Assembly: GCA_031213475.1 (NCBI GenBank)
Contig: JARUPZ010000034.1
Location: 1,942,501 to 2,006,500 of the forward strand
Length of the DNA stretch: 64,000 nt
Source of the DNA: Nereocystis luetkeana
Lineage: Eukaryota; Sar; Phaeophyceae; Laminariales; Laminariaceae
Direction: 5' to 3'
Shown here: positions 1 to 64,000 of the stretch, in pieces
Layout: every line of letters begins with the position of its first letter
How positions within the stretch are numbered: the stretch's first letter is position 1
The notes under the pieces: model-generated
The model's database searches: none
What the model was told of the DNA's origin: nothing
The model's input: only the letters and a program-made list of their open reading frames with translations
Translations under genes and position numbers: made by a program

Positions 1-3000
1 TAACGCATGTCTTCAGCGACAAGACGGGCACCCTGACTCAAAACGTCATGGACTTCCGGAAGTGCACTGTGGCTGGACGGGCGTACGGAAAGGGCGTTAC
101 CGAGATAGGACGGGCTGCGCTCGAGGTGATATTGTGTGCAACTCTAATGCTAAATGTATTGCCAATGTAGTACCTGGTATAGCTTTGGCCTCGCTTTACC
201 GTTCATGCCTGTTTTTTTTCCGCTGGTCTCACGTGAGCCGTTGATCTCGCTTCGCTTTTTACCGTTGGCCTCCTCGTGCTTAACGTTTTACCGTCCGTTT
301 TCGTTTTATTTTTTACCGTTGGCGCGACTTGTACCGTTCATATATGTGATATATGTGATGTTTTTGTTAGCGCTGTCCTCACTGCACCGTTGGCCTAGCT
401 TTTCCGTTGGCCTAGCTTCCCGTTGACCTTTTTTCCGTTGGGTTCACTGCACCGTTGGTTTCGCTTTCTCGCACCCGTTCCAGCTACAAGGGATGCAGCT
501 GTCGGCGGAGGAGCTGATGGCGGAGGAGATGGCCCAAGAGGTGTCGGCTCCCCACGTCAACTTCTACGACCCGACTCTGTTCCAAGACCTGCAGGCGGAG
601 GTGCGGACAGATTGATTGCTGCCACTTCGGGTTCCCTGTCCCTTTCGAGGGCTACTGACGACGTGGTCCAGCTTCTAAAAATGGTTGAAACATTCCACAC
701 CTCGGACAGATGGGACAGATCATACAGAGCGTTCCCACAGTTCATGATCTACATTTTTCAGGGCAGATACATAGATAGATGATGTGTATGATCTAGCTCA
801 TGTTGCCGGGTCAGGGCCGTATAGCCTGCACGATCTGTCAGCACACGTTTCCTGGGTTGGATCTGTCCTATAAGGCAGACCGTGCACAACCTCTCATGGC
901 GGCAGGTGAGGAACTGGATGATCTACTGTAAATAGATAGATGGATAGATCATAACTTGTCCGAGGTACGAAGTATTGTAGATGTTTGCCCTAGCAACCCT
1001 GACCCCCGACCGCCTCGGAAATTTCTTAGGAAACTCGGGATGAAGATGTAACGGGCAGTTACATAGTGTAGATTATCAACCGTTATATTATACCAATAAC
1101 TCGGAGCTGTGCCAAGTCGCACAAACTACTGCCCCCTCCCCCCCCCCCCCCCCCAACCAGTATATACGTGGTGTACATGTGTCTGACCACTGAAAGTCTT
1201 AGTCCTCCATATAGACTCACTCGTGTCTGAAAATATTGAAGCGAAGAGTCCCCCCCCCCCTTCCCCCGCCGCTGCAACGTCGTGCACTTGTGTCAGATGC
1301 GTTAGACGCAGTAGACGCAGTAGGTACAATACGTACAGCAGTAGAAACAGTAGGTCGGGCGTTCGCGTCAGTCCCCCGACCGATCTCAAAAGACGTTTCG
1401 GACGGCCCGTGCTACGGTTTCCAGGGGCGGCAATTGCTTCTCAGCATGAAACATTTCTTACTGACGGAGCTCCTCAAATGAGGTGCTAACAACATTCTAG
1501 TTTAATCCGATATATATTGTTCAAGCCTTACGCGTTATGGCACCTTACCCGCTCCTTATTGCGTGTCGGACACAGTTCAGAGCAGTAGACGCAACGTACA
1601 TACATACACCGGTCCAGTAGGTACATCAGTAGGTGTGGGATTTACAGTGTTTAGATACGCTAGCCGCAGCAGTAGACTCGGTAGGTACAAGCGGTAACAC
1701 CATGTATGATGCAATAGGTAGAGCGGTAGACACGGTGTGTTTATCTCCGCCGCTGAAATGTCGTGCATTTTGTGATGATTCGGACAGGTGGATGTCGGGG
1801 ACGGCGGAGGACAGCTGACGGACTTCATGACTCTTTTGGCCCTGTGCCACACGGTCATTCCGGAACGACCCAACGATACGGACGAGGTGAATTTTAGGTT
1901 GTGCTTGGGACGGGTGTTGCTTAGATAGCAGGCGGGGGGGGGGGGGGCGGGGGTACACTCGATAGGAGAGATGTACTCGATCTCATGCATATCATGCATG
2001 GCCGTAGTAGTCGTATGAGGGGGGGGAGGCACTCATTCGTTGCTGCTGGCCTCAGTCATTTGACCGTTGACCTCGCATCCATTTAGAGACAGCGGGGGGG
2101 AGGGGTTCATGTTGATGTATAAGCGGCGGAATGGGGGGTGCTGGTATATGGCGGGGGGGGGAAGGGGCTGATATTTGGGGGGGGGGGGGGTTGCTAAGAT
2201 TATAGGAATGGGGATGGTGGTGGTTCTGATAGACATGAATGGGCGTTTAGGTAGCCGCAGACTTGACCGTGTTTTCAATTCGGTGTTTTCGCCTTTTTGT
2301 GCAGCTCTCTCTTGGTCCATAGTGACGCGACTTTAGTTTCGGTCGAGTTTTTTTTTCTTCTTTTTTCTTCGTTTTTTCGATATACATTGGACGTACCGAC
2401 CTTCTCGATTTCCCGCCGTATATTCCGCTGACGATCTCGTGTACCGACCGTATCGCCTACTGACCGTTTGTCTTACCGACAGGAACCATCTCAGTAGTTA
2501 CCGACTACAGTGCGTCAAATACCGACCGCCTATTGCTATAAACCTCTCATCCATTGGACGTGTGGGTTACCGAACGTCGCGTCTTACCGGGCGTCGCTCC
2601 TACCGAAAATATCGCTCACCGAACGCGTCGTTTACCGAATGCATGACTTGCCGAAGGTATCGCTTACCGAACGCGTCGGTTACGGAACGCATCGCTCACA
2701 GAATAGATCGCTCGCCGAACGAAACAATCGCTTACATACCGACCGTCTCGCCTCACGAAAACAAAACTTTTTGCGAGACCCAGACAATAGGGGGGGGTAT
2801 ACCAAAACCAAGTAAAATCTAAATATGAAAAACAAAACTCGCCTTTCGTAATTTCCTCGGGAGAATCCCACTCGGCACCGTTTTTTTAATTATTGTTTTG
2901 ACCTTGGGAAGGCGCATAGGCCGTTTTCTCATTTTGTCGAGCGCCCTGCTTACCGACCGAATCGATTACCGACCGGCCGTCAGATCGTGCTGTCCGCCTC

Positions 3001-6000
3001 TAGCCCGGACGACGAGGCTCTGGTGCTGGGCGCCAAGTATTTTGGTGTGGAGTTCGCGGAGAGGATAGACACGAGCGCCGTCCTGCATAGGACTCCGGTG
3101 AGTGGCGTTTCGAAAATGCATATGTTGAGAGCACGAGATGCACGGGATAGTTGTTTACGTAACCGCCTGGTAAACGTAGAAATAAGCGGCGTGTTTCTCT
3201 CGGGTACGTTTCGTATGTACCAGGAAGGTGCCCCGAGGATGACACCTTGTGTTTGGTCCTTCCACCACTTTATTATAGCGTCACACGTCGGAGAGATCAT
3301 GATACATATCTTCAGATCATTCCCACAGTTCATGACCTAGATCCTTCAGGGCAGGTGAACTCCTGATCTGTATGATCTGTATGATCTAGCTCATGTTGCC
3401 GGGCGGGAGCAGTATAGTGTGCACTATCTGATGCATGTTTCCTGGGTTGGATATGTACTGTACAGATCCTACACATCATTTCTTAGCGGCGGGTTAGTAT
3501 CTATAGACGATATATCTGTAGATAGATAGATAGATCATGATCTGTTCAAGGTGTTGATGCATCCAGCGCACACCCAGCGGGTATGCGGGTCTGGGGCGGG
3601 CGCGTTAATTGTTGAACACATTTTTGGAGACGATGTGCTCATGCTGGTATTGAAGTTGTTGCTAATGTTAATGGTGATGTGCACCTGCTACCTGGTTGTA
3701 TTTCTCTTGATGCTGCGCGTTTAAATAATTATGTAACAGTGTTGATGGTCCTGGTCTATGTGCCCGCGACAATGGTGTTCCATGGGCTTTCTGGTGTGTT
3801 GTTGCTTTGATGCTGCTGATGATGATGGTGATGATGACGATGATGATGATGATGATGCTAGTATTAACCATGAGGATGATGATGGTGATGACGAGGGGGT
3901 TGTCGATGACGATGTTGGTGTTAACCCTTTTAGCACCGCAGTCCCATATGTGGGGACAAAGCACTCAAATTATAAGTAGTTTGTCCCCCAAACGGGACTA
4001 GGGTCCTAAAAGGGTAAGCGGATGGCAGTGTTTTCTATGACCCACGCTGCTGATGAGCTTGGTCCTGATCATTCGTTTTGCCCCTCCCGTCCAGATGCCG
4101 GCACCTTTGTCTCCCTCTGGCGTGGCGGTAAAGGAGGTTTACGAAGTGCTCAGGATACTCGGCTTTAACAGGTCAGTTTAAGTGCGTACCTGGTATTATT
4201 GTTACCATAAGGGTACAGTCAGTGCTGTGAACCGAAAAATGGAAGTGGTCTCGGTCGGTGCTCGGGTTTTTCGTCGAAAAGTCGGTCGGTTTCGGTTTCC
4301 CTTTTCTCTTTTTTCAAGACGAAAAGCCGAAACCGAATGTTTTTTCGGCGGAAAAACGAAAATGTCGGTCGGTTTCGGTAGTTTTTGTTGTTGTTGAAAA
4401 TATCCTACGCCGAGAATTTTGAGAAGCCGGTTTCCGAATTTTGAAAACCGACAGAAAACTGACCGAAGAAACGACGTTCGGTTAACGGTTCACGGTACTG
4501 GGTACAGTATGATACCGCCAACAAGCAACGCCTCCGTATTACGGGACACCGTAGTAATCAGGACCCGTCATTTACACCTAAACCTATATCTCCCAGTATT
4601 TTCGCTAAGCATATTTGGTCCTGATTACTCTGTTGCTTCGAAACACAATATTATGGAGGACAATATTAAATAGAACCTGCGGTACACATAAAATCCTATG
4701 TACTTCGCTGTTTTTATCAACAATATTTGGTCCTATTTACTATGGTCTCCCGTAATGGTAAATAATTGACACGTGAGGGGTGGGCGTAATTTGTTTCTGG
4801 GGCTCCCTCCTCCTGACTTGATTGTAGTATGGGAGCGGTTTACCTCGCCCAAACGCTGACATTGAAAAAAAAAAGGTGAAAGTGCAAAGCCCGGTGGCCT
4901 AGAGCAGTAGGTAAACAGCCAACAATATGCAAACAACTCAAATGTAGTTCCGACGATAAGGCATGCCTTGTTGGGTTAAAACGCGAATGTAATTCCTCAG
5001 TTATTCAAACGTTTTAGGACGACCGCATTCCCGTTTTGGGGACAAACTACTTGGAGTTTGAGTGGTTTGCCCCCAAAACGGGACTGCGGTTCTAAAGGGA
5101 TTAAGGGAGTAGGTTTAGCAGTCTGGGAGAAGGGATCTTTAGGGATGTTTTTTACTTGAAAAATGTGTAACCTGGTCTGAACTTCGGAATCGTCGTCCGC
5201 ATCTGAGAGATTTCCTGGTTCGATGCAAACTCGGCGTAGCCGCGTTTATGGCAAGTTTTGGCCCGTTTCGGCTGCGGTGTGAGGTTAGGGTTAGGGTTAG
5301 AGTCAGGAGCTGGGTTGGGTCTTCCCCCGTACCTTGATCCCAACAGGAACCAAAACATCCGAACAGCCTACCAACCTAAAGACCCCTTCTCCCAGATTGT
5401 TAAAGGTCGTCGATTAAGGAGCCGGCCCCGGCAATCATAACTATTGCCTCATGAGGTAACAAAAATAAAGCTCTCCCTATCGTGCTGTAAAAGCACACGC
5501 CATCTTTTTGCAAGGCCTAGAACCTTGTTGTGGCGCCCTTCTTGAAGTATATGCATGTACCTTGAGCATGGGCTATTATGATGTACCTGGTGTTGATTGA
5601 GCGCGTCGCTGAGCCCGATTTATTAGTCCGAATTTCTCAGCGCCCCTTCCCCCTCCCCCCCTAAAAAGAATGACCATTGTTGTTTTTTTGTTCGGTTATT
5701 TTATGACGCGTTCTACGATAGAGGTAGCACATTTCCGCTATTTTGTTTTCCGAATGACGGGGCTCCTTAACCCAAAATCGTCGGAAGGCCAATCTTGTTT
5801 CGAAAATGGGCTCTTTGGTGCACTTGGGCCATGGTAATATTTATCGGGGTGCACTATGGTTTTTGCTAGAGTGAGTGTTCGGGTCAGGTATGGAGCTCTT
5901 GAAGTGAGGAGACTCAGAAAAATAAGGGTGAACCTCTACTGTAGAACGCCTCTAATCAGTCGGGGACCTACACTGTGGCCAAGTGTCGAGGGTGTTTCTA

Positions 6001-9000
6001 TTAGGAGTAGGAACAGTGCTCCGTCTCGAAAGGGATGCGTGGTCAATGGTCGGATGACTTGAGGCAAGCAACAAAGAGTATGCCCCCCCCCCCCCCCCCC
6101 CCTCTAGGGTCATACGACTACGGCCATGCATGATAATGAGTACCCCCCCCCCCCCCCCCCTCGTCTGTGACCTCAACGCTGCTCACCGCCGCTGTGCGAT
6201 CGAACTCCACGCGTCCTCCTCCCCCTCGAAACCATGGTTGTTGGCAGCGTTCGGAAGAGGATGTCCGTGGTCGTGAGGGAGCCGAACGGAAAGGTGAAGG
6301 TCATGTCCAAGGGGGCCGATACCACCATGATCCCGCTGCTCAGGCGGGACACTCCCAAGGTAGGGGCTCGTTTTTTTTGTTTTTTTTTGTTTTTTTGTCG
6401 CTGCATTGTGAGTTGCGCGTGTCGTGTACCTGCTGGTGTTGGTGGTGCTGGTGGTGTTGGCGGTGGTGGTGGTGGTGGGTGTTGTGTGTTCTGGTGGAGG
6501 TCGGTGGTGGTGGTGGTGGTGGTGGTGTTGGGTGTTGGGTGTTCTGGTGGAGGTCGGTGGTGGTAGTGACTTGGAGTGTTGATCAATAGCAACAAGCGCA
6601 ACAAGGAAAGGCCGACAGTCCAAAAAAAATTAAACAGTGCTTGGTTCCGTTTTTCAGTTGTACTTATTTCCTTGCCTGCCGGGTATGTATATACATGCAT
6701 GCACGTACGGGCTGCTTCTTTGCCGGAACCGTTTTGGTTGTTAGTTTCGAGAAGAGGCGTACATAGCATCCGCAGCCCCCCCCCGAAGGGTTTGCTGATG
6801 TTTGTTTCTTCACCGTCTCATCTTTCTTCGTTTTCCCCCCCCTCGTTTTTTGTTTTTGTCACAATGGTTGTTTTGCCGCAGGAACTTTTGGACACAACCA
6901 TGGCACACCTGGAGGCGTTTGCCCTCGAAGGGTTGCGAACGCTGATGGTGGGCAGCAAGGAGATGACCGAAGAGGACTTCGAAGAATGGGAAGAGGTGAA
7001 AAACGCTACGATTTTAATAGAGATCTAGGAAGGTTTCCGAGGGTCAGCAGGTTGCGTTTTTTTTCTGACACAAGAGATACCGCATGTTTCGAAGTCTTGA
7101 TTTGTAGTTTGGAGTTTTTTTGTTGGTGTGAGAAAGACGAAGATGAGGCGGGAAGGATGAGGGGGGGGGGGGGGGAAGGAGAGAAGGCAGGGAGGAAACA
7201 AGACTCCGTCTCGAGTTCGTTGCCGCTTCTCACATGCTTGCTTCCCTCCCATCCCCTATGAAACCCCCGAAGTGCGCCCTCACGTGGCTAGGCGTATGTT
7301 GCGGCCGTCAACGATCCGGCCCCGCCTCCCTCCGTCGCCACCCCACCCCTAGTAACGCCTTATTTCGACCAGGCGTGCGATACAGTCCTCAACGACCTGA
7401 CCCCCCTCATCCCCTACCCCCCCTGCCGCCCTTCTTGCTTTGTCCTTGACTTCATTCACCATGCATACGATACGGCAATCAACTTTCTGAAGCACCCCTC
7501 GTCCCCTCCCTCCCCCCCACCCCCTATTACCACCTTGACTTGACCAGACACACGATTCGGCCATCAGTTAATCTAGCCACATCCCCTAGCGCCCCCCCCC
7601 CCCCCCCAACATGGCCTTAACCTGACCAGGCATACGAAACGGCCATCAGTTATCTAATCCCGTCCCCTATGCCCTGCCCCCTTCCCAATAACGCCTTCAC
7701 CACTACTAGGATATGATACGGCCATCAACCACAAAACGCCCCCCCCCCACCCCCACCCCCTACGACCCCCCTCAATAACGCCTCGACTTGCCCAGGCATA
7801 CGAAACGGCCGTCAATTGTCTAACCCAATCCCCTATCCCCCCCACCTTACCCCCCTTCCCCTCGCCCCTTACCAATAACGCCTTGACTTACCAGTCATAC
7901 GATATGACCATCAACGATATGACCCCCCCCCCCCCCCCTCCCATCCCCATTAACGCGTTCACCGTTGTAGGCATACGACGCAGCCATCAACGACCTATTG
8001 GAGGTGGCGGAGCAGCAGGCAGGGCGACCCAACAAGATCGATGACCTCATGGCGGACGCAGAACAGGTGTGCGGGTTTTGCTGGAGAGGTTTTGGCGGTT
8101 TTTGGCAACGGTATTTTTTTGTTAGATTGAAGACGCCTTGAGAACTAAACTCGCGTTTTCGAGGACACGCTACTTTGCTCACCGGGGGTACGTTGTATAC
8201 CACACCCCCTGACGTTTCGTGCCTCATAATCACTATGACGCCCCCAAGTTATCACCCGGGTGAATACCGTGACGTCGTGTCTACCACACACACCCTAGCG
8301 TGTCATGCCTCATAGTCAGAATGACGCCCGCCAGGTATCACCCGGGTGAAAACCGTGGCGTCGTGTAGACCGCGCCCCCTGACGTGTCATCCCTTATACT
8401 CAGTATGACGCCCCCAAGGTATCACCCGGTTGAACACCGTGACGTCGTGTCTACCACACCCCCTAGCGTGTCATGCCTCATAGTCAGAATGACGCCCCCA
8501 AGTTATCACCCGGGTGAAAACCGTGGCGTCGTGTATGCCACGCCCCCTGACGTGTCATGCCTCATACTCAGTATGACGCCCGCAAGGTATCACCCGGGTG
8601 ATATCCGTGTGGCGTCGTGACGTGATCGCATGCGCAGCACTCACACAGAGGTAGGTGTGGGAGGGTAATCACGGTATTCGAGGCCATCATCATGGAGGTG
8701 GAGGTGGTCTAGACCCCAACCAAACCCCCAACGCTGTGAGAAGCCAGATAATTAGAGTCTCACATTGCTAGGGGGCACCGCGATCGAAGACAGGCTGCAG
8801 ACGGCGTCTAAGTATTCTCCTCCCGCCGGCCCGTCCGCCCGTCCCCCCGTCCAACAAACGCCTTTACTTCTATGTGACTGCCGTTGTCTGCTTTTTGTTT
8901 TTCTTGGCCTGAACTTTTATTGGCATTAGGGTCTGACATTGCTCGGGGGTACCGCGATCGAGGACAAACTGCAGACGGGGGTCGGGGAGACTATCGAGAA

Positions 9001-12000
9001 GCTGGTTAGGGGGGGCATGGTGGTATGGGTCATCACGGGAGATAAGGAGGAGACCGCCATTAATATCGGGGTGGCGTGCCAGCTGCTGTGGGCGGAGGAC
9101 AGGATGGACCGGTGTATTATCAACACGAAGGTGCGTGTGATCGTTTATCGTTTCATATGACTGGCCCGTCTTTGTTGTTGTTGTTGTTGTCGTTGTTGTT
9201 GCTGTCTTGCTGCCTCCGCAGTTGTTGCTGCTTCCGCGGCGGCGGCGGCTGCTGCTGCTGCGTATTGTTTTTTTGTTTTTTCTGTTCTGTTTCTGCTGCG
9301 TATTGTTTTTTTTTGTTTTTGGTTCTTACTGTTGTACTTGTTTCTGCTGCCGCTGCTGCTTCTGCTTATGTGGCTGCTGCCGTGTGTCTTCTTCTTCTGT
9401 GCTTATTCCTGGTGCTGTTGTTGACTGCTGCTGCTACTTTTCGCTTATTCTTGTACTGTTTTGTTTCTTCAAAGAAAATTTGCTTTCTATACTGCTGCCG
9501 CCGCCGCCGCTGCTGCTGCTACTGCTCTTGACCCCGTTGTGGCATGATCGCTTACACCGCTGTCTCCGCAGTCATGCCCGACCCCGCTCCTGGTTAAGCA
9601 ACGCCTGGTGGACGAGTTCGAGCGTTACTCTCAGGACATGGCCTCGTGCAAGAAGGACGGAAGGTCGTGCAAGCCGCGGTGTCTGATCATAGACGGCGCG
9701 GCCTTTTCTCTCATCGAGGACGCTCCGCTCACCTCTCTGCATGGCCCCATCGTGAGTTGCTGTGGGAGAGATGACCTGGATGATCTGTACAAGACGGACA
9801 GATCAGCTCCTGTGTTGATGACCCGTACCTGGTACATGTTTTCACGATAAAATAATTTCGGGGTACTACTGTAGATCCGTAACTGGTGGATCGGATGCCC
9901 CTTTATTTTCCTAGATTATTCCGGCAGGTTGATTCCTGTTTTCCATTGTTGAGGACGCTCCGTTCTCCTTTCTGCATGGCTCCATCGTGAGTTGTACAGA
10001 TCCCTAGTTCATGATCTGTACATTTTCGTGATGTAGGTATACCTGGTATCAAATAGATGGATCAGATACATCACCGTTTTTCGTTCTAGATTTTTCGTGC
10101 GGGCGGATTCCTGCTTTCTCTCTCATGGAAGAGACCCCGCTGATGTCTTTTCTGCACAGCCCCATTGTGGGTGCCAACGAATATGGTGGTGGTGATGATG
10201 ATGGTGATACTGATGATGGCGATGGCGATGGCGATGGCGTTGGTGATGGTGATGATGGTGATGGCGGTGACGACAATCATTGCGCCGGCAGCGACAGCGA
10301 CATTTCGTGACATGTCGCGTACCTCTTGTGACAAAGATGAATGAATTCGCACTAGTTACGGTGGGGCATACATAGTAAATAGGACCTTCGGTGCACACAA
10401 ACACCTATATATTTACCTATTTTTACTAGCAACGTTTGGTCCTATTAACTATAGTCCCCCGTTGTACTACAGTAGCTCGAGTCATTACCAGGTGATTTGT
10501 TGCATCCCACCCCTGTACAAGTACACACTCGTACGTATGGTGTACCTATGGATATTCCTTATGACCTCATACGTACCCATGATGCCGACTGATTGATTGG
10601 ACAACACGAGCAGGAGGGCGAGCCCAGCCTCGCGAGCCTCGTGGCCGACCCTTCCATGCCGGACAAAGGAGCGACGGGCTCCTCCCGCGACCTTGCGCAA
10701 CGACAAAGCAGCACCGGAGAAGGAACACCTCACCGACGCCATAGCACAGGCGAAGAAACGCCCAACAGGTACTCGTATATACGCATCCAAATATCCTTGG
10801 GGCACCCCAGGGTATTCATACGAAAAATATGCATGTTTAGATGTTTACACCGCCCCTTTTGTGTTTGGAGACCCGGACAGGGGAGGAGGTGTACTAAATA
10901 CAACCAAGTGAAGAAAGTCCACAACCTCGAGCAGATCATGATCTGTTGATAGATCATCTAGTTCCTCGCCTGCCGCTGTGTGAGGTTGGGTGTGCAGGGT
11001 CTTCATATATTTGTGTTAGTAGTGCATATACGAACCAGGAAGCATGCGCTATAGATCATGCGGATTGTGCAGCTCCCAGCCGGCAACGGGAGCTAGATCA
11101 TACAGATCAGGAATAGATCTCCTGGTGTACTATTAATAGGCATAACCGAGTAAAACAAATCCACCACCTCGAACAGATCATCATCTGCTGATAGATCATC
11201 TAGCTGCTCGCCTGCCGTTGCGAGAGGTTGATTGTGCGGGATTTTTATGCAATACGGTACCTGCTAGTACCTGGTACACAGCTATTACGGGGGGCTATAT
11301 TAAATAGGACCTACGGTACACACAAAAACCTATATATTTCGCTATTTTTACTAACAATATTTGATCCTATTTACTCTGCTCCCCCGTAGTAGATCATGCA
11401 GACTGTACGAACGGGTTCCCACCCGGCAACATGAACTAGGTCATAGAATATCGATAATTGATATATCTGCCTTGAAATATCTGGTAGGTCATGAGGTGGG
11501 AATGATCTGTAGATGATCTGTATGATCGGTAGATGATCTGTGTGAGGTGTGGTACGTTTGCCCTCCTAGTTTTCCGTGGCTGAGCAATCGCGTTTTTTGC
11601 TGCAGACCGTTCGTTGCCTCGGCCGTATGAATACGTATATAGGCGTTGATGAATATGTGCAGGCGTTTTTCGCTTCATCTTATATTTGCTACACGGGGAT
11701 CAACATGCCCTTACGTAGGCCCGTGCGGTAGCAATAGAGGACACCTCCTGAAAAACAGGAAAGCTGGACCAAGCTGAATTTACTGTGTTTTTGATAATGG
11801 GTGCTATATTTCTGCACTAACCTCAGTGTAACGACTCCTTAGTTTCGTTTTTGTCTTAGCCTTATTGCTCGCTGTGGACCCCCAAAACCAAGCGTGGCCC
11901 TGCTCATGTTTTATACGCAAAAATCCGCATCCCCGAGCATCATTTTGATGCGGGCCCCCTTAAGCAAAGTGCACCCCCTCTGCATCGTGGCGCGGCTCAT

Positions 12001-15000
12001 CTTTGTACGTTCGTACTGCTGAACGGTACCTACTGTTCTACCTACTGCTCCGCCTACTGTATTACCTACTGCTCCACCTACTGTTCTACCTACTGCTCCA
12101 CGTACTGTTCTACCTACTGCTCCACCTACTGTTCTACCTACTGCTCCACCTACTGTTTTACCTACTGCGCACACAGGTTAAATTCCGCGTCCCGTAGCGC
12201 GAGGTGGAGGAGGGAGCGCCCGGCGAGCACCCACCCGCGACACTCCAGCGACGCCGGCAGCCTCGGGTCGAATCTCGACGCCGCCGGAGTCGAAACCGCC
12301 GGCACCGAAACGGCTACCATGGTTGCCTCGCGCGGCTCCACTCCCGCCACCGGCGCGGCCGAAGAGAGACGAAACGGTCACCGCAACAGCAGTGGGAGTT
12401 ATATGACCCCCTTGGGCGTTTCTCCGGTCGGGGATGAGAAGCAGGAAAATGGGGAGAAGGAGGGTGATGGTTGGAGGGTTCGGACCACCTCTGCCGCGGA
12501 ATTGGGGGGGGAGGAAGGGGGGGAGGGTGGGGGTGGGGGCGATGAGGAGAAAGGGATGCAGGGGAAAGAGGTGACCGAGGTTGTGCTGGATGCTGGGGAT
12601 GCGTTGACAGCAAAGGAGGCGTTACTGCAGGTGTGTTGTGGTATTGTGTTATATGGTATTGTATTTTATGGTATGGTATGGCATGGGATGGGATGCGTTG
12701 ACAGCAAAAGAGGCGTTTTTTTTTTTTTTTTAATCATCGCTTTTACTTTGCAGCCTAACTCGTAGGAGATTTTACCCTCAACAATATTCTGGACAAGCCG
12801 TGGTCACAGATGTCTACCCTTCTCCCCCCCGGTACGTGCCTTTTTTTTTTGTCGCGCATAGGGTTCAGCATTCCCACTGCTCGTCGATTTTCATCGAACG
12901 TAGCTAACTCACGCTCTCGCGCTTTCCGCCATCCTTTTTCTTATGCAAGAAAAAGCCCCTACGAGCATGCACTCGGTGAGACTTGTAACCCACGAAATTG
13001 ATCTTGATGGGCTGGACCACCTACCAAGCCACCGGGGACGGTTGCTGTTACACGGTATGGTAGTGTACGATATGGTGTGGTATGGCATGCGTTGACCGCA
13101 AATGAGGTTTTCCTGAAGATGTCGCATGCTGTTGTATGATATAGTGTAGTATTGTAGGATGCGGTATGGTATGGTATTGTGTGATACGGGATGGGATCGT
13201 ATGATATTGTGTGGTAGGACATGTGTTGACCGCGAAGGAGGCGTTCCTGCAGGTGTTGTATGGTGTTGTACGATATGGTATGGCGTTGTTTGATATGGGG
13301 TGAGGTTTGTTGACGGAGACGGCAGCATTGCTGTATGTGGGGGTGTGGTATGGTATGCGTGTGGTATGGTATGGTATGGCGTTGCATAATATGTAAATTG
13401 TAGTATGGTTTGGTGTGGTGTGGAGTTTTGGTGGGGTTATGCTGTAGTGTGGTATGTGGCATTGTGGTATGGTATGGTATGATATTTTTTTGGTATGATT
13501 GGAATGGTGTGGTACGGGAGGTCTTGTAGAAGAAGGAGGCTTTGCTGCAGGTGGTGGTGCGGTGTGGTGTGGTATTGTGGCGTGATGTGGTATGGTAAAG
13601 GTATACCAGTAGTGTGGCGTGGTTTGGTGTGGTATTATGGTTGGGTGTGTTGGAGTGTGGTATGTGGTATGGTATTGTGGTGTGGTATGGTATCGTGTTG
13701 TATGATATGGCATGGTATTCATATGGGGTGTAAATATGGCGAAGGAGGCTTTGCTCCAGGTGGGGTGTGGTGTGGTGTGGTATGGTATGGAATATATTTT
13801 GGTATGGTATGGTATCGGATGTATTGACCGCGAAGGATGATTTGCTCCAGGTGTGAGATGGTATGGTATGGTGTTACACGTTATGGTGTGGTGTGGTATG
13901 TTTTGGTAGTTGGTATGGTATCGTATGGTCGTTGTATGTGATGTGATGTGATGGGATGTTATGGACCGCGGTGGAGGCTTTTCTTCAGGCGAACTGCGGC
14001 GAGAAGGAGAGAGAGATAAAAACCACTCGCAAAAAAAACACTCCCTTTTTTGCTACGAAGAAAGTATTGAATGGAGTTGCCTTGTTTGCGTTTGTCGGAC
14101 GCATGACATGGGGTTCCCTATGGCTGCGTGGCGTTTTCCCTTCAACCACCTGCAAATGCAAGCGATTTCACCTATAACCCCCAACCCCACCCCTGCCCTT
14201 ACCCACCCATCCTGTCCTTCTCTACGTGTGAACAAAAAGTTTGCCAGCGTGTGTCAGGCTTTTGTTGGATGTCGCATGTCCCCGGATCAAAAACGCCAAC
14301 TTGTTCACCTGATCAAGGACAACAACCCGGGAGCCCGGACGTTGGCCGTTGGGGACGGGGCAAACGATGTGCCCATGATTCAAGCGGCCCACGTTGGCGT
14401 TGGTGGGTTTCCATTTTGTTTTGCATGTTTTTACCATTTCTTGTTGTATTATTTTTCGTTTTGTATATTTAGCTGCAGCAGCTCGATGAACCCAATACAT
14501 AGTGTGTGTTGTGTGTGTGAGTCTGTGCGCAAACACTAACCAACATCTCGCTGAAACCTAGCTATTCGGCAGGGGTGCGTGATGTTGTTGCTTGGTTGCT
14601 TGAATCGTTAGACTGCTGCAGTTCGTTTTTTGCATTTCTTTTTGCCCTTTTCGGTGTTGTTCAGTTATAGAGCTCGTCTGTTTTTGGTTGGAGCTCTGAC
14701 TTCAGTCTTAATCTGTACTCGCTGCCAACCTCCCGCCCCAACTCCCAGCCGTTGGGGATGGTTCTGTTCGGGGAAGCAAAAGTAAATGCGTTTTTTTTTG
14801 TTCGGCTTGGTTCGGTTCCTATGAGTGGAAACGGCCATAAACCTTACTCCTTTCTCGAGGCCTGAACATGGCGACAAAATATACTACATGATCGTGCAAC
14901 CTCGGAAAAGTATCTGAATCGTTTCCCAAATATATATATGGATTTCGCCTTCCTCATATACGGACGGAATGTATTTCCTGCATGGGGCCATGTAAAACCC

Positions 15001-18000
15001 GTCGTACGCGCGATCGAAGTATCACACACAGCTTGCAAAGATGAGTTTCACCGAAATCCTGCTGTAGATCTCACCGATGTTTTTCTTTGACTTTATAAAT
15101 GCCATGGTCCGTATGAGGGCTACAACGAAAGGCCGACGCACATGTATACCGATGCGTTTTCTCGCTCTCTTGCTTGGCTGTGTATCGCGCTCTCTTGACT
15201 TTTTGGCACTCGTCTCTTTGCTGTTCGCGGTTTGAATGATCTGCTTGTGGTTCTTTTGTTTCACCACGGACTCTCAGTGGTTTTCGTCTCTCTTGCGTTC
15301 CCCTCTCTGACGACTGCTGATCCTCTCTCCCTCCCCCCCCCCCCCGCCCGCCCGGCCTCCCGCCCCCCCCCCGCCCTCTCTCCTTTTCTCTCCCTCCCTC
15401 CCTCCCTCTCTCCTTATCCCTCCCTATTCCTCCATTCCTCCTTCTCCCTCCGTCCTTCTCCCTTTCTCCTCCTCCCTTCGCCCCCCCCCCCCCCCCCCCC
15501 CCTCTCTCCTGCTCCTCCTCCCCCCCCCTCTCCTCTCTCTCTCCTCTTCTCTTCCTTCTCTCTTACTCCGATGCGCCAAAACGTATGGGAGGCAGGCATC
15601 AGCGGACAAGAAGGTCTCCAGGCCGTAAACGCTAGCGATTTCTCCCTGGCGCAGTTCCGATTCCTTCAAAAGCTGCTGCTGTGTCACGGCAGGTACGTCC
15701 CCGTGATTTATCGCCGCGGTACTTTTTAGTTCCTTCGGATTTCGTTTTTTCCGCCGCCCCATCTATCAAGCTTCGCCCTCTCATAACTCTCTTCAACCAT
15801 TGGGTCGCATAGCAAGCACTTCTCTCCACCCCCATCCTTTGTGTTCGTTTCTTGTTTCGCTTCGGTTCGCTTCAGTTTGGTTTTCGGTTCAGTTCCTTCG
15901 GTTATTTTTGTTGCTTTCCATGTTATTACGGGGGACCATAGTTAATAGGTCCTATGGTATACATGAAAACCTATATATTCAACCATTTTTACGAACAGTA
16001 TTTGGTCCTATTAACTATGGTCCCCCGTAAATAGTCGGTTCGTCTCGTTTCAGTTTGCATCGTTTTGTCTCCTTTCGTTATGTTTCGCTGCGGTTCGGTT
16101 CGGTTTTTGTGTTTTCGTGTTTTTGTGTTTTTGTTTCTTGTGCGGGTTTTTGCAGGTTCAACTACCGACGGATGAGCTTCGCGTCGAGCTACCTCTTCTA
16201 CAAGTCTGTCAGCTGGGCTGTTCCGCTCTTCCTCTATGCCTTCTGGAACGGTAAGTCTTTTTCGTTCACGCGCCCTCTTAAATGTCGTATCACGAAGGAC
16301 CATATTAAATAGGACCTACGGCACACACAAAACCCTATATATTTCGCTATTTTTACTAACAATACTTGGTCCTATTTACTATGGTCCCCCGTAGAATTTG
16401 TAGTTGGGGTACTGAACGATTAGGCTTGTTGTCAACACGCATTCTAATGTTTTGTGCTCCTGTTAGTACATACCTGGAAGCAGTATTCAGGGTGGGCATA
16501 TGTAATAATCAGGAACCACTACGGTGTGTGATTACAGGGGGGTACATGGGTTCTGCTTCCGTCGTGGGTTCTGATTACTATGTGTTCCTGAGTATTACTA
16601 TGTATGACTATGTTTACTCTGTATTACTATGTATCACCATGTTACTATGTATTACTATTACGGCGGGCCATAGCAAATAGGACCAAATATTGTTAGTAAA
16701 AAGAGCGAAACATATAGGTTTTAGTGTGTACCGTAGGTCCTATTTACTATGGTCCCCCGTAATAACTGGTACCAGGTATGTATCACCATGTTACTGTTGC
16801 CTGCTGAGTGATTTCCTGGCGTAACGAGGCCAGGTTTTCCTCCTGCATGTCATCGTTGGTTCGATGTTGGCGAAGATTTACACCGCCCAGTATATTTTTG
16901 GTCTCGTCGCTGCTCTGAAAAACTACTACCAGGTATTAGTATTAATATTACGGAGGACCATAGTTAATAGGACCAAATATTGTTAGTAAAAAGGGTTATA
17001 TTTATAGGTTTTTATGTACACCATAGGTCCTCCCCCGTAATATTAATATTCATATTCATAATAACGGCAGCTACAAATATACATTATATTTAAGGCGTGA
17101 TATCTGGGGGTAGCACTTGTTGGACATTTTTTGTTCGTTTGTTTTACTTTTGAGGGAAAATTGGCGATGAAAAAAAATGTGACGATTTTAGCAACCATTG
17201 TGGCCGCTGACGACGTGATGTGAGGGGGGGGGGGGGGGTGATACAATGGTTCGTGTCTCGCCCCTATGAAAATGCAGGTATTAATAGTCGTGCGGCACGG
17301 GCGCAATATACCTGGTATGTAACTACTATTTACGGGGGACCATAGCAAACAGGACCAACTATTTTTAGTAAAAATAGGGAAATATATAGGTTGTTGAGTT
17401 ACCGTAGTGTCTATTATGGCCCACAGTGACATTATTGCCCATACTTTTGGGCCCCCTTAAGCTGCTGCTCCTATTACGGGGGACCATAGTTAATAGGACC
17501 TATGGTCTACACAAAACCCGACATATTTACCTATTTTTACTAACAATATTTGGTCCTATTTACTATGGCCCCCCGTAATAGAAGGTTTGGCAACTGACAA
17601 GACGAAAATTCTCGTGGTTTTTTGTCCCTACGGTAATTTCGTCACCTGAAAAGGGTTATTAGCCCAATAACTGCTGAAACGCCAAAATCGTGTTTGTTTT
17701 TACAATTCCTTTTCTTGTTTGTGTGATTTTTTTGTACCTTTTGGGGTTTTGGGATATTGTTCAGTGTCGTGCGATTTTTGCACTTTTGTGGCTTTTCTCA
17801 AAATGTGATTTTGGGTACACGCTACAGCTGCAGGTATTTAGGTATACAGCTCTGCAAGAGGGGAAGGAGCCTCTAAAAAAAATCGGAGTTTCCCCTGCCA
17901 CGGAACGCCTCATTTGTTATCGCCTGTTTTGTCCTCGCTCGATATGTGTACCCTATGTATATACCTCGAGAGCAGGTTTGAGCGGGCAAGTTTTCTACGA

Positions 18001-21000
18001 CTTCATCAACTCGACGATGTGGGCCCTCCTGTACACGAGCCTTCCCATCGTCCTGCTCGGCATCTACGACATGGACGTCCTTCCGGCGACCGCGCTGCGC
18101 TACCCTTGGCTGTACCGCAACGGGGTGGATGACGAGCTTCTCACCAAGAGCTTCTTTTGGGGTTGGATTGCGCAGGTTGGAAGCGTTTGTGGGTGGGGTA
18201 GGGGGTAGGGGGGGGGGGGGGTGAGTTCGGAATGGAATTGACGGGGAGGGGGGGGGGGGGAGGGGGGGGGGGCGTACTCATTTTTTGCTGGTTTTTAGTC
18301 ATTTGAACATTGACCACGCATCCCTTTCGAGACGGAGCGGGGAGGGGGGAGGGGTGGGGAGGGGTGGGGAGGGGGGAAGAGGGGGTGTTTGTTCTTTTTA
18401 ATTGTACACAAGTACTTTTGTTGTTGTTGTTGTTGTTGTTGTTCGTTAGCTTTAGCTTTCTTCTCCCTCGTCCTTTCCTTGCTTTCCTTGCTTTCCCTCT
18501 TTGTATCCCCTGTTTTTCTTTTCTTTTCCCGTGATCCGTTGAACAGGGGGTGCTGGAGTCGTGCTGGGTGACGATACCAATCATGCTGTTACAGCGGGGG
18601 GGGTCTGTGATCAACGGGGAGACCCCGGCTGTGTTGGCGTTTGGCCAGGCTGCCTTCCAGGCGATGACCCTCGTCGTCAACATGAAGATACTGTTCGTGC
18701 AGAGGGTGAGAAAGATAACGCCTTCCACGCATGGGACAGGCAGACCGCAAGAACCTGCTGTGCTGTAGATCGTCTGTTAGATGCTGGCAGTATGACGATT
18801 GAGATGATCTACAGTAGATCCTATTATTGTAATGACACACTGTGTGGGGTCCATCCCTGGAAATATGGCGTGCTACTGTAGATCAGGCGATGAAATATCT
18901 TGTTCATGCGGAGCGTGAGAGAGGGAGAGAGAGAGAGGGAGGGGGGGGGGGGGGGGGGCACAGGGGGCACACCGCCACCATATCGAGGCCGTGCCAAGCT
19001 GTAAAATAACAGTCCTGTCCCCCTCCCTCCCTCCCTCCCTCTCTCCCTCCGTTTCCTCCGCCGGGGACGGACTGCAGCGATGGCACTGGGTGGAAGCTTT
19101 GGCTCTCACAGTGTCCACGGGTCTACTGTTCGGCATGTCCTGGTTCCTGAACGTCAGCACCATGATCCTCAGCCTAGACTGGGAGTGGTTCGGGGTGAGC
19201 TGATACATGTATGATGCGATTGTGGCTTTTTTGCATTTTCGCGGTGCGTGTGAGCCTTACACCCGTTCCCAAGTGGCCACGACGGAAAAAGCTCAAATAT
19301 ATCGACGCTTTCAGCCATATGCAAGCTATTAATAGCTCGCCTCGCAAGTAGTTCCCAATAGAATGCAGTCCTCGCCCTTCATGTGGCTCGCCGAATAGCT
19401 CATCGCGCTTCGCGCTTGGTACAAGCAACATTCGTCTGGTCGGCAAAAATCCGACGTGCTCCGTCCCGGTTCCCGGCGTAGTAGGGATGCGAGGGTCTAT
19501 GATTGTACGACTACGGCCATGCATGATACTGAACACACGCACCCCGTGCGCGCGCTCCGTCTCTAAGGAATGCGCGGTTACTGATCAAATGTCTAAGGCA
19601 AGAAACGAAGTGAGTATCCCCCCCTCCCGTCCCCCCCGTCCGTTCCGTCTTCTCCCATGCTTCCTTGGCGTGGCTTGTCGTGGCTCGCTTCTTGTCGTGG
19701 GCCGGAACAGATGCAAACGGCGCTGTTCAAAGACCCGAACTACTGGGCGGTGACGCTCTTCGCGGTCGTCGGAGTCCTGATGCGCGATGTTGCTTGGAAG
19801 TCGTACCATCGCTGGTAGGTCACGTAGTACCAGGTATCGTGTCAGGCAGTGAGTAGGGTGCGTGTGTTCTCCACATGCAAACGGTTCTTTCTGCCCGTCG
19901 ACATCCAGCACAACCAACGTCCGTGCCGATTCTTCAATCCTGTTAAGAGATATATGCAAGGTGTCGTGGTCATAAAAGTATGACACACAGCAGGTATAGC
20001 CCCCTTGGAATTTTGAAAAAAAAAAAATGCCTGCGACAGTAATGAGAACACACGAAGACTCACTTTTTGGGGGGGCTGGAGGAACGCTAAGAAACTTGGA
20101 TTAGTAAATCGTGCTAACCCGCTGAGCGTTACGCTGAAACCCCACTATTTTACGGGGGACCATAGTAAATAGGACCAAATATTGCTAGCAAAAATAGCGA
20201 AATACATTGGTTTTTGTGTGTGCCGTAGGTCCTATTTATATGGTCCTCCGTAATAGTAGGCTATGCTCTAGGTGTGCGGAGTAGTGAACCGGTTGCCGCT
20301 GTAGTGCCGGTGACGCTGGCTGTGGCGCTTTACCGGCGCTACATACCTGTAGGGACCACCGCTGTAGTACTCCACCGCTCTTGGCCGAGAATATAGTACT
20401 CGTACCTCGTTGGGTTCTGATAAGAATGAAACGGGCCGTCTTTTGTCTCGCGTTCTTTTTTTTTTTAAAGCGTGTCGTCGTCCTTGCGGTGGGTACACAT
20501 TTTTTTGTTTTCTTGTCTTGCTTTTTTTGCTTTTTTCCCCGGTTTTGTTTTTTTCGTTTTTTTCGTTTTTTTTTTTTTGTTCTCAGGTGGATTCGTAAAA
20601 ATAATGATACCGTAAATGTTGAAAGCTCAACACGCTTCCACTGTCACAGCACGTACTCGTATCGCGTGTCAATTCAGACCACCATCGCTTGCGCTTGCAA
20701 CAACCAGAACCAGCAGCTGCTGCTGCTGCTGCTGCTGCTGCTACCTCGGGGCGCGCGAGCATTGTTGACACCGACCCCCTGTTTTTGTTTCTGACGGCTG
20801 GTACCGACACAGGTGGCACCCCAAGCTTCACCACCTCCTCGTCGAAATGGAAAAAGGGCACCTCAAGGACATCGATCTACCCCACTCGCTGCGCAAAAGC
20901 TACTCAATCCAAGAAGTCATCCAAGTGAGAGAGGGGGGGGTGACGCGGTAAACAGTAAGGGTGCACGGGTGAACCTTTGGAAATTTCTGAGTCTCGTTCA

Positions 21001-22713
21001 TCACTTGAGGAGCTATACGTCTCTCACCCAAAAACTGCCTTTGGCTGTTTTAGTGCCGCACTGTACACGCAGTGCCATACTACGCTCTCGACGGAAATAT
21101 AAGGAGTACTGTAAGTCTTGCCGTATTTATGTCTTGAAGCTCCCTTTAGTGCCGCACTGTACGGTTATATGTATACTATCGTTCTACAGTAATTCCAAGT
21201 AATTCGTCCCCTTGCTTTTTTTGCCTTCGAGGGGTAAAAAAGTGTCTATGCACACTCCCAACCCTTTTATTACGGGGGGCCATAGTAAACAGGACCGAAT
21301 ATTGTCAGTAAAAATAGGTAGATATTTAGGTTTTTGTGTGCACCGTAGGTCCTATTTACTATGGTCCCCCATAACAGCAGTAACTTTTTAGTAACACTGC
21401 AGTCCCGTTTTGAGGACAAACCACTCAAATGAGAAGTAGTTTTCCCCCAGAACGGGACTGCCGCCCTAAAAGGCTCAAGCCGATGAGCGAGCAACCATTG
21501 CACCCCATGGCCTACTACACCTGTTCTGTAGTGGAAAGTATGGTGAAAATCGCACACGATGTTGGCCGGTTAATTCCTCAGCCGGTGAGGAAGGCAGGAA
21601 GTCCCCATCAGGCAGAAATAATATTTCCAAAAAAGTGTCACAGCAGTAAGAGTGTCGGCGCCACTGTATATTGTGCCGGTATAATGTGTGCGTCAGCCAA
21701 CAATAGCGGCACTATAAATAGCGCCAACCGGCACTATTTACTCCGCACACTGCCTCACTGGTTGTTCCCATCTGTCTAAGCCAAGCTATTCAATTCCACC
21801 GGCTTTATATATAGCGGGCAGTCGGCACTACTTAGTCAACCGGCACTATAGCACTATTACGGGGGGGCATAGTTAATAGGACCAAATATTGTTGGTAGAA
21901 ATGGTGAAATATATAGGTGTTTATGTATACCACAGGTCCTATTAACTATGGCCCCCCGTATTAGAGCACTATAGAGGGACTGGACCACGATTACAGGGGG
22001 GGGGGCATATTAAATAGGACAAAATGTTGTTGGTAAAAATAGGTAAATATAAGGGGTTTATTACGGGGGACCATAGTTAACAGGACCAAATATTGTTAGT
22101 AAAAATGGTGAAACATATAGGTTTTTATGTATACCATAGGTCCTGTTAACTATGGTCCCCCGTATTAGTGTCAACCGTAGGTCCTATTTACTGTGCCCCC
22201 CCCCCCCCCCGTATACTACTGTGGTGAGTGTTCCCCTGTCATCGTGTACTGCGAGTAGGGGTAGGCACTCTATGTCATGCATGGGTGTAGTCGCATGACT
22301 ATGGACCCTATCATTAATAGGGGCATCCTCACATTGCCGGGACGGAGCGTGTCGGATTTCAACCGACCAGGCAGACGTTGCTTGCTCCAAAGCGCGAAGC
22401 GCCGCCGTGAGGTGTTTGGCGAGTCGCGTGAAGGGTTGGCTGCGTCCTCTGCTACAGTAGCAAACCGTGTGTGAGGCGTGGGCTTTATGGAACGACAGCA
22501 TCGAAATGTGTTTTTGTTTGTTTTTCCGGTGTGGCCACTTCCCGAAGACAGCGGGAGGGCTGACTGGGGTAGTTTCTGGAGATATCGCGGCGTGTCTGTA
22601 AAACTATGTTTTGGCTCATCAACCGATAAAAATATACAACACAATTTAGAAATACTGTACACCCATTTTTTTCGGGACAGTCTACAGTAGTTGAAACTCG
22701 TGTGGGGTCAGTT

Positions 22714-22754
<41 letters not shown>

Positions 22755-25700
22755 GTACGGTTTTCGTGTGTGTGTCTGTGTGTGTTCCAACTGTCGCGGT
22801 TGTTGTCCTCACGAAAATACCCGTGATGTGCACCCTGGTATTCTATAGGGGGGGCGAATGCTCCCCCACCTACACGCCTGAGCCCCTCCCCCTCACCCTT
22901 CCACCACCCCACCTCCAACTCCCCCCCCACCCCCCCCCCCCCCTCACCTCCCAACTTTCCCCCACCCCCCCCTCCAACGCGCCCACCCACGCACCCACTC
23001 AATACGCGCAGCGTTCGGTATCGGGGGCGGTAATCACCCTCGGGAGTTTGAGGTTAATCAGGGAAGGGAGTCATAGCGTTGACTGTGATCACCCTTGGCG
23101 TGGACTCTTATCTGACATCCCCGCGACCCCCCCCCCCCCCGTTCCCGCCTCCTCCTTAATACGTAGGAGGACACTTCTTCACGCATGAGCAGGATGAGGA
23201 TGCAGTCCCTCCAGCGCATGGAAAGCCACAGGGACGCCGTTCTCCAAGCTCTGGGCGCCTCGGGGTCGAGCAGGGCCTACTCCGTCACCTCCCCCACCTA
23301 CGGAACGGAGGGCTACACAACGATGCGGTACCTCGACGCGGCGGGGGCGGGGGGAAGGCCTAGGAGCGCGGGCGGCAGGCTGACCTCTTTGTCTAATCTC
23401 TTCGAGGGGTTGAACAAGTCTCCGATGACTCAGGTGGGGTGCTCTTGCCATGCATGGCCGTCTTCGTATGGGGGGTGTGCTCATGCCATGCATGGTCGTA
23501 GTTGTGTGAACATAGACCCTTGCATCCCTACAATTGCCGGGACGGAGCATGTCGGGTTTTCATCGACCAGGCGGACATTGCTTGCACCAAGCGCGAAGCG
23601 CCGTGAGGTGTCCGGCGAGTCGCATGAAGGGTAAGGGCTAAAGGGGTGTACTCATATCATGCATGGCTGTAGTAGTCGTATATCCATAGGCCCTCGCATC
23701 CCTACAATGCCGGGACGAAACCCGTCGTGATTTCACCGACCATGTGGGGGGGGGGGGGAGGGGGGGTAGGTGTTGGGGGACCTCTAACTTTCCCTCTTCA
23801 TCGTGTACGCCCCCCCCCCCCCCCCCGCCGATACTCTCTCATCTTTTTTTTGTATCATTTCACGTTATTTTATTTTATTTTTCGTCCGTACCTTTTCTCG
23901 GTCTCGCTTTGCATGGCCGCAAACAGGAAAACATGTACCCTGGTATATTTTTTTCGTGTGGGCGGCCTAATAATTATCTGATATTCTGGCAATATAGTAT
24001 TCGGAGCTTTTAGTTTTTGGATTCGTATTTTGGATTCGGAACTTGTTTTTTGGATATGAAGTTTGGAGTTTAGATTCGGAATTTGTTTTGTGGATTTCCG
24101 GAAATTGGTTTTATACCCCCCGCTTCGTTTTTCTGTTTTTCTATTACGTGGAACCATGGTAAAAATAGGTGAATATATAGGTTTTTGTGTGTACTATAGG
24201 TCCTGTTTACTATGGTCCCCCGTAATAAATACTTGTTTTGTTTCCAAATGTACGTACACTAGCGTACAGGTTGTTTTTTTGTCTTTTTGTGTACGACTTC
24301 GATACGTTTTTGTTTCGTTTTTGTGAAAATAAAGATGTATTTATTTTCTGATTTTTTTTCGGCGATCTTTTGCTTGTACGGCCACGCCCTCAGGGGGCTC
24401 TACTGAGGAAGGAGCGCAGCGCGGGCTCTTCCCCGGTGCCTACCGTTTCTCTCCCACGCGGCGGCAGCGGTAGCATCGTCCCGGGCCTGCCTCGCGCGAT
24501 GCGTGCTCGGCAGAGGTCGGGGGACGTGGAGCAGGAGGAGGCGGCAGGGGTGGCGAGGGTAGGGTTCGCGTTCAGCCATGACCCTCGCGCTTCGGCACAC
24601 GAGATCAAGATGATCATGCGAAACCGGTGAGCTTGGCGGGGGTGGGACGGGTGGGAACGGTGGGGTGGGCATCCTGTGTGTTGGAACTTGGAAGCCTTAT
24701 TGCGGTCTTCAGGAGGATGAGCAGGGGGGGGGGGGGGGGTGTACTCGATAGGAGAGATGTACTCGATCTCATGCATGGCCGTAGTCGTATGACCATAGAC
24801 CCTCGCATCCCTACAATGCCGGGACGGAGCATGTCGGGTTTTCACCGACCAGGCAGACATTGCTTGCACCAAGCGCGAAGCGCCGTGAGGTGTCTGGCGA
24901 GTCGCATGAAGGTTGAGGCGGACGTGCATAAGGACGACAGCTTCAATGAGTTGATTTAATTTCCGGTGTAGGCTTTTCCAGAGGCAGCAATGGGAGTACT
25001 ATGTAACTGCCTCTTGGGTGCCTTACCTTGAACACTACGTGATACGATCATTCCCAATTGTGCGGAGTAAAGGTTCTTTACCTCGCACGAATGATCTATA
25101 ACTCGACAACCAGCTGTGGGCGACCGCCCAGAAAAAAAATAACGGTACCCTGGCTGTCTAGCTCACGTAGTGAGCGGCATGTTTTACAGTGCCGTTGCCA
25201 ACCGACGCCAACCCAACCTATAAAAAATAGGGGGAGGGGGGGGGGAGTAAAGGAACAACTGTTAATGGTAAACAACCCCCCCTCTCCCCTCCGTCTTTGG
25301 TCTTGGGAGTGGAAGAGTACCGCACCGCCTTGAGGCGATAAAAAGCAAAGATAAGACGTGCGATAAGATCACGCACGGGTGATGATAGGATAATACGCCC
25401 CTCTGTGGAAAAAATTCCAAAGCTGATTCTGTTTCGACAACAGGGAGAGTGTAAAGTGGAGACGCCGAGCGACGCGTCTACGTAAAACATCTCCACAATA
25501 TATCTCTAAATAAATGAAATATTGGCCTACGGTGTTCGTTGTGTGCGCGTGCCCCCCCCCCCCCCCCCCCTTTTTTTTTGGAGATAATCTGCTGTCGAAA
25601 GTGTCTCCCGCAGGGGAGGCGTTTTTTTGTTATCTTGGGGTTAATACTGTTACTATTACGAGGGACCATAGTTAATAGGACCAAGTATTGTTAGTAGAAA

Positions 25701-28106
25701 TGGTTAAATATATAGGTTTTTATGTATACCACAGGTCCTATTAACTATGGTCCCCTGTGATACTATACTACAGTAATGACCCCTTCAATTTTGGTGCTGC
25801 AAGAATGATCCCAGTTTATTTTTTCGAGTGGGTTGTCCCCATAACCGCGGTTGCAGTTCTACAGTAGCTGAGTCAAGCCCCTATAGTACTGCGGCCCTGT
25901 TTTAAGGGACAAATCACTCAAATTATAATCTAGTTTGTCCCAAACAACCATGGTTGCGGTAACTAAAATGAGTTAATCCTCTCTTCTACTGCGGTCCCGC
26001 TTGGGCGACAAATCTTCTCAAATAAATTTCCACGTGCGGTAGTTTAGTTTGCCCCTCTTGTCCTCTGAAAGAGTTGAACCCCTCTCGGGTCTTGTAGAGG
26101 GAGACAGGCGGTAACTTCTTCGGCAGGGGTACGTAGCTCCTGAACTTGATGAGGCTGATAGCCTCTCACCAAACAACCGATTTTCGATTTCAACATGATA
26201 CTCTACGCCATGGGCCGTGGGTGCAACTCGTTTCGCAGGGGGGTACCCACTTTTAAAAGGACACCCGTTTTTACGATTTTTCGGGCGATTAAGACCAGGC
26301 AAATCGGCTTTTGTCACGAGGAAAAACAAACTGCTTGGAATTAGTGTAATATTTATGCAGTAAAAGGCACACGACCATTTTAGAGATAAACCCCCAAGTT
26401 TTTTGTGTTGGTCACCAGGTAGTTTTGGAATGGGTACCCCACTTTCAGCACGTAGTCACCCTTGTAAGATGGCACACGGGGTCCCACGATGTTGGGTACA
26501 TCCTCAGGTAACCATATGCACCGCTCGCCCTGATGGGACTAAGGAATAGCGACCGAAACGACTGCTACCCTCATATGGGACCCGGGTGTAGCGACCAATC
26601 ACCCGCATGGGAAACGTATGGTCAATACGACGTTAACTTTATGTAACCGCATCATAGCAACCATTCGCCCTTGTAGGGCCCAGGCATAGCGACCATTCAC
26701 CTTTTCAGGACCCAGATATAGCAACCAGTCACCCTTGTGGGACCCAGGTAGTGGGACCAACACTACTATCACCCTTATGGGACCCAAATATAGCAACCGA
26801 TCACCCTTATGTTACCGTATCATAGCGACCATTCACCCTGATGAGACCCAGGTATAGCGACCAATTACCCTTATGGGACCCAAATGTAGCAACCAATCAC
26901 CCTTGTGGGACCCAGGTATAGCGATCAATCACGCCTGTAGGACCCAGATATAGCAACCAATCACCCTCATATGATATAGGAGTCGTAGGAACGGTTCTTC
27001 GTCTCAAAAGGGATGCGTGGTCAATAATGGTCCAATGCGTGAGGCAAGCAACAAGTGAGAACCCCCCCCCCCCCCCCCCGCCCCTCCCCTGGTCTCTCTC
27101 TCTCGAGCGAAGGTCTGCGAATGCTCGTGGCGTGAGGCGCCGGTCAAGCCTCCCGTCGGCGTCCAAGCTTCCCCCTCTGGACGTCAGCTTCGGGGCGCAT
27201 CTGAGGGCGGTCCGCGCGCACCAGGAGACCACCCTCGCGGAGGGCAGCGCGGTGAAGGAGGGATGGGGTCAAGCGGCAGCACGGGTGCCTGGTAGCGCAT
27301 CGAGGTTGCCTGCTGCGTCTGGGGTGTCGATGTCCGGGATAACGATGTCTGACGTGGCGATGTATGGCGAATCGATGTCCAAGAGGCCGCCCGTTTCTGG
27401 GGTGCCGGCATCTGGTGTGTCTGTATCTAGGTTGCCTGTGTCTGACTTGTCCGGCCCGGGGGAGGTACCCACGCTGGAGGGTACAGCGCCGGAGGGGGGG
27501 TCCGTGCTGCCGCGAGACCCGGCGAGGGGCGATTCGATGGGAGAATCGCCTGCCCCGATCGAGAGGCTCACCGGCGCCTCCCGCCCTCTGTTCGTCGCGA
27601 TGGCCGACGCGGACTCTTCCCCAGGCGTCTCCCCATTCGACTCATGGTCCAAAGCTAGGGAAGCGCAAACGCCGACGCCAGCAAGCGCACGCGCAAGCGC
27701 GAGCGCGGGGGCGGGGGCGCGGGGGGGCACGGATGAGCAAAAATCACCCCCCGCCGCCGCCGCCGCCGCCGCCGCCGCGGTTACGCTTGAGAGCCAAAAC
27801 AGAGGTGTTGCGCTCGAGAGAAGAGCCTCCGACGTGGACAAATCTTGGGGTAGCAGGGGGGGGCAGAGTGGTGGGGGGGAGCAAGGGGAGGAGGCGTCGG
27901 CGTTAGCGGGCAAGGAACGTGCGAGCAAGTCCCCGTTCGCGGTTAAGTTTGCCTTGAGCAGCTCGGCTCTGTCGGGGTCGGGGGGAGGGGGGGGGGCAGG
28001 GGGCGGCGGTTCGGGGCCGGCGACGATGGGGCCCGGGACGATTGTGTGGGTGTCTCCGTACGGCGAGGGGGACGACGAGCCGTTTGTGCCTCAAGAGTCG
28101 GAATGA
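1..28106 (+). CDS. P4-type ATPase (phospholipid flippase), 5'-truncated by window edge, 23 exons
   Basis: P4-ATPases use ATP to move phospholipids from the outer to the cytosolic leaflet of eukaryotic membranes, usually with a CDC50 partner. Proposed exons: 3-125, 484-600, 1788-1886, 2984-3097, 4095-4171, 6248-6359, 6882-6995, 7971-8066, 8930-9130, 9572-9751, 10614-10768, 12177-12630, 14240-14402, 15596-15692, 16156-16250, 17976-18175, 18547-18705, 19078-19194, 19711-19814, 20813-20924, 23167-23433, 24394-24626, 27113-28106. All introns are GT-AG (15 of 22 donors begin GTG) and all joins keep phase, giving 4,383 nt with stop TGA at 28104. Counting from the window edge: phosphorylated Asp6 in [14 protein letters not shown] near 198, TGDK at 320-323, GDGAND at 652-657, then TM5-TM10. 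The first four TM helices and actuator domain lie upstream. The insert around residues 412-614 and the tail after about 963 are low-complexity and fit the family less well. Family assignment is certain; substrate and membrane location cannot be read. Confidence 0.95.
3..125 (+). CDS. P4-ATPase exon 1 of window: phosphorylation site
   Basis: Frame from position 3 reads [14 protein letters not shown] followed by [16 protein letters not shown]. This is the invariant P-type phosphorylation motif (Asp6) and the start of the P and N domains in the P4 form. It ends at a complete codon (GAG) before donor gtgata. The left end is cut by the window. Confidence 0.95.
126..483. repeat. Intron 1: CCGTTGGCCTCGCTT-type minisatellite
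   Basis: About a dozen degenerate units built on ACCGTTGGCCTCGCTT, with variable T-runs, occupy the intron from about 185 up to the acceptor cacccgttccag, which looks like a unit itself. Confidence 0.7.
484..600 (+). CDS. P4-ATPase exon 2
   Basis: Follows acceptor cccgttccag; 39 codons in phase 0, ending before gtgcgg. It has an acidic stretch and then [13 protein letters not shown], matching the F-N-F-Y-D-P region P4 enzymes carry shortly after the DKTGT segment. Confidence 0.85.
705..960. repeat. GATC-rich dispersed repeat, copy 1
   Basis: Segments such as CAGTTCATGATCTACATTTT, CTAGCTCATGTTGCCGGG and CATAACTTGTCCGAGG recur at 3270-3560, 10925-11560, 37250-37380, 38110-38250, 47690-47990 and 51935-52170. 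The element is about 250 bp with many GATC palindromes, and is not coding. Confidence 0.75.
1283..1740. repeat. Intron 2: CAGTAGACGCAGTAGGTACA minisatellite
   Basis: Short degenerate units (GTAGACGCA, GTAGGTACA, GTAGAAACA) recur across two blocks. It resembles the reverse complement of the CTACTGTTCTAC repeat at 12014-12176. Confidence 0.65.
1788..1886 (+). CDS. P4-ATPase exon 3
   Basis: 33 codons between acceptor ttcggacag and donor gtgaat. It encodes [17 protein letters not shown], the conserved P4 'F....LA.CHTV.PE' segment of the nucleotide-binding domain. Confidence 0.9.
1930..2200. repeat. Poly-G tracts with head of dispersed repeat (CATGCATGGCCGTAG family)
   Basis: Several G runs of 8-13 flank CTCATGCATATCATGCATGG and CCGTAGTAGTCGTATGA. 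The same head is found with longer bodies at 19375-19545, 22262-22445, 23440-23745, 24726-24915, 28606-28765, 40528-40700 and 43912-44045. Confidence 0.8.
2395..2983. repeat. Intron 3: TACCGACCG / TTACCGAACG minisatellite reaching the acceptor
   Basis: About 20 units of 16-18 bp on the pattern TTACCGAACGCGTCGC fill 2395-2765. They resume at 2948-2983, ending at the acceptor ggccgtcag of exon 4. Confidence 0.75.
2984..3097 (+). CDS. P4-ATPase exon 4: [11 protein letters not shown] motif
   Basis: 38 codons from acceptor ggccgtcag to donor gtgagt. It encodes [20 protein letters not shown], the P4 version (usually Y-Q-A-S-S-P-D-E-A-A-L-V) of the N-domain signature. Confidence 0.95.
3270..3560. 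repeat. GATC-rich dispersed repeat, copy 2
   Basis: Shares TTCCCACAGTTCATGA, TTCAGGGCAG, GCTCATGTTGCCGGG and TTTCCTGGGTTGGAT with the copy at 705-960. Ends in GATAGATAGATAGATC. Confidence 0.75.
3811..3910. repeat. GAT/GATGAC microsatellite
   Basis: Near-continuous GAT triplets with GAC interruptions inside intron 4. All frames through it are low-complexity, so it was not called as coding. Confidence 0.85.
3920..4016. mobile_element. Palindromic element family B (CAGTCCC..GGGACTG), copy 1
   Basis: Terminal inverted repeats TTAACCCTTTTAG...CTAAAAGGGTTAA with inner arms GTCCCGTTTTGGGGACAAA and a short AT-rich centre CTCAAATTATAAGTAG. Similar copies: 5009-5103, 21384-21478, 25838-25980, 42150-42243, 42440-42536, 52441-52537, 61471-61577; half copies near 25985, 41482 and 42245. 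Non-coding foldback/MITE. Confidence 0.85.
4095..4171 (+). CDS. P4-ATPase exon 5
   Basis: 25 codons plus two bases, from acceptor cgtccag to donor gtcagt. It ends [11 protein letters not shown]; the final split codon AG|C is completed by exon 6. This matches the P4 'Y..L..L.FNS.RKRMSV' segment. Confidence 0.9.
4208..4480. repeat. TTTCGGTCGG fold-back region in intron 5
   Basis: Repeated GTCGGTCGGTTTCGGT and CCGAAACCGA motifs in both orientations allow extensive self-pairing. No coding potential seen. Confidence 0.6.
4534..4757. mobile_element. Two adjacent palindromic MITEs (one divergent)
   Basis: 4534-4633 starts TTACGGGACACCGTAG and ends GGTCCTGATTACTCTG, a divergent relative. 4649-4757 is closer to the main ~107-bp family (AGGACCnnn...GGTCCTATTTACTATGG) and ends CCCGTAA. 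Confidence 0.7.
5009..5103. mobile_element. Palindromic element family B, copy 2
   Basis: Near-perfect palindrome: CCCGTTTTGGGGACAAAC, central CTTGGAGTTTGAGT, then GTTTGCCCCCAAAACGGG, with TTTTAG and CTAAAG flanks. Confidence 0.85.
5101..5402. mobile_element. ~300-bp element with internal telomere-like GGTTAG repeats, copy 1
   Basis: Ends are inverted: CAGTCTGGGAGAAGGGATCT and AGACCCCTTCTCCCAGATTG. The interior has GGTTAGGGTTAGGGTTAGAG and the shared block CCTTGATCCCAACAGGAACC. A second copy lies at 33243-33551. Confidence 0.8.
5414..5775. mobile_element. Element with AAGGAGCC ends
   Basis: The left end AAGGAGCCGGCC, the right end (reverse complement) AAGGAGCCCCGTCATT and the CTATCGTAG / TCTACGATAG blocks are inverted. 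The right end closely matches 54930-55012 in reverse complement; a further end lies at 59069-59150. About 360 bp, no coding capacity. Confidence 0.6.
6005..6166. repeat. Dispersed repeat head with two long poly-C tracts
   Basis: GATGCGTGGTCAATGGTC... is followed by about 18 C, then the reverse-complement head ACTACGGCCATGCATGAT, then about 18 C. It lies just upstream of exon 6. Confidence 0.8.
6248..6359 (+). CDS. P4-ATPase exon 6: RKRMSVVV and KGADT
   Basis: Acceptor ttggcag, donor gtaggg. After completing Ser it reads [20 protein letters not shown] and then [15 protein letters not shown](T/S) is the nucleotide-binding lysine motif of P4-ATPases. Confidence 0.95.
6423..6562. repeat. GGT-rich repeat in intron 6
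   Basis: GGTGTTGGTGGTGCTGGTGG-type sequence; two near-copies of TTCTGGTGGAGGTCGGTGG about 66 bp apart (6489 and 6541). All open frames across it are low-complexity. Confidence 0.8.
6882..6995 (+). CDS. P4-ATPase exon 7
   Basis: 38 codons between acceptor ttgccgcag and donor gtgaaa. It contains [20 protein letters not shown], the conserved 'H...FA.EGLRTL..A.K' element, then an acidic stretch ending EEWEE. Confidence 0.95.
7288..7970 (+). repeat. Tandem array of exon 8 acceptor-edge copies in intron 7
   Basis: Eight degenerate copies of (A)G|GCATACGACnCGGCCATCAA begin near 7291, 7373, 7463, 7547, 7630, 7710, 7795 and 7895, spaced about 80-100 bp. The true exon 8 start (7971) is the ninth. Each copy is preceded by AACGCCTTnACTTGACC(AG) and followed by a C-rich run. 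Some retain the AG acceptor. Confidence 0.9.
7971..8066 (+). CDS. P4-ATPase exon 8
   Basis: 32 codons from acceptor accgttgtag to donor gtgtgc, beginning [18 protein letters not shown]. This is the variable helical segment before the L-L-G-x-T-A-I-E-D-K-L motif. Its first ~30 bp plus the acceptor are repeated eight times in the preceding intron. Confidence 0.85.
8205..8625. repeat. ~84-bp tandem repeat with alternating unit types, intron 8
   Basis: Five units, each holding GTGTCATGCCTCATA, ATGACGCCCnCAAGGTATC and ACCCGGGTGAAAACCGTG. Units alternate between CTGACGTGTCAT...CAGTATGACG and CTAGCGTGTCAT...CAGAATGACG, i.e. a two-unit higher-order period of about 168 bp. Confidence 0.85.
8756..8811 (+). 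pseudogene. Truncated duplicate of exon 9 start
   Basis: After AATTAG, the frame reads [19 protein letters not shown], versus [19 protein letters not shown] in exon 9. Over the first 16 codons six differ. Four are third-position synonymous changes and two are conservative (G>S, K>R). The copy then loses similarity and meets no matching donor, so it cannot replace exon 9 as it stands. Confidence 0.8.
8930..9130 (+). CDS. P4-ATPase exon 9: [10 protein letters not shown] and TGDKEETA
   Basis: 67 codons between acceptor ggcattag and donor gtgcgt. It holds [19 protein letters not shown] and, further on, [23 protein letters not shown] is the invariant P-domain hinge motif. Confidence 0.97.
9135..9560. 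repeat. CTG/TTG-rich intron 9
   Basis: The intron between exons 9 and 10 is built from GTTGTTGCTG and CTGCTGCCGCC stretches with T-runs; a 28-bp block ending TTTTTTGTTTTT recurs (9260, 9298). No gene. Confidence 0.75.
9572..9751 (+). CDS. P4-ATPase exon 10: LIIDG segment
   Basis: 60 codons from acceptor tgtctccgca(g) to donor gtgagt. It contains [17 protein letters not shown], matching 'ALVIDG.SL...' of P4 enzymes. It ends SLHGPI; this end is copied twice in the following intron. Confidence 0.9.
9930..10175 (+). repeat. Two copies of exon 10 3' edge with donor, intron 10
   Basis: Copy 1 (about 9944-9986, donor GTGAGT at 9987) reads [14 protein letters not shown]; copy 2 (about 10122-10166, donor GTGGGT) reads [15 protein letters not shown]; the real exon end reads [14 protein letters not shown]. 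Upstream of both copies is CTAGATTnTTCsnGCrGG, so the repeated unit is longer than the exon piece. Confidence 0.85.
10183..10290. repeat. GATGGT/GGCGAT microsatellite
   Basis: Imperfect GGTGAT and GGCGAT units follow the second exon 10 edge copy. Not coding. Confidence 0.85.
10354..10470. mobile_element. Palindromic MITE family A copy
   Basis: Diverged copy: GTTACGGTGGGGCATACA..., AGTAAATAGGACC, TATATATTTACCTATTTT, GGTCCTATTAACTATAGTC, CCCCGT. Confidence 0.8.
10614..10768 (+). CDS. P4-ATPase exon 11 (non-conserved insert)
   Basis: 51 codons plus two bases after acceptor acgagcag, with donor gtactc. It is Ser/Gly/Arg-rich, with tandem [11 protein letters not shown] and STGEETPN. No family motif. 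Supported by phase: it ends in AG and exon 12 supplies G. An upstream start within the same open stretch is possible. Confidence 0.6.
10925..11560. repeat. GATC-rich dispersed repeats with a MITE between (intron 11)
   Basis: CCTCGAGCAGATCATGATCTG / CTCGCCTGCCG blocks occur at 10925-11110 and again at 11160-11250; a palindromic MITE fills 11284-11390; the third piece runs 11390-11560. No exon seen. Confidence 0.7.
11284..11390. mobile_element. Palindromic MITE family A copy
   Basis: TATTACGGGGGGCTATATTAAATAGGACC ... GGATCAAATATTG-type centre ... CTCCCCCGTAG (orientation as read: centre TTTTTACTAACAATATTTG). Confidence 0.85.
12014..12176. repeat. 12-bp CTACTGTTCTAC / CTACTGCTCCAC tandem repeat ending at acceptor
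   Basis: About 13 units alternate GTTCTACCTACT and GCTCCACCTACT; the last unit TACTGCGCACACAG is the exon 12 acceptor, so the repeat supplies the polypyrimidine tract. Confidence 0.9.
12177..12630 (+). CDS. P4-ATPase exon 12 (non-conserved insert)
   Basis: One base plus 151 codons from acceptor gcgcacacag to donor gtgtgt. It is disordered: Arg/Ser-rich, then Gly/Glu-rich, ending [11 protein letters not shown]. Both ends fit the phases of exons 11 and 13. It makes the loop before the GDGAND segment much longer than usual. The exon end is copied eight times in the next intron. Confidence 0.65.
12631..13990 (+). repeat. Array of exon 12 3'-edge copies with GGTATGGTGT spacers, intron 12
   Basis: The exon end GCGTTGACAGCAAAGGAGGC GTTACTGCAG|GTGTG recurs, degenerate, near 12695, 13089, 13223, 13306, 13521, 13731, 13819 and 13957. 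Four copies (13223, 13521, 13731, 13819) keep a CAG|GTG donor; the copy at 13223 reads [10 protein letters not shown] against [10 protein letters not shown]. Spacers are GT-rich TATGGTATGGTGTGG repeats. Confidence 0.92.
14240..14402 (+). CDS. P4-ATPase exon 13: GDGAND motif
   Basis: 54 codons plus one base; donor gtgggt. It encodes [20 protein letters not shown] and then [20 protein letters not shown], the Mg2+-binding hinge of P-type ATPases. The acceptor aacaaaaag is AG after a pyrimidine-rich run, but an earlier in-frame start cannot be excluded. Pro replaces the usual Ser or Gly after GANDV. Confidence 0.92.
14403..15595. other. Intron 13: no gene seen; CT-rich tract at 15325-15575
   Basis: Contains T- and C-rich sequence only. 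15325-15575 is an almost pure CCCTCCCTCC/TCTCC tract with a 22-C run, forming the polypyrimidine stretch before exon 14. 14990-15060 shares CAATCGAAGnAnnTATCACACACAGCTTGCAAA-like sequence with 56000-56045. Confidence 0.7.
15596..15692 (+). CDS. P4-ATPase exon 14
   Basis: Acceptor gaggcag after a long pyrimidine tract; donor gtacgt. It completes Gly and reads [20 protein letters not shown] then [10 protein letters not shown], matching 'GISG.EG.QA...SD....F..L..LLL.HGR' leading to TM5. Confidence 0.97.
15922..16031. mobile_element. Palindromic MITE family A copy
   Basis: Near-consensus: TTACGGGGGACCATAGTTAA ... TTAACTATGGTCCCCCGTAA, 27-bp inverted repeats around an AT-rich centre. Confidence 0.92.
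16156..16250 (+). CDS. P4-ATPase exon 15: TM5
   Basis: Begins with G completing Arg, then [20 protein letters not shown] and [12 protein letters not shown], a membrane helix. Acceptor gtttttgcag, donor gtaagt. It corresponds to the 'Y.R.......Y.FYKN' region of P4 enzymes. Confidence 0.95.
16285..16396. mobile_element. Palindromic MITE family A copy (diverged left end)
   Basis: Left end TATCACGAAGGACCATATTA is degenerate; right end CTATTTACTATGGTCCCCCG is intact. Confidence 0.85.
16655..16763. mobile_element. Palindromic MITE family A copy
   Basis: TA target duplication flanks TTACGGCGGGCCATAGCAAA ... TTACTATGGTCCCCCGTAA. Confidence 0.9.
16947..17042. mobile_element. Palindromic MITE family A copy with internal deletion
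   Basis: Left arm intact (TTACGGAGGACCATAG); the right arm lacks TATTAACTATGG and goes from AGGTCC to TCCCCCGTAA. Confidence 0.88.
17328..17430. mobile_element. Degenerate palindromic MITE family A copy
   Basis: Left arm TTACGGGGGACCATAGCAAA is clear; the right arm has decayed to GTGTCTATTATGGCCC. Confidence 0.75.
17472..17580. mobile_element. Palindromic MITE family A copy
   Basis: TA-flanked; arms TTACGGGGGACCATAGTTAA and TTACTATGGCCCCCCGTAA. Confidence 0.92.
17976..18175 (+). CDS. P4-ATPase exon 16: TM6 and lumenal loop
   Basis: Acceptor cgagagcag, donor gttgga. It encodes [34 protein letters not shown] and YPWLYRNG. This matches 'FSGQ..Y......YN...T..P....G..D.D......YP.LY..G'. Confidence 0.97.
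18200..18445. repeat. Poly-G tracts and (TTG)n in intron 16
   Basis: Long G runs (18207-18220, 18248-18272) and GGGGAGGGGTGGGGAGGGG, with the repeat piece CATTGACCACGCATCCCTTT between; then (TTG)8 at 18417-18442. Confidence 0.85.
18547..18705 (+). CDS. P4-ATPase exon 17: TM7-TM8
   Basis: 53 codons from acceptor ttgaacag to donor gtgaga. It reads [16 protein letters not shown], a Gly-rich loop, then [18 protein letters not shown] partial copy of its 3' end and donor occurs about 190 bp downstream. Confidence 0.93.
18889..18925 (+). repeat. Copy of exon 17 3' edge and donor, intron 17
   Basis: ATGAAATATCTTGTTCATGC GGAGCGTGAGAGAG resembles ATGAAGATACTGTTCGTGCA GAGGGTGAGAAAG at the exon 17 end (18683-18716), allowing small indels. 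Confidence 0.6.
19078..19194 (+). CDS. P4-ATPase exon 18: TM8-TM9
   Basis: 39 codons from acceptor gactgcag to donor gtgagc. [20 protein letters not shown] then [10 protein letters not shown]. Hydrophobic, in line with the late membrane helices. Confidence 0.92.
19375..19545 (-). repeat. Dispersed CATGCATGGCCGTAG repeat, minus orientation
   Basis: Full-length copy: TTCATGTGGCTCGCC, GCGCTTCGCGCTTGG hairpin, GCTCCGTCCCGG, ACTACGGCCATGCATGAT. Lies in intron 18. Confidence 0.85.
19711..19814 (+). CDS. P4-ATPase exon 19: TM10
   Basis: Acceptor ccggaacag, donor gtaggt. [20 protein letters not shown] then [10 protein letters not shown]. It matches 'LF..P.FW......L......D' at the last membrane helix. 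Confidence 0.93.
20147..20254. mobile_element. Palindromic MITE family A copy
   Basis: TTACGGGGGACCATAGTAAA ... CTATTTATATGGTCCTCCG. Confidence 0.9.
20709..20742. repeat. (CTG)n microsatellite
   Basis: About ten CAG/CTG triplets in intron 19 (AGCAGCTGCTGCTG...). Confidence 0.9.
20813..20924 (+). CDS. P4-ATPase exon 20: cytosolic tail
   Basis: Begins with G completing Trp, then [20 protein letters not shown] and ends SIQEVIQ before donor gtgaga. Juxtamembrane tail segment of P4 type. Confidence 0.85.
21268..21480. mobile_element. Family A MITE (21268-21377) followed by family B palindrome (21384-21478)
   Basis: Family A arms TTACGGGGGGCCATAGTAAA and TTACTATGGTCCCCCATAA; family B arms CAGTCCCGTTTTGAGGACAA and CCCCCAGAACGGGACTG. 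The two elements lie six bases apart. Confidence 0.88.
21855..22214. mobile_element. Three family A MITEs, one nested inside another
   Basis: 21855-21963 is complete. 21989-22060 is the left half of a second copy, whose right half (GTGTCAACCGTAGGTCC...) resumes at 22169-22214. Between them, 22061-22168 is a complete copy flanked by TA on both sides. Confidence 0.9.
22262..22445 (+). repeat. Dispersed CATGCATGGCCGTAG repeat
   Basis: Full-length: GTCATGCATGGGTGTAGTCG, GCCGGGACGGAGCGTGTCGG, CGACCAGGCAGACGTTGC, AAGCGCGAAGCGCC, GAGTCGCGTGAAGG. Confidence 0.85.
22709..22754. repeat. (CTG)n microsatellite
   Basis: About 14 uninterrupted CTG triplets in intron 20. Confidence 0.95.
23167..23433 (+). 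CDS. P4-ATPase exon 21: C-terminal tail
   Basis: 89 codons from acceptor aatacgtag to donor gtgggg, starting [20 protein letters not shown] and rich in Ser, Gly and Arg. No motif. Supported by phase 0 at both ends and a pyrimidine-rich acceptor. Confidence 0.75.
23440..23745 (+). repeat. Two tandem copies of dispersed CATGCATGGCCGTAG repeat
   Basis: First copy 23440-23634 is full-length; the second, 23640-23745, is truncated after CACCGACCATGTGG and runs into poly-G. Confidence 0.85.
24143..24228. mobile_element. Family A MITE with left internal deletion
   Basis: TTACGTGGAACCATGG joins directly to TAAAAATAGGTGAATATATA, then a normal right arm CCTGTTTACTATGGTCCCCC. Confidence 0.85.
24394..24626 (+). 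CDS. P4-ATPase exon 22: C-terminal tail
   Basis: 77 codons plus two bases from acceptor cgccctcag to donor gtgagc. It ends [20 protein letters not shown] then RNR. Read through, the frame would hit TGA at 24628; splicing at the strong GTGAGC donor avoids it, so both an early-stop and a spliced isoform are possible. Confidence 0.75.
24726..24915 (+). repeat. Dispersed CATGCATGGCCGTAG repeat with poly-G head
   Basis: Seventeen-G run, GTGTACTCGATAGGAGAG, then the full body ending GAGTCGCATGAAGG. Best-preserved copy of the window. Confidence 0.88.
25654..25763. mobile_element. Palindromic MITE family A copy
   Basis: TA-flanked; TTACGAGGGACCATAGTTAA ... TTAACTATGGTCCCCTGTGA. Confidence 0.9.
25838..26070. 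mobile_element. Family B palindrome and adjacent half copies
   Basis: GGCCCTGTTTTAAGGGACAA...TTTGTCCCAAACAACC forms a diverged copy; ACTGCGGTCCCGCTTGGGCG at 25988 starts a half copy. Confidence 0.65.
26410..26992. repeat. ~32-bp minisatellite in intron 22
   Basis: About 17 units of CACCCTTATGGGACCCAGGT ATAGCGACCAAT with substitutions. It fills the 3' part of the last intron of the ATPase gene. Confidence 0.9.
27113..28106 (+). CDS. P4-ATPase exon 23: long C-terminal tail and stop
   Basis: 331 codons including stop TGA at 28104-28106, after a strong poly-pyrimidine tract and acceptor gagcgaag. Its first base completes the CG left by exon 22. Composition is Ser/Gly/Ala/Pro-rich with repeated short runs ([11 protein letters not shown]) and an alanine run near 27750. 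The last residues are [18 protein letters not shown]. This is much longer than a normal P4 tail. If exon 22 is terminal, this would be a separate gene or non-coding. Confidence 0.6.
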
Positions 28107-28140
<34 letters not shown>

Positions 28141-28142
28141 CG
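28107..28142. repeat. (TCTG)n microsatellite directly after ATPase stop
   Basis: Eight to nine tandem TCTG units begin at the base after the stop codon, so they would lie at the start of the 3' UTR. Confidence 0.9.
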
Positions 28143-28605
28143 CAGTTTGTTTGCTATTGCCGTGTAAAATTCAGCGCGCAAGATAATATACTGTACTGTA
28201 CCACACATCCTCGTGGTCTCAAGCTCCGTTTATGTTTGTTTTCTCTCTTCGTCAACGCGGGGGGTGGGGGGACGGGACGTGTTGAAACATCGAAAGCGAT
28301 GCTCTGCCCCTGCGTCTCCATGGAATGATGATTTGGTCGAGATCCATGCGAAAAAGAAACATTTTTGTTTGGGTGTGTTGACCCCACTTCATTCGTAGAA
28401 GAACTAAACGGCTCGGAAGTTTGTCCCGGGGGGGTGCGTGCATACAGTAGTCGCTTTTTCCTTCGTGTTTCATGCGGTAGTGTTTGGAGACCCAAAGAGT
28501 CGGAGTGGCCTTGCCTGCCCGCGGTTTGCCATCAGCTGGTGGCTTTTAGTTGTCTCGTCTTGTCGTGTCTTTGCCCGTCTCGGAGAAGATACCACGTTTA
28601 CCCGC

Positions 28606-28765
28606 AGACACCTAACGGCGCTTCGCGCTTGGTGCAAGCAATGTCTGCCTGGTCGGTGAAAACCCGATATGCTCCGTCCCGGCATTGTAGGCATACGAGG
28701 GTCTATGGTCATACAACTACGGCCGTGCATGAGATCGAGTACACTCTCCTATCGAGTACACCCCC
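28606..28765 (-). repeat. Dispersed CATGCATGGCCGTAG repeat, minus orientation
   Basis: GGCGCTTCGCGCTTGG, CTGCCTGGTCGGTGAAAACC, CTACGGCCGTGCATGA, then 14 C. Lies about 500 bp downstream of the ATPase stop. Confidence 0.88.
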
Positions 28766-28769
28766 CCCC

Positions 28770-30340
28770 CCCCCTCATCCCCCCCCCCTTTTTGTCGGAT
28801 GGTTGGTGTGCATCCTGTACGGTGTGCGTCTTATTTTTGGTGGTGCTGGAGTTGTAGGATTCCTGGAGGCGGTGGCAGTGCGAGTGTTGTTGTGGAAAGT
28901 ACTGGCGGCTGTTGTGGCGTGGGGGGTTGGCGGTGGAAATCCCTGTGACGGAGAGAGAGACAGAGAGAGTGTAGGTGGTAGGGGAGGTGTAAGGACAAAG
29001 GAAAAAAAAACTCCCGTTTTCGAGGGGGAACGTTTGGGACCTCGTGTTTGTTGGGAGCGGTGGGGCGATAGCGTTGGCCCTTAGTGCTACAATCGCTGTT
29101 GTGAGATTGTTTCGAGACATCGCGGGGACTCGCCGAGGAGGGCTTAAGCCGCTGATTTCCGTCGATACCGCGGCCCTGGTGTGTGCGCCTGGGTCCCGCG
29201 AGATCACGGCAACGATACACACGCGCGCGCTACGCTCCCGTCTCTCTTTTTGCATCCCCGAAGTGTTTCTTGTGTATCGTTGTGCGATCACCTTCCTCTT
29301 CTTTTTTTTTCTTGTTATGGCTTCTTTTGTTTTTTTCGTTGACTGGCTCGCCCGCCGCTTTTTGGTGTCGACTCGGATTTTTTGGGGGGTATTCCGACCA
29401 GTGTGTTGTTGGAGACGAAAAAACAAGAAACGTGTGTAGACTCGTTGTCGAGTGCCGCGAGGTGTTCCGTGTAAAGGCCTCGTCGCGTTAGCGTTGCGAG
29501 AAGGTTCGCGCAGAAATTTCATATGTCTGTCCGTTGTCGTCCGGAAGCACAGGCCAAAGGCTGTTACGTGTTTTGCTTGATTTTTGGTTCCCCCATGTTG
29601 GCCTCGGGCCGTCGAATCACACCCATATAGGGGGGGTGTACTCAGGGGGAGGGTAGGGGGAATAGGGGATTTGTTGGGGGGGGAGAGGGGGGGGGCACTC
29701 GCTGTGTTTTGTAGGGGGGGGGGGGGGGGAGGGGAGGGTTGCGTTCGTCCACGGGGGGGCGAATAGTTGTCCGGTTAGTCTGCGGTCTACGGTCTCCCTC
29801 CGTTGACTTGGCTGCTCGCGTTCGACGGCCATTGTTGTGATTTTATTTATTTGCGATGAAAAGAAACAGGCGTCGGGGGGTCTACGGACGGTATCTCCAC
29901 GAGCGATTCCTTTTGTAACTTGCGTGTGTGTGGGAAAAAAACTTTTTTCTTGTGAAGGGCGTAAGAAGAGGCGTATAAACCCCCCTCCCTTGGTTCCCTT
30001 CGGCGTACAAAAGCAGCAACATCATAGAGCCTCGCGCCGGCTGTCTAGATTGCGTCACGTAGTTCGTTCGAGCATCGCTCACCCCCCCCCCCCCCCCCCC
30101 CCGCCCCTCTCCCCCGTTGTCATCACTCTGTTGGAGGACGCGCGAAGAAGCCTCAAACGTCGGGGGGCGCCTTTGTTTCTTGTCCATATCTCGATTCGTA
30201 GCGTACACACCGATCTCGTACGCCCTAGCTATTCTAGTTGAAAGCGGGCCAGCGTCCTGATCGTATCAATAGGAGGAGAGTTGCTGCGCCCACTATGGGG
30301 CAACGCTAGTGTGCACTGCACCGCCCACTTGCTTACTTGC
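28770..30340. other. No supported gene; T-, G- and C-rich unique sequence
   Basis: Open frames on both strands (for example 29044-29439 + and 28749-29522 -) lack splice context, family motifs and stable composition. 29640-29760 is G-rich and 30080-30102 is a long C run. May include the 3' UTR of the ATPase and a promoter, but neither can be shown. Confidence 0.5.
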
Positions 30341-30454
30341 TGCAGTTAGTGCCGCACTTTGTCCGAATCACGAAGAGGTTCAAGCGAGTGTTTCGTAGGG
30401 TACATACCCTGGAGATGCTCGGGTATCTACCCGGGGATCAACATGCCAACCAGG

Positions 30455-30880
30455 TTTTGGTACCCGAGTACCCCAGAGCATATACTCTATTGGTACCTGG
30501 GTACCCTAGAGTATATATACACTCTATTGGTACCTGGGTACCCTAGAGTATACATACACTCTATTGGTACCCGGGTACCCCAGAGTATATATACCCTATT
30601 GGTACCCGGGTACCCCAGGGTATATACCCTATTGGTACCCGGGTACCCCAGAGTGTATACCCTATTGGTACCCGGGTACCCAGAGTATATACCCTATTGG
30701 TACCCGGGTACCCAGAGTATATACCCTATTGGTACCCGGGTACCCCGAGTATATACTCTATTGGTACCCGGGTACCCAGAGTATATACTCTGTTGGTACC
30801 CGGGTACCCCAGACTATAGCATTTATTTCATACCCTATTGGTACCCGGGCACCCCAGAGTATATTCGCTACAAATAAGCA
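30455..30880. repeat. 33-bp minisatellite built on GGTACCCGGGTACC palindrome
   Basis: Twelve units of ATTGGTACCCGGGTACCCCA GAGTATATACCCT. The core GGTACCCGGGTACC is a perfect 14-bp palindrome in most units. The period is a multiple of three, so one frame reads a tyrosine-rich peptide repeat (YWYPGTPEYIP); no other coding evidence. Confidence 0.92.
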
Positions 30881-31099
30881 CGCCCATGGAAGACTTTAAT
30901 TTTTTTTTTGGGGGGGGGGTGGGCGGGAAAGAGTTGCCTGCCCCCTGTGTCGGTCATCGTGTGACGCCAAAGAGTTGCGCGAACCACCGACTGCGCGCAC
31001 GCATGCATGCCTGCCTGGGTCCTTTTTGTGGGGTCTAGGACTGTGTCGACCATCACCCGGTGTCTTCGGTTGTGTTTTTGACTGCAGGCCGCACAGTAG

Positions 31100-31190
31100 T
31101 GGTGATGGTGATGGTGGTAGATGTGGCACTTTTTGGCTGAATTCGTAGAATTTGTGGTGGTGGTGGTGGTGGTGGTGGTGGTGGTGCAGT
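31100..31190. repeat. GGTGGT microsatellite
   Basis: GGTGATGGTGATGGTGG then (GGT)10 around 31155-31185. Confidence 0.85.
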
Positions 31191-32139
31191 ATCCCCCCTC
31201 GCATTCGCTTGGTCTTTAGTTCGCGCTAGCCTACAGCTGCCAGTCGTGCGTGTTGTGGCAGGCCGGTTCGAAGCTGGCGCGTCAGGCGTGGGTCCTGCGA
31301 GAGGGAACGGTGCAAAGTAAAAAAAAAGCGCTAGACTTGGAAGAAGTGTTTAGAGGATTATTTTAGCCTTTCGAGTCGAGTCCCCCCCCCCCCCTTCGCC
31401 CAGCGGCAAAAACGATCTGCCCACGCTCTTATGCCTTTTTCAAAACGAAGCCCTCGACTGCTGCAAGTCGCGCGGATCGTAGTGGGCGATCGTCGAGACG
31501 CCCGGGGCTGCTACCCCCGCACCCGTCAAACGCCTGTGCTTGTGCAGGGGTACTTCCCGCGAGTACAACCCTACAAAGTATCGCGTGAGATATGTGTTCC
31601 ATGTCGCTACGTTGCACACCTGGCGCACGGGGCAAGGTTTGGGCAGGGGGCGGGGTATAGAGAGGTAGGCGCCAACGCGTAGAACAGTGGTGTTCCTAGA
31701 AAAAAATGGCGGTATCGCCGAACAGCTCGATTTTCACAGGTGGGGTGGGGGGGAAGGGTCGGGGTGGGGCCAAATCATTTTTTTTTTGTGCAATCGATTA
31801 TTTTTGTAGTCTAGGTCACTTGTAAGGAGGTATTATATTATATTCATACTCGTACCGGTAAGAAGAGTTAACTGCGTGGAAGTCCTTTTCCGTGTTTTTG
31901 GTTCACGAAATAAAGCGGGCGGAGGAGGCCCAGGCCCTTTGCTGTTTTCAGCTTTTGGGGAAATGGAACAGCTCTTCTTGGTTCTTGGGGGGGGGGGGCG
32001 CGCACCCCGGCGTTTTTTTTTTCCGATTGAACGGCTGTTGATGTTGCGGGGGGTTTTTTCCTGTCCAAGGAAGATCGAAGCGTACCGCGAGTCAGGAGGC
32101 CAAGCGAGGAAGACGAAATACTGATAATATTGAAAATAG

Positions 32140-32275
32140 GCACAAATAAACATTTTACACCGTAATGCAGCTCCAAACGGTAAATTGGCTGTTCCCCGGT
32201 GTACTGTTTTTTTTTTTTTGTCGAGTTGGACGATCGGAGGAGGAACGTACCATATATTGTACCTCCTGCCTACGC
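32140..32275. repeat. Dispersed repeat C (CTGTTCCCCgGTGTACTGT)
   Basis: Block with CAGCTCCAAACGG, CTGTTCCCCGGTGTACTGT and CGAGTTGGACGATCGG. Related blocks lie at 34050-34150 and 34420-34540 (CAGCGCCAAA..., GGACGATGAAC). Confidence 0.6.
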
Positions 32276-32841
32276 ACCATTTAATTTTTACCAAGAGTTT
32301 AAGCTTTGGTTCTCCACCGCGAGAAAAAGAAACGCTGCTCTTGTAATGAAAGTTGAAGCAAACTCCTGTGCTATAACGCGGTACGCTTTAAAATTTGAAG
32401 CACCTTTTATCTAAAAAAGTCTGAAAAATGAATAGCACGCTGAGACTTGAAGCTTTTTTTGGCTCGTCACGCGATGTTTTTCAACGTTTCCCACCAAACC
32501 TTCACGCCATGGAGGCACCGATAGCCGGCAACACAGACCAACCGCATGCGCCAACCGCATGTCCCGATTCCCATATCGTGGGGTGCCTCGTGTCTGCATC
32601 CCTGCTCGATCTACTGTAGTAGTCGATGTATGATGCAAGCTTCGGTAGATAGAGGTAGCACCTATTTTTGCCTGCTGAGGCTCTTGACTTGAGGAGTTAT
32701 ACACTAATAGTGAGTCACCCATAGCCTGACCTTGATAATCATGAAAGTGCAAAATCCGGTACCCGATGCCACGGCCTACTGCTGTAGGTATAGACACATC
32801 GAAAAGTAACGCCAAACACAAATGAACATCCTAGCGATTCC

Positions 32842-32965
32842 TCGATCTTAACGAGGACTGTTTTTTGTTTTTTTCAGTATTTTTCCGCAGTTCCGGTTTT
32901 TCTCGGTATTTTCCTGCAGGGAAAATACTGAAAAAAACTGAAAAAACAGTCCTCGCTGAGATCGA
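32842..32965. repeat. Inverted repeat (hairpin), 45-bp arms
   Basis: TCGATCTTAACGAGGACTGT... pairs with ...ACAGTCCTCGCTGAGATCGA, including TTTTTTCAGTATTTTT against GAAAATACTGAAAAAA. The loop is about 30 nt. Confidence 0.85.
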
Positions 32966-33242
32966 CCCCATCAGGAGGAGGCGGCCCAACCAGTCAGATA
33001 TGCTTTGGCCAAAAAGTGCTACCTACTACAGCTACCTATCGTAGCGCGCCTCCTATATCTGCCGCCTGACTAGCGGCACGATGCCTCTCTGGACGTAAAT
33101 ATAAGAAACGTTGGGATATACTTAAGGAGACTAAACGGTCAATACATTTGTTTCCGTACAGCGTGGTACCTCTTTCAGTTTCAGAGAACATCAGCCGTTC
33201 GGGATATACTTGAATCAATTGCAAGTTGAGATCACTCGGGAA

Positions 33243-33551
33243 GAGTAGGTTTAGCAATCTGGGAGAAAGGATCTTTAAGGGGTATTATTGACTTGAAAAA
33301 TGCGTAGCGCGGTCTGCACTATGGAATCGTCTTCCGCAATTGAGAAATTTCCTGGTTCGATGCAAACGCGGCGCAGCCGCGTTTATGGCCAGTTTCGGCC
33401 CGTTTTAGGCTGCGGTTTGGGGTCAGGGTTAGGGTTAGGGTTAGGGTTAGAGTTAGGGGTCGGGTTGGGTCTTCACCCGTACCTTGATCCCAACAGGAAC
33501 CAAAATACCTGAACAGCCTACCAACCTAAAGATCCTTTCTCCCAGATTGTA
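33243..33551. mobile_element. ~300-bp element with internal telomere-like GGTTAG repeats, copy 2
   Basis: Collinear with 5101-5402: AATCTGGGAGAAAGGATCTT, CTGGTTCGATGCAAACGCGG, four GGGTTA units at 33425-33450, CCTTGATCCCAACAGGAACC, ending GATCCTTTCTCCCAGATTGT. Confidence 0.85.
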
Positions 33552-34527
33552 ATGAGACCTCTCCTCGGAAACGAGGTACAGAGAAACCACTGAAACCATA
33601 TAATCGCACAATCACACCTTGCCCCTACGAGTGTATGTATAGCGTTGTCGATATCAAAGCTCACACCCGGTGGCACAAGTAAAAAGTGTGCCGCACAAGC
33701 TGAGGTTCGCGTGAAATACGCAGAGACCCCCATGTCGCCATCCGCAGCACTCGCTGTAGTCGCTACGCGTCAACGTATCGCATCCTAGCCCCGTCAAGGC
33801 GCAACAACAACGAACGGTTGAACGGTCGGACGAGGACATCACACCATTCATTGTGTTCTTTCGTCGCTGCTGCTGTGTGTTTCACTAGTGCCCAAAACGA
33901 ACCTCCTGTTTGTTGTTGTTGGCTCCCCTGACTTTCAGTCCAATAGAAACCTCGAAAAATTACTGCGGGCATCGAACACCTGCTATTATATAGGGAACAA
34001 CAAGGCAATGCATATCGTTGGAGCTGCATTATACAGCAGCCATATAATTTACACTGTAAATGCAGCGCCAAATAACGGTATATACTGAGGTGTTTTGGTT
34101 TCCCAGGGTACCGTTTCTTCGTGAGGTTGGACGGTCGGACGATAATAATATTGAATGCCCCTATATGACGAACAAATAAAGTCTGCTATTGCTACAGTAG
34201 TACTGCCGCCTCGGTAAAGCGTCGAGAATGTACTACGCGTACGCGTTCTTAAGTTGTTCAAGTATCGAAGTAACAACCTACAGCAGTCAGTATGATATGA
34301 CTGAACAGTACGCCCCACGCGTCGCTGCACACATGCACCCCTCCCTAGAGACATAAGAAGGGGGAGAGGGGGGGGGGGGGTTAGATAGAGGCTGAAACTA
34401 CTCCCAGGCAAATTCTACCCAAAATTCAGCGCCAAAAAATGTGTTGGTGTGCTGTTCCCCAGTGTACTGTCTGTTGATGAATTTGGACGATGAACTTATC
34501 ATATCTTAACTCCTACCTGCACACGCA

Positions 34528-34965
34528 GTGTTTTTTTTATCAGTCTGTAATCGAACATACGAGGTACAGTTGAACCTTCCGTGGTCCTCCAAAGGTTCCT
34601 TATATGCGATCATATACTGGCATCATACAGTACGTATCGCACGTGTTTTCGCGGAAAAGCAAGTACCAGGTATATTCACGGATGCATATGAACGGCCTCA
34701 ATCACACACGTTATTCTACGTAGGCACGCTCGAAGCGGAGATCATGAGAGAGTGGGCTGAGCCGGCAGCCCACACTGTGGTTGCGTCTGAAGTCGACCCT
34801 GTACCGCAGTATCCTGCGCATCAAGGACCTAAAGAGTTTCACGACATTGGTATGCAGACGCAAGGTATAACATCCAGTGGGACGATGTTCAGAGACGATT
34901 TCCCTCAAAACGACGGAACCACGCACAACAAAATCGTGTCTACGAGTATGCCTGGTACGTGTTAA
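34528..34965 (+). CDS. Hypothetical ORF, 145 codons, unrecognised
   Basis: Open frame starting MFFLSVCNRTYEV; no known motif. It lies between dispersed repeat C and the GGTTAACCAAnCGCCTACCC repeat, whose first bases it overlaps. No splice context. May be chance. Confidence 0.15.
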   Translation: MFFLSVCNRTYEVQLNLPWSSKGSLYAIIYWHHTVRIARVFAEKQVPGIFTDAYERPQSHTLFYVGTLEAEIMREWAEPAAHTVVASEVDPVPQYPAHQGPKEFHDIGMQTQGITSSGTMFRDDFPQNDGTTHNKIVSTSMPGTC

Positions 34966-35650
34966 GGACTTTGTCCGATGCGCTACTGGTGAAAGGTTAA
35001 CCAAACGCCTACCCAATCTAAGCCCTAGAACACTTCCCCCCCCCTGGAATGGACCGGATATACGGGTCGACGCGTGACACCAACACGCGGTTCCAATTTC
35101 TGGGGATCCGGACGTATTATTCAGATGTTTTACATGAGGAAATTCAGTTTTCTTCATAAAGCAATTTCATGGTTGATTTCATGGTGGACGTGAGACTCGA
35201 AGTCGCGGTGTAATCGGCTACAACAGCCTTGCAAGTTAGAGGTGTGGGAGTGGGTTATGGAGTGCCGCATCTTCGGTCCACATTCTCCGACTTCTCCGGG
35301 TTGTTTTTGTTTTTGCCTGAGTTTTCTATGAATCTATTTGGATATACGGCCCTTCAGGGTGGGCTAGTGTTATGGTATATTCTCTCCCCTGTTGCGGCGT
35401 TATGGTTTGTAGCAATCGTCCCCTCATCATATCTGGCAGGCGTTATCGCCTGCTTTTCTGATGAGCGCCTCGCCCCTTCGCTCAGAAGACATCTATCTGG
35501 CGAGGCAAAACACTAACTAACACAAGAGCGTATAACATCGTCAAGCACCTCGTGTGAGTGACCAGACCAGAGCTAAATAAGACATCAACCTGCTAGCAGT
35601 AGTCGGCCCTTAGGTCCATACTACCTCACACTTAGCATATGTGGGAAAAA
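34960..35650. repeat. Dispersed element D, partner of 45700-46220
   Basis: GGTTAACCAAACGCCTACCC at 34997 recurs in the same orientation at 45738. CCAGACCAGAGC (35560) and GGCAGGCGTTATCGCCTGC (35437) recur in reverse complement at 46050 and 46165. So the two loci share parts in mixed orientation. Confidence 0.7.
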
Positions 35651-37250
35651 CTCGTCGTCTTATTTCCAAAGACGCATCGCTCGCAGTTTGCAATCTCCTC
35701 TTTATCGAGGAAATCGGCTTCGAAAATTCGTCCGTCGTGTGATATTTAGCGTGCTGCCGGATTCGGTGTGGCTGCTGTCACATATAGAGCTATATGTCAC
35801 ATCTCGTATTTTCTTCCGGTGCAGCACTCTCACCATGTGGATTATTGAGATCATTCCTTAGGTCTTAACTGTCATTTATTTCGGAAACTAGCTGCTTGTC
35901 CGGTTTTCTATTTGACAGAAGACGGTATATCGGAGGTGGTTTGCGTCATTTTACCGGTCGGTGTACTACGAGTAGTAGTGTCCTTTTTTCTGTCCCTGGT
36001 ACGAGTATGTGTCTCAAGTAACGAGAATGATATGATAATACCGGTATTACGAGCATTCAAAGGCGAAAAGCCGCATGCGTGTTCCGTAAAAAAACATCCG
36101 TGCACTCGGTTTTCAAGGTTTTCGAGGGGAAGCTCGACACAACAAGGACCTCTTCCTACCGCATGAAGGGCTCGACGCTTCCCCCCCGGAGCTGTCGTAA
36201 CGTTCGGCGCCCAGCTACTACTGAAAAACCTCGAGGATTTTCCACCCATGAAAAATTCCGTCCAGTGAATTTCGTGCCGGGCGTCCGTCGCTGTGTACTC
36301 TCGGAGGGGGAGACACTACACGCACGATAGTCGACGGATCGAGCCACGACGAAAAAAAAAAAACTTTTAGTAGGGTAGGGACTAGATACCTGGTGAACAA
36401 ATGGAAGGCAATCAAAGAGCGATCATTTCGGCCACTAGCCGTCGGTCATTCGTAGTAGTCCCCGGAAATTCACACCTGATTGTACGGATTGTTGGTGTGA
36501 TTTTATATGTGTAGCTGTAATTAATCTACGGAGATTGCGGTGGGATTTATATTCCCGGGATGGCATGCCTAATTATGTATGTTACCTGTAAAGGGTCCCA
36601 GGGGACAGGGGCGCAAGTCCCACTATCTTTAGTTCTATTGTAAAGTTGTACTTGTAATTCTTCTCGCGGTGCTGGACTCCGATAGTACATGCACTCAACA
36701 ACTCTCTTTTCTATAGCCCGGTGGCGCCTTGGGTGTGCACCTACAGCTCTCCGTGAGCGAGGCAACGCGGCAAGCACCCCGTGCCCCTGGGTGATCAAAC
36801 AGACCTTTCATCTTTGACAGTTCGGAGTGAAACGGTTCGTCAACGCAGCGAAGACACAGGAAGAATAAACAAGTTCCCTGGATGAAGGTAAGACCAGTTA
36901 CTACTAGCAGTCATGGCCATCGAAGACTACCTTGTACTTGTATTAAAGTAAGTGCGCTTCAATGGACATATTCGAATGGGACGAAAGACACAAACCCAAT
37001 AGTGGTGCATTGCGATCATGGCGAAAAATAGAGCAACCGACGATAAGAATAAACGACTACCAGTACTTCAATGTGAGGCCTCTCGTGAAAGCCGAAGGAA
37101 TCACGCATGGGGCAGGTTATGGTCTGCTGTAGATCGTGTAAATAATATGGATCCTAACCGGCCGATGCGACATGCTGTGCAGAATCTCTTTGGTGCAGAT
37201 CCAACCCAGGAGACAAGTCCTAGATCGTGCAGACTATACGGCTTCGATCT
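35650..37250. other. No supported gene
   Basis: AT-rich unique sequence with short unsupported frames. No repeat family, splice pair or motif recognised. Confidence 0.4.
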
Positions 37251-38530
37251 CGGCGACATGAGCTAGATCATACACATCAGGCATATATTTATCTGCCCCT
37301 GAAATATCTAGATCGTGAGGTAGGAACGACCTGTATGATCTGTATGATCTATCTCATCCGTCCGATACGTACAAGGTTTCACGGCAAAGAGTCAAAATCC
37401 AATCGACGCGAACTGCGCGATGCACACACACGCCACCGCGCCTACTTATGACAGCGGAACGACCCCCGCCCGGTAAAACAGACCCACCACGATTGACTGC
37501 ACCCTCGAATGTCCTTGTTTTGCTCCGTAGCACTACCAATCTGTACGGAAATATAAACCGTAGCACTGCCAATTTGTACGGAAAATATAAGAACGCGTCG
37601 GGTATCAATATCCAAACCCCGACGGCCCTTACATATACGGACAGAGTGGCCTACCGTAACCGTGGCAACATATAAGAAGCAGGGACGGCAGTTTCCGCAA
37701 TTCAGAATATGACGTATCAGTAATCACCGACGTCATTACTTTTAAAGCATTACCACTCGCCAATACCGCTACCCAACTTACCGCAAAGCTTTCTGATTCA
37801 GGGGATGGATTTTTTAAGGCTAGTCAGCGAAAACGCTACCGAACACGAAATAGTTATGTTGTGTGTCTCACCTCGTGCGCTAGTTGAACCTAATCCGGGG
37901 GTTTCCAGTGTTGTCTAGGCGTTTTTTTACAAGGGAACTTTTCGAAAAATAAATTACCGCCAGAAAACAAACACGAAACCTCGTACGTACGGGGTTTATT
38001 ACCGGCAAATACCATGTGCCGGCAACTACCATCCCTGACAAAAAAACGGCGAAAAGCGCTCGCAAAAAATCCTGTCAATTGCTAGCAGTACACCCTTCTA
38101 CATCACCAAAATGATGCAGAGTACATGGCTTCCATCCCGGCAACACAAGATATGAATAGATAATAAAAATCAGGAATTAATCTGCCCCTGAAATATCTAC
38201 ATCATGAAGTAGGGATTGATGATCTAGATCATGATCTGTTCGGTACGTGGAAGGTTTTCACGGCCTTTAGGCACAAATTCAAAACTCCAATCGACGCGAA
38301 ATGCGCCATGCAGATACACACGGTGGCACGTACAGTATATACTCATGATACATGCGCCCGACCCACTGAAACAGACCCCAACATGACTGACAACATCCTC
38401 GAATGCCAGTCTTCGTTGCGGCACTGCCATTATGTCCGGAAACATAAGCACGGGTTGGGTGTTCATATGAATACACAAACGGCCCTTACAGTAGTGGGCA
38501 GAGTTTACGGTAACCGTGGCAACACCCAAA
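37250..38530. repeat. Two direct copies of a ~430-bp unit (37250-37680 and 38110-38530)
   Basis: Each has a GATC-rich repeat head (CTGCCCCTGAAATATCTA), then CCAATCGACGCGAAnTGCGC, CCTCGAATG and ACGGCCCTTACA...GGTAACCGTGGCAACA. Degenerate, non-coding. Confidence 0.75.
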
Positions 38531-39047
38531 AAGCCGCGAACAGCGCTCGCAAAAATCCTATAGATGGATACTACTGTACTACTGTCCTACACCACCGAAA
38601 CCGAAACCGAAACCAACCACCGCCGGCTTATAACGCAGATGTCCATATATGCATGTGGGCAGCTCGACATACAGGATTTAACGAGAATGGATACGGGATT
38701 TGTCATCCGGAATCGTTGACAAAACAAAGCGTAAAAAGACAACAACAAAATCTGAACACTTTTGCAAAAAATGTCAATTTGACAAGCCGAAACGCCCCAC
38801 AAGTACACTAAAAAAGACGTACGAAGTACAACACGAGGCAGTCGTTAGTGTTAACTTCGGCGTTTGTTTGGCTCAAGAAGTTTCTGCAGTTACGATTTTC
38901 CCCCCATACTAAAAATATCTGGAAAAAAAGCCACAACACCGACAAATACCCCAAAATACCGCCTCCATATTCACCAGATTCCTTAGGTACCGGTGCGTAC
39001 CGAACCCTAAGAATAAAATCTTCAAAGGGCGAGTCTAATCCTCAGAG

Positions 39048-40540
39048 TTAGCTCTCACAAGGCGAGTAGCACATGGGAGGGTTTTCAAAGGCAGGAGTCA
39101 AGGAAAATCTCGCGAAATGTCTCTGCGCCGCGCGGCGATGGTTGTCCTCAATCTTGCCGTGATTCACCTCGGAGAATGCGCGCCATAGCACTCTCGCCCT
39201 CGGCAAAACCGGGGACGTTAACCGTTCTTCCCCTGGTGGTGGGCCGGAAACGCCTCCCTTCTGTTCTTCGGCGATGATGGCTTGTCCACCGTGAGACGAG
39301 GCACCGCCGCTGACTGAGGTGGTGTCGAGCTGTTGATTAGTAACATTAGATGGTCTGCCGATGAGGATCGCTGAAGCTCTTGCTTCGTGTTCGCCTCCCC
39401 CACGTTCCTCTAGAATGGCGTTGCTGGTGTTGTCGCTGGGGGTGTTGCTGGCGCTGCAACTGGAGCTGGGGCTGGTCGTAGGGGTGGTGGTGGTGGTGGT
39501 GGTGGTGGTGGTGGTGGTGGTGGTATTGCTGATGTTGGTGTTGTCGCTGTCGCTGTCGATGTCGCTGCTGCTGCTGTTGCTATTGCTGGGGTGGGTGTGT
39601 ATATCGCTGCTGTCGCTTCCACTGCCACGACCATTGCCACCGCCGTCACCGCTGCCCTCGCCACCACTGCCCAATGCTACCCCCCCGCCACAGAGCCTGG
39701 CGTCTCGCGCGGCAACAACCATTCCACTCGAACGTCTGCGAGAAGTCCGAACCCTCACGGGACTTAGAGCGCTATCACCGCGACCAGCAAGAGGAGGAGG
39801 GGGGAGAGGGGGAGGACACTCCGCTCCCCCACTGCTGCCAAACCTCGTCCAAAATCGACCCCTTCTCACTCGAGAAAAGGAAAACGCCTCCTCGCCGTCG
39901 CGGTCTGGACGCCAGGATCTCCGCGAGGCGACGATTGCGGCTCCGTCACTGTCGTTTCTCTTCTCTTCATCCCAGACCGAGCCGCGCCACCCGCTTAGGT
40001 TCGAACCACCGCAGACGGGAGTGGCAGCGGCGTCGTCCCCCGAGAAGCACAGGAGGGAGTTCGAATCGACGTGTGGAGTGGCGGGAGACACCGTTGCAGC
40101 AAGAGAATGACAAAACCTGGCTGCTGATGCGGCAGGGGGAACGGCTATGCCGCGATCACGGCCGACACCACCGCCATCACCACCGCCGCCACCACTACCG
40201 CCATCGCCACCACCACCACTGCCTCCGTCGCAGTCGCCGCCTCCACCGCCACCGCTGGCCACCTCTTGATGGTCAAACCTGGCTGATGAGGAAGGGGCGC
40301 CGATGTCGCTATCACCACGGCCAACACCACCGCCGCCGACGTCACCGCCGCCGCTGCTACCGCCTGCGCTGCCACCAACACTACTGCCGCCACCGCCACC
40401 GCCACCACCGCCATTGCTGGCAACCTCTTGCTTGCTTCCGTCTCGTCGTGCGCCGGTCCCGCTGAACTGAGGCGCGCAGAGGCGGAGTGCCTCCACAGCA
40501 GCTTTATCAATGCGAAAGCGACGGAGGCGTACATCGGGGG
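39048..40540 (-). CDS. Long low-complexity open frame, possible exon
   Basis: About 490 codons open to TGA/TAG at 39048. Ends are more complex (RIDKAAVEALRLCAPQFSGT near the start; RVLWRAFSEVNHGKIEDNHR near the end); the middle is Gly, Ser and Thr runs from GGT/GGC triplets. Other frames on both strands are also long here because of GC-rich triplet repeats. The nominal Met lies in the dispersed repeat at 40528-40700, so any true exon starts inside. No family recognised. Confidence 0.3.
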
Positions 40541-40700
40541 GCGGAGGGGTACTCGATATCATGCATGGCCGTAGTCGTATGACCATTGACCCTCTCATCC
40601 CTGCAATGCCGGGACGAAGCGCGTTGGGGTTTCACCAACCAGGCAGACATTGCGTGCGCCAAGCGCGAAGCGCCGTGAGGTGCTCGGAGAGGCGCATCAA
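40528..40700 (+). repeat. Dispersed CATGCATGGCCGTAG repeat
   Basis: GATATCATGCATGGCCGTAG, GCCGGGACGAAGCGCG, AAGCGCGAAGCGCCGTGAGG. Full-length. Confidence 0.88.
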
Positions 40701-41098
40701 GAGCGAGCTGCACCCTACTAAAACCCGCCTGTGAGGGTGACATCTTTGAGGGCTCTCTCTTAGGAGAAGTCTATTTCAGCGGCTCAGGGACACTTAGCGC
40801 GATCCTATTTTCTATGCAAAGCGCTCCGTGGCTCTCTATTTTTTCGCGACATGCACCGCCATGGAAATTAGATGTTTCTACTCGTACTACACTGTACAAG
40901 TAGTGAAAACGGATGAAATCCTCTTTTTGACAGTCGCCCGGATTGGGGCTCAAAACAACTAAGACATAAATAAAAACGAAAGGGTAAAAAAAAGAAGGGA
41001 GGGGGCGGGCGTCGAAACAACAATCTATGAACAGCAGTGGGAAAAAAAAAAACTCTAGAACTAAAAAGGTCTCTCGAAAAAGGAGGGGGTCGACTTAC

Positions 41099-41310
41099 CG
41101 GTAGAGGTATCGTAGGAGACGCAAACGACACACGCAAGGGTTCCGCACACCGTCGCGTGCACAGCCTTTCCGTCCTCGTTCCCATCTTCTGCCTCCCTCT
41201 GGACGCCAGACCGGTTTCCGCCACGCCTCTTGCGAACAGTTCCCACGCACCAGGAGAGGCATAGCAGTACGGTGTTCAGCCAGCACCACGCGCAGAAAAT
41301 AAGCGACACC
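41099..41310 (-). CDS. Candidate exon with two membrane-like segments
   Basis: Minus-strand exon bounded by a pyrimidine-rich acceptor (TTCATCTGCGTCGCCAG) and a perfect donor GTAAGT. It reads VSLIFCAWCWLNTVLLCLSW then CVGTVRKRRGG, a charged loop, and VCGTLACVVCVSYDTSTG: 70 codons, phase 1 at the end. Family not recognised; no convincing partner exon found. Confidence 0.35.
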
Positions 41311-41481
41311 CTGGCGACGCAGATGAAGGGGGAAACGAAGGTGAGGGCGCTCGGATGAATAAATTGTCAGCAGAGTCGACGAGCGCGAGCAGGTGAAGCC
41401 ACACCCCGCGCGCGCGGTGTTTAATTAAGCCTTGCACACAGCACTGCACTGCTGTGCAGAAGCATGTACTCGACTCTAATT

Positions 41482-42053
41482 TCAAGTGTTTTTGTCCCCG
41501 AAACGGAAGTGTGGTCCTAACCGTGTTTTTTTTTTTACGTTTTTGACAGATAGATGCGTGCTACGATAAGGATCGCGCATGATTGACAGAAAACACCGTT
41601 ATTGAGAGCGTTGGGTCCTTTGCGCAGGGGTACTACAATCGTTTTTCCGCGCTCGTTTTCTCTTACCAACGAACGGTAAGGGTGCTATTACGGGGGACCA
41701 TAGTTCATAGGACCTATGGTATACACAAAAACCTATATATTTGACCATTTTTACTAACACTACTTGGTCCTATTAACTATGGTCCCCCGTAATAGCTAAA
41801 GTCGAACGTTACATTTTCGGAAGGCTCTCTCGATCAGATATTTCCGGAAAACACCTTGCTGGAGTTCGGTAAGAGCATTCCTTCCCTTGAGTCTGAAATA
41901 ATCGATCGCTGAAAAACGATCGCAGTACCCCTGTTGGAAGAACTTAGCGGCCTTTCCCGGTAGTATGAAGACCAAGCACCCAGAGTGGTTGGTACCTACG
42001 TATACTTTTAGCATCGTTGGAATCCCATCCGTGTCTTAACCACAATTGTTCGT

Positions 42054-42085
<32 letters not shown>

Positions 42086-42540
42086 CTGTATACCATGGTT
42101 GATGGGGTCGCGTATCGGGTTATAACCCGTTTAGGCCTGAAGCCTTTTAGGACTGTTAGGAGTGCAGTCCCATTTTGGGGACAAACCACTCAAATTGTAA
42201 GTAAATTGTCCCCAAAACGGAACTGCAGTCCTTAAAGGGTTAAATTAAACTGCAGTGAGTCCCGTTGTGCGGACGAAACACATCCAATTAGAGGCATATT
42301 TTGGTTCATGTACAGCATAGCACTATTACGGGGGACCATAGTAAATAGGACCTATGGTACACACGAAAACCTATATATTTACCTATTTTTACTAACAATT
42401 CTGGTTCTACTTACTATGGTCCCCCGTAATACTAGAAAGGTTAACGCTTTTATTGCCTCAGCCCCGTTTTGGGGGCAAACGACTCAGAATTTGACTGGTT
42501 TGTCTCCAAAACGGGGCTGCCGTCCTAAAAGGACTAAAGT
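41482..42540. mobile_element. Cluster of family A and family B elements
   Basis: Family A at 41689-41796 and 42325-42433, both TA-flanked with near-perfect arms. Family B at 42150-42243 and 42440-42536, with half copies at 41482 and 42245. A (TA)n run sits at 42057-42086. Confidence 0.88.
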
Positions 42541-43900
42541 GCACATTATTTGTTCCTCAAAGCCAGGTTTCGGGTGAGAGAGGCGCAAAGCTCCTGAAGA
42601 GAGGGTCGTCTCAAACGCTATGGGTCCCCACCCTCTCTACCTTGCATGCGTCACACGTAAGGGATCTCTCAGAGAGAGAGAGACCCGCCAAGAGAGGGGT
42701 AGCTCTTGTTTTCGACCAATATATATATATAATTTCTGACTGGCCTGGGTTCTTGACCCAACGTCGTTGGAATCCTTTCACTTAGTACGTACCAGGTACG
42801 TGGTAGTGGTTTGCAATATTATAGCATATATTCGTGATACACCTGGGCTTCAGGATTATCCGTCGGGCCGCACCTTTAGCTGTTCATAAGAAAAGGTTCT
42901 GGATGACTTGCTGACAGTAAAAGGCCTCAGAAAAAACAAAACGTGCTGCTACGCGTACCCCCACCATAGCCCGCATCGAAACGGAACGTGCCCCCGTCTG
43001 TCGTAGGGTTAGGGTATCCGTCACACGTGTGCCATGTGCCATGTGGCATGTACCATGTACGTACCCGACAATACAGGCGATCATGATCGCTACTCTTGTT
43101 GCCGTTCCGTCGTCCTCCCCAGACCCGGAACCCCTAGAAAGGGCACCACACGACGACGCGTAACGAAAGCGAGGAGTAATAGAGGCTGCGTAAGAGTCAG
43201 GCAGTGTCCGTCGTAACGTCAGGCAGATCTTGTATGTGCACGAAAAACAGTACTTGTATATATGTATATGATTAATTCACACCATATGATAACTCAAGTC
43301 AGTGAAGATGTCAGTTGCACCTACCTCCATACCATACGGTGTGTGGTTACGGTAGGGTGTGCGCGACGTAATTTAATTCGGTCGGGTTATTGTAATATCT
43401 GAAACGGACAAAACATGCTGATCGGTTGAACAGGTGAAATCACAAGTTGCTCCGTTTGCTGACCAAAGCACAGAGTTACCCAACCCCGAGAATACTTACA
43501 GTAGGTTAAAAACATCATTTAGGTCACTTTTTCTCTCACGTCCCTTGTTGTCATAATAATAGGAAAAAGACTATAAGGAACCCATCCCAACCAGATTCTA
43601 CGCAAACACCCCACTGTATGTCAGGGTTCAGGCACGCGTGTGTAAATCTCAATGCTCGTACTATAATTCAGCACTTTTCAGTCCGATTGGATGTCATTCG
43701 CCGCTTGAAAAAGCGGAGGTTCGCGCGCTGATTCGTGTGGGCGGCGAGGGCTGTCTGGAGAGGAAAGGTGAACCGGAAAACTGGGAGACTTTGTGGTGGA
43801 AGCGTCCAGTGGAAAAAAGTCGAATGTTCCTGTGTCTACGAGTAGAGTAAAGAAAAAAACTACTATTAATGGTGCTGGGCTAGCACCGCCTTTTTTTCAG
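42540..43900. other. No supported gene
   Basis: Unique sequence with a short AGAGAG run near 42670 and TATATA near 42718. Short frames only. Confidence 0.4.
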
Positions 43901-43911
43901 ATTTGGCCCTC

Positions 43912-44045
43912 CAGGGGGGGGGGGGGGGTACCCGACACCATGCATGGCGACACCATGCATGGCCGTACCCATATGACCATAGACTCTCGCATCCCACAAT
44001 GCCAGAACGGACCACTGCAGGAGGGGAAACATCAACTGATAAGCT
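43912..44045 (+). repeat. Dispersed CATGCATGGCCGTAG repeat (truncated)
   Basis: Poly-G head, ACCATGCATGGCGACACCAT duplication, CCGTACCCATATGACCATAG, then diverges after CCAGAACGGACC. Confidence 0.8.
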
Positions 44046-44955
44046 GAGTAGGGGATGTTAGTGTTGGTCATGCGCACGAGGGTATTTTTTTAATGTGCCC
44101 CCTCCCTACAGCTGTGCAATGCGCTATCTACTGCTATTTTTCTTTTCTTGCTTGTTGACGCGTCCATCTGTGGTGGGTGCACGCCATACCTCCACATAGT
44201 CGCAGGCGACTGGTCATTGCTGGCTCTGCATGGTGGTGGTTGCTGTGCACGTTTATTCGGTGATACCCCCTGTGTCGTAAGTGCGGTTGATACGCCTTCA
44301 TTTGCCGACACCGCTGTGTCGTGATTGCGGTGGTTGCTACACCGCTCTCTCTGGCTGACCCTACTACTACTACTACAACTACTGTGATGATGTTTGAAGC
44401 GTTGAGATCCGAGACAGCCCTTCCTCCTGCAGCGTTTCCTGCCCCTTCTCCTCTCGCTCCACTACTAAAGCACAGACACGAGGTGTTTGCATTCGCAACG
44501 CTCACAAGGCAACGTGGTCCATCGAGCGAGCGCCACCGACGCAAGCGTTGGCATTCCCCTTGCAATACACTACGGCCTCTCGGATGACTTCGAAACGCGC
44601 CGCAAAGCAACAAGTGTTGGATATCGTGTGTATGTCAACCAAGTTCGGTACGATACCGACAAACGAACCGATAACGTTTGACTCATCGGATAGTTCGTTC
44701 AGTATCTATCTGCATAAAAACCGAGGGGATGCCAGGAGAGGGAAGGCTGGAACATGTTTGGCATATACGACATATCGAACGTTCGATACCTTGATGAGTC
44801 GAACCGTTCAATACGACATCCCAACACTAAAAGCAACACTCCTGCCCGGAAATTTCCCTATTTACTGTAGTGTGATTCCGCAAGAAAGCGGGTCCTCATA
44901 TAGTACGGTACCGCACTAAACTGAAACCCAGTGACAAGTGTGGCGGTTCGCAGGC

Positions 44956-45246
44956 TCACTCTTTCTTGAGGCGACGAGAGGCCTGCTTGGTACCCCCCCC
45001 CCTTCGAAGCGCTCCCCCCATGGCTACCTCGCCCGTAGCAGCACCAGCAGCGGCACCAGCAGCGGCACCAGCAGCAGCACCAGCAGCAGCCGCATTCTTG
45101 CCCTCTACGGATCTTGGCATCACGCCAAAAGCAACCGGCGGCGGGCCCGAGACCGAGGCTTGCAGGGGGAGAAACGATGGGCCAACTTGCCCCGTCCCGA
45201 ATGCGCCGGAGGCCAACGTGCCGGGCACTGCCGCGCCTGTGTTTAC
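44956..45246 (-). CDS. Candidate last exon, Ala/Gly-rich, basic C-terminus
   Basis: Minus-strand frame after a possible acceptor (GTAAACACAG) reads AAVPGTLASGAFGTGQVGPS, an Ala/Gly 12-bp repeat, then TKQASRRLKKE and a stop. The opposite strand is also open through the same (GCACCAGCAGCG)n minisatellite at 45036-45100, so the strand is uncertain. Confidence 0.25.
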   Translation of the reverse strand, partial: VNTGAAVPGTLASGAFGTGQVGPSFLPLQASVSGPPPVAFGVMPRSVEGKNAAAAGAAAGAAAGAAAGAATGEVAMGGALRRGGGTKQASRRLKKE

Positions 45247-45310
45247 CGGGGGCACGCGTCGGTTGACGTGGGTTCAGGAAGGTTTTTAACCACTTTTTTC
45301 CCCCCACAGC

Positions 45311-45355
45311 ACGAATTATCAAACGCTTTAACCTCCAAGTATGCGCAGATCGACG
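45311..45355 (+). CDS. Candidate 45-nt micro-exon
   Basis: Flanked by an excellent acceptor (TTTTTTCCCCCCACAG) and donor (GTGAGT); reads HELSNALTSKYAQID. Splice signals only; no partner exon identified. Confidence 0.25.
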
Positions 45356-45699
45356 TGAGTCGACGAGGGGATACAATTCTGGTTTCGTCTCGCGACAAAA
45401 AAACGAAGGCGTGCATTGTGGATCGTGGTGGAGGAGGGGGGGGGGGGGGGGGTCGCTGCTGTGTGGCTCCGGATTTGAGGTGCGAAAGGGAGAGGGGCTG
45501 GAGGGAGAAATGCAACAAAAATAGACGGGATGAAAACAAAAAAACACCTGTTTGTTTCCAAAAACGCGTGTCCACTTCTCAAGGTGTAAATTGTCGCGGG
45601 TCGCGGCTAGTTTGCAGGTTTCTCGAGACGAGGATGTGCGTATCGACGTGTGCTTGGGAGTAACAGCAATGGAGCATGCTGTCGCTCGATTCGTCGACG

Positions 45700-46220
45700 C
45701 CATTTGTTAAGGTCTTAGTCCGTTGGGCCTCTGGTAAACGGTTAACCAATCGCCTACCCAATATAAGTCCTACAACACTCTCCTCCCCCTTCAGAACAGC
45801 GGGATCCTCGATCTCACTATGGGGCCATGCGTGCCTAGTCCGATGTCCTCGGGGATCTCTGGGCACCCAGGAAAAGTGTTTTATCAGACTCTTGGTATGA
45901 GGAAAATCACTCTCTTTAAAAAGCGTTTTCATGGTGGGCGTGAGAATTGAAAGTCACGATCAATGACCCATGTCCTGCCGACGCCAGTGTTAAGCTGAAA
46001 GAGCAGTATGGACCTCTCGGGACCGACTACTGCTATGCAGGTATTATAGTGCTTCTGGCTCTGCTCTGGTCACTCACACCGGGTGCTTGAATTTTATCAT
46101 TCTCCTATTAGTTGTTTACTTGGTCGCATGATGTCTTCTGAACGAAGGGGCAAGGCGTTCATCAACTAGGCAGGCGATAACGTCTGCCAGGTAAGATGAG
46201 GAGATACTTGCTACAAATCA
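45700..46220. repeat. Dispersed element D, second locus
   Basis: Shares direct and inverted blocks with 34960-35650, including GGCAGGCGATAACGTCTGCC at 46171 (reverse of 35437). Confidence 0.7.
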
Positions 46221-46225
46221 CAATG

Positions 46226-46561
46226 GCGCAACAGGGGAGAGGGGATACCATAGCAAACGCCGTTTGCAATGCGTATTTTATGAAGTTGCTGGATGGGTCG
46301 ATTGGTGTATCATCTACGACCAACCACGCCCAGACCCGGGAGGCTGTCGTGAAGGTGGCTCGCGCGCTCCGCCGTAGCGCGGTGGTCGCATTGTCTAGAT
46401 ACCCATGCACACACGGTCCAACTCTCAGTGCATACAATAATGGGAATAAGGACGTACGCCACGATTTTACAAAAAAGAAAAGAAGGAAAGCGTCAGCGGT
46501 AAATTTTCATCGAAACCTGAGCCGGTACCAGACTGCTTCCTCTTCACGAAAAAGGCGATAA
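46226..46561 (+). CDS. Hypothetical ORF, 111 codons, basic C-terminus
   Basis: From ATG 46226: MAQQGRGDTIANAVCNAYFM, then a VVKVARALRRSAVVALSRYP segment and a Lys/Arg-rich end. An in-frame ATG at 46196 lies in the repeat. No family recognised. Confidence 0.25.
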   Translation, partial: AQQGRGDTIANAVCNAYFMKLLDGSIGVSSTTNHAQTREAVVKVARALRRSAVVALSRYPCTHGPTLSAYNNGNKDVRHDFTKKKRRKASAVNFHRNLSRYQTASSSRKRR

Positions 46562-46834
46562 TACCTGGTACATAATTTGAAAATTAAAAGGCGAAATGGT
46601 GTGGGTTGAACATCAACCAACCCTGCCGCATCCTTACCGCAGTCTCGCCAGCAAGCGCTTCCCATCGGTCAAACCGCCCACCGTGTCTGTGGCATTTCCG
46701 ATTAGGCCCAGCTTACACAAAAATGAATGATACTCGTAGTCCACATCAGCTTTCCTCGTCGCGTTAGGATTCCGAGATGATTTTTGAAGATGGTCGGTGC
46801 TACGAGTACACCGTAGGGTTATAGGGTATCCCTA

Positions 46835-46945
46835 TTACTACGGGGGGCCATAGTTAACAGGACCAAATATTGTTAGTAAAAATGGTTAAACATATAGGTT
46901 TTTATGTGTACCATAGGTCCTGTTAACTATGGTCCCCCGTGATAA
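46835..46945. mobile_element. Palindromic MITE family A copy
   Basis: CGGGGGGCCATAGTTAACAG ... GTTAACTATGGTCCCCCGTG. Confidence 0.9.
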
Positions 46946-47689
46946 TAGAATGCTTCCAGGCGGTCGGTGCCAAGAGTGGGGGGGGTGGGTGCGTTTCTGA
47001 GCACAGCCTTGGAAGGCGTTTTTTAAACCATCCGTTTTCAAGACTTTTCGGGAGATCAACACCAGGTAAATCGGCTTCTCGTGACGACAAATAAAAACTG
47101 CTCGGATTCGTAAGATCAGTAGCGAAAGATAAAACCATAAAGTATTACATACAAGATCACGTTTATTGGTGCCTTACGGGGTGGTCTTAAAATGGGTTAA
47201 ATCCACCGTACCAATATAGGGTTGGGACTAGGGTTAGGGATAGCGTTAGGATTTAGGGCCGTTATGATCGGAGAGCTTTTCGTCCAGAACTTCCAGAATT
47301 TCCAGGATTTTTTCCAAAACGTGGCAATTAAAGTTCCTGATACGTTTACTTCTGAAGAACGTCACAAATTGTGACAGAACGCCTTCAAATCTTAAGAAAA
47401 AATACAGAAAAAAACTTCAATTTTTTTGAAATTCTGGACGGAAAGCTCTTCGATTACCAACGTGTTTCAACCATTTGTCGAAGCTGGGTCAACGCCCATG
47501 CGGCCTCGGCAGTAGTGCTAAGGTATTACCATATTTTTAGCGGAGTGTCCGCGTGTGACAATCTGGAGGATGTATTTTACGTAGTCCAGAGGCTTGGCGC
47601 GAGCCGCTGCTAGGTGGGCTCGTGGAGCTTCGCTCGCAAATGAAATATATTACGTGGGTGGAAGGTGGCGCTCTGCGGGCCGAAACGAA

Positions 47690-47990
47690 GAAGACGAGAT
47701 TAAAGACATCTATGAACACCTCGGACAGATAATGATCTACCTCTGGACGGATCATGACATGATCTACCTGTAGAGTGATCATGGCATGATCTACCTGTAG
47801 ACAGATCGTCTACAGTTCATCACCCGCCGTTGTTAGAGGTTGTGCAGGATCTGCATACGCAGTACAGACCCAACCCAGGAAACATGCACTATGATTTAGA
47901 TCATGTTACCGGGTGGGACATCATGCGGGTTGTACGGGTCCCACCCGGTAACATGATCTAAATCATACAGATCATACAGATCATCAAGTG
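47690..47990. repeat. GATC-rich repeat containing a perfect hairpin
   Basis: About 30-bp direct units ATGATCTACCTnTnGACnGATC, then 47898-47957: GATCATGTTACCGGGTGGGAC and its exact reverse complement separated by about 18 nt. Confidence 0.88.
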
Positions 47991-48191
47991 GGAACCGATG
48001 ACGTGTCCGAGGTGTGAAATTTATGAGAGAAGAGGCTGCGAACACTGGAAGAAAGAGTTGTGAACGAGGTGATGGATGCAACCACCATCGACCACACTCG
48101 GCTCTACGGCTGGATGCTAGATGTACCCCTACGGGCCATCGTACTGACCGATCCACAGCATTGACCCTTGATGGCTCGCAAGGTTGCATAG

Positions 48192-48194
<3 letters not shown>

Positions 48195-48243
<49 letters not shown>

Positions 48244-48245
48244 TA
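48195..48245. repeat. (AT)n microsatellite
   Basis: About 50 bp of alternating AT. Confidence 0.97.
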
Positions 48246-49389
48246 TATGTGTGTGCGTACATACAACGCTCCGAAGACCGACGACCGACACTTTCCTACT
48301 GCTGCTGTGGTTCCGCCGCACACCAGGTACTGATAACTACTCTACACCAGGTATAGTCCACGTACTACTGCATGCAGTAAATACTACGCGTACGTAGATA
48401 GGATGCGTACAGTATTGCACGTAGAGGTACCGGTTTGCACCACTTATTATCTCGTTGGACAGCGTTACGCACTACGAAGACAGGGTGACGTCGACGACAT
48501 CGTTACCGACTGGCGACTACAGGATGACTACAGTTACTGCCTGCCATTTGCTGCTGCTGTAGCCAAAGTACATACTTGGTACTGACGTATTTTTTTAGAT
48601 TTTTAACATAAAGAGTCGCCCCGCTCTAACCCGTTGCCGATCGAGATACTTGGCCGTTTGGCATCGAGGGGGGCGCTACAAAAAGATTGCCCAGCACACA
48701 CGTACTACGGGTTAAACTGATGCAACACGATTGTTCAGCACTACAACGTGCAGGTATGTACTCATTCCCCCCCCAGTTAACTCAGTAATTTGCGATTTAA
48801 GAAATGTACCCAGGGATATTTATTACAGTTATTTAATAGTTGTGTGTGGATTTCATTAGAAACATCGAAACCTATGGTTGTTTTTCAGGTCGACGGAAGG
48901 CCCCACCGACGGAAGATTTGGCGCGAGATGTACGCCAACATATGCATGCCAATTGGAAAAAAGGAGCAATTCTACTCGTCTGCCCCCAGTGTCTTGTCTG
49001 CCCCCGGTGTCTCGCAGACGCACACAGGCGAATGACATGATACTGCCTGCTGTTGGTGTGGATAGGCCCAGAGGCTAGGCTATCGCTGTACGTTTGTAGT
49101 TGATATCGCTACGTATGGTTTCGGTTTTCTCTGTTTCGTAAAAATGCTTGCAACCTTTTTGCCTACACAGGACCAGGTCCTTCCGTATCTCTCTGCATGT
49201 CTGACGAAGAAGGAAAGCCGCCCGGGCACTGGGAATGCACGCATGCTGATGATTGCCGTGTCATACAAGCTACCGGAAACACATTGAACCGCAGCACGAG
49301 GGGCAGCATAGATGATCCCTGAATGTATGCGCATCTTGCCGTTTTCTCTCGCATGGAACAGTTGTGAGTGAGAGATTGTCACGAGATGC

Positions 49390-49498
49390 TATTACGGGGG
49401 TCCATAGTTAATAGGACCAAATATTGTTAGTAGAAATGGTTAAATATATAGGTTTTTATGTGTACCACAGGTCCTATTAACTATGGTCCCCCGTAATA
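49390..49498. mobile_element. Palindromic MITE family A copy
   Basis: TA-flanked, TTACGGGGGTCCATAGTTAA ... TTAACTATGGTCCCCCGTAA. Confidence 0.93.
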
Positions 49499-50422
49499 AC
49501 AACGCTGTGCTCATGCGGAGCTGATCCACTACTTGTTACCGTTTTCGTCTCCCCGATTTCAGAAAATAAATAATTATTGACCCACTCGATAATAGAAGTG
49601 GGCTGCAACGCTTCAGTGGGTTGGCTGAGTGCGTATTAACAGCCTGGTACGTCGTAACTGAATTCGACAACAACAGAAACTGATACCGTTTGAATGGTCG
49701 CGCAGGGGGGGAAATCCTTGCGCACCTACAGCAGCAGTAACTCTTGATATTAACAATGTATCATATCACCGTCGTGATAACGTACGACTACACCTGGTAT
49801 CTGGCACATTCTCCGTACGTTTGACCAAGACACAACAATGTAGAAGACGGCAGTTTGCGATTTTCGGTGTATTGAGCTTTTGTCTGTTTCTTCGGTATCT
49901 TCGAAAACAAGCAAAGAGACATCCGAACAGATCCAAATCCTAGAGAAAGGAGCACCAAACCGCTGCAACCGATCGGAAAGGGGTCGGTGTGGGTGATGAA
50001 GATTGTGATTGCCCGATGTTCCTCTAGTCAAACAAGCGAGGGCAAGGCTATGCCTGGATATTGGCAGGATCGGTACCAGTTGCCAGGGACAGAGGATACA
50101 ATCAATCTACCCGCATACCAGGTGTAGAAGTTCCAATAGCAGGAGGGTGTGGGATTAACACGATGCATGCGGAACTGTGCTCGACCGTACAGCAGCATAG
50201 ACAAAGCTAGAGGAGCCAGTGAAATCGACCTCTTCGCTCCAGTCCCTGATGCTCTCCTGGTCCTGCGCCTACGAGCAGAGAGAGAGAGCGAGAGAGAGAG
50301 GCTGCACCCAGCATGCCTTCATCGAAAGATTTATTATTTGTCAACTTCCTGTGTGTGTCACTCGTTTGTCGTACAGCATGATCGACCATACTATTAATAT
50401 TAATAAATTACTGTATACTCAC

Positions 50423-50513
50423 AGAGCAATAAAAGCCTCGCGATAAGCCTGCACAGCACCATCAGCTCCACCACTCCGTCCCGCATGATCTGCTGGCCCA
50501 GACACCCCTCTGA
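50423..50513 (-). CDS. Candidate short exon, minus strand
   Basis: Donor GTGAGT and acceptor GTGGACGTTTCAG bound a frame reading SEGCLGQQIMRDGVVELMVL then CRLIARLLLL. A longer version from TTTTTTCCAG near 50612 is open in a different frame. Family unknown. Confidence 0.25.
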
Positions 50514-50752
50514 CTGAAACGTCCACGGGTGACCTCCTCTGCCTCCCCCTCCTCAAGGCACCAGAGACACGAGCCCTCCCTGCTCCCTCCTGTACAGCCA
50601 AGCAGCTCCTACTGCCTGGAAAAAAGAAAACAAAATAGTGGGAAATCTACCCGCCCACTGCGATAAAGGATGTGCTTGACCACTGCAAGACCTAAATGCG
50701 GCGCAATTACCAAACACGACCAGCAACCGGCCCAACCCGCACAGAGCATTAC

Positions 50753-51061
50753 ATGACGCTTGCAACCCAGCAGCAGTGCTGCGGCCAGGGGCCAAGCCGG
50801 AGGGAAACATGCGCCGGTGGCAAGCACTTGGATTATCCTGCTGTGTTGGCGACTGCCATCTTAGTAATCTTGTCGTGTGTGTCTGGAAGTGGGGCGTTCG
50901 TTACGATGGGCTCAACCTTGTTCACTCGTTGTGCGCTCGTACGAGTACGTGGCAACAGCTTTCCTGTCTTCCCGAGCGGCGCCTTGTGTCGGAGTCAGCG
51001 CCAGGCCATGCCAGGCTCGTCTGCGAGGTCGGCGTCTTTTCTCTACGCTGGAGAGGGCCAG
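50753..51061 (+). CDS. Candidate plastid-targeting exon (signal + transit peptide)
   Basis: From ATG 50753 (in-frame ATG also at 50696): a long N-region, hydrophobic YPAVLATAILVILSCVSGSG, then AFVTMGSTLFTRCALVRVRG and a Ser/Arg-rich stretch ending SASFLYAGEGQ at donor GTGAGC. Phe after the predicted cleavage site is required for heterokont plastid import. The n-region is unusually long, which weakens the start call. Confidence 0.45.
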
Positions 51062-51664
51062 GTGAGCGAGGAGATATGCAATCACGGCGGCCGCAGAAGT
51101 TTGCGCCCAACATGATCATATCATATGCGGTACCAGGTACCTGGTACATCGTACTGCTGCACACGTACTGCTGTACCTGGTATTATGGAGGCTACGTATC
51201 CAAGGGCTTGAATGTCTAGGGGAGGCCCTCCTGACTTCCCTGGCCACTTCCCTGGGGTCTACACGGCTCATCGTCGCCCGAGCATTGGCCAACGTACGTC
51301 GTGTCGGCGAGCTGCACAGCAGTATTGTGTACAAGGTATATTTTGACAAATAACTTCTATGTTGATCGTGTTATACCTGATATGTACTTGATGCTGGCAG
51401 AGAATACCTTTACAGAGCAAGTCATACCCTCGGGGTTCACAGCAAGAGTCGTAACGCAGTCGACAGTGAGCTATGTTCTTGGGCGTCGGGCAGGGGCATT
51501 AGGTACGCGTACCGGTAGGTACACACTATTATTGGGAACGGAGATACTCGTACTTGTAGGCAAAGAACACACCGTAGCTTCCATCGATGTCAGTCCGCAT
51601 CAGCAGCAGCAGCAGTAGCAGAAACAGCAACAACGCCAGCAGCCTCAGCGTCAGCAGCAGCAGT

Positions 51665-51725
<61 letters not shown>

Positions 51726-54700
51726 ACATCAACGACAACAACGATAACATCAGCGGCAGCAGCCATAACAACAGCAAAAGCACCAGCAGCAGCCACAACA
51801 ACAGTACCAGCAGCACCAGCACCAGTACCAGCACCAGCACCAGCACCAGCAGCACCAGTAGCAGCAGCCACAGCAACAGCAGCCACAGCATGGGGATACC
51901 ACACAGCGGACAGATCATCGATGCCCACTCCATGATCTAGCTTTGTCAGGGCAGCTAGATCCCTGATCTGAGTGACCTATATAATGTTGCCGGGTGGGAG
52001 CTGCATAATCTGCTTGATCTAGGACATGTTTCCTGTTTTGAATATGTACTGCTGTACAGATCCTGCATAGCATCTCCTAGCGGCAGGTTATGATCTACTG
52101 TAGATGATCTATCTGTAAACCATCTCTTTGTACACGATATATCTGTCCCAGGCGTGGAGGGTACTGCAAATAGTAGTAGTAGTAGTAGGGTGTAAGAAGT
52201 GATCCCGCCGCACTTACGGGCGTCGTCGGCGGGTCAGCGTGCCAATACAAACGAAGTACGTGTTGCAAATGTCGTCAGAGTACCAGTACCTCCGAGCACC
52301 AGCCATTTCAGCTTTCAGTACCTCAGGGACCCGCGAGAACTCAGTCATTTCAGCATCCAGTACCCTGGGGACTCGCCAGGACTCATTCATTTTAGCTTCC
52401 GATATCCTGGGGGCTCGCGAAGACTCATTCAGGTTGTGTCTTAACCCTTTTAGAACCGCAGTCCCGTTTTGGGGACAAACCAGTCTAATTTCAAGTAGTT
52501 TTCCCCCAAAACGGGACTGCGGTTCTAAAGGGGTTAACCCCCCCCACAGAGCATTGGAACGAACCGAATGGAATAATATTTGCCGCATGAATTGGTGTTG
52601 ATCGGTTATGGGAAACGAACAGATTCAGTGCAGCCCGAGAAAAACAGTATATCTAGGAAGAGGAAGAAGAAGTGTTGCACCGCTTTTTCTTGTTCGGGAG
52701 GACCGAACGGCCCGACCGAACGGGAACAAATACCAGATTATTTGATGTAGATGGACACCACCGAAGATGGACGTGGACAACAATTTGCCGTGGCATGTGC
52801 AAAAGATGCCGTTCGTGCCGATTCGGCTGGCGGGGCCCAGGATTCTGCGTGGACCCAAACACGCTCATTGACATAGGAACGGAACGAATGACCACGAACA
52901 GCCTCCTTCCGTTCCGCTCAATCCAATGCTCTCTGCTGGGGGGGTTAAGACACACCCTCATTCCACCTCATTCCACCTTCTGGTACCCTGGGGAATCAGT
53001 TCTTCAAAAATTGCTCGGACTCATGAGTAAATGACTGAGTCCCGATGGCTGGTACTGGTATATACTCTGAGGTTACTTTGTGTGCAGTCTGTTTTCAAAG
53101 GCCATAACAACATACTCGTAAAAAAAAAAACTGTTATTTTTGTTCGACCCGTTGGCTCGGGACTCGCGAGGACTCTCAGCCATATCAGCCTTTGGTACCC
53201 TTGGCACTCGCGAGGACTCAATCCTTTTAGTTTCTGGTGCCCTGGGGACTGAGTATTTTGGAAAGGACTAGGACTCGCGACTCAAAGGTTCAGTCTCGAT
53301 GACTTGGACTTGATCTGACCTCGCCGATCCCTGTGCGGAAACTCAATTAAATCGCTCCGTTTTCGCTTGTTCTATAAACTCCTGTGCGAAACCGCCGACC
53401 CCTCGCGCTCTTTCCGCTCTTCACGCTATTCGGCCAACCTTTCGACCAGTGGTCCAGGTGGACTATTACGGGGGAATAATAGTAAATAGGACCTACGTTA
53501 CACACAAAAACCCACATATTTCCCTATTTTTTCGAACAATATGTGGCCCTCTTTACTACGGTCCCCCGCAATAGCCCCCTCACAATACGGACTCGGTCGC
53601 CAGTCGTTGAAATCGGGACACGTTCTCCTGATACACCGTTTCCTATAAAAAAAAAAACACGTTTATTACATGAAATCACACTTGCGCAAGTCATCAATTT
53701 CTTGAGGTCACCCACCCCTCCCCCTCCCACAAATATACCTATGATAGTCCTTAGACGAAATTGATTCGCGCATCTCTGTCGCCGCCGACCCCCTGTCCTC
53801 GCGGTTTCTTCGCCGGGGAGCACTCGCCAGCCTCGTGTGCCCCGGCCGGCGTCGCGGGTTCGCCCGCTCCACCCGCACGCGTCCCGTGTGGGGCCTAAGC
53901 GCCGGAATCTCGGGGCAAAATTCTGCCCTATCCGCGATCCCGGAGCGTTTCTTGAGTCATTATCCCCACGTAAGGTTTTTTAGAGTCATCTTTTTTTTTT
54001 CAACATGTTGCCAGAATTTTCGGGGATGATATCGGATCATACTTATAATAAGCCGATGCGCCGCGAGCCCGCGTCATCGGGAGGACATCGTTCGCGCCGC
54101 CACTATTTCTATCCGAGTTTCTCGAAGCCCACGCGTTGCTGGGTGCTTAGTCTCGGTGTCATTCTATGTCGGTGGGCGGTCAGCCATCCCAGTGGCATGT
54201 CTCCGTGGGCAGGGAGAGCGGAGCTACAGCAGTAGTGCCACAGCAGTCTCGTCGCGCAAGCCATGAAGCTATAGCAGCAGTTTCTCAGGAGCCTCAACCC
54301 GCCAGTCAAGAGCACCCCACGAGTAAGCGCCATCGTGCGTATGATGTTCCCTGCGAATGAAGATACGTACAGCAGTCTCGGTATGGTACAGGAGGCCAAA
54401 ACGAAATGGAATTCTAGTTTCGAAAGCTGGGGATTTGAGGATTGGATTCACGCTGACTATCAGACAGACTCCATCCAACTCGTTTTTTTTCTTCTGATTT
54501 TGTTGACGTTTTGTTTCAGTCCCCTTAACCCGCCTGTCTCTGACTTCGTTGTGTCTGCTGTGTCGTCCTTGACACACCAGCTGGACACAGGACTGCTCGT
54601 TTTTTTGTTATCGTTAGCTCTGTGTCTCTATCCCCCGCTTGTCTTCGTGCCTACGGTCTGGTGGTCTTGTGACGTCCCTATGTTGGTCCGTCAGCTGGAC

Positions 54701-57700
54701 TTACCATGGAACTGATCGTACTAGCAACCTTGTCCTCGGGATTCGGCCTGCGCCCTAAGGAGGCGTTCTACGATATATATTCACCCTAACTTTTCTGGGG
54801 CCCCTCACTTAAGGAGCTCCACACCTCACCCAAATGCTGACTTCAGCAAAAAAACATATTGCATCCCGTCGAATAGTCCCATTGCCCAAGTATACAAATA
54901 CGTCATTTTTCGGAACAAGATTGGGACTCTGGCGATATAGGGTTAAGGAGCCCCGTCATTCGGAAAAACTTGATAGCGGAAATGTGCTACCTCTATCGTA
55001 GAACGCGTCTAAGGCCACTTCTTATGCAGTCGGATTTGCAGTCAGTTGGAAATGGTGCTATCGGCACGTCCGAACGAGCTTTTGCCCCGAAAATGTGCGA
55101 AGTTGCTGTTTCTTGCCTCAGAATGACTTGGACTTTCCTCCAAGACCTATCTAGAGCTGTTTCCCGCTTCTCCAGGTGCCCAGTTGCAGGAAACCACCTT
55201 TTTTCCGATCCAATGGGGGTTTGTCATCGTATTCGACCCAGTTGGATCGGAAAAGTACCGGAGGTGATTTCCTGCAACTGGGCACCTGGAGAAGCGGGAA
55301 ACAGCTCTAGATAGGTCTTGGAGAACAGTCCAAGTCATTATGAGGCGAGAAACAGCAGTTTCGCACATTTTCGGGGCAAACGCTCGTGCGAACGTGCTGA
55401 TTGCACCATTTCTAACTGACTGCAAATCCGACTGCATAAGAAGTGGCCTAAGCGCATGTTCGTTTCGTTTCGTGTTGTTTTGTTTTCTCCGTCTTCTCCT
55501 TTCTTTTCTTTTCTTTTCTTTCTTTCTCTCGTTTCACCCCTCTTTCGTGTTATTTTTGTTTTGTCGGGTGTACATGTATTACGGTAATACCATGGATCTG
55601 TTCCCTGGTGTTATTTGATTGAAAGTGATACGGGATGGTATACCACAGCTCGTTAGTACCGTATCCCTGACGGACTGATATGGCACTACAGCCGTGCGCG
55701 CTATACGTACTTGCTTGCTTTCTCCCATTGATGTGCATTTCTGTTACAGCCTCTTTTGTGGCCACAGCCAGGATTTCAGGGAACTGAGGCGATATACACA
55801 CATAATCATCATCATCAGCGTTATCACCTACATACTACCAAACGTTCCACTTCGCACCCGTTTCAATTCAACTCGGTGCATCTATATCTCTTAGTATCTC
55901 GGGAATGACGCGAGCCGGCAACAGGCGGCCGTCCAGGCCGCCGGCGAAGCCCCTTGTATATGTATCTGGTACATCCTTTAGGGAGTCATACGAAACCCGT
56001 AGTACGTGCAATCGAAGCACGTATCTATCACACACAGCTTGCAAATCTGATTGTCGACGACATCCTCGATCTTACAGCTGGTGTTTTTTGTTTAATACGT
56101 ATGTTGTATTGCCCCGACCCCCTGGAGACCCAACCAGCCCAACTAAAACCTGCGAACCAACCCACGTTCGCTATGCACGTTTATCGGCAGAATGAAAGAA
56201 TCCCCGAGAGGGAAGGGTTACCCCCATGCAGTCCCGAAGCAGCCTCTCCTCGCGACCGGGACAGCCGACAGCCCCTGCTCTCCAGGAAAAAACTGCTGGA
56301 AAATGGTGGGAGGTTGGCGGCGTCAACACTAGGGTTCGGCGCTTGGTCGGGGGGGGCGTCACGCGTGGCCGGTCTGTTAGCGGGAGTTTCAGTGGCGACT
56401 GGCGGTTGGGGGGTGGGGTTATTAGGCCAGGGCGTTCAATCCGCGGAGGCTTTTGGAGGGCCAAGCAGGCCGTTGAACAGGTACGGAGGCCCGGCCAGGT
56501 GTTGTCCCCTGAGGGCGTCTATGTACTCGCTCGGCCCGGCATGGCGCATGGTAAAGCGTTAGTGTACGTCTATGGTGCCTTCCGGTGCAAGCTCTTTGAA
56601 GCAGTCAAGGGAAACCTCGGCTGCTGTACGTGTGTATGGTGGGCGCAGACCTTTTAGGCTGGTGCTGCATGTGCCGGTTGATGGTGTAGACAGATGATCA
56701 AACGTCTTGTTCATCTGGAAATGTCCGATCCGCCGGATTAGCTTAACCCATTTGGAACTGCTCCCCCGTTCTTAGTCTCTGGGGGAAAACTACAGTGTCC
56801 CCCCCCCCCCCCATCCCAGCTATTTTTTCGCCCTTCTTTTCTCCCTCGTGTTGATACTCGTAACTCAGATCCGGGGTCACATAGTATGACAGGCAGGCTC
56901 TTGTCCCTCTCTCCCCACCACGGCACGTGCCTTGCCTTTTTTATCGCAAGAAGAGTTCAGCACTTTCTTCCCTCTATCACTCGCGTCTAATTGTGCCTGC
57001 CCACGAACTTGGCACTCGTTTGGGGCCGTTTTTTTTGCTACGGTGGAAGGGGTTCATTCGGTTTCGTTTTTGGGTACGTGACGTGCAGCCGTTACGCTGG
57101 ATGTTTCGCGGGCCCGTCTCCGCCGTTGGCCGCCAACATACCAGTACAGCGCGCTGGTGACCCGGGGGGAACAAAAACAACATTTTACCCTTGTTCCCGG
57201 ACAGCACGGCGCTGGCGGTCTCGCCGGATAAATGTACTCAGATATTTTTTTTTGTGTCCCCGGAGGAGACCCTCGTGGGAAAAATCGATTCCATCGGACA
57301 TGCTATTTTATGAAAAAATAGAATAAACCAAAGCTGCGAGATCGAAAAAATCCTCGAAAACTGATATTTAGCATGCTTGGTGTGATGCTTCGATCGCCGG
57401 TTCTACGGGCCGTGTACGTTTTTAGAGTAGAGTTGTTCACAGAAGTTGTACAAATCGCGTCTCATATACCGCCGCAACCGATCGATCTGCGGGGGCATCG
57501 GAAGTTTCTGGCTCGTGACCTTATTTGGCCTCTCTTTTAAGCCATCCTTTTCGTTGTTGTTGTTGTGTTATCCTCCGTCGGATGCGTAAAAATAAAGCTT
57601 AAAACAGACGGTGTTCTTGATCGAGAATTGCCTTTCCTATGGCAGCAAGAATCGAAATCAACCATTAATGTTTTTTTCTTTTTCTAGAGTTGCGTTTCTC

Positions 57701-60700
57701 TCAGAGACAAAAAAAAAAAAACCCAGAACATGTATGTACATCCATTGCATTGATTGTATTAATGGGTAGTAATTTCAATTGCCTTTCTCGGTCGGAAACG
57801 AAGTTCTCGATTAGGAAAATGGGCTGTTTTAAGCTCTCTTCACACGTTTTTTGCGCAGAGAATACGGTATGCCGTGTGTCAATGTATTGCTAGTTCACGG
57901 CACGAGGCCAGGAGACGGCAGTTTTTAGGGCCTCGTCAGTCACGCCTGTATTGTTTCCAGCCCACTAGGACACTATTATTAATAGTAGATGCATGCTGCG
58001 ACAGGGATCCACCTAAGTCGCCGTGGTACTGCCTCAGGCTCCTGACATGTGAGACTCCATAGTATTAGTGAGTCATAAAAAAACGCCCTTCAAGAAAAGG
58101 CATGTAGTGGGATACGCTTATCACGATGAGCAATCCCATTAGCTAACATACGAGGTCTATACATCGAAAATTATTGTAAAAACAAACGATAAGGCATACC
58201 TTATCGGGTAGTTCCTCAGTGCTGTCAGTGCCCTTAAGACCTATGTCAATGGAAACGCGAAGTTCAAAAGTTTTTTTTTCCAACATGTGGCTTTCAAAGC
58301 ACAGCAGAAAAATTCCTCGTACCGCCGCTGTGGGGAAAAAGAGAAAAAAAGTTTGATTTTTTTCTTTTTTTCCCCCCTTCGGCTGCAGGAGGCGCAATTA
58401 GTTTTTTCTGGTTGCAAACTGTCAACACGGTGATAGAAACCAGCTCGTGCGACGATCGACGCTCGATTTCGATATAGACTCAGCCCACGGCCAACCCGCT
58501 CGGTGTCCGGCGAGACCAACGAATATAGATGACGGCCTCGAAGATATCAGGTGGATCCATGGTCTATGGGGTGAGAGCTTGCCGGCAGCGTCCTACGGTA
58601 TCCTCCCAAACCTGAAAAATAGTCCATTTTGTGCCATGCGAGACAGATAGAGAAGTTTTGTCTTCTGTTTTGTGTACATCAGCGGCCAATTGTGTTTTTA
58701 TCATACGCCTGGTCAGCTCCCGCCACATGACACCGGCCGTGGCGTGAAGACGGTGACCCTAGGGTGGGTCGGAGCCCCTAACGAGCGCACTCTGTTCAGA
58801 ATTCATGACGCAGTCGTTGGTTTTGTCGATTGATGTCTGTCAAGGACTCGGAATCTCGCCGCTCCGAACCAAAGATCGGCCTGAGTTTTTCTCAGGCCGA
58901 TGTTGGCCCAACATCGGCCCCAGATTAGCTTTTATCGGGCTTTTCCAACAGTTAGGAACTTTTTTTTTTTCTAAACGTGCCCACAGGAAGCGTGTTCTAA
59001 AAACTTCTGGAGGGTATCTTTGAAATTCAAACTTTTTATTGATACTTCGCTTTCCCATTGGCATAGGTCTAAGGAGCCCCATCAGTCATAATTATTGCCT
59101 CAGAAGGCAAAAAAAAGGTGCTACCCCTCTCGTAGCACGCGGCACCACGTCTAGACCGCCGTCTAGACCCCCGTCTAGACCGCTGTCCGTCTCAGGCATC
59201 GCTCTGGACGGAAATATAAGGATCATTTTAACGTTAACATGAAGGCCGAACGATCCTTACTCTGCCGTCTAGAATGCTAACGTTTATAAGTTCCCTCTCT
59301 CAAACTAGCATATTGAAGTCTAGACCATAGTCCGCCGCGGGTCTAAACTGCCGTGTGCTGACGTATTTGTTCCACCGAGCACACCGTTTCTAAGCATTCA
59401 ACCAACGCGACGCGTGCTGTCCGAGCAGGTGTTTAGTGGTCACCGTCAATGCGCGGGAGTTTTGCAAGAGATTGGAGGCCGATCTTGCGGGGGGGCGTAA
59501 CGTCCAAGAGTGCCGAGGCATGGTCAAGTCCGTCTTGCGAGGTCTTAGTCTACCGGAATCCCTTAAGGACGCCGTATTGTACCTGCCCGGCGGAAAACGA
59601 CAGGTCAGTGAAAGCGCGGCAATGGTAGAACGCACGCGGAATCTCCAGTAACTGCCCGTTTTTTTTTTGCGTAAACGACGGTTCGTCTTGTGTTGGGAAA
59701 TAAGGAAAGCCTGTTGAGCGTCGAGTGCTGATTGAGACAGACAATCCAACTCCCTGCGTGGCATTCCCCGCGTAGTTCATTGGTTAAAAAGCGTCTGGGA
59801 CGCTCGAAAGGCTCTGGGTTCGGCGTTGAGTTTATTTACTGCAGATCGAATTGATACCTACAATTCTGCCGCATCGATGGATGTAGTTCCAAGCGGAACA
59901 CACGCGGTACGGACAACGCCATAGACTCATTTGTTGGGGAAAGGGACCGAAAAACGCTACGCACGCCGTGGGCTTTGCAGAGAGAAGCCAGGCGTTCACA
60001 AATGAGGCAGGGGTCACACGAGCAGCATAGACGAAGCGTACGCGAAGCGATAGGAGGAAAAAGCAGGAGCGAAAGAAGCGAGAATCGAGGACGTCAACAA
60101 GGGGAGACTTTTGTTTTTTTATCCCTCTCTTCGCAGCAGAAGAGCGCAACAAAAGCATGTAGCATGTGGTAGAGTTAGGTCAAAATTATAACTGGCAGTT
60201 TCGTCACGAACCGTAACTGTTGTTTCGCGACCACAGGCAGCAACCGACGCGGGACAGTCCGCCGTGGAGTACCTTGCAACTGTGGTCGAGTTCGATGCAT
60301 GGGACAAACTAGACAAGGACTGGACCAGCAACGTCGCCCTCCGAAACATGACTCCCGATAACGTGAGCGACGTTTCTACCGGCTACCTGTCTGCCCTCGG
60401 GTTAGCGCAGGGCATGTCCTCGTACCATGTGACCGCCTTTCCACCAGCTTTTTTTTCTGCTTCCATGGTGTTGCTATCCACCTCAGTCCCCCGTAGACTC
60501 TGGGTGTTTGGTTTTCCGTTCAAATGGCGGTTGCATACGGAAGCATAAGTTTCTCCGTTGCTTTCGCTTCGTTTTTTTTCCGTTGAACTTGGCGTTGATG
60601 AAGGCGTCTGAAACTGTTGCGTCGTTTTCGCTGCGGTTTTCCGGTTGAAAATATGAATGTATAGTCGTTGACGACGATATCAAAATATGTTCCGCCGTGC

Positions 60701-61109
60701 TACGCTACGTAAGTTAGATCTTCCTAGCGGCCCAAGAATCGTGCGCCGTCCGCAAGTAGATGCACACACCCGCCGCCGCAGTAGAGCTCACCCTTTTTTC
60801 GATGAAATGGTCGACGCATACTGTGCACGAAACAAAGGGTCTAACGCTAACCAATGGATGATTGGGTCTGATGGGCCCAGGGGTTGGGGTTAGGGTTAGG
60901 GTTAGTTGTAATTGTCTCGTACACAGTGGCCCTCAATCAGTTTCTCGAAACCACCCTCAACGGACTCGACAACGGTCTCTCCTGTCCCTGCTGAACAGAT
61001 CATGTTCGTGCGCATGGCCCTCGACGCCTCGGGGTCCTCGCTGGACGTGTTCTTGCGACAGTTCAACAAGGCCGACGTGGATGCCGCCCGAGAGGTTTAC
61101 CGCGAGTGA
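50753..61109 (+). CDS. Candidate plastid thylakoid-lumen protein gene (5 exons, tentative join)
   Basis: Proposed exons: 50753-51061, 56191-56480, 59429-59603, 60237-60362, 60999-61109; 1,011 nt with stop, every join in phase. Exon 1 has a hydrophobic signal-peptide core ending SGSGAFV, like the ASAFAP site for heterokont plastid import, then a Ser/Arg-rich transit region. Exon 2 ends with a hydrophobic segment and S-A-E-A, the pattern of thylakoid processing sites. Exons 3-5 encode a helical domain of about 140 residues, including LPESLKDAVLYLPGGKRQ and VEYLATVVEFDAWDKL. A PSII extrinsic four-helix protein (Psb31/PsbQ-like) is a guess from architecture only. Introns of 5.1 and 2.9 kb are long, so exons 1, 2 and 3-5 could belong to different genes. 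Confidence 0.4.
51225..51335 (+). CDS. Possible exon, 37 codons
   Basis: Frame LLTSLATSLGSTRLIVARAL then ANVRRVGELHSSIVYK between AG and donor GTATAT, phase 0 both ends, so it could be an optional exon of the candidate plastid gene. The acceptor context is poor. Confidence 0.25.
51597..51890. repeat. (CAG)n and CAGCACCAGTAC repeats
   Basis: (CAG)20 or so at 51672-51723 surrounded by CAGCAACAG and AGCACCAGCACCAG variants. Reads poly-Gln/Ser on + and poly-Leu/Ala on -, with no flanking coding evidence. Confidence 0.93.
51935..52170. repeat. GATC-rich dispersed repeat
   Basis: CATGATCTAGCTTTGTCAGGG, ATGTTGCCGGGTGGGAGC, CGGCAGGTTATGATCTACTG. Confidence 0.75.
52290..53290. repeat. ~52-bp minisatellite (CCTGGGGACTCGCGAGGACTC) interrupted by nested elements
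   Basis: Units at 52303-52435 and again at 52965-53040 and 53155-53290. Between them are a family B palindrome (52441-52537) and a ~400-bp element (52541-52946) whose ends AGAGCATTGGAACGAACCG and CGCTCAATCCAATGCTCT are inverted. GTTGTGTCTTAACC / GGTTAAGACACACC also flank the insertion in inverted orientation. Confidence 0.8.
53462..53574. mobile_element. Palindromic MITE family A copy
   Basis: TA-flanked; TTACGGGGGAATAATAGTAA ... TTACTACGGTCCCCCGCAA. Confidence 0.88.
54166..54360 (+). CDS. Hypothetical ORF, 64 codons
   Basis: Begins MSVGGQPSQWHVSVGRESGA and ends TSKRHRAYDVPCE. GC- and CAG-rich; no motif. It lies in the proposed 5.1-kb intron of the plastid gene candidate. Confidence 0.15.
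   Translation: MSVGGQPSQWHVSVGRESGATAVVPQQSRRASHEAIAAVSQEPQPASQEHPTSKRHRAYDVPCE
54930..55449. mobile_element. Long near-perfect fold-back (arms ~200 bp)
   Basis: 55013-55217 pairs with 55241-55449: GGCCACTTCTTATGCAGTCG with CGACTGCATAAGAAGTGGCC, through to TTTTCCGATCCAA with TTGGATCGGAAAA, leaving a loop of only about 25 nt. The flank 54930-55012 matches the element end at 5703-5775 in reverse complement. Transcription would give a hairpin of about 430 nt. Confidence 0.92.
56191..56480 (+). CDS. Candidate lumen-targeting exon
   Basis: Frame reads ...PLLSRKKLLENGGRLAAS, then SRVAGLLAGVSVATGGWGVG LLGQGVQSAEAFGGPSRPLN, with donor GTACGG after AG. SRKK, a hydrophobic run and A-E-A fit a thylakoid transfer signal. 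The acceptor (CGGCAG at 56190) is provisional. Confidence 0.4.
56560..59428. other. No supported exon (proposed intron)
   Basis: Unique AT-rich sequence, a C run near 56800, TCTAGACCGCCGTCTAGACC repeats at 59150-59180 and an AAGGAGCCCC element end at 59069. Nothing coding recognised. Confidence 0.45.
59429..59603 (+). CDS. Exon of candidate plastid protein, helical
   Basis: One base plus 58 codons between acceptor CCGAGCAG and donor GTCAGT. Reads CLVVTVNAREFCKRLEADLA, then VKSVLRGLSLPESLKDAVLY LPGGKRQ. Protein-like composition and good splice signals. Confidence 0.65.
60237..60362 (+). CDS. Exon of candidate plastid protein, helical
   Basis: 42 codons, phase 0 both ends, acceptor GCGACCACAG, donor GTGAGC. 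Reads SAVEYLATVVEFDAWDKLDK then DWTSNVALRNMTPDN. Follows directly from the previous exon in sense and phase. Confidence 0.65.
60885..60908 (+). repeat. Short telomere-like GGGTTA run
   Basis: GGGGTTGGGGTTAGGGTTAG GGTTAG in the intron before the last exon. Confidence 0.85.
60999..61109 (+). CDS. Last exon of candidate plastid protein
   Basis: Acceptor with a good pyrimidine tract (TCTCTCCTGTCCCTGCTGAACAG). Reads IMFVRMALDASGSSLDVFLR then QFNKADVDAAREVYRE and stop TGA. 36 codons; amphipathic helix. An earlier in-frame acceptor (60926) is possible. Confidence 0.65.
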   Translation: MMFVRMALDASGSSLDVFLRQFNKADVDAAREVYRE

Positions 61110-61139
61110 GTGACGAGCAGCAGCGCTACCGCACCATAC

Positions 61140-61340
61140 ACAGCAGCCTATGAGCCAATCAACGCGTGGTAGCCACGGAAAGCAGATGGTGGGGTCTATC
61201 TATGAGCCAATCAACGCGTGGTACCCACGGAAAGCAGATATGGTGGGGGTGCGGAGAGGGACGTTTCTCGCGTCGCACATGCTCTCGACGATAACTGGCA
61301 TGTGCTGAGCCAACCATACGCGTGGTAGCCACGGGCACAT
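61140..61340. repeat. GAGCCAATCAACGCGTGGTA direct repeats
   Basis: Three copies of GAGCCAAnCAACGCGTGGTA GCCACGG at 61150, 61203 and 61308, each followed by AAGCAGAT or CACATGG. Just downstream of the stop. Confidence 0.8.
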
Positions 61341-61470
61341 GGTCGCGGGAGTGCAGCGCGAGGAGTGTCTCTCTCTTTCCCTTGCTCGTGTTTTCACTAT
61401 CAACTAGCGCGAGTCGGAGATTTCCTGTGTGGTACGGGAGAATGTCAAGCTGCGCAGGCACGCTGCCCTT

Positions 61471-61577
61471 TTAACCCCTTTAGAACTCCAGTCCCGTTTT
61501 GGGGACAAGGCTCTCAAATTCCAAGTAATTTGTTCCCAATTGCCCCCAAAACGAGACTGCAGTCCTAAAAGGGTTAA
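61471..61577. mobile_element. Palindromic element family B copy
   Basis: TTAACCCCTTTAGAACTCCA GTCCCGTTTTGGGGACAAGG ... CCCCCAAAACGAGACTGCAG ... AGGGTTAA. Confidence 0.9.
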
Positions 61578-62019
61578 AAAGCACGAGTAAGGGTGCAACG
61601 CTCTGCTGAGAGACTTTGAAGATAAAAACGGGAGATCGTAACTACAATTGGTACTACTTATTATTTTCCAGAGGAATTCGAAGTCACTGGTTTCGGCGAC
61701 TTACAAACAAGCACGTGCGCATAAAACTGTGAAACCATCTACTTTCAGTCGATAAAGAAGACTAAACTGTTGGAGAAAACTCTCCCGTTTTATAATATAT
61801 ATATATATATAATGTATATTGCGCATGTGTCGGGACGGATCTTGTATGTAGGCGTGCACCGACCCCGTGCACCCGCACCGTCTGCAGTCACCGAGCAGTG
61901 CCGCCGCGTGGAATCTGGTTGCCTCGATCGTTTTTTTCTCTTGGGAAACGCGCTCTGCTGTGCTACCTCCTCCCCACAAACTTTGCGCTTTCTCCTTCGT
62001 CACTCTCAAACGATCGGTG

Positions 62020-63420
62020 ACCAAAAGCGATCGATTATCGGGAACGACCGATAATCGGGATCGATCGATGGCCGGAATCGGCCTATGTCGGGAACATTGG
62101 ATGATCGGAAACGATCGGTGTTTGGAAATATCGGTGATCGGTAGCTATCGACGAAGGAAATTTGCCGATGGTCGGAACCGTCCGATCTTCGGAAAACATC
62201 GGTTGTCACAATCCGCTCATGATCAGAACCGACCGAGACGTTGGGAAACGATCGATGATCGGAATCAAATCAGGATCGACCGATATCCGGAATCGACCGA
62301 TGATCGTAAGCGACCGATAGCCGAGAACAACGGATGATCGGAACGATCGGCAATTGGAACGATCGATGGTCGATAGCGACCGACGATCGCAACCTGCCGT
62401 GATCGGAGCCCACCGATACTTGGAAACGGAAACAATCGATGACCAGAACCCGTTTATGATTGGAACCGACCGATGTTCGGAAACGATCGATGATTATAAT
62501 CCGCACATGACCCGAACTGGACATTAGTCGGAATCGACCGATGATCGAAATCGAGAGATGATCGGAAGCGGTCGATGCCGGAACCAGTGTGGTCGGAAAC
62601 GGTCGGTATTTGGAACCATCGGTAATCGACAGCGACCGACGGCAGGGATCTGCCGATGATCGGAACCCAAAGATACTCGGAAACAATTGATGATCATAAT
62701 CCGCCTGTTATTACAATCGACCAATAATTGGGAACGTTCGATGATCATAATCAGTTGATGATCGGAATCGACCCAAACTGGAATCGACTGATGATCGTAA
62801 TGGAAGGATGACCGGAATTGACCGATTATCGGGAACATTGGATGATCGGAAATGATCAGTTAGAACGGTCGACAGTCAGTAGCGGCCGACGGTCGGAATC
62901 TGCAAATAATCGGAACCCCCCGATATTCGGAAACGATCGATGGTCAGAATCCGGCTATGATCAGAACCGACCGATAATCGGAAACGATCGATGATCATTA
63001 ACTGCCGATGATTGGAACCGACCAATAATCGGAATCGACCAATAATCGGGACCGACGGATGATCGTATTCGAGCGATGACGGGAATCGACCGATAATCGG
63101 CAACAATGGGTGATCGGAAACATTTGGTAACTGGAAAAATCGATGATCGGAACAATCGATGATCAAATTCCGCATGTATACCGAACCGATCGATATCTGG
63201 GAACGATCCATGATATGAATCCGACGATGATCGGAACCAACCGATGACTGGAGTTCACCGATGACCGTAGTCGGCCGAGGGTCTGGGACAACGGATGGAA
63301 TCGGCATGATTGATGATTGGTAACGACATACTGTCGAAACCCACCAATGATTTGAACTGACCAATATTCGGAAATGGAAACGATCAAGGATCGTGTTCCA
63401 CCAGTGATCGCAAACCACCC
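62020..63420. repeat. GATCGGAAACGATCGATGAT minisatellite, ~1.4 kb
   Basis: Roughly 80 degenerate units of 16-18 bp on the pattern ATCGGAAnCGACCGATG. Open frames on both strands (Ser/Asp/His/Arg-rich) are by-products of the period. Starts after a (TA)n run at 61793-61813. Confidence 0.92.
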
Positions 63421-64000
63421 ATGACGCCAACGAAATGCCTCTGCTGCGTGAGAACAACTGAGCAGAGCGTACGGTCCTCGGCGTTTCGCTCTTCCCGCCC
63501 GTGCCCTGAACAGGTACTTTCTCCCGGTGGAAGAGCAAGAGCCCCAGCCGTGACAGCGATAAAGCCAGGGGAGATTGGAAGCGAAGAAGGGCAGGAACGA
63601 GAGATCGCAGAGGAGATGCTGGGTTCCTGGTTGTCGGTGGGGGCTCGAACGTGTCGATCAATGCCCTCTTCGAGCGCGGCCGTGCGTGTCCGTTGTATTA
63701 GATTGACGTCACAGGGAACTCTTTGTTGGTTTAACGCTAGCGTGGTGTGGTTAGCGGTTGCCAGGGCGCACGCTTGGGCAGTTGGAGGAGCTGCTCAACC
63801 ATCACGTGATGAACCCGCAGCAAGCAGGATGCCTTTTTCCAATGTTACTGTGCAGAGAGAGTTTTTCAAAGCGCTCAGACACAGATGATAGTTTCGAAGC
63901 GTACCGATGCAGGTACACTTGCCACCGTATAGCGGTGGCTCTTGGGGAGACGCACCCAGTTCACGATTCTTAAAGGGGTCTGTTGTCACGGGATGCCGTT
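63421..64000 (+). other. Right edge: weak coding signal only
   Basis: One + frame (63421-63888) reads AIKPGEIGSEEGQEREIAEE MLGSWLSVGA; another (63758-63973) reads QLEELLNHHVMNPQQAGCLF. Possible AG acceptors precede each, but no family or partner exon is seen. Confidence 0.2.

Follow-up and report, generated by a model that had tools for sequence, protein, structure and literature searches.

In the potato RdRp gene, a tandem duplication across an intron-exon boundary has been outlined as the origin of an extra spliced intron (PMC4974935), and duplication across a splice boundary is thus an already documented kind of event. In the AGGT model, as summarized in a review of intron gain (PMC3443670), exon sequence is duplicated and a new intron is made. 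In Cryptococcus, the multiplication of whole introns together with repeats has been described as polymorphic, and slippage, unequal exchange or conversion have been invoked (PMC2395259). In addition, intron sliding and tandem duplication have been treated in an account of near-intron pairs in Drosophila (PMC2891723). Among titles and abstract openings in the open-licence literature, we found no report that introns genome-wide carry arrays of exon-edge copies, which is weak evidence of absence.

Here, we describe copies of exon edges in the introns of a gene of Nereocystis luetkeana, located in a window of 64,000 nucleotides (C34:1942501-2006500) of the 465-Mb genome, which is assembled in 1987 contigs. 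As in the outlined potato case (PMC4974935), the duplication took in the last part of an intron and the first part of an exon, together with acceptor-side splicing signals, but the spare copies here look absorbed into one longer intron, and several events, with up to eight copies, are found in one gene. Tandem duplication of sequence with splice-like motifs is shared with the AGGT model as reviewed (PMC3443670), although the unit at this locus includes intron and no new intron was seen. The locus resembles the Cryptococcus case as described (PMC2395259) in that repeat expansion in a gene alters intron content, whereas exon edges are copied into introns here rather than whole introns multiplied. 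As in the Drosophila account (PMC2891723), where duplication is one cause considered, introns are shifted by short distances between relatives; unlike there, the introns compared belong to paralogs within a single genome, two of them are displaced, and the link of this shift with the copies is only a candidate one.

Gene model and genomic context

The window harbored the 3' part of a gene whose 23 exons join as a single frame of 1447 aa when exon 21 starts at 23206 (Table 1). The acceptor of exon 21 at 23167, which was used for the tests, also leaves the frame open and adds 13 residues (1460 residues). The best relative of known structure was the yeast flippase DRS2 (E 4.7e-115), and, judged by its translated sequence, the gene is a P4-ATPase (lipid flippase). 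Its 5' part seems to be located upstream of the window, since exons were predicted there in loci L047-L048 with translations that, in our judgement, resemble the missing 5' half of the P4-ATPase. A first model, which had a 24th exon at 12766-12831, was discarded on account of its 15 stops, and a single frame resulted when exon 12 was spliced to 14240.

A genome search with 177 bases of one exon returned a single match, and divergence from the exon ranged from about 4 to 42% among the intronic copies (exon-like parts only); therefore, assembly duplication is an unlikely source of the copies. When the genome was searched with the family PF00005, none of the 20 matches supplied usable exons; 17 were alike and located on small contigs. 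The seventeen contigs (C53, C56, C71, C75, C80, and others) carried an identical ABC ATPase match of equal score, and our guess is that they are redundant organelle contigs with a plastid sufC-like gene.

Copies of exon edges in adjacent introns

For every exon edge, 30 nt of exon and 10 nt of intron were aligned locally with the remainder of the adjacent intron, and the best score was compared with those from 200 dinucleotide-preserving shuffles per edge and from the 21 other introns of the gene. Five of the 44 edges outscored each of their shuffles as well as the 21 remaining introns, where 0.2 would be expected by chance: the acceptors of introns 7 (score 32) and 8 (54), and the donors of introns 10 (60), 12 (52), and 17 (33). 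The next-ranked edge was the acceptor of intron 11 (p 0.025). The five introns are identical to those in which the original prediction, made from the letters of the window, had placed copies of their own exon edges. All five matches were direct, with scores of 32-60 vs 15-21 for reverse-complement matches in the same introns. These results indicate that an exon edge with its adjoining intron sequence was copied into the neighbouring intron beyond chance in five cases. As had also been proposed, the duplications lengthen introns, because the copied units contain intron sequence and the spare copies lie inside existing introns. Head-to-tail arrays of the intronic minisatellite type were present in introns 7, 8, 11, and 12. 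The array of intron 7 is contiguous; introns 8 and 17 each hold a single edge copy about 175-210 bases off, with no repeat detected between.

Table 1. Positions of the gene, its exon-edge copies and the repeats in the window.
Feature	Position	Strand	Basis or remark
P4-ATPase gene, 3' part	3..28106	+	open frame, DRS2-like; 23 exons and 22 introns; stop 28106
CCGTT-type repeats, intron 1	387..483	+	repeat search; end 4 nt before the acceptor, stay outside the exon
Intron 7	6996..7970	+	gene model
Tandem array of ~85-base unit, crossing the intron 7 acceptor into exon 8	7241..7996	+	edge test, self-BLAST
Boundary copies, intron 7	7292, 7373, 7463, 7548, 7630, 7710, 7796, 7895	+	true acceptor before 7971
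Intron 8	8067-8929	+	gene model
84/168-base tandem array, intron 8	8194..8619	+	repeat search, self-BLAST; wholly intronic, no edge touched
Copy of exon 9 start with acceptor (8925-8978), intron 8	8751..8804	+	54 bases, 87% identical
First copy of exon 10 end with donor, intron 10	9939..10022	+	source 9704-9791; 75% over 91 columns
Second copy of exon 10 end with donor, intron 10	10113..10172	+	72%
12/24-base array, intron 11	12027..12168	+	repeat search; ends 8-9 nt before the acceptor, stays outside the exon
Exon 12 end copy, youngest-looking, intron 12	12690..12717	+	27/28 identical, without donor
Older array with seven more exon 12 end copies, intron 12	13043..13989	+	self-BLAST, edge comparison
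Weak copy of exon 17 end with donor, intron 17	18890..18923	+	26/33; edge test, absent from self-BLAST list
Palindromic element	15926-16033 and 19 further intervals		68 occurrences over 264 kb

Many units of the intron 7 array carry a C-rich tract, an AG and the exon start, and the AG was kept in seven of the eight upstream boundary copies. The identity of these copies showed no gradient with distance from the exon (p 0.40), and all eight lacked the exon's C at base 9 of their exon-like portion, six of them having T. The array would therefore fit a single boundary crossing with later amplification within the intron. Eight copies of the end of exon 12, of at least two ages, were present in intron 12; their identity dropped from 27/28 beside the exon to 64-88% farther off (rho -0.67, p 0.07), a gradient that hints at repeated crossings. 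The notion of a process recurrent in one gene holds in that boundaries were crossed more than once, whereas intron 7 gave no support to each copy being a separate event.

The repeats of introns 1, 3, and 11, which had been described as running up to the acceptor, do end within 4, 11, and 9 nt of it, respectively. However, none of their motifs occurred in the first 40 nt of the following exon; the exon is not entered, and these repeats are therefore not boundary duplications.

Dispersed elements and other repeats

A palindromic element of about 105 bases, with ends like GGGGGACCATAGT and ACTATGGTCCCCCGTAA, was found about once per 4 kb, often in introns, and looks like a MITE. Downstream of the gene, at 30457-30818, we observed a 32-base tandem array of about 11 copies (GGTACCCGGGTACCCC...), which is itself partly palindromic. 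The abundance of the small palindromic element might raise the idea that the exon-edge copies are pieces of a dispersed transposable element. We regard this origin as very improbable, because the edge copies match the coding sequence of the window gene and the signal persisted in 5/44 edges with the palindromic element masked.

Decoy splice sites and divergence of the copies

The splice sites were scored with leave-one-out site models. As stated in the original prediction, the copies leave decoy sites, with the retained AG in intron 7 and a clear GT in place in four of the eight copies in intron 12. Three of the seven AG-bearing decoys in intron 7 scored above the real acceptor, one of the four decoy donors in intron 12 scored above the real donor, and one donor copy in intron 10 tied with the real donor of that intron. 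The real acceptor was outscored by some other AG in 20 of the 22 introns and the real donor by some other GT in 14 of the 22, so that the arrays add to a general surplus of cryptic sites.

Differences between exon and copy amounted to 37/211, 33/216, and 88/210 at codon positions 1, 2, and 3, respectively, compared with 129/414 in the intronic flanks of 13 copies; these counts are non-independent, as array copies share ancestry. Relative to the flank, change was about half as frequent at positions 1 and 2 and somewhat more frequent at position 3, which is roughly what would be expected of an intronic copy that drifts freely and an exon that drifts synonymously. The third-position excess (0.42 vs 0.16) was slightly above the twofold ceiling of the simplest neutral-copy model; repeat counting of related copies may explain the remainder, and the C-rich flank may understate divergence.

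The concentration of differences at third positions (88/210 vs 70/427 at positions 1 and 2), together with the AG retained in intron 7 and decoys that score equal to the real site, is also what working alternative exons or splice sites under selection would produce. Nevertheless, the third-position excess is mostly expected from the synonymous change of the true exon, recounted for each copy. Five of the eight steps between the boundary positions of intron 7 are not multiples of three, and a clear donor is missing in four of the eight copies of intron 12. Selection on functional copies is therefore very unlikely.

Splice boundaries compared with other DNA

For comparison, 40-base pieces were taken every 200 bases outside the gene, and each was searched against the next 1 kb with the same test. 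The comparison DNA, which lies on four contigs and includes coding exons, consisted of the window beyond the gene, 60 kb flanking the window and 140 kb surrounding four paralogs, and is accordingly not a random sample of the genome. The common small palindromic element was masked. Removal of low-complexity pieces left 994 (of 1069) from outside the gene and 619 (of 687) from its introns. Local copies within 1 kb were found for 76/994 of the pieces outside the gene (7.6%) and for 90/619 of those from the interiors of the window gene's introns. The edges of the window gene had a local copy in 5/44 cases (11.4%), with or without masking. In an earlier run without filter or mask, the outside and intron pieces gave 52/436 and 84/490, respectively.

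Within the introns of the window gene, local copies did not increase toward the boundary in the three distance classes used: they were found for 7/63 pieces at less than 100 bases from the edge, 31/208 at 100-300 bases, and 52/348 beyond. The interiors of exons gave 0/98 (unmasked), which is in line with short units and with the loss of copies harmful to the mRNA.

Two further sets of edges were examined. First, spliced alignment of the protein with the loci of the four paralogs, done by a script, yielded 38 homology-supported exons; 70 of their 76 edges were tested, those poorly aligned or near a sequence end being omitted. Three of the 70 paralog edges had a local copy, in a set that, unlike the others, was neither masked for the palindromic element nor filtered for low complexity, and one of the three (the donor at C16b 18673) is doubtful because it borders a G-rich run. 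Second, 66 exons from a simple gene finder, after strand choice and filters, gave local copies at 8/109 edges. This is a soft set, located outside the window gene and the accepted paralog exons, which certainly includes false exons: for the window gene, from which it had been trained in part, 19 of the 20 confident exons of the gene finder overlapped real ones, but a further 13 confident exons lay over that gene in antisense. At least one of the eight matches belongs to a 1098-base 'exon' whose translation, judged by eye, resembles reverse transcriptase, and some others look like exons of P4-ATPases, among them those of the window gene's 5' part. The reverse transcriptase-like predicted open frame lies at L046:942-2039 on the minus strand, and a local copy of its end was observed in the DNA that follows.

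All edges pooled had local copies in 16/223 cases (7.2%), in sets that differ in masking and exon detection and have individual rates of 4% to 11%, compared with 76/994 outside the gene (Fisher p 0.89). The edges of the window gene alone did not differ from the outside pieces (p 0.38), a comparison that with n=44 is still compatible with a twofold enrichment, or from the paralog edges (5/44 vs 3/70, p 0.26). Therefore, an excess of exon-edge copies elsewhere in the genome, as originally predicted, was present relative to shuffles and absent relative to the local-duplication rate of the sampled DNA. Since other sampled DNA is copied locally about as often as the edges, shuffled introns are the wrong null.

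These rates bear on boundary-directed intron growth, in which splice boundaries (e.g., through R-loops or nucleosome edges at exon ends) would recurrently provoke duplication. Five of the 22 introns of one gene are affected and the copies in intron 12 are of at least two ages, as this explanation would suggest; however, the three edge sets taken together did not exceed the sampled DNA, the copies were not commoner near edges (7/63), and the gradient was absent in intron 7. We consider such targeting quite improbable, and the claim that the boundary is a special site of the process was not borne out by any comparison of the edges (5/44, 3/70, and 8/109) with the DNA outside the gene. Rather than being targeted, splice boundaries seem simply not to hinder a general process of duplication. 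The window locus is nevertheless somewhat special in local copying, though not at its boundaries, as its introns were richer in local copies than the outside DNA (90/619 vs 76/994, p 1.5e-5), which may be why several copies were met in one gene.

Origin and position of the introns

Tandem genomic duplication is, according to the review cited above (PMC3443670), an accepted route of intron gain, and the original prediction named the duplication of AGGT-containing exon segments as a known route to new introns. In comparisons of intron ends with the opposite exon for the 22 introns, only 1/44 fell below p 0.02, which is the chance level. The single match, between the end of intron 7 and the end of exon 7 (p 0.002), had a score of just 18. 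Moreover, the repeated units hold intron sequence on one side of the boundary, so that the introns are older than the duplications. The creation of these introns from AGGT-containing exon segments is thus very unlikely, and this part of the prediction was not supported.

Among 19 well-placed introns in the four paralogs, only one, in C26, matched a position in the window gene exactly, that of intron 3; a weaker exact match, at intron 18 in C16a, has three of eight residues alike on either side. In the best-scoring paralog (C26, 3448001-3488000), introns lie 12 and 9 nt downstream of introns 7 and 8, respectively, along the coding sequence and in the same phase. Including intron 3, 3/10 placed introns of C26 were within 12 nt in phase, where 0.64 would be expected (p 0.02, uncorrected for four paralogs), and the other paralogs gave 1/4 in C18 (near intron 8, p 0.25), 0/4, and 0/1. 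Introns 7 and 8, which are displaced relative to C26, are the two introns with acceptor-side copies. These positions, which concern few introns and mainly one paralog, are suggestive of intron sliding. It is a long shot, offered with little confidence, that intron sliding in the N. luetkeana genome draws its raw material from boundary-crossing duplications, with the splice position shifting by whole codons. If it were true, arrays of complete, partly intact acceptors or donors would let the splice position shift.

Proposed mechanism and implications

Given the copies themselves, their frequency in the DNA sampled and the way differences are spread over codon positions, it is likely that the copies arose by local, mostly direct duplication that is blind to splice boundaries, and that boundary-crossing copies are tolerated as intron. 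The genome would undergo frequent short-range duplication, mainly direct and mainly within a few hundred bases, and the process would make no distinction between a splice boundary and other DNA. When a unit crosses a donor, the first (original, upstream) donor could still end the exon, and when it crosses an acceptor, the last (original, downstream) acceptor could still start it. Boundary-crossing copies would survive because the outer splice site, which presumably remains in use, can still give a normal mRNA. The spare copy would thereby turn into intron, and tolerance, not preference, would place exon edges in introns. Spare copies would then decay neutrally, sometimes after further amplification inside the intron, while the true exon would change mainly at synonymous sites.

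Among the 994 outside pieces, with masked elements taken out, direct local copies outnumbered inverted ones (76 vs 30), and half of the direct copies started within 121 bases. Mostly direct and close copies are as expected of slippage or unequal exchange, which we infer as the mechanism of duplication. Inverted local copies also exceeded chance (30/994) after masking of the common element. Local copying is thus not all tandem, and the inverted copies need some other source.

Taken together, these results correct a tempting inference: exon-edge copies far exceed a shuffled null, yet other sampled DNA is equally copied locally. Any genome-wide scan for intron growth at boundaries should therefore be judged against the rate of local duplication in the genome itself, because sampled DNA elsewhere is copied as often. 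In addition, the copies may serve as fossils of exon edges in N. luetkeana, in which the codon-position pattern separates the drift of the copy from the synonymous drift of the exon.
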